Shown piece after piece: positions 1 to 37,781 of a stretch of 37,781 nucleotides of DNA. The position numbers and the translations under genes are program-made. Source of the DNA: a virus. The notes beneath the pieces were generated by a model. That model was not told the DNA's origin and ran no database searches. It saw nothing but the letters and a program-made list of their open reading frames with translations. Position 1 is the first letter of the stretch, and the number at the start of each line of letters is the position of its first letter. The stretch is taken from positions 1 to 37,781 of IMG/VR virus record IMGVR_UViG_3300042462_000858. One strand, written 5' to 3'.

Positions 1-1018
1 CATCATAGCTCGGAAGAAGGGAACCAAGAGAAGAAAAATCGAGCAAGCCTGCAGCACCGACATCGCCTACAAAAAAAGAGCCTTTTTTATAAAAAATATT
101 GCTAAAGGAGCCAGCTGAGCCTGCGGTGGCTGATATAGTAATCGTACCTTCAGGGGATGACGTGATGACAATGTTGTCACCAGCAATTATCTCTGGTGAT
201 TCGCCGGGCTGTCCTTGGATACCTTGGTCTCCCTGGGGCCCTACAGGCCCTTGGAGAGAATCTAAAAAATCAGATTCTGTACCACTATTCCCATTATTCA
301 ACCATATCTCATATGCGCTCAGACCATCAACCCCAGAAGGCCCTTGAATACCCGCGACTCCTGTTAGACCCCGTAAACCAGTCAATCCGCGGGGGCCAGT
401 TGCTCCCGCAGGTCCCCGTGACCCTGCCAATCCTGTCGGCCCTGCCAATCCTGTCGGCCCTTGCGGGCCCGTGGCCCCCGCGGGGCCTTGTGGTCCTGTC
501 AAACCTCTTAAACCTTGTGGACCAGGTGGGCCGGGCGGCCCTGTTGAGCTAGAGCCGCCGCTATTTGCGTGTATATACCACTTTTTTGTCTTCCAAAAGA
601 GACTGACAAACCCGTAATTTGCGCTTATCGCGACTGATAAGACGTCCTCTATCAAAGAGGACGCGTCCCACGAAGAAATGACAATGTTGTTTGTAGCGGC
701 AGTACCTGACAAATCTTTGATGACAATCAAGTTTCCGTCTCTGGGCTTCCTCGGTAATTTAACGTAAAGACTTCCTTCTCCTGAAGAAGCGGGCTCAACG
801 GCGGCGATCGTGTGGGCTTCATCTATTGTGACAGTGCCGTTCAACCTGCACTTATAGTTACCCACGCTTACAGAAAGGCTACCGTTTATGACCAGCTCGC
901 TGGGAATGTTATCTAACCCGACCTGGACAGGTTGTGGAAAAGACACTTTATCGACGTTTCCGCGATTGTCTCTAAGAATAACCATGTACGGTTTAGCTGT
1001 ATCTTCCTTTTTTAGCAT
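1..1018 (-). CDS. Collagen-repeat tail-fibre-like protein, 3' part beyond the left edge
   Basis: The frame is open from an ATG at 1018 to the left edge, so about 339 residues are visible and the C-terminus is missing. Residues 1-155 are a non-repetitive head that is probably beta-rich. From about residue 158 the chain becomes Gly-X-Y triplets ([10 protein letters not shown] and similar). These are interrupted near residue 235 by the linker [13 protein letters not shown], followed by SDFLDSLQG, a pairing I know from phage collagen-like fibre proteins. The triplets then resume to about residue 270, and an Ile/Thr-rich stretch and a Gly/Ser/Phe-rich segment follow. Collagen-like repeats in phage proteins form trimeric stalks of fibres or tail appendages, so a host-contact role is inferred. 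It lies 14 bases downstream of the 1420-aa gene and probably shares its transcript. No strong Shine-Dalgarno (SD) sequence precedes the ATG. The fold is clear; the position on the virion is not. Confidence 0.82.
422..457. repeat. Perfect tandem 18-bp repeat inside the collagen region
   Basis: Two identical adjacent copies of CCCTGCCAATCCTGTCGG lie at 422-439 and 440-457. Each adds two Gly-X-Y triplets (GPT-GLA) to the collagen rod. Because copy-number change would stay in frame, the rod length could vary by slippage or recombination. Confidence 0.9.
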
Positions 1019-1032
1019 GCTTATAAATTAGC

Positions 1033-4000
1033 TTATAGACTGAGTTCCACCATTGTGTGATTAACTGCATCGAAATTATTATCTCTATTTGTGAACGTCC
1101 CGTCAAAGAAGGGTAGCGCGGCTGTCGATTCAAAGTTCAAGTTGCTGGACCATGTGTTTTCTGGGGCTGTTGGCTGTCCTGTTGAGGTGTTGATGAAACG
1201 CACAAAAATCGGACTTGCTCCTGTCGCATTTTTTACGCCTGCGTTTCTTCCGTCCTCTGTCAGATCCTCCAAGAAAAACTTTGTGTCAAGCCTCTGCTCC
1301 AGCATGTCACGTAATTGTCCGTACCTGCTTCTATTGAACACAGCTGAGGAGTACGTTGGTAATCCGCTGATAACGCCATACTTCCAGCCACGAATGAGAG
1401 GACCGAATTGAAAATCTATGTGCCCTATTCCGCTGGCAGGAATGGTCTTGTGCTCTTCTCTAAAGAGGGGCTGCTGCGGACGACCAATTCTATAATCAGG
1501 GTACACTGTTGGCAAAGACATATTTCCATCACCAAATCCATATAGCACCTTTGCCATATCGCTATGGTCCATGCTAGATGTCACGTAATGAAACTTATAA
1601 AGTCCCGTAGAGGGCTGAAAAATGCTTACACCTTTGCTGAGGTCAGCATCACACATGACCTTGATGGATTCGTCCCCATCCCTCTGGCATATTAATAGAT
1701 GATCAATCTTTTTGTACTTTAGCTCTGTCGATGTTATTGGATCTATGCCAGCAGAAAACTCTGTAATAAAAGTAGAAGCGATCCGTTGTCGACGCTGAGC
1801 GCCCGAGTACCTCGACTCAAACGGAAAACTGTACCCCCAGCTTCTGTCGTTCATGGCGTCAAAATCAGGCAGATCAGCCTGAGAATCCAGGAATATCACG
1901 CCGTAAGACTTATCCCTGCTATAAGAACCAGTCAGCGTCTGAAAGATTTGATCTGGGTTGCTTAAGTGGTGTATTGCTTTTCCATTTGCAGATAGACACG
2001 CGTTGAAGTCTGGCATGAGCGAATCGTAAAATCTCTCGATGTTAGATGAAATTCTTAGAGTCCTCTGATTCCCGACTTTTTCATAAAGGGGTTGCAGCCT
2101 CTGCGACTTTGAGCTATTCAGTAGATAATCGTTACCAGGAGGGAGATACTCATGATTTCTCGCGTCTATCCTGCTTGACACACTTCCGCGTGTCGGACCG
2201 AACGAGACTCCATAAACCGACTTTGTGACAGAAGATCCGCTTACTGTATACAGCACTCGCTTTGCGTCAAAAGAGAACATTGATCCAGTTACATAGCTGT
2301 CTGTAGATGTCCCATAAAAGTTATCATCATACTCCACCTGAAATTGATCGCAGACAGGCTCCATGCCTATCGACTCATGAACAAAATTTGAGTCTAAAGG
2401 CTGATTTAGCGTATCATGAAATTCTTTCCCGGTCTTTAGAAGACTACCGTAAAGTGTTATTTTAATAGAACCAGTGTTTATCCAAGCATCATGGCGTAAA
2501 CCCTGGCGCCAATAATCTACGGGTACATCAGCAATGGGGAAGTGTTCGTTCGTGTGAAGTGTAGGCCTGTTTTTAGAAATGCCAAGCACCAACTTGTCGC
2601 CGGGCAAGAGCAGATACGGTGAAGGTATCGACTTATCAACTGGAATGGCATACTGAAAGAAAGATTGAAATTCTGGGTTTATGCTTGTATCAAGCACACT
2701 CTTCAGTGCAACCGGAAAATCATCAAAGCTAGAAGAGACGAAAAGCGGATTCTGCACCCTTCGATTTTTTGCTGTCTGATATGTGATGTGCTCTTTTCCA
2801 AACACGGACCTACCGCTGATGTTGTTTCCGCGCGAATCTCTAGAGAAAGGATTTATGCTCTTCACATTCGAGAAGCCAATAAAACCCTTACCACCGCTGA
2901 ACGCTGCTCGAGCATATATGTCAATGTCTGGCGATGTCATGAAAGACTTTACGAAATTTGCACGGATATCAATGTAGCCTGTTGGTTCTTCAAACCCGGT
3001 TGCCCTCATCTCTTGCCTTAAGACAACTCCGTTAGAGACACCAGCGACGGTCTGCAAGCGTACAGATCCAGTGAATGTATTGTTTCCATCAGGGTGCACG
3101 ACAGCGGATGGCGTCGAATCGTACTTCACAAATCCCTCAGGCTCAAACAGCCATATCGGATAAATGTTGCTGCTGCTGTCTTTTACCCATGATTGCCTCA
3201 CGGCCACGTTACCTGAATTGTCCCCCACAGGTATCACAGTTCCGGTCAGGATCAGGTCTCTGTGTGTAGTGTGCCCATTAGACACCTGATTAAACAGAGA
3301 TACTGTTATGGCAGGTCCAGCAAAATCGAAAGTCTCATTTGAGACGCCGTGGTCTGCAGTGGTGGAGCTGCAGACACCTATTGGAGTGCTTGAAGTAGTC
3401 CTGTCTTCAAACCAGCCTTGGCCAAAAATGAAAGGTATTTCAAAGACTGCTTTTTCTAAAACAAAGGGCTGATTTATCGGTATGGATATCTTCTCGTCGC
3501 CGCTCGCTTCATAGTCTGGGTTTAGCTGGACATTTTTTTCGTATGTCTTGGTCAAGAGATCAAGCGACGCTGTGTTTTGAAACCATGGACCTGAGTTGTG
3601 CCCGAATTCTGCATCTGAGCTCCAATACGAGCTCATCGGGCCTGGGTAAGACCCTGAAGCTACAATGTTTCCGATAGGCCCGAAACCCCGTGCATCTTCA
3701 GGCCAATAAAGCCCCTCGGTTTGATACGCTACAGAGGCTGATGCGTTCATTATGTCTGAAGGAGCTTGGCGGATCTGTGGGAAGAACATTCCCTTGAGTT
3801 TTCTGTTGTAATAATATATCGCAGATCCCGTCTCTAACATGCGAAGCTTATTCTGGACGGGTAACTCAAGCTTAAGCTGCGTCTTGGATTTTAAAGAAAA
3901 TGTGAGACTATCTCCAAACAACTCAATTGATGAGCCCGTCAAATAATACCCACCGGGGTCTTGCTCCGGCCTGTCATGGTCAGTGAATGGTTTCACATAT

Positions 4001-5295
4001 TCGACAGGCACGTTACCAATAAACTCATCTGCGACTGATTTTGAGACACTCGCAAGTGCCTCAAAGTCGCCAAAAAGATTCTGCCTGTCAGGTGCGCCAG
4101 CCTCTGTATCTGCATAATCCCGCGGTAAAGTTGTCGGATAATCTGCGAGACGAGAACGTCCATACACCAAGGCACGACGGTCGTCATACATGCTAAGATA
4201 CGTACCCAATCTTTGTACATCTCCAGTACGAGCAATCAGTGGATACGTTCGTCTTGAATCGGACTTGACCAGGTCTTTTCTTGGTAGTACTTTTCTTCTG
4301 TTCACTGGCGGCGCAAAGGTCATCACACAACAAAAAAGATCTTGACCGGGCCAATTTGCGATCCTATTAGCAAGAATAGCGGGCGGGGGCGGAGACGTCC
4401 CTGGGTCTACGCTTGAGACAAACAGGGTAAAGTTATACGGTAAAGTTGTGGACGAGTTAGTGTCTGAGTATGCGGGATCGTAACTATAACCGCCGTACTT
4501 GCTAGGGGTCCTGACCCTGTCAAGCGGATGCCCAAGGCCTTTTGATAGGTCACGGAACCGCCAGCCTAAGACGTCAGGACTATCATTGACAAAGATGCCT
4601 ATTGTCGCGCCTTCCTCTACGGCGTTAGACCCGAAAGAGTTGATCGTCTTTCTCGTGCCGTACCTGAACTCTATGTGCCCCGATTCGTATACAACAACCT
4701 CGAACGTAATGATGGAGCTTGCGTACAGGTCAGCGCCTGCATTCGAAAAAGACCTCCACCTGACGACAAGACACCTTCTGCCAGAAGGATCGACCGTGTT
4801 GACATATTTCAACGCAGAAGTGACCTCGTTGTACGAGGTCGGAGGAACGTCGATGCCTTGACTGATTCGTAATTTTTCGTCGTCTGTCAGTGCCAGCGTC
4901 TTCAAGACGTTGTACCCGTTTCGCAGGCTATCCATCCATGGGCACAGAAGGACTCCCCCTGTTTCAAATCTGTCGTTTACGTAGAGGACCTCTGATATTA
5001 TGTAGTCTTCCTCATCAAACGTCCCTGTGTCACTCTTTTCTCGTAAGACCAAATAACCGTTGGTGGATGCGACAAACCTGTCGTATGTTTTTTCGTTAAA
5101 TCTGAAGTCGAACCCGATGGGTGTCGTCTCGCTTAAAGCTTCAGCAGTGGCACCTTTGCCGGCGTCACCTGGGAACGCCAACATTGCCGCTGACGCGACG
5201 GGGAAAAGCCGCGCCTCTTGGCCGACGACACGGGTAAAGACATACTTGTCGAAATCTTGTGTGGGCGGTGCCCTGAGTTCTTTTGAAGTTGGCAT
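1033..5295 (-). CDS. Large virion protein with adhesin-like N-terminal beta-sandwich domain
   Basis: This is a 1420-aa protein starting at ATG 5295, with GGAGG about 12 bases upstream. Residues of about 60-215 read like a beta-sandwich domain found in bacterial secreted adhesins. It has a FDFRFNEKTYDRF strand, the STNGY signature (77-81), a CPWMD turn near 118, a CLVVRWRSF strand near 174 and ESGHIEFRYG near 208. The rest is Ser/Thr/Asn-rich, low in Lys and apparently beta-rich, with a short proline run (PPPPA) near 300. There is no signal peptide or membrane segment, as expected for a virion protein. The start overlaps the stop of the upstream 274-aa gene (TGATG), so translation is probably coupled. 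The size and the collagen-like neighbour suggest a baseplate, fibre or decoration component that contacts the host. I do not recognise the central and C-terminal parts. Confidence 0.8.
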   Translation of the reverse strand: MPTSKELRAPPTQDFDKYVFTRVVGQEARLFPVASAAMLAFPGDAGKGATAEALSETTPIGFDFRFNEKTYDRFVASTNGYLVLREKSDTGTFDEEDYIISEVLYVNDRFETGGVLLCPWMDSLRNGYNVLKTLALTDDEKLRISQGIDVPPTSYNEVTSALKYVNTVDPSGRRCLVVRWRSFSNAGADLYASSIITFEVVVYESGHIEFRYGTRKTINSFGSNAVEEGATIGIFVNDSPDVLGWRFRDLSKGLGHPLDRVRTPSKYGGYSYDPAYSDTNSSTTLPYNFTLFVSSVDPGTSPPPPAILANRIANWPGQDLFCCVMTFAPPVNRRKVLPRKDLVKSDSRRTYPLIARTGDVQRLGTYLSMYDDRRALVYGRSRLADYPTTLPRDYADTEAGAPDRQNLFGDFEALASVSKSVADEFIGNVPVEYVKPFTDHDRPEQDPGGYYLTGSSIELFGDSLTFSLKSKTQLKLELPVQNKLRMLETGSAIYYYNRKLKGMFFPQIRQAPSDIMNASASVAYQTEGLYWPEDARGFGPIGNIVASGSYPGPMSSYWSSDAEFGHNSGPWFQNTASLDLLTKTYEKNVQLNPDYEASGDEKISIPINQPFVLEKAVFEIPFIFGQGWFEDRTTSSTPIGVCSSTTADHGVSNETFDFAGPAITVSLFNQVSNGHTTHRDLILTGTVIPVGDNSGNVAVRQSWVKDSSSNIYPIWLFEPEGFVKYDSTPSAVVHPDGNNTFTGSVRLQTVAGVSNGVVLRQEMRATGFEEPTGYIDIRANFVKSFMTSPDIDIYARAAFSGGKGFIGFSNVKSINPFSRDSRGNNISGRSVFGKEHITYQTAKNRRVQNPLFVSSSFDDFPVALKSVLDTSINPEFQSFFQYAIPVDKSIPSPYLLLPGDKLVLGISKNRPTLHTNEHFPIADVPVDYWRQGLRHDAWINTGSIKITLYGSLLKTGKEFHDTLNQPLDSNFVHESIGMEPVCDQFQVEYDDNFYGTSTDSYVTGSMFSFDAKRVLYTVSGSSVTKSVYGVSFGPTRGSVSSRIDARNHEYLPPGNDYLLNSSKSQRLQPLYEKVGNQRTLRISSNIERFYDSLMPDFNACLSANGKAIHHLSNPDQIFQTLTGSYSRDKSYGVIFLDSQADLPDFDAMNDRSWGYSFPFESRYSGAQRRQRIASTFITEFSAGIDPITSTELKYKKIDHLLICQRDGDESIKVMCDADLSKGVSIFQPSTGLYKFHYVTSSMDHSDMAKVLYGFGDGNMSLPTVYPDYRIGRPQQPLFREEHKTIPASGIGHIDFQFGPLIRGWKYGVISGLPTYSSAVFNRSRYGQLRDMLEQRLDTKFFLEDLTEDGRNAGVKNATGASPIFVRFINTSTGQPTAPENTWSSNLNFESTAALPFFDGTFTNRDNNFDAVNHTMVELSL

Positions 5296-6119
5296 CAGTA
5301 TGTCATGCCTCCGAATGCAATCGAATCTGTCCCGACCTTGACGTTACCGTCATAATCCCAACCTGCCGTGTAAGACCTGTGTGTGTTTGGGACAAAATTT
5401 TCTGTTGTTGGGCGCATAAACCTCAGCATGAAAGACATGTCATTGTCTGCAAAGCCGACATCAAGTAAAAATGCGTCATTGAACGGCTTGATTCTGACAG
5501 ATTCATTTTTAAAATATCCACGATCGTCGTATACCACAATGCTGCGGGTCGGATCGAAATAATCGAGTTGAACGACAGGACACGCACCTCTATAAAGATC
5601 ATCGGATCCCGCTGCCAAACTGGCTTTTACGCTGTGGGCAACGAAAGGTGTTTCTAACGATCGAAGGCTCACGACCTCTCTTATCGTAAGGGGCTCAATA
5701 ATGCCGTCCAAATTGTCTGTCGTAACCTCGTCATTGTCATCTATGATAAACGGGATGGTGAACACATCAGCATAGATGTAAGAGTAATAGTCTTGAACTT
5801 TTATAAACTTAATGGGATCAAACTTGTCGTTGTCCATGTAGGCATTGCTATGGGCATCGTGGTAGATGTCCATTCCAAACCTGTTTTGACGTAAGACGTG
5901 GTTAGGTTCACCTGAATGAATCTTCACGGTTCCCATGTCATAATGCTTCTGAAGAGTGAGCTCGACGCCTTGACGATACCCGTCTATCAATTTTGTGTCG
6001 ATATTTGCCCTGACTTCTCCGCTTACACGAGACGGATTTGTCAAACGTTGCGGCGGAGGCGGAGGTCCTTCATCAAAGTAAGCTGCTTTCACAATGTGTG
6101 TCGCTGTGTGATTGACCAT
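5295..6119 (-). CDS. Unrecognised virion-type protein, 274 aa
   Basis: The ATG at 6119 is preceded by AAGGA at six bases, a good ribosome site. The protein is soluble and acidic, with a proline run near residues 19-23 and many aromatic, Asp and Asn residues (for example DYYSYIYADVF). No catalytic motif, signal peptide or membrane segment is visible. It is the first gene of the left-end transcription unit, after a terminator at 6200-6234, and its stop overlaps the start of the 1420-aa gene. A tail or fibre accessory role is inferred from this position only. Confidence 0.75.
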   Translation of the reverse strand: MVNHTATHIVKAAYFDEGPPPPPQRLTNPSRVSGEVRANIDTKLIDGYRQGVELTLQKHYDMGTVKIHSGEPNHVLRQNRFGMDIYHDAHSNAYMDNDKFDPIKFIKVQDYYSYIYADVFTIPFIIDDNDEVTTDNLDGIIEPLTIREVVSLRSLETPFVAHSVKASLAAGSDDLYRGACPVVQLDYFDPTRSIVVYDDRGYFKNESVRIKPFNDAFLLDVGFADNDMSFMLRFMRPTTENFVPNTHRSYTAGWDYDGNVKVGTDSIAFGGMTY

Positions 6120-6199
6120 CCCAGTTCCTTAAACTATCCTGAGCTACGTAAATACGTCATTAAATATTTTAAGGTCCAAAGTTCTTGACAACAAAATGA
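6120..6199 (-). promoter_or_regulatory. Intergenic leader of the left-end fibre genes; promoter expected but not identified
   Basis: This 80-bp AT-rich gap lies between the terminator at 6200-6234 and the 274-aa gene. A leftward promoter is expected here because the terminator separates the two units. I see AT-rich stretches but no clear sigma-70 pair and no T4 late box (TATAAATA), so the call rests on position. Confidence 0.3.
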
Positions 6200-6234
6200 T
6201 TAAAGCCTGAGCTTTATTCGAGCTCAGGCTTTAA
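6200..6234 (-). terminator. Strong intrinsic terminator hairpin
   Basis: A perfect 14-bp inverted repeat, TTAAAGCCTGAGCT (6200-6213) and AGCTCAGGCTTTAA (6221-6234), surrounds a 7-base loop. It starts one base past the stop codon of the leftward 69-aa gene. In the leftward transcript the stem is followed by TCATTTTGTTG, a moderately U-rich tail. It would end the small-gene unit and insulate it from the fibre genes. Confidence 0.8.
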
Positions 6235-6235
6235 T

Positions 6236-6445
6236 TTAGCTTTTTTGAGAAGAAATTTTCTCTAGCTGTTGTTTTTCCCACTTTTCAAACTGAATGTTGT
6301 TTTTTTGCTTTAAAAGGTCAAAAAGAACATCCTTCATCCTTCCACGTAAACCCAGCAAAATTTGCTCTCCAGATTGAAGCTGTTGTAACGTCAGCAGATC
6401 GTAGAGGCACAAAAATTCATTGGGGTGAAGATCAACTCTAATCAT
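6236..6445 (-). CDS. Small hypothetical protein, 69 aa
   Basis: The ATG at 6445 lies one base past the stop of the 185-aa gene, so the two are probably coupled. The protein looks helical: a Leu-rich first half (CLYDLLTLQQLQSGEQILL) and a charged second half ending in Gln/Lys-rich sequence. No known motif is visible. It is the last gene before the hairpin terminator at 6200-6234. Function unknown. Confidence 0.6.
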   Translation of the reverse strand: MIRVDLHPNEFLCLYDLLTLQQLQSGEQILLGLRGRMKDVLFDLLKQKNNIQFEKWEKQQLEKISSQKS

Positions 6446-6446
6446 T

Positions 6447-7004
6447 TCAATCTACCATATAAACAACGCGATCTACAAATGCGCTCTTCCATTCCTTGGA
6501 AAGCTTCTTAAACTCAAAAGAGAGCTTTAATCCATCAAAAGTCCACAGGTCTACAGTCTTTCCTGCTCGGCAGACTCTAGCAATACTATCATCATGTAAA
6601 ACGCTGCCATTCCAAAGAGCAAAGATCTCAGAGGCTTCATCATCTTCGACGCACTCAAACTCGAGTTCGCCAACAGCAAGATCACGAGTTGTAGGCGCTG
6701 GCGGAAGATCATGCAAGACTTCTGCAGAAATAACTGCTGTATGAGCTGGCAGTGCGGCGTCGGCCCCAGAGTCTTCGTCGTCTTCGTCGTCGTCATCGTC
6801 GCACTCTTCGTCATCATGCGATGCTACGTCATCAATCTTTGATGAAGCAGCCGCAACCTCGCCGTCAGTCAAGTAATGACTAATACGATCAGACATATCA
6901 AAAACAAAATCAAGCTCATCTTCATCGCTGTCGTGTCGCATCAGCTTTTCATAATGAAATAAAATCTTAGATAAAGAAAGAGCATCTAGCTTAGATAAAA
7001 ACAT
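6447..7004 (-). CDS. Acidic hypothetical protein with poly-Asp/Glu tract, 185 aa
   Basis: The ATG at 7004 is preceded by AAGGA at seven bases. A strongly acidic tract (DDEECDDDDDEDDEDSG) lies near residues 65-81, between an N-terminal helical part and a C-terminal folded part that contains a VDLWTFDGLKLSFEFKK segment. Long acidic tracts occur in DNA mimics, histone-like chaperones and prohead core proteins, but nothing here decides between these. Both neighbours are small and unassigned. Confidence 0.65.
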   Translation of the reverse strand: MFLSKLDALSLSKILFHYEKLMRHDSDEDELDFVFDMSDRISHYLTDGEVAAASSKIDDVASHDDEECDDDDDEDDEDSGADAALPAHTAVISAEVLHDLPPAPTTRDLAVGELEFECVEDDEASEIFALWNGSVLHDDSIARVCRAGKTVDLWTFDGLKLSFEFKKLSKEWKSAFVDRVVYMVD

Positions 7005-7019
7005 TTTAATTTCCTTAAA

Positions 7020-7304
7020 TTAAACCGACTTACCTGTAAAAGTGTAGTGCTTGTTCAGCAGCCTGTAAAGAGTACGAGCCTCGGAGCCGCTGAGGCGAAT
7101 GGAGCCATCAGGAAGGTCAATAAAAAGTGAGCTTGCCTTAGAGTTTGGATTAGTGGTAATTGCAAACGAGGCAGAACCCTCATCTCTATTAAAAGTCTCA
7201 GTACGAAGCTCGCCGTTATTATCTTCAGAAAACTTAATCATCGAATTACGATTACGCGTCTTACCAGGATTAGCACTCATATCGACATCAGCATTACGTG
7301 GCAT
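7020..7304 (-). CDS. Small hypothetical protein, 94 aa
   Basis: The frame is open to a GTG at 7328, but the ATG at 7304 has GGAG five bases upstream and is the better start. The protein begins MPRNADVDMSANPGK and has a charged N-terminus. The C-terminal half has alternating beta character (SSLFIDLPDGSIRLSGSEAR) and ends in a basic LLNKHYTFTGKSV. That half looks like a small folded domain in which SGSEARTLYRLL would be a helix. No family recognised. It lies 15 bases upstream of the acidic protein in the same unit. Confidence 0.62.
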   Translation of the reverse strand: MPRNADVDMSANPGKTRNRNSMIKFSEDNNGELRTETFNRDEGSASFAITTNPNSKASSLFIDLPDGSIRLSGSEARTLYRLLNKHYTFTGKSV

Positions 7305-7386
7305 CTTTTCTCCGCGGTCTTTAATCACATCCGCAAAGCCACTGTACTACGTCAAATGCAAATGAACAAAAGAGTTCAAAATTTGT

Positions 7387-7902
7387 TTATTTCTTATTAG
7401 AAATTAAGGGATTTTTGGGTTTGTCATTCTTTTCTAGGTCTGACATTTGTGCGCGAGCCTGCTGAAGCATTGTGATCTCGTCCTCGAGCTCGCCAGCCTT
7501 CCTCTTGAATTCTTGCGAAACCTGCTTTGCGTTTAGCTTTTCTATGTCTGGCAATTCTTGGGCAATCAGGCTTCCGAACATCTTGCCCGCATTTGCAATT
7601 TTATCCTTTGGTTGCCCCGGTCCTGATACCACTTTTTTTACTTCTGAACCCATAGGGGGTTTTTTCGCTAGATCCTTGGCTTTCTCTAAAGACTTACCGA
7701 CAAATGAATTCTTTTGTCTTTCGTCTTTCTCTTGCTCTGGCGTCTCTTTTGTTTCTAGCTCTTTAGACACTTTAGTTCCCGAAGCAGTCGGGGAAGTTGC
7801 TGAAGTGCCTGCGGTCGTAGACGTTGACGATTCATACAGCTCCAACGTCTCTAAAATGAATCTTCTTAAGACAAAAAAAGAATCCGTGCGGTTGTTTTTC
7901 AT
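7387..7902 (-). CDS. Putative internal head protein with capsid-targeting-like N-terminus, 171 aa
   Basis: The protein begins with a basic/hydrophobic helix (FFVLRRFILETLELYE) followed by L22-Y23-E24 before S25. This matches the T4 prohead protease rule of L/I-x-E cut before A, G or S. The remainder is low-complexity Ser/Thr and charged Lys/Glu sequence, then a helical segment near the C-terminus (AGELEDEITMLQQARAQMSDL). T4 internal proteins are built this way: a short targeting peptide removed by gp21 and a basic or charged body carried in the head. The role is inferred from this pattern alone. It is the first gene of the leftward small-gene unit and faces the divergent 152-aa gene across 61 bases. 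Confidence 0.6.
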   Translation of the reverse strand: MKNNRTDSFFVLRRFILETLELYESSTSTTAGTSATSPTASGTKVSKELETKETPEQEKDERQKNSFVGKSLEKAKDLAKKPPMGSEVKKVVSGPGQPKDKIANAGKMFGSLIAQELPDIEKLNAKQVSQEFKRKAGELEDEITMLQQARAQMSDLEKNDKPKNPLISNKK

Positions 7903-7949
7903 AGCTTTAAATATGCTCCCCGCACGTCAAAACAACCTGCACCTGTTTG

Positions 7950-7955
7950 TATAAT
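7950..7955 (+). promoter_or_regulatory. Candidate -10 element for the rightward gene; possible leaderless transcript
   Basis: A perfect TATAAT lies eight bases before the ATG at 7964, and no Shine-Dalgarno sequence lies between. A transcript starting at the usual distance would begin at or next to the start codon. No convincing -35 box is seen at 16-18 bases, so phage or host activation may be needed, or the match may be chance. Confidence 0.45.
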
Positions 7956-7963
7956 GTTTCGAC

Positions 7964-8422
7964 ATGAACATATTCGTTTTATCGGAAGACCCCGCTGAAG
8001 CAGCTGGCATGATGTGCGACAAACACGTGCTAAAAATGATCATCGAAAGTGGGCAAATGCTGTGCGCAGCTCACGAACCCGGAACTGCGCCGTGGAAACG
8101 CACGCACTACAATCACCCATGCACAGTCTGGGCTCGGTCGACGACATCAAACTACAATTGGCTTGTCGAACACGGGCTGGCGCTCTGCCGTGAATACACA
8201 AAGCGATACGGGAAGCTGCATAAATCAGAGGAGGTAATCCAATGGTGCAAAAAAATCGTGCCTCCAAGTGTGCCCGAGGGTCCCTTGACACCATTCGCGA
8301 TTGCCATAAAGGACCCCAAACATCACCTCAACTCAGCGGTGGAGTCCTACAGGGCATACTATAAAGCAGACAAGGCCAGGTTTGCGAAATGGAAAAACAC
8401 AAGCCCACCAGATTGGTGGTGA
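7964..8422 (+). CDS. Conserved phage protein of the MNIFVL-CDKH type, only rightward gene
   Basis: This 152-aa protein opens with MNIFVLSEDPAEAAGMMCDK followed by HVLKMIIESGQML. This matches a family I recall from many large phages as a conserved protein of unknown activity. Other conserved-looking points are THYNHPCTVWAR near residue 47, NYNWLVEHGLALC near 64 and KRYGKLHKSE near 80. His, Cys, Asp and Trp residues are frequent, so an enzyme is plausible, but I cannot assign a reaction. It is the sole plus-strand gene, and its stop faces the leftward CxxCxxCC gene with two bases between. The start has no Shine-Dalgarno but a TATAAT just upstream. The different strand suggests separate, perhaps early, expression. 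Confidence 0.8.
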   Translation: MNIFVLSEDPAEAAGMMCDKHVLKMIIESGQMLCAAHEPGTAPWKRTHYNHPCTVWARSTTSNYNWLVEHGLALCREYTKRYGKLHKSEEVIQWCKKIVPPSVPEGPLTPFAIAIKDPKHHLNSAVESYRAYYKADKARFAKWKNTSPPDWW

Positions 8423-8424
8423 AA

Positions 8425-8859
8425 TTACTTGTGTTGCATCATCTGTCGAAACGCAGGACTTCCAATGCAATGGTGCTTACCCTCAATCTCATAAAACAGA
8501 TTGTTGCCCGTCTCTAGTGCCCACTGGACCAGCCAGTTTAAACTTGACACTGTCAGCTTGCCCCCGGCCTCTGCCACTTCGTAGTGTGTCAATTCCGGCT
8601 TCATCGGATGCACAACTCTTGTGATGATGACGCCAGTCAGATCCGGTCTCATCCACATCGGAAACGTGTCCTCGGCTTTCCATGCACAATTGTAGCTTCG
8701 GCATGTCCCGGGCCGCTCTTCATAGATGGTGCACTTACCGCTCGCCAAGAAGAAGCAGTGCTTTCCTGGGTGCATTTGGTGGCCGTTTATATTTGCAGAC
8801 AACCAACCCTCACAGCACTTGGTGCAATCTCCACACTCTCTCAATTTTTGTTCAGACAT
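8425..8859 (-). CDS. CxxCxxCC (YkgJ-type) cysteine-cluster protein, 144 aa
   Basis: Cysteines at 9, 12, 15 and 16 form the C-x2-C-x2-C-C cluster of the YkgJ family, joined by C35, C43, C53 and C58 in the second half (SGKCTIYEERPGTCRSYNC). The family is thought to bind zinc or an iron-sulfur cluster; its reaction is not established and phage copies are common. GGAAG precedes the ATG at 8859. The gene overlaps the end of the HNH gene by eight bases (ATGTCTGA), so the two are probably translated together. A link to the neighbouring nucleases is possible but not shown. Confidence 0.82.
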   Translation of the reverse strand: MSEQKLRECGDCTKCCEGWLSANINGHQMHPGKHCFFLASGKCTIYEERPGTCRSYNCAWKAEDTFPMWMRPDLTGVIITRVVHPMKPELTHYEVAEAGGKLTVSSLNWLVQWALETGNNLFYEIEGKHHCIGSPAFRQMMQHK

Positions 8860-9184
8860 TCTTCCACCTCAAGATTTTTTGGTTGTCATGTACCCGCCAG
8901 TCCTCCTTCCCTAAAGGAGGTGCCTCGCCCTTTCTGTGCCACAGCAGGGCCCTTCCCATAAATGCGGTGGAGGAATATACTCCCAAAATAACGATGTCCC
9001 CAGCATGCGTAAGATCATGACAAACATGACACAACACAGCCAAGTTGCTGTTGTCGTTCGTCGATCGTGGATCGCAACGAGGAATGATGTGGTGGATGTT
9101 AAGCGCGTGAGGATTATCGAACCCACACACTTCGCACTTATCTTTTAGCAACTTGGGCTGCCCACGCTTTCGACGAATAACCAT
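8852..9184 (-). CDS. HNH endonuclease, 110 aa
   Basis: The frame extends to a TTG at 9199, but the ATG at 9184 gives a standard protein beginning MVIRRKRGQP. Neither start has a Shine-Dalgarno. The HNH core is complete: C17-x2-C20, the HH pair at 31-32 (IHHIIPRC), N47 in NSNLAVLC, then C52-x2-C55-H56 and H60. Thus one zinc is held by two CxxC pairs and the beta-beta-alpha-metal active site is intact. In phages such proteins are free-standing homing nucleases or packaging nicking enzymes. It sits between the methyltransferase fusion and the CxxCxxCC gene, not next to the terminase, which favours a homing or restriction-like role. The C-terminal part (GKEDWRVHDNQKI) follows the core. Confidence 0.87.
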   Translation of the reverse strand: MVIRRKRGQPKLLKDKCEVCGFDNPHALNIHHIIPRCDPRSTNDNSNLAVLCHVCHDLTHAGDIVILGVYSSTAFMGRALLWHRKGEAPPLGKEDWRVHDNQKILRWKNV

Positions 9185-9188
9185 GTGA

Positions 9189-9209
9189 GCAATGTACAAA
9201 AAACATTGC
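9189..9209 (-). promoter_or_regulatory. Hairpin between the fusion gene and the HNH gene
   Basis: A 7-bp inverted repeat, GCAATGT (9189-9195) and ACATTGC (9203-9209), encloses a 7-base loop. In the leftward transcript it starts five bases after the methyltransferase stop and ends four bases before the HNH ATG at 9184. It would cover the site where a ribosome binds, so it may restrain HNH translation, or act as a weak terminator. No U-tract follows it. Confidence 0.5.
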
Positions 9210-9213
9210 CAAG

Positions 9214-11244
9214 TTAAATCTTACGACGAAAAACCATGAACAGCTCGTGTCGAGAATCCCCAGAAGAGCCGGTACCACGAACAAAGTGATCTCTTCCAAG
9301 CGACATACGTAGCTCATCGACGACAAAAAGACCTGCGGCTTCAGCACACTCGATCGTCACGCCCCTCAGCGATTGTGGGACATTGAGCACAAGGCTTCCG
9401 CTTGACTTCAGGCCATGAGCCGCACCCTGCAGCGTCTTAACATAATAGCTGGACTTCCAACTATCGAAGTCTGGATAATCTCTCCAGCACTGACCGGGCT
9501 CGTCGTAGTACTGCTCTGCATCAAAGTAAGGGGGAGATGTAAAGACAAGGTCCAGAGAATCAACCTCTGGCGTCCATACTTCAGAACCAGACCGGATCAC
9601 TTGTATGTCCAACCCAGGCTTTTCTTGCATGATCTCTTTCGAGACGGCCCCTGCATCTCTACACATGTGAGAGCATGGATCTGTTCCAATGTATGTCCCT
9701 CTCTCAAACACGCTGGCAAAGCCCAACATCCTGGCAGAAAACCCGATGGACGGATCCCACACAACAGGCCGCTCTAATCCGCCGCAAAATCTGCGGTAGA
9801 TGTACGAAGCCCACACGGGCTTAAACCACGACACTTTATTACGCTGCACAATGAAACCATTCCTCACATCTCTCATGGCGATGTTGAATGTCTCATTCGT
9901 TGTGACCTTCTCACCACTCATCAATGAGTACTCATAAGGTTTCGAATTATTCAAACCCAACCTGTAAGACAGCACAGACCGCAAGGTTTTATCGACGTTA
10001 AACATCTTGGAAGGCCCGCCGTCGACGTCCCAAAACGACCTCACACGTGACTTTAACCAGTCACTTCCATGTGGGGACATGCTGAACGTATCAGACGATT
10101 CAAAGAGAGATGACATGACTTCTTGAATCGCTTTATCAGAAGGCGGATAAAACCAGCCCCAGTAGTCCACGTGTGCCCTCAGAAACTCTTCCACAATTGG
10201 TAGAATTGATTCCTTCAGGTAATTTTTGCCGTCGTCTCCAAGGGCCATCCTGATCACGGAGTCACGCGTGATAAGCGGAGTCGTCTCCCCCAACTTGAAA
10301 GTACCTTCTTTGATAACAACGCCACCTTTGACGACGTGGTAGGCCAAGCGCTCTAGATCAGATATGCCGTTGATGGAGCCTGGATCTATATCGGCGGAGA
10401 TCCTAAGCAAGTTGAGGCCCCTGTCTCGAGCTATCCTGTTCTTCTTCAGATCATTGGTCAGGTTCTTGATCTGGTCGGGTTTCCAGTCCAGATGCCTGTC
10501 TAAACCGTGCCAGTATGTACCGTCAAACTCCACGATGGTTTTTGTCGATGGAATCCACACGTCAGCATTCCACGTCTTCTCCCCGAAGTTAAACCACACC
10601 GACTGGGCAATCTCAATCCCGCATTCTCTTAACCTATTTGCAAACTCATCTTCGGCTTTTGATGTGTAGGTCGACTCTCTCCTCATGTTGGCAAGGCCAA
10701 TCTTCCTACCAAATTCAGGTGTGAACACCTTCTCACGGCGGGCGTCGCCCTCAACTCCCTCCCATGACTTTATGCGTGCGACGTGCTGCTTTTCTTTGTA
10801 TGCGCTATCTGACCATAGCTCTTTTCTGATCTCAGAAAGATGCTGCTTCACCTCGTCCTTAGCAAGGCCGATGCTTACTCTATCGCTTATCTTTTTTGCG
10901 ATGACACCTTTCTTTTCTTTATAAGATCGACGAATGGCTTCATTTCTTTTTTCGACCTGCTCACGCGTGAATTCAGGCTGCTTCGCACGAAAACCCGACT
11001 TGTTGTGGCCTGTGATGTAAGAATTGAACTGGTATTTTGTCTCGTGCCACTCAACTTTCCCGCCACATCCGCAACTGCATTCAGGGACGTTGCCCTGCAG
11101 AAAATGCTTCAACACATAGTTCTTCAACCCACCGACATGCGGATGAGATCTCGTCATGTGATTTCCTAACGAACGTCGATTGCTGCAGGTACGTCCGCAC
11201 TCTATGCAATTTTGTTCTACGTTATCAATGCCAGTTTTGGTCAT
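9214..11244 (-). CDS. Zinc-finger / Vsr-like endonuclease / DNA methyltransferase fusion, 676 aa
   Basis: Three parts are visible. (1) A C2H2 finger with C13-x2-C16-x12-H29-x4-H34, then a CSCGC cluster (56-60) and GH at 79-80, a DNA-binding arrangement seen in phage homing-type nucleases. (2) A Vsr-type nuclease core at about 195-285: E198/E200, D228 in WNADVWIP, VEFDGTYWHG (238-247) and the closing helix KKNRIARDRGLNLLRIS, matching the EDxHD/Vsr fold. (3) A C-terminal adenine/cytosine N-methyltransferase, with SAM motif I DPSIGFSARMLGF (497-509), an acidic TDP near 521-523 and catalytic motif IV TSPPYF (569-574). Nuclease and methylase in one chain could be a self-protecting restriction-like or homing enzyme; this is inference. 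The frame is open to a GTG at 11271 with no Shine-Dalgarno; I chose the first ATG. Hairpin terminators isolate it from gp23 upstream. Confidence 0.85.
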   Translation of the reverse strand: MTKTGIDNVEQNCIECGRTCSNRRSLGNHMTRSHPHVGGLKNYVLKHFLQGNVPECSCGCGGKVEWHETKYQFNSYITGHNKSGFRAKQPEFTREQVEKRNEAIRRSYKEKKGVIAKKISDRVSIGLAKDEVKQHLSEIRKELWSDSAYKEKQHVARIKSWEGVEGDARREKVFTPEFGRKIGLANMRRESTYTSKAEDEFANRLRECGIEIAQSVWFNFGEKTWNADVWIPSTKTIVEFDGTYWHGLDRHLDWKPDQIKNLTNDLKKNRIARDRGLNLLRISADIDPGSINGISDLERLAYHVVKGGVVIKEGTFKLGETTPLITRDSVIRMALGDDGKNYLKESILPIVEEFLRAHVDYWGWFYPPSDKAIQEVMSSLFESSDTFSMSPHGSDWLKSRVRSFWDVDGGPSKMFNVDKTLRSVLSYRLGLNNSKPYEYSLMSGEKVTTNETFNIAMRDVRNGFIVQRNKVSWFKPVWASYIYRRFCGGLERPVVWDPSIGFSARMLGFASVFERGTYIGTDPCSHMCRDAGAVSKEIMQEKPGLDIQVIRSGSEVWTPEVDSLDLVFTSPPYFDAEQYYDEPGQCWRDYPDFDSWKSSYYVKTLQGAAHGLKSSGSLVLNVPQSLRGVTIECAEAAGLFVVDELRMSLGRDHFVRGTGSSGDSRHELFMVFRRKI

Positions 11245-11304
11245 GTACAAATATACCACATGCACAATCACGTGTTTAAGCCCAGCAACGTTGAGAAAAC
11301 AAAA

Positions 11305-11324
11305 AGGCTGCCCTTCGGTAGCCT
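11305..11324 (-). terminator. Second terminator hairpin after the capsid gene
   Basis: In the leftward transcript AGGCTACC and GGCAGCCT form an 8-bp stem with one A-C mismatch and a GAAG loop, followed at once by TTTTTG. It lies 33 bases beyond the first terminator and probably catches read-through. Confidence 0.7.
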
Positions 11325-11356
11325 CAAGCTAGACAGCTATTAAATGTAAACTAAAA

Positions 11357-11380
11357 AAGGGCCACTTTTTAGTGGCCCTT
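11357..11380 (-). terminator. Main intrinsic terminator after the major capsid gene
   Basis: A perfect 10-bp GC-rich stem, AAGGGCCACT and AGTGGCCCTT, has a four-base loop and is followed by TTTT in the leftward transcript. It lies 32 bases past the gp23 stop. The position fits strong transcription ending after the capsid gene. Confidence 0.9.
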
Positions 11381-11384
11381 GATT

Positions 11385-11406
11385 ATGTTATCGTATTAGA
11401 TAACAT
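11385..11406 (-). other. AT-rich hairpin just after the capsid stop codon
   Basis: ATGTTATC (11385-11392) and GATAACAT (11399-11406) form an 8-bp stem with a 6-base loop, six bases past the gp23 stop. It is too AT-rich to be a strong terminator. It may protect the 3' end of the capsid mRNA or add to the tandem terminators. Confidence 0.55.
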
Positions 11407-11411
11407 TCATA

Positions 11412-13322
11412 TCATATCACGTTCATGTCGAGGACGGTGACGGTCCCGTAAAAGTCGCTACGGATGACCTTCTTGCCGTACCTTGTCATAACGCCCTTGC
11501 GCGGCGTGAAGTCCTCAGGAGCGAAGATCGTCGGTGTGACGATGAGCGGAACGTAAGGAGCATACACGTAGCCGGTCTCGAGGTAGCTGCCGCCCTTGTA
11601 GCCGATGAGGATCTTGTTACGTGCGAAGTAAGGATCCTTGTAGACCGTGAAGCGGTTCGAGACAGTACCGATGGCCTCGGCGCCGATTGTGAACGGCGAA
11701 CCGACCTGGCCCTCACCGTCGATCGAGAACTTCGGCTTGTAGAGGACCGACGACTCGAGGATGGTGCAGACGTCCGGACCGGTGACCAAGAAGTTGGCCG
11801 AGCCGCGGAGTGTCTTACGGTGGATGGTGTTGGCAACGTCGATGATTGTCTCGACGAGGGTCTCGTACCACTCACGAACTGTACCGGTGAACTGCGGTCC
11901 GATCTGGAACGAGTTCGCGAGGCTCTGACGCTCGCCGGTGACCTTGTTGACGAAGCGACCTGGGCTGCGCGACCAGTAGTAGTTGGCGCCGTTGGCTGTC
12001 GTCACGAGGTCGCTCAGGATCTCGCGGTCGATCTCGAGGGCGATCTGCTCTGAGAGGATCGACGTGAGCTCAACCTCGGCGTCCATCGAGTGATAGGCGT
12101 TGAGGTCCTGTGCGAGCTCGGGCGACCAACGAGCACGAAGCTTGCGGGTCGTGGCCGTGATGGCGATCGACTCGATCTTGATGTCGATCTCGGGGATCAC
12201 AGGGGTCGGGGTGCCAGTGGCTGCACCGAAGTCCGACTCAAACGACGGGACCGTGAGGACCGCGCCTGTTGCACCGGCGTCGCCTGCCACGTTGCTTGCA
12301 ACGTCAGACTTGACGTAACCGATGTTACCTGTTCCGGCTGTGAGAACCGAAAGCCCGTCGGCACCCTTGATCAACATCTGGACGTAGTCACCGTTCAGCG
12401 CGTTGGGCGTGAAGGCAAGGGTTGAGCCTGTGCCTGTCAAAGTACCGCGGCGGTTGAGGCGGCGAAGGTTGAGAACTCCCTTACCTGACTGGTAAGCCTC
12501 GCCCCACTCCGTTGCATTGGCACCGAAGCCTGAGACGACGGCAAGCTGATCAACAGCGAGGAGGTCCATGCTTGCGGGGAGCAAGCTTGTCTTAACGTAG
12601 ACAAAAAGTGCATCAAGCTCGTTCAAAGCAAGGGCATTCTCAAGCTGCGGATCATAGCCCAGCAGACGAGCGTTTGTGCCGCTGAAGGACGTGAGCGAAC
12701 CGAGGACCGTGCCGTCCGACCATGCGCCATTGGCACCGGCATATGAACCTGAGAAGACGTTTGCACCAGCAAAGTTGACCTGGGCCGTGCCATGAACCTT
12801 CGAGTAACCGACGTTGACGAGATCGTACATGCCGCCAGCCGCGAGCGATCCTGACTGGATACCCTTGCCTGTGGGGGCGTTGTAGATCGACTGACCGCGC
12901 TGGTATGTGGCTGACGTGCCGCCTGTCAGATCTTCGCCCTGATCGCCGCCGACGTTCGAGCCGTAGGTGTAATCTAGGTAGAAGATAAGACCCGAGGGGA
13001 GCGACATCGGCTGGATCGAGACGAGCTCGTTGGCGACGAGGCCGCCGAACACACGACGAACGATCGGGAACGCGATGTTGCTGAAGCCCTGGATCTGACC
13101 TGACGAAGCGAGATTGCCGCCGCCTGTCGAGAGTGAGTTGGACTCCTTGAGGACCTGAGCTGCCTGGTTCTCCAGGAGCTGTGACATGGTCTCACGACGA
13201 ACGCCGTCGAGACCGCGGAGAAGGCCTGTACGGCTCCACTTCTCCACCAAACGGGCACGCTCAGCACCGACGTGCCTCTCGCGAATGCCCTGAGCTAACT
13301 GATCTAGTGTAAACTGCTTCAT
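11412..13322 (-). CDS. 23: Major capsid protein (T4 gp23-like)
   Basis: At 636 aa it is longer than T4 gp23 (521 aa). The start at 13322 has GGAG eight bases upstream. The gp23 pattern is clear: LLENQAAQVLKES near 49-61, IVRRVFGGLVANELVSIQPM near 88-107, then LPSGLIFYLDYTYG. L58-K59-E60 before S61 fits the prohead protease rule and lies where T4 gp23 is cut (after E65), so about 60 residues are probably removed on head maturation. The extra length probably sits in an insertion domain in the middle (Gly/Ala/Ser-rich, about 160-380). The gene is visibly richer in G+C, with C/G-ending codons (GTC, ATC, GAC, AAG), than the genes around it, as expected for the most highly expressed gene. It follows the scaffold gene by 44 bases. 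Confidence 0.95.
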   Translation of the reverse strand: MKQFTLDQLAQGIRERHVGAERARLVEKWSRTGLLRGLDGVRRETMSQLLENQAAQVLKESNSLSTGGGNLASSGQIQGFSNIAFPIVRRVFGGLVANELVSIQPMSLPSGLIFYLDYTYGSNVGGDQGEDLTGGTSATYQRGQSIYNAPTGKGIQSGSLAAGGMYDLVNVGYSKVHGTAQVNFAGANVFSGSYAGANGAWSDGTVLGSLTSFSGTNARLLGYDPQLENALALNELDALFVYVKTSLLPASMDLLAVDQLAVVSGFGANATEWGEAYQSGKGVLNLRRLNRRGTLTGTGSTLAFTPNALNGDYVQMLIKGADGLSVLTAGTGNIGYVKSDVASNVAGDAGATGAVLTVPSFESDFGAATGTPTPVIPEIDIKIESIAITATTRKLRARWSPELAQDLNAYHSMDAEVELTSILSEQIALEIDREILSDLVTTANGANYYWSRSPGRFVNKVTGERQSLANSFQIGPQFTGTVREWYETLVETIIDVANTIHRKTLRGSANFLVTGPDVCTILESSVLYKPKFSIDGEGQVGSPFTIGAEAIGTVSNRFTVYKDPYFARNKILIGYKGGSYLETGYVYAPYVPLIVTPTIFAPEDFTPRKGVMTRYGKKVIRSDFYGTVTVLDMNVI

Positions 13323-13363
13323 CTTAAAACTCCATTGATAAGTTGGTTGTTAGAATATTCAAT

Positions 13364-13380
13364 GCATTACTTGGTAATGC
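13364..13380 (-). promoter_or_regulatory. Hairpin spanning the scaffold stop codon, upstream of the capsid gene
   Basis: GCATTAC (13364-13370) and GTAATGC (13374-13380) form a perfect 7-bp stem with a 3-base loop that includes the TAA of the scaffold gene. It lies 41 bases before the gp23 start. It has no U-tract and could be an mRNA processing or stability site that lets gp22 and gp23 be made in different amounts. Confidence 0.45.
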
Positions 13381-15055
13381 CGGCCAGACGTGCCCAACGG
13401 TCGGTCTCAAAGCCCTCGTTAAGGTTTGTCGACGCCGGACGTGTTGCCCTCGAGGAAGAACCGATGACCCTACGGCCCGTCGACTCTGAGAGGGGACGAG
13501 ATGTTCCCGCCAATGTCTTGGTGAGGCTCTCATATACAAGCTTGACTTCACGTAGGCTCTCGGCCTCATCGAGACGCTCGATGATCTCTGCCTTCTGCCT
13601 CTTCGAAAGCGACTCATTCTGGAGCAGCTTGTTCGTGTAGATCAATTTTGCGTTGAACAGATTCGATTCTGCCAACTTAGCGCGGAGGTTTGATTCGGCC
13701 TGAACCGCGTGCCTTTGGGGTGTGCCATTACGGCGAGCACCATTGTTTCTTCGATAGGATTCATGCTTAGGTGAAAACGCGACGTCGTCTTCACGCATAT
13801 CATCTTCAGGCATGTCCATCTCACCCACGCCATCCACGCCATCCATCTCAAGGGTCAGCTCTTGGTCGAGCCATGGATCACCATCGTCCTTACCGCCGCC
13901 GAAGCTCTTCAGCGACTTGCCGGGACCGTACCCCTTGGTCGAAGGAACGGCCTCTTCTGCGAGACGGCGCGCTCGATGGCGGCGGGCTTCTGCAAGGCGA
14001 CGGGCCTTCAGGGTGCGAGCTTCACGGATGACCTTCATGCGGCCGATCTCACGGCGAAGCATGCCCTCGTCGATCTCGACGATAAGGTTGTCTCTCAAAC
14101 GACGTGATTCCGTGTAGTGCCCTTCTTCTTGGGGCTCTTCTTCTTCATCGTCACCGCCTTCATCATCGCCGCCGAGGTCGCCGAGGTCGAGGTCAAGCTC
14201 TTCGCCACCCTCATCACCACCTTCATCACCACCTTCCTCGTCTTCCTCATCGCCCATGTCAAGTTCATCACCACCTTCCTCGCCTTCGCCAGAAGTGATG
14301 GAGATCTCGAGATTGTCGAGGGCCTCATCATCGAGGTCATCCGGAAGTCCGTCGATTGTGAACATGAGCTTCTTCTCATGCAGTCTATTCAGTCTATTTC
14401 TACGCATAATTTGCTCCTGAAGCTTGTTAAGTTCTTTGTAAAACGCCTCTAATGTCAATTCATACTCATTCTTCTTGTTGGCATCCTTGACAGATTCCTG
14501 GACGTGGTTATACATATTTTCCACGTTGGAAATCAGCTTCTTCACATCGGAGAAACTCCCACGTGATTCTGCCAGCAAAGAATACTTCGCATTCCTTATA
14601 CCCTCGCCCAGCTTCACGAGCTGGTGCTCGAGAGTGCTTTTTCTTGAAGAGGCGTTGATTAATGGAAGAAGGAGGTCTATTGACTCCATGTCCAACCCGT
14701 ACTCGACTACGCCGTCGAGAGCATCTTCCCCACCAAACATCGGCGGGTCTACGGGCGCTCCCATATCGTCGTCCATTCCTGCAAAGTCGAACGTCATGAC
14801 GTCGCCCTCAGCGGGGGGACCCATCATGTCATCTGTCATCAGATCCCCTTCAGGAGGGGGAGCACCAGGCTCTCCGAAAGAGCTTACGCCGAAGTCATCT
14901 TCGACTTCGTTGTACTCACGCAGCAGTTCTTTTTCAATTAAATCACGAATGCGTGGTGTCACTGCCTCGACGAGTGCGCGCTTCGCGTTGTCCTCGGCAA
15001 TTTCCTTCAGCTTCTTGGCGTCCGCCAGCGCCTCTTCGTAGAGTTGTTTCGACAT
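13367..15055 (-). CDS. 22: Prohead core scaffold protein (T4 gp22-like), enlarged and acidic
   Basis: The frame opens at a TTG at 15076, but the ATG at 15055 has GGGGAG four bases upstream. The N-terminus (EALADAKKLKEIAEDNAKRA) and the C-terminal helix (SNLFNAKLIYTNKLLQNESL) match gp22-type scaffolds, and the chain ends RWARLAGITK. At 562 aa it is about twice T4 gp22. The excess includes an Asp/Glu/Gly tract at about 255-315, a basic Arg/Ala-rich stretch near 340-370 and a Gly/Pro-rich link. L28-V29-E30 before A31 fits the prohead protease rule, and scaffold is normally degraded by gp21. It lies directly before gp23, as in T4. It would form the inner core of the prohead and be removed before packaging. 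Confidence 0.88.
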   Translation of the reverse strand: MSKQLYEEALADAKKLKEIAEDNAKRALVEAVTPRIRDLIEKELLREYNEVEDDFGVSSFGEPGAPPPEGDLMTDDMMGPPAEGDVMTFDFAGMDDDMGAPVDPPMFGGEDALDGVVEYGLDMESIDLLLPLINASSRKSTLEHQLVKLGEGIRNAKYSLLAESRGSFSDVKKLISNVENMYNHVQESVKDANKKNEYELTLEAFYKELNKLQEQIMRRNRLNRLHEKKLMFTIDGLPDDLDDEALDNLEISITSGEGEEGGDELDMGDEEDEEGGDEGGDEGGEELDLDLGDLGGDDEGGDDEEEEPQEEGHYTESRRLRDNLIVEIDEGMLRREIGRMKVIREARTLKARRLAEARRHRARRLAEEAVPSTKGYGPGKSLKSFGGGKDDGDPWLDQELTLEMDGVDGVGEMDMPEDDMREDDVAFSPKHESYRRNNGARRNGTPQRHAVQAESNLRAKLAESNLFNAKLIYTNKLLQNESLSKRQKAEIIERLDEAESLREVKLVYESLTKTLAGTSRPLSESTGRRVIGSSSRATRPASTNLNEGFETDRWARLAGITK

Positions 15056-15108
15056 AGTTCTCCCCAAGATCTCCAATTTGCAATTAATTATTGGTCATTT
15101 CCGGTTTA

Positions 15109-15648
15109 TTACTCAGGATATTGTTCGACTCTCGTCGTGTTAAACTGGTTTTCTTCTCCCAAGACGTTCCGGCTCCAAACGCGAGCGTTTGCTGGCATGC
15201 GTGTGCCCGGGCCTTCTACATAAGAGCCCCCGATTGACTCCGCATATTCTTGAGGAGTTGACTTGGGGTTATTTGCCAATTCTTTCTCAACACCTTCTGT
15301 CTTACCCACACCAGGTGAGCTGATGTCTGGCACGAAAGCGTTCATCGGGTCGCCATCACGGGTGGGCTCATACGTTTCATGATTTTCGTTTGGCGGTGTC
15401 GATGAGGCATACTTACCCCCGTAAGACATGTCGACGCCCTCGGGAAACATTTCGGGGTCCCCGCTCTGATATCTGGCGCGCAGTACCTTGTTGCCCTCTT
15501 CCACGATCATGCTTTTTGCTTTAGCATTGTCATAATGATTGTATGCACTGCCCTTATACCCAGGGTTTTCTGGAAACAGCTTATTTAGAAAAACCTTTCT
15601 GGGAGAATTATCGTCTGAATATTTTGTGTATGTACCTTTGCCTGGCAT
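15109..15648 (-). CDS. Unrecognised head-region protein, 179 aa
   Basis: The ATG at 15648 has AAGGAG seven bases upstream, a strong site. The protein is hydrophilic, rich in Pro, Gly, Tyr and Asn (for example FPENPGYKGSAYNHYDN and SSTPPNENHETYEPTRDGD), low in long hydrophobic stretches, and probably extended. No known motif is visible. It lies between gp21 and gp22 genes, so a prohead core or minor capsid role is likely on position alone. Confidence 0.68.
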   Translation of the reverse strand: MPGKGTYTKYSDDNSPRKVFLNKLFPENPGYKGSAYNHYDNAKAKSMIVEEGNKVLRARYQSGDPEMFPEGVDMSYGGKYASSTPPNENHETYEPTRDGDPMNAFVPDISSPGVGKTEGVEKELANNPKSTPQEYAESIGGSYVEGPGTRMPANARVWSRNVLGEENQFNTTRVEQYPE

Positions 15649-15658
15649 GATGTTCTCC

Positions 15659-15904
15659 TTAGTTAGAATTTGTGAGTGACTTTACGATTCTTGTGCGGGT
15701 CTCGGCGATCTGAGCCAAACGACGGCGCAGACGGCCTTCCTCAATCTTGAGAGCCTTGACGTAATCTATCTTCTTCTCAAGTGAATCAGCGAACTCGTCG
15801 GCATCGACTTCTTTCGCCTTCACATCTTCTACGTCTCCCATCTTACCGAGCTTGCTGGCTTCGTCCAGTATCAACTTCTTTAACAATGTCGGTGTAAGTT
15901 TCAT
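15659..15904 (-). CDS. Small putative prohead core protein with gp21-type cleavage site, 81 aa
   Basis: A TTG at 15922 is in frame, but the ATG at 15904 has GGAG seven bases upstream. The protein begins MKLTPTLLKKLILDEASK: a basic amphipathic helix, then L13-D14-E15 before A16, a full match to the T4 gp21 cleavage rule. The rest is charged and helical (EEGRLRRRLAQIAETRTRI). T4 also has small core proteins (gp67, gp68) in its head cluster, though at a different point in the order. Internal head or core role inferred. Confidence 0.68.
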   Translation of the reverse strand: MKLTPTLLKKLILDEASKLGKMGDVEDVKAKEVDADEFADSLEKKIDYVKALKIEEGRLRRRLAQIAETRTRIVKSLTNSN

Positions 15905-15952
15905 GTACAATCTCCATTTCAACTAGCATCACATTTTTCTAATTAGGCGTCA

Positions 15953-16444
15953 TTATGATAATTTCTTACCCGGTGCGTCCATAAAGGCAAGATTTGCCCA
16001 CTTTGACGCAACTTCATCACCAAAAACTTCCTCTGGGCTGCCTGCAAAATGCTCCAGCTGCGTAACGCGAGAAGAAGCTTTTGATCCATTATCGCCATTT
16101 GATAACATCTTTGGAAGAGTTGTCATGGCAGTGTCAGCCAGAATGTCAGCCATCACGGGGTTGCCCCTCGATTCTTTTTTGATGGTCTCCATGATACTAG
16201 AAGAAAATCTATCTTGCTTCTTTGAGACGGGTGTGTCTAAACTAGAACTTCTTGGCCTTGCAAGGTTTTCATTAACATCGCTGCGTCTGTTCTGCTTGTT
16301 CTCAGAGAATTGAGAATAATTATTTGTAGAAGGCATTTGTCTAATTGGTCCTATTGATCCAAGCCCTTCCTGGAGTATTTCCACGATGCACTCTTTGACC
16401 ATGGACTTTAGCTGGGAGCGTGTCAACTTTATTCCGTTATTCAT
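15953..16444 (-). CDS. Putative internal head protein with targeting-like N-terminus, 163 aa
   Basis: The frame continues to a TTG at 16474, overlapping gp21, but the ATG at 16444 follows AAGGACGAGAGAA and is preferred. The N-terminus (IKLTRSQLKSMVKECIVEIL) is a basic amphipathic helix ending in L24-Q25-E26 before G27, which fits the prohead protease rule. The body is Ser/Asn/Arg-rich and looks disordered to about residue 90, then helical (MADILADTAMTTLPKML), ending with an EEVFGDEVASKWANLAFMD segment. Lying immediately downstream of gp21, it is a good candidate for a protein carried in the head and trimmed by that protease. Confidence 0.65.
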   Translation of the reverse strand: MNNGIKLTRSQLKSMVKECIVEILQEGLGSIGPIRQMPSTNNYSQFSENKQNRRSDVNENLARPRSSSLDTPVSKKQDRFSSSIMETIKKESRGNPVMADILADTAMTTLPKMLSNGDNGSKASSRVTQLEHFAGSPEEVFGDEVASKWANLAFMDAPGKKLS

Positions 16445-16461
16445 TTCTCTCGTCCTTCTTC

Positions 16462-17115
16462 TTAACGCTTGCAAGACAAAATATCATTCAAGGCCCTATC
16501 AATCCTGTCGCTCTTGTTGAAGATTCGCTTTAGGTCTGCCTCTGCAATCCTCTTTCCCTCAGGAATCATGAATGCACCAGGAGTAGAGGGCTCGGACACG
16601 TAATCCCAGCAGATCAGCTGGAAGTCGTCCTGAACGATGTGGTAGTCACCCTGCTTCTTTGTAGAGCCGACACCTCGAGAAGAAATTCCGAGCTTCACAC
16701 CGCTCTCGACAAGAGACTGCAAGATCTTGCCAGATGGGGTCTCAAGGATTTCAGCAGTCCCGTAGACGACGCCGTTCTCCAGGTAAGCTTCGCGAATGAT
16801 GTGAGAGACGTTTTTCAAATTGACCACAGAGGAGTCTGGGTGGTCTAGTTCTCCTAGCGCACGATTTTCCATGATAAATTTCTGGTAATTTCGCACCTCT
16901 CTCTCAAGCAAGTGCATCGGGTAAATACGCCCGTTTTGATTCAGGACATCTGCCTTCTGCAGAACTCCTTTCATGAAAACTTTCTTGACAGCGGGGATCT
17001 CTACCTTGTTACCAGCTGAGTCCTCGACGAGTGTGGCTGGCTTTACAACTTCGGTCACTACCTTGTAGTCAAAGACATCGTAAGTGTCCAAAAGACGTTT
17101 TTCATTTATAAGCAT
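16462..17115 (-). CDS. 21: Prohead core protease (T4 gp21-like)
   Basis: The protein is 217 aa from the ATG at 17115, which has GAGGA six bases upstream; another ATG two codons earlier (17121) is less well placed. The gp21 signature is complete: LNQNGRIYP near 58-66, LGELDHP with H92, and GISSRG with the nucleophile at S145 or S146. These match the His/Ser pair of the T4 serine protease. The enzyme is assembled in the prohead core, cuts scaffold, capsid and internal proteins after L/I-x-E, and then degrades itself. Internal sites of the same form (HIIREA, SLVESG) are present here. Length matches the family. Flanking genes are the 287-aa protein (two bases away) and a putative substrate downstream. 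Confidence 0.93.
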   Translation of the reverse strand: MLINEKRLLDTYDVFDYKVVTEVVKPATLVEDSAGNKVEIPAVKKVFMKGVLQKADVLNQNGRIYPMHLLEREVRNYQKFIMENRALGELDHPDSSVVNLKNVSHIIREAYLENGVVYGTAEILETPSGKILQSLVESGVKLGISSRGVGSTKKQGDYHIVQDDFQLICWDYVSEPSTPGAFMIPEGKRIAEADLKRIFNKSDRIDRALNDILSCKR

Positions 17116-17117
17116 AA

Positions 17118-17981
17118 TCATTCCTCACTATCAAGTTCTGAATTTAACTTTGTGTACAACATAAAACGTGTAATCGTGTCATCATCTACATTGTTCAGGC
17201 TTTCTTCCAGAAGTCTGTCTTTTGCCTCATGTAGCTTATTAATAATATATTTGTTGTCAGATGATGCTGATTCGTACAAGGAGATTTTTCTTAATAAAGA
17301 ATCCTTCACTTCAACAAGCTTCTTTTGCACGATAGAAAGGTCGCTATTTGCTGTCGAAAATACGTAAGCCTTTAAAAGTCCCTTCTGGTCTTCCTCAAGC
17401 ACGCCTGTGTACTTTTCGTTTAATTTCTTTGTCATAACCTTCATCAGAAGCCTAGACATTCCATTGGATTCTTCGCTGATGAAGTGATCGTCTGCAGCTG
17501 CTTTCTCTGTCACAAGCCAATTTGTCAGTTGATCTTCATACGTGGCAAGTTTACCAATGTCTTTATTCCTGCTGGATTCTCTCCAGCTATTGAGCAAAGT
17601 CTGCACTGTCGCATACATCTTGTACTCATTGATCTGCTGATCATAAAAATTTTCATCTCGCAATGCGTGATTAATATGCTTGATCAATAAAGACTTTTCC
17701 CTGTCAAGAGATGACATGTCGTACGAACAGGCTGCACCCTTGGCTTCGCTGATGATAGACGCAGCGACTGTTGGAGTGCTTACCGTAGTCTTTATTAAAG
17801 AATTTATGAGTCTAAATTCTCTGTAGAGTTCGGTGCCTGGCTTGAAGTGTCTTTTAAGAATTCTCAAGGCAGCAGATGACTTTCTTTGATCACCCTCCAC
17901 CAACGCTCGAGAAATAGATCTCACAAGAAATTCATACAAAAGACCTGCATTTCTTTTTTTATTGTGCGTTTTGCTGCTCAT
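17118..17981 (-). CDS. Conserved head-cluster protein between portal and protease, 287 aa
   Basis: The start overlaps the portal stop (ATGA), so translation is coupled. The protein is largely alpha-helical and charged, beginning SSKTHNKKRNAGLLYEFLV. L27-V28-E29 before G30 matches the prohead protease rule, so a basic N-terminal piece may be removed. No catalytic motif is seen. In T4 the genes between portal and protease encode core proteins gp67 and gp68. This gene occupies that position but is larger, and I do not recognise sequence identity. A prohead core role is inferred. Confidence 0.75.
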   Translation of the reverse strand: MSSKTHNKKRNAGLLYEFLVRSISRALVEGDQRKSSAALRILKRHFKPGTELYREFRLINSLIKTTVSTPTVAASIISEAKGAACSYDMSSLDREKSLLIKHINHALRDENFYDQQINEYKMYATVQTLLNSWRESSRNKDIGKLATYEDQLTNWLVTEKAAADDHFISEESNGMSRLLMKVMTKKLNEKYTGVLEEDQKGLLKAYVFSTANSDLSIVQKKLVEVKDSLLRKISLYESASSDNKYIINKLHEAKDRLLEESLNNVDDDTITRFMLYTKLNSELDSEE

Positions 17982-19957
17982 GTCTCGTCATCCCCATCAA
18001 CAAAAAATACGTTTTCTTCAGACTCTTTCAATAAACCTGTAGTGGACAATCCGTGGCTTTGTCTCCATCGGTTAAGCGCTGACAAAAGATCATGCGGAAG
18101 ATTTGTCTTTACCGGCTGTTCTTGTTGTCTCCTAGATTCAACTTTGGACACGGAATCTATAACTGACTTTAAGCCTGTCACGTCGTTAAAGCTACGATTT
18201 CTGGCGCTTAGCATCTCTGGGAAATCCGGTGGATCTGTGTGATGTAAACGCTTTTTTCTACGCTTGCTGTTTCTCTTGTTTGTAACTACAAGGTTAGTTT
18301 CCTTGAGTGTTTTCCTAATGTTAATAGGAGAATCAAGCTCTTTTAGACTATACTGGAAACTCTCAAAATCGTCATAATCATCGCCTGACGTCAAAAGCTC
18401 GGTTCCGGGGTCAACTTCCTCTTCTGGTTCTTCACCCGCGTTTTCTTCAGGTGGAGCCTCTTCCCCTCCCAGGTCACCGCCTTCCCCTCCTCCGCCGAAT
18501 AGATCTTCCCCGCCGCCCATGTCACCGCCTTCACCACCAGCTCCAGCGGACTCAATGCCTTGATCAACAATCTTGTCCTTCTTGCGTGCATCATCAATAT
18601 CGTCGCACTCATCCTCGTTAAGGCCCCAGATCTCTTTCCTGATGAAGTTCTTATCGACAAATCCCTCAGGAGCCGAGCCTGCGATCTCAAACTTGGCACG
18701 CCACAGTTCCAATTTCTGCTGTTGTGCGACAGTAGACGGATTAGACAATCTCAATGTGAAATTCTGAAGATCATCCCCATCAAAACCGTGTGCATACAGG
18801 TGAATAATTGCAAGCTTGTTGAGTTCAGATAGAAGGACACGCTGGATGACGTTGATGGTTCTAGAAAAACGAATGTCTTCTTGTGCCAGTGTCGCCTTGC
18901 TTGAAAGCATTTCGTCGTAGCCCAAGTATGCACGTGGGATTTTCAATGCTGCAAACAACTTCTTTTGGATGTACGCCACGTCTTCGACTGCTGCAGTATT
19001 TTGACCACCAGCTAGTGTCTCAATACGTGTGCCTGTCTCCGTACCACGCACAGGGATAAAGTAATCTTCGTCTACAGATAGCGGGTTGTACCTAAGATCA
19101 ACTCTCCCAGAGTTTTTGTCGATGACTTGACTTGAGCGCAGGTTTTTGCGCTGCTCCTCGACGTACAAGGGAATGTCTGCTGCTGGAATGTTGGCTACGT
19201 CAATGTAAAAAACGCGTCTCTCTGGTGCTCTCACAACTCGATAGACCAACATTGCATCTTCAATCAGGATGAGCTGTCTCCAAATCCTACGGGCAGGCTC
19301 AATCACTGATGAGCCATAAGGTAAAAACATGTCGTTGCCCAAGAGTCTGAAATGGGTAATTTCCCAGTTTTCTAGAACTCTATTACCGAGTGTGACCCAA
19401 CGAAATCTTACAGCGAAAGGATCTTCTCTATCATAATTTTCCTCGCGCTCAATCTCATTGACTGGGACTGGGAACGCAGATACAACTCCAAATTCTGGGT
19501 GTACATCATTATAAAGAAAGAAATCTCCGTACTTCACCAGATTTCTAGCCCATGACCTGAGATTGAACTCTGTGTTAAGGGTGTTGTAGAAGAGGTCTTC
19601 GATAATCTCTCTGATCTTTTCATTGTCAGAATAGATGTGCAAGACCCTGCCTTTATCATCCTGCGAACAGGCCTCATCTGCATAAATGTCAAGAGCAGAA
19701 GCAATTTCAGGTGTGTACTCCATTTCTTGAAAATCTTGATAGCGCATCAAGCGTTCAGAAAGGTTATACGCGTTGGCCGTAATAGTGGCGTAAGTCGGAG
19801 CAAGAGACTTCTGAAACAGAAGAGCGCCTGAAGACTTTGTCTTGTCGGCGACTGCAATTGCAGTATCAATTGTCCTGATCTTTTTCTTGACTACAGGACC
19901 GCTTCTAAAAAGAGAAGTAAGCCGCTTAAAGAGTGATTGGTTGGTTTTTTTTGCCAT
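17978..19957 (-). CDS. 20: Portal protein (T4 gp20-like)
   Basis: The protein is 659 aa against 524 in T4. The ATG at 19957 follows AGGCAGGCAATTAAT. The most telling block is MEYTPEIASALDIYADEAC near residues 75-93, then IIEDLFYNTLNTEFNLRSW, LVKYGDFFLYND and VNEIEREENYD, as in gp20. Twelve copies form the ring at the capsid vertex through which DNA enters, to which the tail joins. An Asp/Glu/Gly low-complexity tract (GGEGGDMGGGEDLFGGGG and on, about 470-520) is followed by a C-terminal extension of about 130 residues that T4 gp20 lacks. The tract resembles the one in the scaffold protein. The gene lies 79 bases after the 106-aa gene and overlaps the next gene. Confidence 0.94.
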   Translation of the reverse strand: MAKKTNQSLFKRLTSLFRSGPVVKKKIRTIDTAIAVADKTKSSGALLFQKSLAPTYATITANAYNLSERLMRYQDFQEMEYTPEIASALDIYADEACSQDDKGRVLHIYSDNEKIREIIEDLFYNTLNTEFNLRSWARNLVKYGDFFLYNDVHPEFGVVSAFPVPVNEIEREENYDREDPFAVRFRWVTLGNRVLENWEITHFRLLGNDMFLPYGSSVIEPARRIWRQLILIEDAMLVYRVVRAPERRVFYIDVANIPAADIPLYVEEQRKNLRSSQVIDKNSGRVDLRYNPLSVDEDYFIPVRGTETGTRIETLAGGQNTAAVEDVAYIQKKLFAALKIPRAYLGYDEMLSSKATLAQEDIRFSRTINVIQRVLLSELNKLAIIHLYAHGFDGDDLQNFTLRLSNPSTVAQQQKLELWRAKFEIAGSAPEGFVDKNFIRKEIWGLNEDECDDIDDARKKDKIVDQGIESAGAGGEGGDMGGGEDLFGGGGEGGDLGGEEAPPEENAGEEPEEEVDPGTELLTSGDDYDDFESFQYSLKELDSPINIRKTLKETNLVVTNKRNSKRRKKRLHHTDPPDFPEMLSARNRSFNDVTGLKSVIDSVSKVESRRQQEQPVKTNLPHDLLSALNRWRQSHGLSTTGLLKESEENVFFVDGDDET

Positions 19958-20036
19958 ATTAATTGCCTGCCTATTTGTGAGACAAGGCTCATGCTAATTT
20001 TATGTAAGAATATTTGCTTGTATATAAGGACCTAAC

Positions 20037-20357
20037 TCAAACTACACTTTGGTCTGGTTTTGAAGCTTTAAACACAACCTTCTTAGGTTCTGCCTTAGGA
20101 TCGTCAATGTATGACGAAGCATTATTGACCATCTTCTCCATAGTCTTCAATAGCACATCGACGTGAGGCGATGCAGCATTTGTCGCTTTTATATCTAGGA
20201 CATTTCTTTTGAATGACTCTAATGCCTTTAAAAGCTTACTTGCCTCTGCTGTAAGCTTGACTATTTTATCAGACTGCGAATAGTCTTCTTTTAAAAGAGT
20301 CTGGATTTCTTCAGAGATGATTGACTTTATTCTGTCGAGCGTGATCTTATTTTCCAT
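20037..20357 (-). CDS. Small helical protein between terminase and portal, 106 aa
   Basis: The ATG at 20357 has GAGG eight bases upstream. The protein is helical throughout (IKSIISEEIQTLLKE, then AEASKLLKALESFKRNV) with a basic tail. The first 25 residues resemble the targeting-like N-termini of other small proteins here, but the possible cut sites (I-S-E before E17, L-K-E before D25) do not have A, G or S next, so the match is partial. It takes the place where T4 has tail sheath and tail tube genes (18 and 19), and it is neither. Function unknown. Confidence 0.7.
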   Translation of the reverse strand: MENKITLDRIKSIISEEIQTLLKEDYSQSDKIVKLTAEASKLLKALESFKRNVLDIKATNAASPHVDVLLKTMEKMVNNASSYIDDPKAEPKKVVFKASKPDQSVV

Positions 20358-20390
20358 TTTAATTGCCTCTTTGCATGATTAAATATGGCG

Positions 20391-22004
20391 TCATCTTAAT
20401 AGCCAATTGAAATCTATTCCATTGGCATTTTTGACCAGTTCTGGATCTCTTGGCTTTGAGACGTTGTACGGCGTAAAACCATGAATGTTTGGATTAACTA
20501 TCGGCCTCGCGCCATTTAAGTCACCAGGTAGTGTATTTGAGTCTTTTCTGTCTACGCGGGTGGCTTTTAGCATCGCCATTGCAAGCTCTCTCCCTTGCTC
20601 ATTTATCGCTGAGGTTCCGTTTGTGAGCCATATGCCAATAGCAAGACTCAAAATTAAGTCATCATGAGCATCACGTGAAGCCTGAGCTTTTGAGCCATGC
20701 CAAATGAATGCCTGCAGCTGGTCATAAGTTCTTTGTGAATATATCTTTATGACTTTGTTACGAATTACTTCTTCTAATTTCCCTAAAATCTGTGGACGAG
20801 TGTTCCCTTGGGTCTCAAACCCTGGTACAATGTCATTTCCATTTGGCATATATTCCCACAGATCGCCAGACGATTCTCTGTACCAAAGTCTTCTGTACCC
20901 CGAGTCTCTCAGCTTTACGCAAGTAAAGTAGCCGAATGTGTTTCTTTCTGGGCACAGCAGGGCAGTGTTGTATAGCTTCCCATATTCCATCAGCAAGTCT
21001 GCGAATTTATCTGGCGGTATTTTTCCCATGTACTCTGCCACGACTTTACAATCAAAAGCATCAATTACATGAAAGGCAGAGAAATCTGCGCCGTCGCCAC
21101 GCGCGACGTCAGCAGAAATGATATATTTTTTTTCTGGTTTTGGCTCTTCCCATGTCCACACTGCATTTGCTGGACCTGATTTGTGTTTAGGAGGCTCCAA
21201 CATGTTTCTGAGATATTCCATCTCGGTGTCTTGCAGGAATGTGTCTCCTGACGAGATGAAGTCACATAAAAACTCCTGAGCGACTTTCCTCTTGGGAAGA
21301 TTTCTCGTCTCTTTATCGAACCACTCCTGGTCGTGCTCTGGATGTACCCACCACGGTAGATTGATGGTGTTAAACTCATTTTGTTGAGCTACGCCGTCTG
21401 TCCACAACTTGTAATACATACCTCCCACACCATTGGGAGTCGAAATAATGATTGCAGAACCACCAGTTGAAAGTGTGGGGTACAGACCGGTCCAGATGTC
21501 TTCAAAATCTCTAATGAACGCTGCTTCGTCAACAATGAGTAGAGACAGGGCTTCAGATCTACCTGCATCAGGTGACGTTGGGATTGCAGTGACAGTTGAC
21601 CCATTTGAGAATCTAATTTGCTGCCTTGTTGTTTCAAACCTCGTTAAAAGCAACCACTTTGGAAGACCATCCAGCATGGTCTTCACTTTTTTGATGAAGT
21701 TCATTGCAGTCTGAAGCTTTGTGGCAATGACGAGGATATTCTTGTCTTTCTTGAAAATAGAGTACCAGACAGAATACGCGGCAGTCACCGTAGAAAGCCC
21801 TAGCTGACGTGACTTGAGAACTATATTGAAGCGGTTCTTTTCAAAATCTTTGACACAATCATCCTGAAATGAATAAGTCTCAAATGGAATGAGGCCGCGC
21901 TTCGGATGTTGGATCTTAGCATAGGTACGCATGAAATAGACAGGATCTCTTCCACACCTCAAGATCTCTTTTACTTGCTGCTCTTTGTTTAGGCCACCCG
22001 CCAT
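20391..22004 (-). CDS. 17: Large terminase subunit, DNA-packaging ATPase and nuclease (T4 gp17-like)
   Basis: The protein is 537 aa. The ATPase half has K64-SRQLGLST-72 as the P-loop, Walker B LLIVDEAAF with D159 and E160, and the coupling motif IIISTPNG (185-192). The nuclease half starts with ISADVARGDGADFS (D299, D304) and ends with HDDLILSLAIG, giving the RNase-H-like acidic triad. It drives genome translocation through the portal and cuts the concatemer. The P-loop lacks the usual Lys before S/T (T4 has SRQLGKTT). The Lys sits at the start instead, a layout known in other terminases such as lambda gpA. No small terminase (gp16) gene is evident in the window. The start lies three bases past the preceding stop. 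Confidence 0.95.
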   Translation of the reverse strand: MAGGLNKEQQVKEILRCGRDPVYFMRTYAKIQHPKRGLIPFETYSFQDDCVKDFEKNRFNIVLKSRQLGLSTVTAAYSVWYSIFKKDKNILVIATKLQTAMNFIKKVKTMLDGLPKWLLLTRFETTRQQIRFSNGSTVTAIPTSPDAGRSEALSLLIVDEAAFIRDFEDIWTGLYPTLSTGGSAIIISTPNGVGGMYYKLWTDGVAQQNEFNTINLPWWVHPEHDQEWFDKETRNLPKRKVAQEFLCDFISSGDTFLQDTEMEYLRNMLEPPKHKSGPANAVWTWEEPKPEKKYIISADVARGDGADFSAFHVIDAFDCKVVAEYMGKIPPDKFADLLMEYGKLYNTALLCPERNTFGYFTCVKLRDSGYRRLWYRESSGDLWEYMPNGNDIVPGFETQGNTRPQILGKLEEVIRNKVIKIYSQRTYDQLQAFIWHGSKAQASRDAHDDLILSLAIGIWLTNGTSAINEQGRELAMAMLKATRVDRKDSNTLPGDLNGARPIVNPNIHGFTPYNVSKPRDPELVKNANGIDFNWLLR

Positions 22005-22007
22005 GGA

Positions 22008-22391
22008 TTATCCAATCTCGAATATTGTCTTGCGAATATACCGGGCAGTGCGCTTAGGATTGTGTATACCGAACCCAATGATTTCTAGTGATTCGTTTGA
22101 AGAGATCTCTTTTGTCGTCAAAGACTTGCTGGAAATGTCCTTATACGTACCTTTCACTTTCTTCAACACTTCACTGATCAGTGAAATTGATTCTTCTGCA
22201 CAGGCTCTTTTTGTCAAAATCATATCTTTTTCTGTCCCAAAATTGACCCCCATGCCGCAAGTGACAATCAACCTGTTTCCATGCAAATTAAATTTTACTG
22301 AGTAACCAGTGGTGACAGGAGTCGATGATCGTCCCCATGAAGTGTCCATTGCTTGTCCTAAAGCATTGTAATCGATATCAATATTTGGCAT
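22008..22391 (-). CDS. Hypothetical protein, 127 aa
   Basis: The frame is open to an ATG at 22427, but the ATG at 22391 has AGGAG upstream and gives the start MPNIDIDYNALGQAMDTSW. A beta-rich first half (YSVKFNLHGNRLIVTCGMGVNF) precedes a helical part (KRACAEESISLISEVLKKVK) and a basic C-terminus. No motif recognised. It lies between the recombination genes and the terminase. The size and position would suit a packaging accessory protein, but the sequence does not show this. Confidence 0.66.
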   Translation of the reverse strand: MPNIDIDYNALGQAMDTSWGRSSTPVTTGYSVKFNLHGNRLIVTCGMGVNFGTEKDMILTKRACAEESISLISEVLKKVKGTYKDISSKSLTTKEISSNESLEIIGFGIHNPKRTARYIRKTIFEIG

Positions 22392-22427
22392 AGTAATCGC
22401 TCTCCTGTTCATAAATATTGCTTTCAA

Positions 22428-22739
22428 CTATTCTATAACAAATTTGATGTTAAGAGGGGGCCTTTGAGATAATTCATCAATAACCTGTTGTTTTGAAGGT
22501 CTCCAACCCGATTTCCATTTTCCACGTTGAGGAGCCGCCCAAACCAAAGAGCACTTATAACATGAACTGAATTCATCCCAAGCGTCTTCATCATCTTTTG
22601 ATCTCATCAGGGTTTCGCAAACAGGACAGCTTATCGGAGCATTCGAGTGAAATTCTCTCGGGGTTATTACATAAAAATCATGCGGATGTGTAGATATCCA
22701 ACGATCATTTAAATACGGCTTTTTTTCAAGATCACTCAT
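22428..22739 (-). CDS. Small zinc-ribbon protein, 103 aa
   Basis: The start at 22739 overlaps the end of the Mre11-Rad50 gene by eight bases (ATGAGTGA) and has AAGG six bases upstream, so it is probably translationally coupled. An in-frame upstream ATG at 22763 is less likely. Two cysteine pairs, C38-x2-C41 and C60-x2-C63, make a zinc ribbon. A Trp-rich basic segment follows (LVWAAPQRGKWKSGWRPSK), which could bind nucleic acid. Coupling to gp46/47 suggests a role in recombination or replication; no family recognised. Confidence 0.72.
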   Translation of the reverse strand: MSDLEKKPYLNDRWISTHPHDFYVITPREFHSNAPISCPVCETLMRSKDDEDAWDEFSSCYKCSLVWAAPQRGKWKSGWRPSKQQVIDELSQRPPLNIKFVIE

Positions 22740-25700
22740 ACACGACCTTAGAGTCCTTTTCATTTTTAGTTATCTCTAACACAATGTCTGCGGCGTCCTT
22801 GACACCGTCGACATGCGTGATAACGATGACAGTCTTAAAATATCTCTTCAAAGAAGTTAAAAGCCTGTTACATGCTTCTACGCCTGTGTCGTCAAGGGCA
22901 CCGAATCCTTCATCAATGATGAACATGTCTGTCTTTGGCAAAGAAGAAATGTTGATAAGAGCCACGCGAATTGCGATAGAGCTTATCATTTTTTCCATGC
23001 CTGATCCAAGCTCGATGATTCTTCTCGAGTCGCCGTAATTGATGTAGACTTCCATAGAATCAGACTCATCATCAATTTCTAACTCAACAGTAAAATCAAC
23101 GATTCCTGACAGAATCTTGGATATCTCAGCATTGATGGCAGGCATCTGGGACGCGACGACTACAGACGGGACACCCTTCCTGGAAAACGCTGTGGCAATC
23201 AGCTCGTGCACCTTCATCTTCTGCAAGACTGACTCGCGAGCATCTTTTTCATCATTCAGTTTTTCAAGCTCGGAGTTCAGCTTTCCAATCTTGCTTGCAA
23301 GTTGAATTTTCTCAGAATCAAACTGCGCAATTTTTTTCGTGAGAACGTCTATTTCGGACCTGAGAGATACGACTTCGACGTTTTCGTCATTCTTAAGTGC
23401 TTCTTCTAGTTCGCACAATCTTGTCCTAGCTGGTTTGATTGTTGTCGTCAGCGACTCGATCGAGTTTTCGATCTTCACGATTTCTGTCTGTTTCTTTGAT
23501 AAATCAATCGTCAACTTCGTGTGCATGTCTTGAAGCTTTTGAAGCTTGTTGACCTTATCAGTAATATTCTCTACTCTGAGATTCTCAAGAGACTCTGTCG
23601 CCTTGCCCAGCTTTTCAAGCGCTTTTGCTGACTTGACCTTTTGATCTTCGATCTTGTTCTTTACAACGTGGGCATCTTTAATAAACTTGCATGTTGGAAA
23701 CATATCCCCACACGGAACCTCATCAAGAATCTTTAAAGACCTTTCCTGCTGCTTTAAAGCAGTGGCTTCTTTCTCATGCATGAGCTTGAGTTCTTTAACA
23801 GAAGATTCCAGAAGCATGAAAGACTCCTGCTTCTTTTTTAACACCAGAATGTCATTCTCTTCACTCAAAGAATTAATTTGCTGTACCTTATTTCTTATTT
23901 TCTCAGATTCATCCTGGATGGTGTCAAGGCTCATCTGGCTATCTACCAAACGTCTTTCTAGCTCAGCAAGCTTAGATCTTTGGACTTCCACTTGAGTCTG
24001 TGTAACTGGAGTGAAATTGCTGTGGCGAGAATACTCTGACTTAAGCTCTGACAATCTTTCTGCGGACTCTCGGACACTTTCTGTAATGTTTTCAATATTT
24101 GAGCTGCATTCCAATAAGGCAATTTTGTTTGTGCTCTCTAGAGTCTTCCAGTCTCTTTCTGGCAAAATCTTTAGTTGTGCCTTTGATGTGCTCAGGTCCT
24201 TGTTCGCAAGTTCATACATTTTTTCAAAGACGTCAAGATCAAGAAATTTTGACAGAATGGTTCTTCTTTTGGACGAGCCATGCTGAATAAATTGATTTAT
24301 CTCACCCTGCGCAGAAAGAGATGTCATCAAGAAGTCTTCTGGATTTCCGATGAGGCGCCTAATGACTTTCTCGGTGTCATTTCTTTGCTCACCTGCTAAG
24401 TCATGAGCCTCCCCCCTGGAATCTATCTTATAAAGATTCAAGGCAGTAGCAGCGCTCACGATTCCCTTCTTATTTTCGCTCTTTGTGGTCTGGCGTTCTA
24501 TCACGTAGTCTACGCCATTTACCCTGATAGAAGCTCTTGAGTAGCAAAACGGCTTCCTGATGTTACAGACATAAAGGTTCTTCATCGGACCGCGGTCAGT
24601 TGTGTTAAAAAGCGAATACATAATGCTACCGACGATCGAGGACTTGCCTGCCCTGTTGGAACCAAAAATACCGATGATTCCATTTAGATTATCGAAATTA
24701 ATCTCGTTACCATCGCCGTAAGAAAAAAGATTGTCGAATTTAAGACTTTTTAATGACCACTTTGCGTTTCTGACAGAGTCATCAGAAGAAGCGACTTGCG
24801 ACAGGTAAGACTTGATCTGCTCTCCGGCTTTCTGCCATGTCTCTTCCGGCTGTCCTGAGGAGATATGGTAGTTTTTCATTAAAGAAAGCAGCATATCTGG
24901 TTCACGGAGGTCTGCACGATGAAGAACTTGCGTTTCGGTAGCAATTACTTCTTTATCCACCTGCTGATCTATCTTGAATGTCACCTCAGACGCTTGAAGT
25001 TCTTGCTTCAAACGTGAAGTAAGCTCTTGTACTTCATGGTGACTAACGTGCACAAAGCTTTTAATCCTAAACCTTGAGCCTTGCGGAAAATCGTTAGCTA
25101 GAGAGAATGTGTTCTCTGCAGACCCTGCCCATTCAATCGTAACAAATGGCTTTGTGTTTGGGAGTGACCTATACTCAACATCCCACTCGGCATGGGAATG
25201 AATGTTCCAAACCAGATATCCGTGATCAAGCTCTTCGGCGTAATTTTGCTGAATTAAAGTACCGGGATATGCCATGGTTGGCATATAATTTCGATAGGCC
25301 AAAAACTGCCGCTTATGAATATCGCCCAGTAAGGTGATGTCATAATCTTTAAAAAAAGAGATGCTCAATCCATCTTCAACGGCCCAATCTGATTCTGTCT
25401 TACTTCCCAAGACTGAGCCGTGATAACACCCGATATTAAAATCTCCAGATATTGGCTTTACTGCATCCCATCCCTCTTCATCAAAGAGAGAATATACACA
25501 CAGGTTATATCCTGGTGCAAACTGATATACTCCGCTTTTTTTGTAGAGATAGATTCTTGGATTTCCAAGAGCATCCACGATGGGAGAGACAGCGTCCTGA
25601 CGTGTCATGTTCACAAGATTTCCATCATGATTTCCTAAAATCATGTGAACAAGTGCAACCTTTGCCATTTCAGTCAGCCACCAAGAAAGCAGATCAATAT

Positions 25701-25872
25701 ACTCAGGTGAGATGCCTGTGGTCTTGGTATGAAAAATGTCACCACCGATAAAGATGTGGTCTACGCGCTGCTCTCTACAATCATCAATAAAATGTTGGAA
25801 TGTTTCACGATACTCATCGTGACGAGAAAGGGCTCGAATGTGGATATCAGCTGTGTGGGCTATGCGAATCAT
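22732..25872 (-). CDS. Mre11-Rad50 fusion (T4 gp47 + gp46 in one chain), 1046 aa
   Basis: Residues 1 to about 350 are an Mre11/SbcD phosphoesterase: D9-x-H11 (TADIHI), GGDIFH with D45, GNHDG (80-84), and a later YHGSVLG and LGDIHKR. From about 365 the chain is Rad50/SbcC: FDNLFSYGDGNEINF, Walker A FGSNRAGKSS near 405, long coiled coils with a hook near 720, ABC signature ELGSGMEKMISS near 950 and Walker B MFIIDEGFGALDD near 980. The hook has C-x6-C (CGDMFPTC), not the usual C-x2-C. In T4 these are separate genes 47 and 46; together they resect DNA ends for recombination-dependent replication. Here one uninterrupted frame carries both, fixing a 1:1 ratio. No Shine-Dalgarno precedes the ATG at 25872. 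Confidence 0.93.
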   Translation of the reverse strand: MIRIAHTADIHIRALSRHDEYRETFQHFIDDCREQRVDHIFIGGDIFHTKTTGISPEYIDLLSWWLTEMAKVALVHMILGNHDGNLVNMTRQDAVSPIVDALGNPRIYLYKKSGVYQFAPGYNLCVYSLFDEEGWDAVKPISGDFNIGCYHGSVLGSKTESDWAVEDGLSISFFKDYDITLLGDIHKRQFLAYRNYMPTMAYPGTLIQQNYAEELDHGYLVWNIHSHAEWDVEYRSLPNTKPFVTIEWAGSAENTFSLANDFPQGSRFRIKSFVHVSHHEVQELTSRLKQELQASEVTFKIDQQVDKEVIATETQVLHRADLREPDMLLSLMKNYHISSGQPEETWQKAGEQIKSYLSQVASSDDSVRNAKWSLKSLKFDNLFSYGDGNEINFDNLNGIIGIFGSNRAGKSSIVGSIMYSLFNTTDRGPMKNLYVCNIRKPFCYSRASIRVNGVDYVIERQTTKSENKKGIVSAATALNLYKIDSRGEAHDLAGEQRNDTEKVIRRLIGNPEDFLMTSLSAQGEINQFIQHGSSKRRTILSKFLDLDVFEKMYELANKDLSTSKAQLKILPERDWKTLESTNKIALLECSSNIENITESVRESAERLSELKSEYSRHSNFTPVTQTQVEVQRSKLAELERRLVDSQMSLDTIQDESEKIRNKVQQINSLSEENDILVLKKKQESFMLLESSVKELKLMHEKEATALKQQERSLKILDEVPCGDMFPTCKFIKDAHVVKNKIEDQKVKSAKALEKLGKATESLENLRVENITDKVNKLQKLQDMHTKLTIDLSKKQTEIVKIENSIESLTTTIKPARTRLCELEEALKNDENVEVVSLRSEIDVLTKKIAQFDSEKIQLASKIGKLNSELEKLNDEKDARESVLQKMKVHELIATAFSRKGVPSVVVASQMPAINAEISKILSGIVDFTVELEIDDESDSMEVYINYGDSRRIIELGSGMEKMISSIAIRVALINISSLPKTDMFIIDEGFGALDDTGVEACNRLLTSLKRYFKTVIVITHVDGVKDAADIVLEITKNEKDSKVVYE

Positions 25873-25906
25873 GCAATTTTACACTACACCAGCGTGGTTC
25901 AGTTGT

Positions 25907-26899
25907 TTAACTTGTGTACCGAAGTCTCAAACTTACCTCAGATATCTTTTCCAACTTATCAAAAAATATGTTTTCCCAGGTGGGCTCTTGAGCATTTGCC
26001 AGCGATTCTTTAAACTGCAATTTTGTCATGCTTCCTGCATCTTTAAATTCTTTTGTGTCTACGATTCGAACGTCGATATCATAGCTTTGAAATAGCTTGG
26101 CAAGCTTTGGTGTCTTCGCATACCACATGTCCATGTCCAAAGCTAAGGCGACTGGTGTGCCATGGAGCAAAATTTGAGAAAATAGCCTTGAGTTGATGCT
26201 TAAATCAGAGCCTAACAGCGCAGTTGCGTTGTCTCCGCACTTCATCAAATCAAAAGGCCCTTCGCAGATTATGAGCTGCTTTTCCCAATCTAGGTTAACC
26301 TCATTAAAAATGATGCCGGCCTTATCATCATCAGGATTGTCGTACTTTGTCCTTTTGTCAAAAGTGTCTATATTCCTAGCTACAAAGAAGTTAAGACTTC
26401 CTTGGGCATCAAAAGATGGCATGATAACCCTACGCTTCCATCTGTGCTCATTAGAGATACCAAGTTTATAGTGCCATGCATCTCGCAAACTGACCCCCCT
26501 TGAGTTAAGGTAAGACCATGCAGCTTTTACGTCGGGATGCTCTTGGCTTGCCATTGTCAACAACTTAAAGTCAGTTGGCAGGGGCGTTACTTTTTCTTTT
26601 TCTTCAACGTAATTGTCTTTTACGTTTTTTAAAGTGTCTGGGATGAATTCTGACTTATACCGCTGAAGTTGGGCTATCGTGCCGTATTTTCTGATCAGTG
26701 GCGCCAAAGAATGAGCTTTCCACCCGCATGTCCAACAATGGTGCCTGTCATCGTCGACACGAATCGCAAGCTTTCTTTTGTTTAGATCAGACGGCGCGCA
26801 GATAGGGCATCGAACGCTAAAATTTCTACCATTTGAAGCCAGAATCCCTTTTCCAAAAACGCTTTCAATGAAGGCTAGCTTAGCAGAAACAGTGTACAT
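25907..26899 (-). CDS. 61: DNA primase (DnaG type, T4 gp61-like)
   Basis: The protein is 330 aa. The N-terminal zinc domain has C31-x2-C34 and C55-x2-C58 (CPIC and CWTC). A TOPRIM core follows: E213 in LIICEGPFD, then ALALDMD with D255/D257. The segment WSYLNSRGVSLRDAWHYKLG near 128-147 is typical of DnaG-type catalytic cores. It would lay down RNA primers on the lagging strand with the phage helicase, which is not in this window. No Shine-Dalgarno precedes the ATG at 26899; instead a TTGAAC-18-TACAAT promoter-like pair ends eight bases before it. The gene lies just upstream of the gp47/46 fusion and 34 bases downstream of the ParB-like gene. Confidence 0.9.
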   Translation of the reverse strand: MYTVSAKLAFIESVFGKGILASNGRNFSVRCPICAPSDLNKRKLAIRVDDDRHHCWTCGWKAHSLAPLIRKYGTIAQLQRYKSEFIPDTLKNVKDNYVEEKEKVTPLPTDFKLLTMASQEHPDVKAAWSYLNSRGVSLRDAWHYKLGISNEHRWKRRVIMPSFDAQGSLNFFVARNIDTFDKRTKYDNPDDDKAGIIFNEVNLDWEKQLIICEGPFDLMKCGDNATALLGSDLSINSRLFSQILLHGTPVALALDMDMWYAKTPKLAKLFQSYDIDVRIVDTKEFKDAGSMTKLQFKESLANAQEPTWENIFFDKLEKISEVSLRLRYTS

Positions 26900-26907
26900 T
26901 GAAAGTT

Positions 26908-26937
26908 ATTGTATAAACTTGAATTCACATAGTTCAA
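26908..26937 (-). promoter_or_regulatory. Candidate sigma-70-like promoter before the primase gene
   Basis: Reading leftwards, TTGAAC (26932-26937) and TACAAT (26908-26913) are separated by 18 bases. The -10 ends eight bases before the primase ATG, so a transcript would be nearly leaderless. The -35 overlaps the 3' end of the ParB-like gene. The match is good but made by eye. Confidence 0.42.
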
Positions 26938-27455
26938 GTAACGTTTGAAGCCGCGCTGAGAGACACACTACTCTTAAACGAAAAAAACACTGGTACTTTT
27001 ATGCCGAGCTCTTTTGCGATAGCGAGCCGGTGATTTCCCTCTCCGACTTTGGCGACACCATTCTTTCCGATCTCGACATAAGCTGGCTTATTCGGGTTCC
27101 AACCCCGCGTTTTCATTTCACGGAACATGTGATCCCACTGGGATCGTCCAACGATCTGTCCTTCATCATCCATCGGGACGAAGTGCCACTTATCTTGATA
27201 TGATACCTTGTCAGACCCTAAAACCTCGGTGCCGCCCGCAGTGTCTGAGCTCCATGTATATTCTCGATAAGGCCATAGTTCCTCAGGAGAGTACATGGCA
27301 TGATATGCCTCATCAGGATCATATGCCTTATCACCAGTCGCCCACCTGTCAATTACCTCTCGAATTGTCGGAGGATCCTTGGGGGAAATATCGTAATACC
27401 CCTCGGCCAAAAAAGACTCGCGTATCAAGAGACGTAGCAGAGATGTTCCATTCAT
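26934..27455 (-). CDS. ParB/Srx-like domain protein with head-targeting-like N-terminus, 173 aa
   Basis: The C-terminal part has the ParB N-terminal-domain signature GVAKVGEGNHRLAIAKELG (133-151), the loop where ParB and sulfiredoxin-fold proteins bind nucleotide. Related phage proteins act as nucleases or NTP-binding enzymes. Which applies here is unknown, but GEGNHR is intact. The N-terminus (SLLRLLIRESFLAEG) is an amphipathic helix carrying two matches to the prohead protease rule, I-R-E13 before S14 and L-A-E18 before G19. It may therefore be packaged in the head and delivered with the DNA, as T4 Alt is; this is inference. There is no Shine-Dalgarno before the ATG. It lies between the RuvC-like and primase genes. 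Confidence 0.78.
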   Translation of the reverse strand: MNGTSLLRLLIRESFLAEGYYDISPKDPPTIREVIDRWATGDKAYDPDEAYHAMYSPEELWPYREYTWSSDTAGGTEVLGSDKVSYQDKWHFVPMDDEGQIVGRSQWDHMFREMKTRGWNPNKPAYVEIGKNGVAKVGEGNHRLAIAKELGIKVPVFFSFKSSVSLSAASNVT

Positions 27456-27464
27456 AGAAACTAA

Positions 27465-28031
27465 TTATTCTGACTGCAGAAAAGCTGCTCTAGCGATCAC
27501 ATAAGCGTCTGTTGCATCTCTTGACCAATCGACGTCTTTTCCGTTCTTTTTCTTCGGCCACATGACGTGCTTCAAGTCATTTTCAGACATGTGTTTGAAC
27601 ACCTGTTCTTTTCCGCTCAGGCCTGCGACTGAGGTTCTTTGCATTTTAATTCCGCAAAGCTTTCGTGCGTGCGCAGCAGAGATATATTCAGGTTCGACCT
27701 TAAAGATATTTCTTCCTATATAGCTGACGATGCCATTGAACCTCATCAGGGTTGTGATCGTCGCAGCAGACGACATTCCTTTTTGAAAGCCCAAAAGCGG
27801 TTCCTCAAGTGCAAGCCGCCAGGGTGAATCGTTTGGATATTTGGATTTTATCTCCTCAAGTGTGCCGGCGACCTTGTCTGCTTTTTTCCAAAGTGTATCT
27901 GCACCCTTAAATTCAATTCTATCCAAGTGCAAGATATGAGAGCCATCCTGAGAAGATCCCATCGCACAATTTAAAACGCAGAATCCCGTGATTGATGTCG
28001 AAACATCTAGACCAATTATGAAATTATCCAT
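27465..28031 (-). CDS. RuvC-like Holliday-junction resolvase, 188 aa
   Basis: The RNase-H-fold acidic residues are in place: D9 in GLDVSTSITGF, E76/E77 in LALEEPL, and D172/D175 in RDATDAYVIA near the end. The length fits the RuvC family. It would cut branched DNA before packaging, replacing the endonuclease VII (gp49) used by T4, which I do not see. A member of a related RNase-H-like group cannot be excluded. No Shine-Dalgarno is visible. It lies 40 bases after the gp4-like nuclease gene and 9 before the ParB-like gene. Confidence 0.85.
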   Translation of the reverse strand: MDNFIIGLDVSTSITGFCVLNCAMGSSQDGSHILHLDRIEFKGADTLWKKADKVAGTLEEIKSKYPNDSPWRLALEEPLLGFQKGMSSAATITTLMRFNGIVSYIGRNIFKVEPEYISAAHARKLCGIKMQRTSVAGLSGKEQVFKHMSENDLKHVMWPKKKNGKDVDWSRDATDAYVIARAAFLQSE

Positions 28032-28071
28032 GTCTGAATTATGGATAAAAACGCAAACGGTAAAACAAAAA

Positions 28072-28473
28072 TTAAAGAATGCCTAATTCCTTTAGCTCAA
28101 TTTCGGTAATTACCCTGAGGGTGACTCCGTTCATTGAACACCATTCAGAAGCTGCAGCGAGCTTCTTTTTTACAATGACTTGATCAAGACGTTTTTTAGG
28201 TTTGATCTCGATGATCTCTGCACTTCCATCATGATATTCAATCCTAAAGTCTGGATAGTACTTCCTTGTCTTCCCTGTTCTTTTGTTGCTCAAATAATCA
28301 ATGAAAAATGATTCGTACGACCAACTTAGTACACTTTCGTCTTGATCCAGGTATTTCATAAACCTTTCTTCCCAGCCTGAACGAAATTTACACTCCTTAC
28401 CCGTCTTTGTAGACGTGTAAGATCCACGATGATAGTGGGATTTTCTTTTTCGAGGTCTTCTTCGTACTGGCAT
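28072..28473 (-). CDS. 4: Head-completion nuclease (T4 gp4-like), 133 aa
   Basis: A basic N-terminus (MPVRRRPRKRKSHYHRG) leads to the gp4-type pattern: FRSGWEERFMKYLDQDESVL (30-49), WSYESFFIDYLSN, KYYPDFRIEY with D75, and IIEIKPKK with E89 and K91. These form a PD-(D/E)xK nuclease core with E35/E36 as the N-terminal acid. In T4, gp4 works with gp50 and gp2 to finish the DNA-filled head before tail attachment. The fold alone would also fit a TnsA-like nuclease, but the spacing and phage context favour gp4. The gene starts six bases after the LamG protein's stop, with no clear Shine-Dalgarno. Confidence 0.82.
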   Translation of the reverse strand: MPVRRRPRKRKSHYHRGSYTSTKTGKECKFRSGWEERFMKYLDQDESVLSWSYESFFIDYLSNKRTGKTRKYYPDFRIEYHDGSAEIIEIKPKKRLDQVIVKKKLAAASEWCSMNGVTLRVITEIELKELGIL

Positions 28474-28479
28474 TGGAAT

Positions 28480-30978
28480 TTAAACGTCAAAAGTTACTTT
28501 AAACATGACTCGATCCCCGTGCCTCTTAACTATTGGCTGGGCTAATTGAGTCTTTGCGACGACATTCAAACTTTCATCATGAAAGTTTAATCCAGAGATA
28601 TAGACGTAGTAAGGATCGTTGTCTGTCTTTATACCAGAAGCAGGAAGCTGAACAAAAGTCGGATTTGAGCTTGAATTCAGCATGTGCTGTGGAGCAACTA
28701 CCTCGACTTTAAGTGTGTGAATATTTTGCTCACCCCTGAATGAAATATTGAAGCCTTCCTTACCGTAGAAATAAAGGTGAGGGGTTTTTATAACCACTAT
28801 TCCTTCGTTGTAATAGATGTTTCCGCAACTATTCCAGGTAGAGGCAGGTGTGACGCAATCAGCACGGTAGATATTTCCCATCCCATCATCTTTAAGAGTG
28901 ATACCAAACCTTCCGCCTGATCCAGACAGGTTCGTGTCTGTTATGCTAAAGCTACCTGGTTTTATTTGTTTTCCGTAATAAAGATTTGAAATATCAAAAA
29001 ATGTAACTTGGTTAGATGAAGGGTCTTTTGTTCTTTGATAAATTGCTAACGGGGCATTTACCTGTATACCGGGATCGTACACACCATTGAACAGGTCTTG
29101 ATCTGAGTTATTTTTATAAGAAACAAACGCTCCTCCGGGCGCGGCGGCTGGATTCTCTGGCGTGAATCCTAAGAGATCATTAGTAAACTCGTTGCCTGAG
29201 ACAAGCGACACTCCTTCGACGTCTTCGAATGAGTCACCAAAGATCAACGAAGTTGTAGACAACAAGTTGTCCAAGCTGACCAAGCTGAGATCCTCTACTC
29301 CATCATCACCAACAAATTTGGATCTATTTGCCTCAGCTGCGACCAAAGAATAATCAGGTATGAAGTTACCATCGTCGCATGGCAAGACAAGCAAATTTCT
29401 TCGTCTTACGAATGGATCATTGTATAAAAACTCATTTGCTGTCAATGACTCGGTCGAATCCACAATGACTGTACCCGTCATGTGGTGCAATCTTGGATAC
29501 ACGTCGTTTGCAAAATCTCGTGTATAGTTTTCAATGTTAATGTAATGACCGTCAACACCAAAAGACATCGCAGCATTAAACGGGTCGTTTGTAGAACCGT
29601 CAATCTCAAAAAATGGTGTCTGTAGAACCCCACCGTACCCATTCACACTTTTTCTAACAGGAGAATCTTCTGTAAAAAATGGTGGGATGTAAAGAGCAAA
29701 ACGTTCATCTAGCTGTTGAACGCCCCTTGAAGAAGAAGCAAGGATATCTTGGTTCGTCATGTAATAACGTTTTATGCACAAGTCATGCAATTCTGCATTC
29801 AAATGATGAGAAAACGTGTATGAAGCAGGTTCTTCTATCCCGGGGCTTGTGTTTAAAATTGTTAACCCGTCTCTTGTCGCAGGATCGTTTGCAAAAAAAC
29901 TGGATTGTGAAGAAAGTCCCTTGTTGGTTCCTTCCCAAAAATTCCCAATACAAAGAACGTCTGGCGGCGCGAGGCTTGCTATATCGAACGTCTTTAACGC
30001 GACTGTGCCTGAAGGGATTACAAATGTACCCTTATCGAGGCCGTCGATATTAAAACTGCCTGTTCCTTCATTTATAAGCTGTGTTCCCCACCTGATGACA
30101 ACATGATGCCATTTATTCAAAGACAAAGAATTGTCGTCTGAACGAAAAACCAAATCAGATGGATACGTTCCTTGGGACACAAGAGACGGTGCGATATCTG
30201 CACTATGACTTAATTGAAGTTGTAACCTAAAAGCAGAGGCCTTGCCATTTTCATCTTTAGCTGAACCTGTTATAAGGGAAACGGCATAGCTTGATGATAG
30301 GTGGAAAATGGTCCCCGCTTTAAAATCTGAATCACTTTGCTCTTGCTGATATCTTGGGTTCACATAAAAGTCAAATGAGAAGGCACCACTTAGGCTGTAC
30401 GAACCAGTCACATATCCATCATGTGCTTGACCATTTATATTGGGGTATAGCAATGCAGAGCTTTCAGGAACAGCAGGGGAAGTAAAAAAGTTTAAAGTAT
30501 TGTAGTTAGTGAAACCCCATTGCGCAGAAGGATATGCTACGTTATAATAACTGTTTAAAACATCTTTAACAATTAATTTTTTTAATGTATTTGGCGTAAA
30601 TTCAGTGGATGGGGTAAACCTGGTAATGTCTAGGGTCTTATACTTTCTAGCTGATGTGCTTTGCTTACTTACCTTAGAAAGGTATTCTTCTAAAGAGGCG
30701 TGAAATTTTTGGTTATAGGTCGAATCAAAATTTGCGTAGTACCTGTTTATGTTTGCAGACGAATTAAGCTGAGACAAAAAGCTGTTGATATCTTCATCGT
30801 CATATGATGCGTCTATAAAGGCGGGCGACGGCGCTGTCTCCTTCTCTCGAAGACTTCTTCGAGCAAACACGTAGACTGACCCTTCCACACCTGAAGAAGA
30901 AGAAGAATATGTGCGCACGGGATTTGTTATTACGCTAAAAGTTTCTATGTCGCTTGGATTGACTTTGATAATGGACAT
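28480..30978 (-). CDS. Virion protein with LamG-like domain and shared C-terminal domain, 832 aa
   Basis: The ATG at 30978 has AAGG eight bases upstream. A concanavalin/LamG-like domain spans about 186-410: GSYSLSGAFSFDFYVNP, then LSLNKWHHVVIRWGT and IDGLDKGTF. Such domains bind sugars or protein surfaces. The last 160 or so residues align by eye with the end of the neighbouring 412-aa protein: GNIYYNEGIVVI, FNISFRGEQNIHTLKVEV, NSSSNPTF and LNVVAKTQLAQPI, ending in a KVTFDV strand. That C-terminal domain is one I know from structural proteins of marine T4-like phages. A baseplate or tail-surface role with host-glycan contact is inferred. There is no signal peptide or membrane segment. Confidence 0.82.
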   Translation of the reverse strand: MSIIKVNPSDIETFSVITNPVRTYSSSSSGVEGSVYVFARRSLREKETAPSPAFIDASYDDEDINSFLSQLNSSANINRYYANFDSTYNQKFHASLEEYLSKVSKQSTSARKYKTLDITRFTPSTEFTPNTLKKLIVKDVLNSYYNVAYPSAQWGFTNYNTLNFFTSPAVPESSALLYPNINGQAHDGYVTGSYSLSGAFSFDFYVNPRYQQEQSDSDFKAGTIFHLSSSYAVSLITGSAKDENGKASAFRLQLQLSHSADIAPSLVSQGTYPSDLVFRSDDNSLSLNKWHHVVIRWGTQLINEGTGSFNIDGLDKGTFVIPSGTVALKTFDIASLAPPDVLCIGNFWEGTNKGLSSQSSFFANDPATRDGLTILNTSPGIEEPASYTFSHHLNAELHDLCIKRYYMTNQDILASSSRGVQQLDERFALYIPPFFTEDSPVRKSVNGYGGVLQTPFFEIDGSTNDPFNAAMSFGVDGHYINIENYTRDFANDVYPRLHHMTGTVIVDSTESLTANEFLYNDPFVRRRNLLVLPCDDGNFIPDYSLVAAEANRSKFVGDDGVEDLSLVSLDNLLSTTSLIFGDSFEDVEGVSLVSGNEFTNDLLGFTPENPAAAPGGAFVSYKNNSDQDLFNGVYDPGIQVNAPLAIYQRTKDPSSNQVTFFDISNLYYGKQIKPGSFSITDTNLSGSGGRFGITLKDDGMGNIYRADCVTPASTWNSCGNIYYNEGIVVIKTPHLYFYGKEGFNISFRGEQNIHTLKVEVVAPQHMLNSSSNPTFVQLPASGIKTDNDPYYVYISGLNFHDESLNVVAKTQLAQPIVKRHGDRVMFKVTFDV

Positions 30979-31026
30979 GTCCGGGCCCTTACCGTAACTA
31001 TGTTAATTTCGCATATGGCAACCGGT

Positions 31027-31050
31027 GCAGCCATTGCTTTCAATAGCTGC
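31027..31050 (-). other. Stable hairpin in the leader of the 832-aa gene
   Basis: In the leftward transcript GCAGCTATTG and CAATGGCTGC pair in a 10-bp stem with a single G-U wobble and a 4-base AAAG loop. It lies 19 bases after the 412-aa gene's stop and 48 before the 832-aa start. No U-tract follows, so it is more likely a processing or stability element than a terminator. Confidence 0.55.
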
Positions 31051-31068
31051 TTTGTTGAAACTTCAAGA

Positions 31069-32307
31069 TCAAAAATCTAATCTGATCCTCAGCGTAAGAT
31101 CTCTTTCAGGAGACTTTTCAACTGGTCTTGACAGCTTTGCGACTGCCAACAAGTTGTTATTTGCGTCGTATAAGCCGACTGATGTAATAAACGTAAATGT
31201 CTGCTGGGTGTCTTCTTGACCCTGATCGATGACGACGATCCTGTTATTGTCATCAGTAAATGTTGGGTTAGAGGAATAATTAAATTCGTCTGCTGATGCC
31301 CTGCAGAAGATCAGTGTGCTGTTGATGTTCGTGATATTTTGAAAAGTGATTGCAGTCTGGGCGTCTGATCCGAACCTACATCCCGCAACATGGTCAACGA
31401 TGTTGTCTATTGACGCAGACACGACAAAATCAGGAATAAATTTTGCTGCCTTGCCCGTCTCTGTTCCCGAACTGCCCAGCGTAATTTTGCCGAGAGGGTG
31501 CATGGCGTCTATTGTCCCAGACATAAACTGTGAGCCTGATGTGATCTTTGCAAGATCTAAAACAACAACCCCGCGATCATAGAACATCAATCCGACAGAC
31601 TTGCTTGTGTTAGAGCTGTCAACAATGTTTCCGACCTGGCCGCCTTCTGTCATTGCTCTTAAGCTTGCAGCGCCGATATCTGTATAGATGGAAGACCCTG
31701 AAAGAGAAGTTGCTGCTAAATTTGGGATTCCATTTACGTCTGCGGCGGGTGGTATGTCGATGTTGACACCTGTAGTGCTAACATGGCTTGCTGTTTGATA
31801 AAATCTCATCGCAAATGTTTCACGTTTGATTTGATCTCTTGCGAAAAGCCTCTTGAAAGAAAGAAACAGAGCATTGTCAACTATGTCGCTGCTGCTATTT
31901 GAATCAATTGGCGCCCTAAACTGAGAAGATGCATCGCCTAATAATGCTTGCGAAAACTGACGATAGATATCAAGTTTTTCTCTCATCATTAATGATGATG
32001 ATGGGAAAAGCTCTTTTCCTGATGCATCAGCGCCTTGCTGGCTGGTTGAGGCTGTTGTGCCACCTGGCCTTAATCCAAAAGTCATATCAAAAACAGGATT
32101 TGCAGTCTGCAAAGTAAAATCCTGATCGTATACTGTCTGATATAGCGAGCTCGTCACGCCGGGCCCAATCCCGCCCGTCACAAACACCTGATATTTTCTA
32201 CGTGAAACAGAGCCGCTGATGTCCTCCTGTAGCACATCGATCAGCTGGTTTAAGAATGATCTTGCGGTCTTAATGTCACTCGGTAGAATCTCTTTAAAAA
32301 TTGACAT
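31069..32307 (-). CDS. Virion structural protein sharing C-terminal domain with the 832-aa protein, 412 aa
   Basis: The ATG at 32307 has AGGA seven bases upstream. The N-terminus (MSIFKEILPSDIKTARSFLN) resembles the start of the next gene's product (MSIIKVNPSDIETFS). The C-terminal half carries the same domain: VGLMFYDRGVVVLDL, AITFQNITNINSTLIF, FNYSSNPTF and LYDANNNLLAVAKLSRPVEK, ending in LTLRIRLDF. This pattern is common in structural proteins of marine T4-like phages. It has no LamG domain. It is probably part of the baseplate or tail. The pair may have arisen by duplication with later insertion of the LamG part into the downstream copy. Confidence 0.82.
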   Translation of the reverse strand: MSIFKEILPSDIKTARSFLNQLIDVLQEDISGSVSRRKYQVFVTGGIGPGVTSSLYQTVYDQDFTLQTANPVFDMTFGLRPGGTTASTSQQGADASGKELFPSSSLMMREKLDIYRQFSQALLGDASSQFRAPIDSNSSSDIVDNALFLSFKRLFARDQIKRETFAMRFYQTASHVSTTGVNIDIPPAADVNGIPNLAATSLSGSSIYTDIGAASLRAMTEGGQVGNIVDSSNTSKSVGLMFYDRGVVVLDLAKITSGSQFMSGTIDAMHPLGKITLGSSGTETGKAAKFIPDFVVSASIDNIVDHVAGCRFGSDAQTAITFQNITNINSTLIFCRASADEFNYSSNPTFTDDNNRIVVIDQGQEDTQQTFTFITSVGLYDANNNLLAVAKLSRPVEKSPERDLTLRIRLDF

Positions 32308-32320
32308 GCTTTGATCCTAA

Positions 32321-33043
32321 TTATTTATTGATAATGACAGTGATGTCCTTGACCGATCCAGACTGAACTCCCGTCACTTTAATGTAAGTCTTGATGTATT
32401 CTCTTGTGGCTGCTGGATATCCGTAAACTTGGAACAGTGCTGTTGTCAAAGACTTTACAGAGACCGTGAATTTAAGCAACGAACCGCCGTAAGCGTTCTC
32501 AGTACTTTCACGCTCTAGGACGTAAGTAGCCCTTTGCTGTCCATCGATATTTTCAGGTGTACTTCCGGCAATTTGGCAAAAAAGATTCGGTACTTCAATA
32601 ACAAAAGCTTGATCTCTTAGCTCTACGTCGATTGACGTCTCATTTGCAATTACTTGCTCAAGCGTGATCGTGGCCTTAGATGATCCTGAGCCAGTCCTGC
32701 TGGCTAGTGTTATTGTAGACTGCCCTGCATTTACGTTTGAATCTCCAGAAAGAGATAGTGAAGGCAATCTAAGCAAGTTGGGATTAGAAATGCTGATCAA
32801 ACGATACTTTTGTGAATACGCTTGATTTGTCAAAGCCTCAAAGATAGGGGTGTTTTTTTCCACCTTCTCTCTTCCGACTGTTCGCCCATATTTTTCGATG
32901 ATGTTATAGTTCACTTCATCGTCGCCTAAGGCAAACTTGTGGATAGAAAAGCTGCCGTCATTTTTTGCTAAAAATTGACGACCTATATCAGTGAGTACAG
33001 CATCAAGAATAATGTTATTTGTTGAATGATCAAGGAAACCCAT
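32321..33043 (-). CDS. Marine-phage structural protein, DAxLTxxGRxxLA type, 240 aa
   Basis: The protein opens MGFLDHSTNNIILDAVLTDI followed by GRQFLAKNDGSFSIHKFALGDDEVNY. This N-terminal pattern (an LTxxGRxxLA helix, then KFALxDDExxY) I recognise from structural proteins beside baseplate genes in large marine phages. A YRLISI strand and a Ser/Thr/Gly-rich beta region follow, ending in an ITVIINK strand. The exact position in the particle is not known to me. It sits between the FN3 protein and the paired C-terminal-domain proteins. The start at 33043 has only a weak ribosome site (GGTG). Confidence 0.8.
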   Translation of the reverse strand: MGFLDHSTNNIILDAVLTDIGRQFLAKNDGSFSIHKFALGDDEVNYNIIEKYGRTVGREKVEKNTPIFEALTNQAYSQKYRLISISNPNLLRLPSLSLSGDSNVNAGQSTITLASRTGSGSSKATITLEQVIANETSIDVELRDQAFVIEVPNLFCQIAGSTPENIDGQQRATYVLERESTENAYGGSLLKFTVSVKSLTTALFQVYGYPAATREYIKTYIKVTGVQSGSVKDITVIINK

Positions 33044-33153
33044 ACGTCACCACGCCCCTGTTGACAAAATTCTGCTTGCTACTACGTATATTAATCATGC
33101 AAATTTCAGCATTGCCAAAATAATCATATTTTTAAAAACTTGGTTGTAAAGCA
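33044..33153 (-). promoter_or_regulatory. 110-bp intergenic gap with a possible weak promoter
   Basis: This is the longest gap in the right-hand virion block. Leftwards, TTGGCA followed by TAATAT at 19 bases could be a weak sigma-70-like promoter for the 240-aa gene and those after it. The spacing is long, and no T4 late box is present. No hairpin terminator was found here. Confidence 0.3.
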
Positions 33154-35043
33154 TCACCACTGCTTTATCGTTGGAACATCAAACCTGAAAGACGGAAATG
33201 ACAGCTTTGGTTTTGTTGCACGAATCCTGTCATCAACTTTCACAGTCAACGTTTCACTTTTTTGTGTATCGACATTAATAAATTGAAATTTGTATGAACC
33301 ATTTGTTTGATTGGATGAAATTACCCTGTGTGCTCTTTGATGTTCGTCCTCAATCTGATAAAATTGAGGAGTAAAGTACACGAACATTCTTTTTGTGTAT
33401 GAACCTTTGATGTTTGCTGAGTCTACAAACCCCGCTCCTTCAAGATATAGATTTGGGTATTGCTTCGGCGCTCCACTATGGCTAATCAATTTTTTTGTCA
33501 TTTGGTTTTTAAACTTGTCGAACCCCAATTGATATTGGGGTGCATAACACGATGTCAATCCATGAGCGTCAATTGAGCAAAGAGTGTAGATGTAGCTAGA
33601 GTCTTTCAAAAAATCGTCGTCTACGTAAAAAGTGACAGGATTGTCCAAATATTCAACAACTCGATTCGATGGTTTTTCTTCAATTTTAGACTTTACCTCT
33701 GAATCATCAAAATCATACTGCTTAAGCAGTTCAAATGGTTCATTTGTTGTCTTTCTTCTAAAAACTTGAAATTTCTTTATATCGCGCTGGGGATTTACTG
33801 GAAATGACCAATAAATCATTAGTTTCTCTTTCTCGTAATTCCAAACAAAATTTATGTCTGACGGGGACGGAGGTGCAGACGTGTCATGAATTTTTACGTA
33901 AAATTTATTGGTTGGTTTAGACGATACCAACATCTGAACCAGCGCAATTTGATTTGTATCGTCATCAATTGCAGGTAATGTATACAGGGCAATTGTTCTT
34001 ATAGAATAGCAGTAATTTTGATTGTACTTGACCCTTGGGTCAAATGTGCTATTAGCATTCGCGCTTTCAACGATAATTGGTGAAAGTGTTTTTAAAGACC
34101 CATCACTTAAAACTTCATACTTGTCAATAACATACCCAATAATTTCTGCGGTGCTACGCTGATTATGAAATGAAGTTTTGATAATTTTGAAATCTACGTA
34201 TGGAATATACGTTTTGAAATCAGTTTCACTTAAGCTAAGGTTAAAACTTTTAATAGATCTAAAGTTTTTAGACTTACTTTGTAAAAACTGCAAATCTACA
34301 TCATGAGACGTTTGCGAATCTTGTATTACCCTGCTGGTAATGTCTGTGAATAGACCACTGTTGATTTGTGTATTTACGTAGACTTTTTTTAATCTTTCCA
34401 AGAAAGAATTTTTTACGGTTTTCTTGTCCTCATGATTCTTGTTAATCTTGTCTTTCCCAAAGAAAAAAGTGCCTTGAGAAATATTAGGTTGAGACAAACC
34501 TCGAAAAATGAAATGAGGATCTATATCAGGTAATAAATTATTTGCATGAAATGATGCTTGTCTATGGCTGCTACCAGCTGGTACTGGGCTAGTCAATTGG
34601 AGCTGTTCATATGTTCCAGATATGAGATTAAAGATCTTGTTATCTATTTCGCCGTCATGAAATGTCACATTTATGAAATTCTGAAAAGAGAAATAATCTT
34701 CTGAAACTATCTTTTTGTAATTTTCTTTGATTAAAGACCTCTTCGTCCCAGACTTTAATGAATTTTTTCTGGTGTCAGAATCTAGGACTTCGTTTCCGCT
34801 GTTAGCGATTGAGGGCTTTTCCCAATCAAATTTTATGAATCTTGGGAATTTTGTTTTAAAAACTTGAATGTTGTCTGCTGTTCCATACTCAGTCGATTTA
34901 TTTAAAATTGATTCAGGTATACCACTAGACTCATTAGTCTGTTCATCTGGTACAAAGTAATTGTACTGGAACCCCAATTGGAATTTTTTTACTTCTGGGA
35001 CGTCTAACAAATAGACTTCTTTTGAGGGTAATGAGTGAGGCAT
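33154..35043 (-). CDS. Virion protein with fibronectin type III-like domain, 629 aa
   Basis: The start at 35043 overlaps the stop of the preceding gene (TAATG) and has a GAAGAAG stretch upstream, so translation is coupled. Near residues 389-505 there is an FN3-like unit: SAPPSPSDINFVWNYEKEKL, then MIYWSFPVNPQRDIKKFQVF, FYVDDDFLKDSSYIYTLCSI and DAHGLTS. Such domains are common in tail proteins and bind surfaces weakly. The rest is Lys/Asn/Ser-rich and mixed. No enzyme motif is seen. A tail or baseplate role is inferred. Confidence 0.77.
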   Translation of the reverse strand: MPHSLPSKEVYLLDVPEVKKFQLGFQYNYFVPDEQTNESSGIPESILNKSTEYGTADNIQVFKTKFPRFIKFDWEKPSIANSGNEVLDSDTRKNSLKSGTKRSLIKENYKKIVSEDYFSFQNFINVTFHDGEIDNKIFNLISGTYEQLQLTSPVPAGSSHRQASFHANNLLPDIDPHFIFRGLSQPNISQGTFFFGKDKINKNHEDKKTVKNSFLERLKKVYVNTQINSGLFTDITSRVIQDSQTSHDVDLQFLQSKSKNFRSIKSFNLSLSETDFKTYIPYVDFKIIKTSFHNQRSTAEIIGYVIDKYEVLSDGSLKTLSPIIVESANANSTFDPRVKYNQNYCYSIRTIALYTLPAIDDDTNQIALVQMLVSSKPTNKFYVKIHDTSAPPSPSDINFVWNYEKEKLMIYWSFPVNPQRDIKKFQVFRRKTTNEPFELLKQYDFDDSEVKSKIEEKPSNRVVEYLDNPVTFYVDDDFLKDSSYIYTLCSIDAHGLTSCYAPQYQLGFDKFKNQMTKKLISHSGAPKQYPNLYLEGAGFVDSANIKGSYTKRMFVYFTPQFYQIEDEHQRAHRVISSNQTNGSYKFQFINVDTQKSETLTVKVDDRIRATKPKLSFPSFRFDVPTIKQW

Positions 35044-37781
35044 TAATTTTCTTCTTCGTCTATTGTTTCAATAGCAACAAAATATTTTTCCATAAGAAGT
35101 TCGCCTTGAGATTTATTTCTTTCTCTATAGACGTAGCTTTCTTTTTTTATACCCGAGCCCAGGAACGTCATCATGGGAGAATTTTCCAACAAAATATCGC
35201 CCCTGTTTACCATCATTTGCAACGCGACTTTCCCATGCGGCGTTGAATTAGTCGACTCCAGGTCTATTTCAAAAGTATAAGGATCAAAAATAATGTTGAA
35301 TATTCTGTCGAATCTCTTTGGAGAAAAAACTCGTTTTAGGATCAAATCAGGGCTCGAAATATCTGTTAGCGTTCTTGACACCTCATTTAAAACGCTGATT
35401 TGATGAGATATCGCTGGTACATCTTTTCCGCTAAAGTTAATCTGCGAGGTGTCTAAAATTACTTGTGTTTTCTTTTCGGTGTTTTCGTAATGAGATAGCG
35501 CTTCAATGGTTGAATACCCATTTACATTCGATGTAACATTAGACTTTTTATCGCTTCCAGTTCTTGGATAGGTACCATTGAATAACTTCACTTGCTGCGT
35601 AGTCGACGTATTTACAGCTGATGTTTGCTTTTCTAAAGCAAAATTATTTAAATGATAATTTAAAAAGTTTTCTAAAAATGCAGGCTCAAAGTTTGACTCT
35701 GCAGGTGTCAAATTAAACTGGTGATCTGCAGTGGAAATTCCCGTCATTATTTTTAGATAGCATTCAAGTGCGTAGCTCATTATGTGATTTGAATAGAGCT
35801 GCTTCTTTTTCTTTTCATTTAAAAATGAATAATCTTTGCCAGATAAAGCCTCGATTTCATTATTTTGCGATTGCAAATATTGTACCTGAGCCCCTGTTGG
35901 CGAAAAAATTTGGCTATAGTCTCTTGTTGAGAAATGTCTTGATATTTCATGAATGTTTTTTGACTGTCCCTCAGTGAATGGCTTGATTAAATCATCATTT
36001 CTAACTGGGAACCTTGAGAGCTCAAACAAAAACTCTTTAGGGCGATAGACCACATCTGGACTTTGTAAGTCTATTTTGTATAGTTTAATCTTGATTACAT
36101 CATTTTGTCTTTCATCTTGGGCGGCTTTTTTTGTTTTAAACACATCCACTTTTTTCCTAAAATTACTGACAAAACCTAATGGAATTCCAACTGATAATAT
36201 CTTTTGGTTTTTTGATCTCGCAGAAGAAAACTGTTCATTAAAAAATAATTCTTCCAAACCTTTTTTCAGATTTGGGCCAACAGTAAACTCATCTAAAAGC
36301 TTAATGTCATCTTTTTGTTGATCTAAGTCAATGTTTTTTAGATTAAAGCTCAAGTCTGAGACATAGGAAGAAATTAACTCTATCTGATGTTTATCAAAGA
36401 GCAGATTCAATAAGTCTACGTTATCGCCCAAAAAGCCAGATAATTTCTTGATAATGGCCAAAGACTCCTTGCTGTCGACAAAATTAATAATATTGCCAAT
36501 AGTGTATTGAAGCTTTTTTAGCGTGTTAAGAAACAACAGCGTAGAGCGCTGCACAATTGAAACTTCCTTGTTTATTCTGCTGTAAACTTCATTGATAGAT
36601 GAAGAATTATTTTCATTCATCTTTGTCTGCATCACAAACATCTGCTGATTCTCTTTAAGGGTAAAACCAAGCAGGTTTTTTGCACCAAAGTTATAAATTA
36701 TAGAAATTATAATGTCAAATACTACCATGCCGATCACGGTGTCAATATGACCACCATATGAAGTATATGGCATATCAGCCAGCTTTAAGCTAGAGAATTT
36801 TTCTTTTACTTTTAAAATAAGCTTAGAATTTGAAAGCCCAAGGGCTCTGACATATTCAATTTTTTTAGACATATCCCATAAAGAAAAACTTTCTTTTATA
36901 CTGCTTGCAAGCTGCTCTATTGGAACTCGTTTTAAATTTTCTTGAATGGCTTCAATCAACTGATTTTCTAGCGTAGACTTAGAAGCTTGATTTAATGTAA
37001 TAGTGTAAAGAAAAAGTAGAGTCCTGATCTTTTCGTCAAACCTAGCCAATGAAAAGACAGCTGATGCAGCGTCGTCTTTCAGCAGCTGGGTTGGTTTTCC
37101 TCCATCAATTAAATCTGCTAAGAATGAATCCAGCAAAATCTTTGGATTGTCGACCTTAGCAGTTTGCTGGCTGTTGTTGTATGCACTTTCATTTTCATAT
37201 GAAAGTGAAAGAAAATTAAATTTATTTGCGACCAAGCTAAATGACTTTTCTGCTTTTGATAAAATCCCAGAAAATTCTTTTAGTTTTGCTGTGTTGAATT
37301 TTTTTCCGTCTGTCTTAACCACGGATTCAACATAAACTTCGCTTCCGGGCTTTAGATTTCCTGAATCTGCTTCAACAGGCCTTGACTCAAATGGCAAAAT
37401 GATTGAATTGCTTTCTTTTATTTGAAAAATAGACGCCAATGAATTGTTTAAAGCATTAGAACTAGGGGCGTCTCCAATGTGCTCCCCCAGATCTCCTAAA
37501 ATTACATCTAATACACCATCGTTTCCTCTGGGAGATACATCATAATTAAAGTACGTCTTTAACGCTGATTTTACGTCTTTAGAGTCTAAAGCTGATGAGT
37601 ATTTCAGCTCTTTTGAAAGAGCGTTTATCAGTGCCGATATACGAATCTCTTCATTTTTGAAATGAATGTTTTCATATATTTCCTTGTATGAAGATATGAT
37701 CTTTTGTGTAACTTCATTGAGTTGTGGCTCAGGCAAGTTTATTATTTCTTGTAGAGGCGGTGGATCGTTCTTGAGCCTAAC
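35043..37781 (-). CDS. Large virion-type protein, 5' end beyond the right edge (at least 912 codons)
   Basis: The frame is open to the right edge. The first possible start inside the window is a TTG at 37736, with no Shine-Dalgarno, and 15 more in-frame codons lie upstream (ending in a PPPLQEIINL segment). The gene therefore almost certainly begins outside. The visible protein is largely helical, Lys/Ser/Asn-rich and lacks enzyme motifs. A hydrophobic stretch (MVVFDIIISIIYNFG) lies near 330-345 of the visible part, but it is too short and isolated to call a membrane segment with confidence. The C-terminal quarter (RVFSPKRFDRIFNIIFDPYT, then MMTFLGSGIKKESYVYRERN) seems folded and ends in a Glu-rich tail. 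Its context among tail proteins suggests a virion component; no family recognised. Confidence 0.72.
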   Translation of the reverse strand, partial: VRLKNDPPPLQEIINLPEPQLNEVTQKIISSYKEIYENIHFKNEEIRISALINALSKELKYSSALDSKDVKSALKTYFNYDVSPRGNDGVLDVILGDLGEHIGDAPSSNALNNSLASIFQIKESNSIILPFESRPVEADSGNLKPGSEVYVESVVKTDGKKFNTAKLKEFSGILSKAEKSFSLVANKFNFLSLSYENESAYNNSQQTAKVDNPKILLDSFLADLIDGGKPTQLLKDDAASAVFSLARFDEKIRTLLFLYTITLNQASKSTLENQLIEAIQENLKRVPIEQLASSIKESFSLWDMSKKIEYVRALGLSNSKLILKVKEKFSSLKLADMPYTSYGGHIDTVIGMVVFDIIISIIYNFGAKNLLGFTLKENQQMFVMQTKMNENNSSSINEVYSRINKEVSIVQRSTLLFLNTLKKLQYTIGNIINFVDSKESLAIIKKLSGFLGDNVDLLNLLFDKHQIELISSYVSDLSFNLKNIDLDQQKDDIKLLDEFTVGPNLKKGLEELFFNEQFSSARSKNQKILSVGIPLGFVSNFRKKVDVFKTKKAAQDERQNDVIKIKLYKIDLQSPDVVYRPKEFLFELSRFPVRNDDLIKPFTEGQSKNIHEISRHFSTRDYSQIFSPTGAQVQYLQSQNNEIEALSGKDYSFLNEKKKKQLYSNHIMSYALECYLKIMTGISTADHQFNLTPAESNFEPAFLENFLNYHLNNFALEKQTSAVNTSTTQQVKLFNGTYPRTGSDKKSNVTSNVNGYSTIEALSHYENTEKKTQVILDTSQINFSGKDVPAISHQISVLNEVSRTLTDISSPDLILKRVFSPKRFDRIFNIIFDPYTFEIDLESTNSTPHGKVALQMMVNRGDILLENSPMMTFLGSGIKKESYVYRERNKSQGELLMEKYFVAIETIDEEEN

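Follow-up and report, generated by a model that had tools for sequence, protein, structure and literature searches.

Short terminal peptides shared by unrelated proteins suggest a T4-style head-loading system in a lineage of large environmental phages

In phage T4 an N-terminal peptide, the CTS, is carried by IPI, IPII, IPIII and Alt, and gp21 cuts at L/I-x-E, as given in the passages of PMC9026906 and PMC3012670 consulted here. In phage P1 the first 30 residues of DarB were enough for a reporter to enter the head. The consulted part of that report describes no consensus among the Dar N-termini and no separate scaffold (PMC9024508), unlike the phages described below, which have one consensus and a scaffold. 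In the giant phage SPN3US many inner head proteins are cut by the prohead protease; several propeptides exceed 100 residues and no shared short tag appears in the consulted part of the source (PMC5694885), whereas the tag found here is short and shared.

The window is the whole stretch of DNA analysed, 37,781 nucleotides of IMG/VR virus record IMGVR_UViG_3300042462_000858. The T4 gene order was used as the reference for the gp17-20-21-22-23 arrangement, with the T4 genome compared only over 1-50, 60-80 and 95-118 kb. Head genes of the window followed the T4-superfamily order of terminase, portal, protease, scaffold and gp23 (gp17, 20, 21, 22, 23), the scaffold being recognised by position and C-terminal motif only. 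The window is probably part of a lineage of large T4-superfamily phages that load their proheads by means of short terminal address peptides. The head genes and their predicted sites (arrows mark predicted cuts) were:

11412..13322, minus strand: gp23-type major capsid protein (Gp23 PF07068, E 6.7e-64)
13143..13322, minus strand: predicted gp23 propeptide, residues 1-60, cut LKE↓S (LKES-type site in 43/44; pattern shared with the tag)
13367..15055, minus strand: gp22-type scaffold with 10 [LI]xE[AGS] sites (between gp21 and gp23; site count; C-terminal motif as in the gp22-position gene of cultured phages; no family match)
13370..13402, minus strand: putative gp22 C-terminal docking motif DRWARLAGITK, in the form shared with cargo (48/49 distinct gp22 orthologs of at least 500 aa)
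13412..13423, minus strand: LNE↓G, a predicted gp21 site immediately ahead of the C-terminal motif of gp22 ([LI]xE[AGS] in 48/51)
14963..14974, minus strand: LVE↓A, a predicted gp21 site close to the N-terminus of gp22 ([LI]xE[AGS] in 51/56)
16462..17115, minus strand: gp21-type prohead protease, Peptidase_S77 / PHROG head maturation protease (phrog_207, E 2e-49; tblastn relatives annotated prohead protease)

The original prediction had proposed that several window proteins carry targeting N-termini followed by prohead-protease sites. Each named motif was present within the first 30 residues: LYES at residue 22 of gene 7387, LDEA at 13 of 15659, LQEG at 24 of 15953 and LVEG at 27 of 17118 (residue of the first letter), together with IRES (residue 11) and LAEG (residue 16) in 26934. 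LVEA in gp22 and LKES in gp23 (residues 58-61) were likewise found. The partial match attributed to 20037 was LLKE↓D, which fails the strict [LI]xE[AGS] rule. The suggested enrichment check was run, and the strict motif occurred in residues 1-30 of 7/32 window genes, against a mean of 1.70 for shuffles of the same N-termini (P 0.0010), 1.72 for whole-protein shuffles (P 0.0012) and 3.05 for random internal windows (P 0.0052). At a 25-residue cut-off 3/32 genes matched, which was not significant (P 0.11-0.43). One of the seven genes, 7964, contained IIES; it is encoded on the opposite strand and does not belong to the head module, hence one or two matches are to be expected by chance. It was rejected as a head protein, its match being probably chance. 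The gp21 fold also holds an internal IREA site that was kept in 43/63 orthologs; conservation by itself is therefore no proof of cutting. L/I-x-E alone is too weak a criterion, and the evidence is a shared peptide.

Judged from the sequences, this N-terminal peptide is a stronger signal than the protease motifs. It reads MKITxxQLRRIIREExxxLLxE (21 residues); three genes, 20037, 15953 and 15659, carry it clearly, and 26934 has it weakly. Trained solely on relatives of those three, a profile (a match being at least 12 bits within the first 30 positions) gave 36 further N-terminal matches among 1,528 other proteins, 10 in a sevenfold larger number of internal positions, and none in shuffled or reversed sequences; a terminase N-terminus (L247) is a known false positive of the profile. 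In IMG/VR the QLRRIIREE pattern gave 80 stretches, with a Met at most 14 aa upstream in 78/82 ORF matches (not deduplicated), and the reversed peptide gave 0 stretches. Across contigs of 84,980 prokaryote species, N-terminal placement was seen in 2/15 ORF matches. The tag had one match (E 3) against 50,697 phage records. Its peptide strings were not found in the literature searched (subscription journals and preprints lay outside its scope), the nearest concepts being the T4, P1 and SPN3US work; the consulted parts of PMC1524935 and PMC3622015 held nothing bearing on it.

Window genes were scored with the tag profile against 3,000 shuffles of each, and orthologs were counted by gene out of 87 (the loci, contigs and window compared):

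7387..7902, minus strand: possible cargo 7387, a candidate (tag P 0.026, borderline)
15659..15904, minus strand: tagged head-cluster protein 15659, 81 aa (tag 0/3,000 shuffles; orthologs in 52/87)
15857..15904, minus strand: N-terminal tag of 15659 (tag profile against shuffles)
15953..16444, minus strand: tagged head-cluster protein 15953, a putative core protein of 163 aa (tag score 29.8, 0/3,000 shuffles; orthologs in 75/87)
16367..16444, minus strand: N-terminal tag of 15953 up to the predicted cut LQE↓G ([LI]xE[AGS] kept in 54/56 orthologs)
17118..17981, minus strand: conserved head-cluster protein 17118, between portal and protease, no tag (orthologs in 82/87)
20037..20357, minus strand: tagged protein 20037, 106 aa, between terminase and portal (tag score 30.9, 0/3,000 shuffles; orthologs in 55/87)
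20286..20357, minus strand: N-terminal tag of 20037 up to LLKE↓D (relatives, at most 13 aa from the tag: [LIVM]xE in 39/40, [LIVM]xE[AGS] in 29/40)
26934..27455, minus strand: candidate cargo 26934, with a possibly ParB/sulfiredoxin-like body (weak tag, P 0.0007; Foldseek)
27402..27455, minus strand: N-terminal peptide of 26934 up to LAE↓G ([LI]xE directly before a conserved YY kept in 5/5 proteins)

The general idea of targeting N-termini with T4-like protease sites was thus supported, far beyond the window, but its gene list needs correcting. A real shared tag is carried by 15953, 15659 and 20037 and a weak one by 26934, while 7387 is borderline and 17118 has none (P 0.56). The LLKE↓D of the window is an exception within the 20037 family, given the strict-type site in 29/40. 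Two proposed cuts were rejected: LDE↓A of 15659, kept in only 3/44 orthologs, and IRE↓S of 26934, not kept among relatives. For 17118 the site was strict in 26/58 orthologs and [LI]xE in 45/58, LVE↓G often being LVED or IIDD; with no tag and no conserved site, this protein was rejected as cargo. A 17118 homolog, 27% identical, is present in the cultured Flavobacterium phage immuto. No match to 15953 was found among 50,697 phage records. No relatives of 7387 were found in the IMG/VR scan; its single weak relative, in L004, has LNE↓N.

In most relatives 15953, 15659 and 20037 are found within the head cluster, which makes them look like components of the prohead core and not like accessory cargo. 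The best cargo candidate looks like 26934, with its weak tag and conserved site. None of ten window genes searched against Pfam, 26934 included, had a match. Foldseek, run with a model of 26934 (pLDDT 68.8), gave Noc (E 0.022), PadC, KorB and sulfiredoxin as its best matches (E 0.02-0.1). A PDB sequence search with 26934 returned weak matches and a pair of designed pentatricopeptide chains (lowest E 7.9e-14; 0 stretches passing alone), none of them taken as meaningful.

Among uncultured relatives, 535 tagged proteins in 262 loci formed 225 body families. The raw 535 includes overlapping loci (e.g., L059 and chunks of G005), which the family count removes; families were clustered on bodies, and clustering with the tag included lumped 332/535 through the tag itself. 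The tag was shared across bodies without BLAST similarity in distant contigs. Zeta-toxin-like kinases, HAD phosphatases, peptidoglycan enzymes and pentapeptide repeats were among the varied bodies; a PDB sequence search with L089:5237-6253 gave no useful match. Tagged core genes occupied the same head-cluster position in distant contigs G020, G024 and G045. The strict [LI]xE[AGS] site followed the tag in 58/225 families, compared with 16.0 +- 3.8 in shuffled sequences and 9.1% of untagged proteins, and the looser [LIVM]xE in 168/225 families compared with 98.9 shuffled; LxE could arise from amphipathic-helix periodicity alone. Column conservation of the tag stops at column 20, the Glu of LxE, and P1' was A, G or S in 28/69 (P 0.003).

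A second motif, ERWQKLAGI, formed the C-terminal end of the gp22 scaffold and of some cargo. ERWQ[KR]LAGI lay at most 6 residues from the C-terminus in 36/39 ORF matches (not deduplicated) and was N-terminal in 3. The single gp22 ortholog of 49 without the motif stops at a contig end. ERWQKLAGI cargo were not enriched in LxE ahead of the motif ([LI]xE[AGS] in 3/28, P 0.24), only in ES, and the gp22 C-terminal peptide had no match among 50,697 phage records.

The gp23 propeptide begins MKQFTLDQLAQGIRE and contains EKWSRTGLL, which resembles ERWQKLAGI. The gp23 start of the lineage, FTxxQLxxGIRE, has the spacing of ITxxQLRRIIRE in the tag. A tag/gp23 pattern, drawn up after gp23 had been inspected, matched 71 times in 2,525 proteins (632,862 residues), 58 times in tagged proteins, nine at gp23 starts and four in further tag-like stretches of G045; it was found nowhere else in these proteins and 0.15 times in shuffled proteomes. 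With an independently made profile, the window gp23 gave P 0.0067. The gp23 propeptide is similar to the tag, and the two may share one dock. It can be suggested tentatively, and with more doubt than confidence, that the tags copy segments by which the capsid protein itself docks, that cargo enters by mimicking the capsid propeptide and that whole gene islands are payload.

The gp21 family was found in 15/40 tag-bearing contigs, Gp23 in 16/40 and HK97 capsid in 0/40. The 25 contigs in which gp21 was not seen are mostly fragments, yet three exceed 100 kb. Both gp21 and gp23 were present in 12/12 tag contigs of at least 150 kb, a count of little meaning if the gp21 base rate among large IMG/VR contigs is near 1; a Walker-type pattern control for that rate matched mostly small contigs and was left out. 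Among contigs with the C-terminal motif, gp21 was found in 11/18. The co-occurrence of tag and gp21/gp23 could be mere phylogeny.

In the sequences compared, the tags lie on unrelated bodies, at termini, ending at gp21-type LxE, and the genomes that carry them have gp21 and gp23. The most likely explanation is capsid targeting in the style of T4, by tags peculiar to these phages and with an exceptionally large cargo, packaging and cutting being argued from T4. The main address would be the N-terminal peptide, on head-cluster proteins (15953, 15659, 20037), on accessory proteins elsewhere and weakly on 26934; the second would be ERWQKLAGI, ending the gp22 scaffold and some cargo. As in T4, the tags would bring proteins into the scaffold core, gp21 would next cut at LxE, and the freed body would remain in the head and be ejected into the host. 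The arrangement is like the T4 CTS, as the consulted passages describe it, in its short N-terminal peptide on unrelated bodies, L/I-x-E at the end, gp21-type protease and gp22-type scaffold core (PMC9026906, PMC3012670). It is unlike the T4 CTS in sequence (ipI, ipII and ipIII score -7.1, -8.7 and -12.1 against the tag), in length (21 residues rather than 10), in number (as many as 28 tagged proteins on a single contig) and in having a second terminal motif, common to the scaffold's own C-terminus. The tag thus appears to work like a CTS, with packaging and cutting by analogy, and by sequence it falls outside the T4 CTS family. Phage immuto has variant tags of three classes, and in two of these the tag leads into LxE↓G or ITE↓S; its tagged proteins include gp076, gp077, gp080, gp083, gp092, gp094 and gp095; no paper on its virion proteomics was found in the literature searched.

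The tag might be a real, selected address to some other destination, such as a membrane, a host complex or a replication compartment, or it might let tagged proteins oligomerise with one another. Most tagged genes do lie in accessory islands far from head genes (20 within 47604-56953 of G020), their bodies are of many kinds and the strict cut site is absent from 167/225 families. This reading is nevertheless improbable given the presence of the tag on conserved proteins encoded between gp21 and gp22 as well as between gp17 and gp20, its end at the gp21 rule, gp21/gp23 in all 12 large contigs, and a cargo C-terminal motif that is that of the scaffold.

Very unlikely is the view that the L/I-x-E-A/G/S sites are chance occurrences in helical N-termini, without meaning. 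It would account for the unconserved sites of 17118 and 15659, the matches in 7964 and inside gp21, and the mere 3/32 genes within 25 residues, but not for the window P of 0.001 at 30 residues, the 54/56 orthologs of 15953 or the 58/225 families versus 16; it fits single sites, not the tag. It is scarcely credible that the shared start is functionless and goes back to the decay of duplicates of a single ancestral gene or to a DNA-level repeat at gene starts. Tandem arrays exist and codons in the tags resemble one another somewhat more than expected from codon usage (0.43-0.57 versus 0.35-0.45), but there is no conservation in the 20 bases upstream (0.29-0.32), fixed residues are encoded by several codons, the tag persists across distant contigs on bodies without BLAST similarity, and the reversed peptide had no matches.

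If the mimicry of the capsid propeptide were true, dozens of unknown proteins from gene islands would be delivered along with the DNA. If the T4-style capsid-targeting system is right, a 15-residue signature would single out head-packed proteins, delivered at the onset of infection, among the products of the many unknown genes of large environmental phages, the tags could serve as loading handles besides those of T4, and hundreds of hypothetical proteins would become testable effector candidates.

When the N-termini of relatives were read, one peptide (consensus MKITxxQLRRIIREExxxLLxE, hereafter the tag) was common to many unrelated genes. In the window, a 37,781-base virus contig, several of these genes lie among the minus-strand genes of a T4-type head module:

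20391-22004, minus strand, terminase
17978-19957, minus strand, portal
16462-17115, minus strand, gp21 protease
13367-15055, minus strand, gp22-position scaffold
11412-13322, minus strand, gp23

Genes 20037, 17118, 15953, 15659, and 15109 were interspersed among the head genes (order recorded for comparison in T4: 20, 67, 68, 21, 22, 23). PHROG and Pfam searches assigned no family to 20037, 17118, 15953, or 15109, and gave 15659 a single weak, unconvincing PHROG match. A homolog of 17118 was found in the cultured Flavobacterium phage immuto (27%, E 2e-11). Members of the 15109-15648 family begin with MPGKGxYTxY, sit beside the scaffold without a tag, and are doubled in some relatives (e.g., loci L004 and L079). 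Elsewhere in the window, 22732-25872 is a single 1046-aa ORF matching both the SbcD (gp47) and SbcC (gp46) families, a fusion that is two ORFs in L055 and L082. The N-terminal half of a 685-aa protein inserted after gp23 (9214-11271) resembles homing endonucleases, and the protein also has a methyltransferase-like TSPPYFD motif. Two adjacent gp23 genes occurred in one contig at G020:C1:176269-180150 and likewise at G056:C1:139350-142938.

The original prediction was that scattered window genes carry head-targeting N-termini and gp21 cut sites. All motifs that it named were present. Enrichment was seen within residues 1-30, where [LI]xE[AGS] occurred in 7/32 window genes against 1.7 expected from shuffles (P 0.001) and 3.05 from internal control windows (P 0.005); with a 25-residue cut-off the 32 genes showed no excess. 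In a comparison with six long contigs and 80 related loci from IMG/VR, the sites of 15953 (54/56 relatives), gp22 (LVEA, 51/56; LNEG, 48/51), and gp23 (LKES, 43/44) were kept; those of 15659 (3/44) and 17118 (26/58) were not conserved. The 20037 family kept its site in 29/40 members, yet the window copy lacks it. In 26934, [LI]xE ahead of YY was kept in 5/5, with a divergent preceding peptide. Judged by sequence, the predicted gene list was borne out in part: 15953 is tagged; 15659 is tagged without a conserved site; 20037, a partial match in the prediction, is tagged without its family's site; 26934 has a weak tag and a conserved site; 7387 is a borderline candidate; and 17118 has neither tag nor conserved site.

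A 16-position profile was trained solely on relatives of 15953, 20037, and 15659, and 1,528 other proteins from the window and six long IMG/VR contigs (G001-G006) were scored with it. With a threshold of 12 bits, 36 matches fell in the first 30 positions (45,840 positions) vs 10 in 321,599 internal positions, with none in shuffled N-termini or reversed proteins. At 8 bits, 42 proteins formed 34 families after tag removal. Among 12 internal matches of at least 10 bits, two looked like tags of genes whose start was misassigned, and one was a second tag within an already tagged protein. The ORF L126:12339-13265 (= G005:192339-193265) carries the tag twice, at residues 1 and 80. A training-free scan of IMG/VR with back-translated QLRRIIREE returned 80 stretches, with a Met no more than 14 residues upstream (mostly exactly 6) in 78 of 82 ORF matches; the reversed peptide at equal degeneracy returned none. 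GTDB genome contigs yielded 21 stretches, N-terminal in 2 of 15 ORF matches, and most of the others were one internal site of a Chloroflexi protein family. One N-terminal match lay on a Halobacteriovorax MAG contig equal in length (101,404) to a viral contig in IMG/VR (L399/L172), a hint at predatory-bacterium hosts. Identical tag residues were encoded by codons just somewhat more similar than expected from codon usage, and the 20 bases preceding tagged genes showed no conservation, so the signal resides in the protein.

In total, 535 tagged proteins in 262 loci formed 225 body families. Contigs held 3 to 28 tagged genes: G003, 3; G006, 3; G001, 7; G002, 11; G004, 11; G005, 15; G024, 19; G045, 24; and G020, 28. 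None were found in the T4 parts examined or in all of phage Mel-JY01. Twenty of the G020 genes lay inside 47604-56953, and 17 of the G024 genes inside 28-9975. Pfam recognized few bodies among 59 longer tagged proteins: zeta toxin, HAD-like, M23 peptidase, SLT, PG binding, and pentapeptide repeats.

Relative entropy was 1-3.6 bits at tag columns 0-14. Columns 16 and 20 formed small peaks, and values from column 21 onward were about 0.1. The Glu of LxE occupied column 20 in 69/225 families, with 28 of these 69 having A, G, or S next (P 0.003). [LI]xE[AGS] followed the tag in 58/225 families vs 16.0 ± 3.8 in shuffles; the rate in untagged proteins was 9.1% of 2,877. PMC9026906 places cutting by T4 gp21 after L/I-x-E; the tag ends at such a predicted protease site. 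Helix periodicity alone could account for part of the LxE peak.

Among 40 tag contigs, gp21 was found in 15, Gp23 in 16, and the HK97-type capsid family in none. Counted among tag contigs alone, gp21 and Gp23 were both present in 12/12 of at least 150 kb, and both absent from 3/6 of 100-150 kb. Tagged genes like 15953 and 15659 occupied the same place beside gp21 in the distant contigs G020, G024, and G045. The tag is associated with T4-type head genes in these contigs, which falls short of proof.

A second motif, of RWxxLAGI type, ended gp22 in 48/49 distinct full-length orthologs, with LxE[AGS] 2-8 residues ahead of it in 47. It also ended five tagged candidate cargo proteins of G001 and G005. 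Three adjacent candidate cargo genes at L089:2928-6253 (G001) combine N-terminal tags with this scaffold motif; two have DGHHRW (ParB-like by eye) and one is HAD-like. A scan for ERWQxLAGI returned 38 stretches. Of 39 ORF matches, 36 lay no more than 6 residues from the C-terminus and 3 at the very N-terminus. ES was enriched before it (17/28 vs 7.6 expected), but LxE was not enriched. Contigs with the motif encoded gp21 in 11/18 cases, including each of the 5 that were at least 119 kb long. The gp22-position genes of cultured Mel-JY01 and immuto end in the motif; T4 gp22 does not. That of immuto (L453:25626-26867, NC_055915) is annotated 'DNA polymerase phi-like protein'.

In immuto, 19 of 22,366 N-terminal pairs scored at least 40 vs 1 of 11,935 internal pairs, some of the high-scoring pairs being ordinary paralogs or signal-peptide-like starts. 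Three tag classes were prominent (slash, predicted cut point):

MKKS[QE]Lxx[IL]I[KR], three proteins
NFDLKKFLVENKLTxNSxLLKE, four proteins, running into INE/G, LKE/G, LKE/N, or VE/G
LSEQFRRMQKLAGIITE/S, two proteins, an N-terminal occurrence of the LAGI motif

Applied to parts of T4, this pair test recovered IPII/IPIII, for which a capsid targeting sequence (CTS) is proven. In Mel-JY01 (L450), proteins 18720, 19367, and 20500 share MIKLKSLLxEIISDRVWHLT; they are likely paralogs, perhaps with an N-terminal signal of their own.

The gp23 of the window's lineage begins with the same spacing as the tag. The pattern [FILVM][TS]..[QE]L...I[RK][EQ], composed after gp23 had been seen, had 71 matches in 632,862 residues vs 0.15 expected: 58 in tagged proteins, 9 at gp23 N-termini, and 4 in further tag-like stretches of G045. 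The profile alone gave P 0.0067 on the window's gp23, and EKWSRTGLL-type segments occurred in 28/30 distinct gp23 N-termini. Mimicry of the gp23 N-terminus by the tag is offered as a possibility.

In T4, ten N-terminal residues take internal proteins into the core and are removed by gp21, and PMC3012670 describes these internal proteins as diverse defence proteins with the CTS alone conserved. In the window's lineage, the observed steps are the shared tags, their terminal position, the LxE end, and the accompanying head genes. A T4-like reading fits this lineage too: a tagged protein would dock in the prohead core, gp21 would cut the tag off, and the body would be packaged in the head and then ejected.

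Follow-up and report, generated by a model that had tools for sequence, protein, structure and literature searches.

What would a phage gain from a single protein that joins a DNA-binding finger, a nuclease and a methyltransferase (MT), encoded directly behind its capsid gene? This question is raised by one ORF of the window, i.e., the whole 37.8-kb virus fragment that was analysed, which we read as a T4-like phage because the gene preceding this ORF encodes a gp23 major capsid protein. Our preferred answer, with a probability of slightly over one half (about 0.55), is that the protein is a free-standing EDxHD (Vsr-fold) homing endonuclease which carries its own protective DNA methyltransferase in the same chain.

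Architecture of the fusion protein

The features of the locus are collected in Table 1, in which, as in the text, residues are numbered from the GTG codon that opens the frame. The ATG at residue 10 (position 11244), giving a protein of 676 aa, is the likely start and was preferred over GTG since the relatives begin there (MTKTGIDNVEQ or MNKNGIDNVEQ, as aligned with L066). An earlier, sequence-only reading of this DNA used numbers lower by 9, and had described a C2H2 finger (its C13/C16/H29/H34), a VEFDGTYWHG nuclease core and two methylase motifs within one uninterrupted frame. All of these elements were recovered: the finger corresponds to C22/C25/H38/H43, the core occupies residues 247-256, and the motifs DPSIGFSAR and FTSPPYF lie at residues 506 and 577, respectively.

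Table 1. Features of the fusion gene and its surroundings (window coordinates)
Feature	Position	Strand	Basis or remark
gp23-type major capsid protein gene, upstream neighbour of the fusion	11412..13322	(-)	Pfam Gp23 1.3e-75
Hairpin resembling an intrinsic terminator, separating gp23 from the fusion	11357..11380	(-)	
Whole fusion ORF	9214..11271	(-)	685 aa from GTG; uninterrupted frame
C2H2-type zinc finger, residues 20-45 (C22, C25, H38, H43)	11137..11214	(-)	Common to solo homing endonucleases of the gp23 slot
Further conserved module with cysteines, CxCGCG...YITGHN, residues 63-93	10993..11085	(-)	Common to other slot nucleases; low model confidence there
Predicted Vsr-fold / EDxHD nuclease domain, residues 200-315	10327..10674	(-)	Fold comparison, sequence profile, invariant columns
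Nuclease core VEFDGTYWHG, residues 247-256 (E248, D250, G251, H255; D237 upstream)	10504..10533	(-)	Invariant columns
MT N-terminal part, mostly helical, residues 345-470	9862..10239	(-)	Present also in stand-alone MTs
SAM-dependent methyltransferase core, residues 480-685	9217..9834	(-)	Sequence profiles, predicted structure
MT motif I DPSIGFSAR (residue 506)	9730..9756	(-)	Motif
MT motif IV FTSPPYF (residue 577)	9523..9543	(-)	SPPY type, as in N4-cytosine methylases
HNH gene downstream of the fusion	8852..9199	(-)	Pfam HNH 1.2e-7

No whole-protein family above the cut-off was found in Pfam or NCBIfam, and PADLOC returned weak methyltransferase matches only. A single-sequence scan of viral contigs with the fusion protein yielded zero relatives; these surfaced through alignments. 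The sequence-only reading had proposed a search for the same architecture in other phages, and the order of Vsr-type nuclease and MT was indeed found in 8 further loci: L066, L115/L116, L008 (whose contig ends within the MT), L002 (the 484-kb phage LR756508.1), L186, L233, L234 and L235. This recurrence excludes chance as the source of the domain order, and an assembly chimaera was ruled out on the same grounds. The finger by itself gives a Pfam E-value of 0.025, below the Pfam cut-off, and its four ligands are kept in the near relatives and in two solo nucleases (L100 and L109). The structure model of the fusion, built from 70 related sequences, has a mean pLDDT of 86.6.

Taken jointly, VIA Z-scores, a sequence profile and invariant residues predict that the nuclease half has the Vsr fold and is of the EDxHD type, in agreement with the Vsr-like nuclease proposed earlier. 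Residues D237, E248, D250, G251 and H255 are invariant in the 15 relatives aligned, and they include the acidic/histidine core (D237, E248, D250, H255) of EDxHD homing endonucleases, a described family of Vsr-fold enzymes (PMC3943268). Among solved structures, the nuclease profile matches the homing endonuclease I-Bth0305I best (3r3p; E 0.021). A model of the nuclease domain alone gives VIA Z-scores of 10.1 to Vsr (1cw0, the best match) and 8.6 to I-Bth0305I, with type IIG enzymes far lower (DrdV, 5.3; BpuSI, 4.4); in Foldseek alone the nuclease stays below significance (E 0.007-0.016). The VIA list for the full-length model consists of MTases only, and the fact that Vsr is missing from it is uninformative. 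I-Bth0305I and other EDxHD homing endonucleases thus resemble the window protein in nuclease fold, conserved residues, multi-domain build and finger-like DNA-binding parts. However, I-Bth0305I is a homing endonuclease only (PMC3943268), whereas the fusion adds a complete MT of ~340 aa and its gene is free-standing, behind gp23.

The MT half is a predicted SAM-dependent amino-methyltransferase. This METHYLTRANSFERASE contains motif I and a motif IV (TSPPYF) that fits the pattern [DNS][PI]P[YF], and it has a predicted class I MTase fold, matched by known MTase folds with Z-scores of up to 18.7. Compared with solved structures, the MT profile finds the modification methylase 2zie best (E 4e-4), with N4-cytosine MTases at 0.009; a SAM methyltransferase, as postulated from the sequence, is thereby supported. 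By precedent, the SPPY motif suggests N4-cytosine as the base that would be marked. Since the structural neighbours of this half include RNA MTases, DNA is its presumed substrate.

Motif I of the fusion is slightly unusual (GFSAR instead of GFGGR) and SIPY replaces SPPY in five relatives (L002, L186, L233, L234 and L235), as might be expected if the MT half were catalytically idle and served as a DNA- or SAM-binding regulatory domain of the nuclease. We regard this as highly improbable, given that both motifs are retained in each complete fusion examined, that the MT outlives the nuclease in some alleles (see below), and that MT dN/dS values in close pairs are 0.07-0.19. Over the two halves, dN/dS was 0.12-0.19 in the L066/L008 pair and 0.07-0.32 in pairs of LAGLIDADG-MT fusions; wherever close intact pairs exist, the nuclease and MT halves are both under purifying selection.

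Nuclease partners of the MT family and the capsid-gene slot

The same MT was found fused to nucleases of three further kinds: (i) LAGLIDADG_2 or LAGLIDADG_3 (L003, L160, L253, L265, L296, L299, L323, L352 and others), (ii) a TnsA-like PD-(D/E)XK endonuclease (L300), and (iii) by its opposite end, NUMOD4 and HNH (HNH_3; L120). A tree of the MTs places the HNH fusion inside the Vsr group and joins the PD-(D/E)XK fusion to one LAGLIDADG fusion (SH-aLRT 97-98 for both). Because well-supported nodes mix nuclease types, partner nucleases must have been swapped around the MT; the deep MT branches are weakly supported, so that any number of fusion events is provisional.

Stand-alone members of the family (~330-390 aa; phrog_12517) occur in Vibrio, Staphylococcus and Bacteroides phages (e.g., Vibrio phage 2.058.O and Staphylococcus phage Alsa) and in many uncultured phages. 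They share the MT domain of the fusions, including its N-terminal part, but are without a nuclease, and the sampled copies do not adjoin capsid genes. Tandem pairs of stand-alone MTs (~540 and 373-386 aa) are frequent in uncultured phages (L151, L158, L169, L178 and others, at about 2900-5600). In two further loci (L373:4941-6416 and L384:2523-4046) the MT family has other fusion partners, namely a domain of T4 RNA ligase 1 (Pfam 2.2e-10) and C-terminal repeats resembling the DNA-binding repeats of homing endonucleases.

The fusion genes share a location, which, like the four nuclease partners of the MT, is absent from the sequence-only reading. Genes for the Vsr and PD-(D/E)XK fusions are placed behind gp23, and those for the LAGLIDADG fusions follow, wherever upstream sequence is present, the gene of a head protein from a different family (phrog_2522). 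After removal of near-copies (65% identity), and considering only fusions with visible upstream sequence, a capsid gene of one of these two unrelated lineages preceded 24 of 25 fusions vs. 3 of 51 stand-alone MTs by no more than 5 kb, as judged with capsid profiles that were partly built from fusion-bearing loci (Fisher p ~2e-15, for related loci that are not independent). The one exception is the HNH fusion (L120), near which no known capsid gene was recognised. The three capsid-side stand-alone MTs all fall inside a LAGLIDADG-MT clade; for two at least, homing-type genes are neighbours. Upstream of 20 stand-alone MTs, a search with PHROGs revealed no head proteins and several replication genes.

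Several other arrangements were observed around these slots. Two different LAGLIDADG-MT fusions stand in tandem behind a single phrog_2522-like capsid gene (L391:995-2965 and L391:3894-5933). In three loci (L296:2123-3762, L160:1896-3713 and L297:1979-3787) the phrog_2522 capsid gene, whose ORF begins at profile position 71-162, is seemingly split by a separate endonuclease ORF, perhaps an intron, with the fusion behind it. In two loci (L368:4246-5993 and L359:1820-5960), capsid-slot MT genes with homing-type genes beside them start a few bases before the preceding gene ends; these may be unfused nuclease-MT pairs. Close behind the capsid slot of the window, a likely gene on the opposite strand (7964-8422) encodes a predicted pyrimidine dimer DNA glycosylase (Pfam 1.5e-8; phrog_624, 9.5e-55), which several relatives also have.

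One chain with a nuclease and an amino-MT is also the build of type IIG enzymes (BpuSI, DrdV), and no complete fusion has lost either MT motif; the window protein could thus be a type IIG-like phage restriction-modification enzyme, which would recognise a short site, methylate the carrier genome everywhere and degrade competing phage or host DNA. We consider this distinctly unlikely. Type IIG enzymes act in cellular defence at short sites and their nuclease belongs to another branch, with a weak fold match to a domain that is nearest to Vsr and I-Bth0305I. Moreover, the finger modules are common to solo homing nucleases behind gp23, and the prokaryote genome collection yielded 32 loci without a single fusion. 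The type IIG layout comprises a PD-(D/E)XK nuclease, a connector, the MT and a target-recognition domain; no domain of the last kind was identified in the fusion.

Homing signs and nuclease-less alleles

Homing endonucleases of several types lie directly behind gp23 in dozens of relatives, which marks this slot as a conserved hot spot. An empty allele was also found: in L043, gp23 is followed by the HNH gene of the window and the next gene, without the fusion. The divergence of the fusion is incongruent with that of gp23. Between L066 and L008, the fusion is the closer of the two (amino acid likeness 0.85-0.94, pS 0.21-0.46 vs. 0.75 and pS 0.60 for gp23), and between the window and L066 it is the more distant (0.55-0.64, pS 0.80-0.88 vs. 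0.78 and pS 0.52), which indicates a gene with its own history, as for a mobile gene. The sequence-only reading had left the choice between a restriction-like and a homing system; the hot spot and the empty site point to a homing rather than an ordinary restriction setting. An intron- or intein-encoded homing endonuclease was ruled out, as gp23 is intact upstream, the hairpin lies in between and no Rfam intron was detected. A homing gene that invaded an MT gene was likewise dismissed, given that the nuclease half also occurs by itself behind the capsid gene.

Solo nucleases of the same family, without MT, occupy the gp23 slot in L100 and L109, which implies that protection by the MT is not obligatory. 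Also behind gp23 (L008:2588-3529, L075:8981-9958 and others) are TnsA-like PD-(D/E)XK nucleases with the finger and the CxCGCG/GHN module of the window protein; one DNA-binding module is thus combined with different nuclease folds in the same slot. Another homing-type gene of this slot (~475 aa; L044:2590-4017 and similar ORFs in L039, L080, L092, L094, L097 and L112) encodes a finger, NUMOD3 and a Vsr-like core (ECHGLYWHS), with another domain of ~200 aa at the C-terminus.

Three copies in the gp23 slot have lost the nuclease and retained the MT motifs: L075 holds a nuclease remnant, in which the core DGTYWH has become DEINCH, in L119 the nuclease is deleted behind an intact finger, and in L117 it is gone. 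Other homing nucleases lie near these MT-only alleles, so the MT may answer to those. Retention of the MT where the nuclease is lost would also be expected if the MT were a payload against host restriction (or a means of late-gene tuning) with which a homing nuclease hitch-hikes, the two having no common target. Stand-alone relatives of the MT are common in phages, where they are located in replication regions, and phage methylases guarding against restriction are known (PMC4190342). We nevertheless hold this explanation to be rather unlikely, as it leaves unexplained why a single MT family, located elsewhere when it stands alone, is fused to nucleases of four families at the capsid slot.

A proposed homing endonuclease with its own methylase

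In the reading that we prefer, a homing endonuclease with a protective MT, the two halves are inferred to act on different genomes, the nuclease cutting those of rival phages close to the capsid gene and the MT shielding the site of the carrier itself. The finger modules would direct the protein to a site within the capsid gene or close to it; the nuclease would cut this putative site in co-infecting phages that are without the element, and repair of the cut phage would copy the element in. The cleavage sites of free-standing homing endonucleases lie hundreds to thousands of bases away from the genes for these enzymes (PMC2988022), and with cleavage at such a distance the insertion of the element leaves the target site of the carrier undestroyed. 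The MT would methylate the putative site in the carrier, which would then be protected, while unmarked rivals would be cut and converted; nuclease-dead, MT-intact alleles would be resistant alleles. Such linked protection would account for one MT with four nuclease families, for the capsid slot and for the MT-only alleles. Extended to the whole set, the proposal is that homing-modification elements form a selfish gene class, situated behind the major capsid genes of two or more unrelated phage lineages. Its homing endonucleases, from four catalytic families, would have taken the same MT as built-in immunity, and nuclease-dead, MT-only copies would persist as resistant alleles. We judge the chances of this broader proposal to be even.

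Known systems resemble parts of this arrangement. The free-standing homing endonucleases of T4 (seg/mob; e.g., segD, between genes 23 and 24) are also intergenic and beside conserved late genes, the gp23 slot included (PMC2988022), but are GIY-YIG or HNH nucleases without a methyltransferase. In the open-access full texts searched, neither a fusion between a homing endonuclease and a DNA MT nor an enzyme with this domain order was described, in keeping with the sequence-only reading, whose author knew of no such enzyme. The nearest there are the type IIG enzymes and a Slx1-like GIY-YIG nuclease with an N-terminal MTase from Lactobacillales (PMC1564403); the latter is also a nuclease-MT single chain outside classical restriction, but it is cellular, has a nuclease of another family and is not a homing element. 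The fusion may represent a selfish element of a new class.

One intron homing endonuclease is known to help phages compete during co-infection (PMC11620839). Members of the MT family also occur in phages whose Vibrio and Staphylococcus hosts are in culture, which helps to make its activity testable. For a free-standing homing endonuclease, whose gene does not interrupt the target, sequence differences are generally given as the reason why the enzyme spares its own genome. If the homing enzyme included a methylase, this would be a restriction-like answer to self-cutting, linking homing genes with restriction-modification, both of them kinds of selfish DNA; it would also be a gene drive that occurs in nature together with its resistance allele, and a route of phage competition in shared hosts. 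The association of one MT family with four unrelated nuclease kinds, at the same spot in distant phages, suggests selfish cutters which guard the genome that carries them in the manner of restriction systems.
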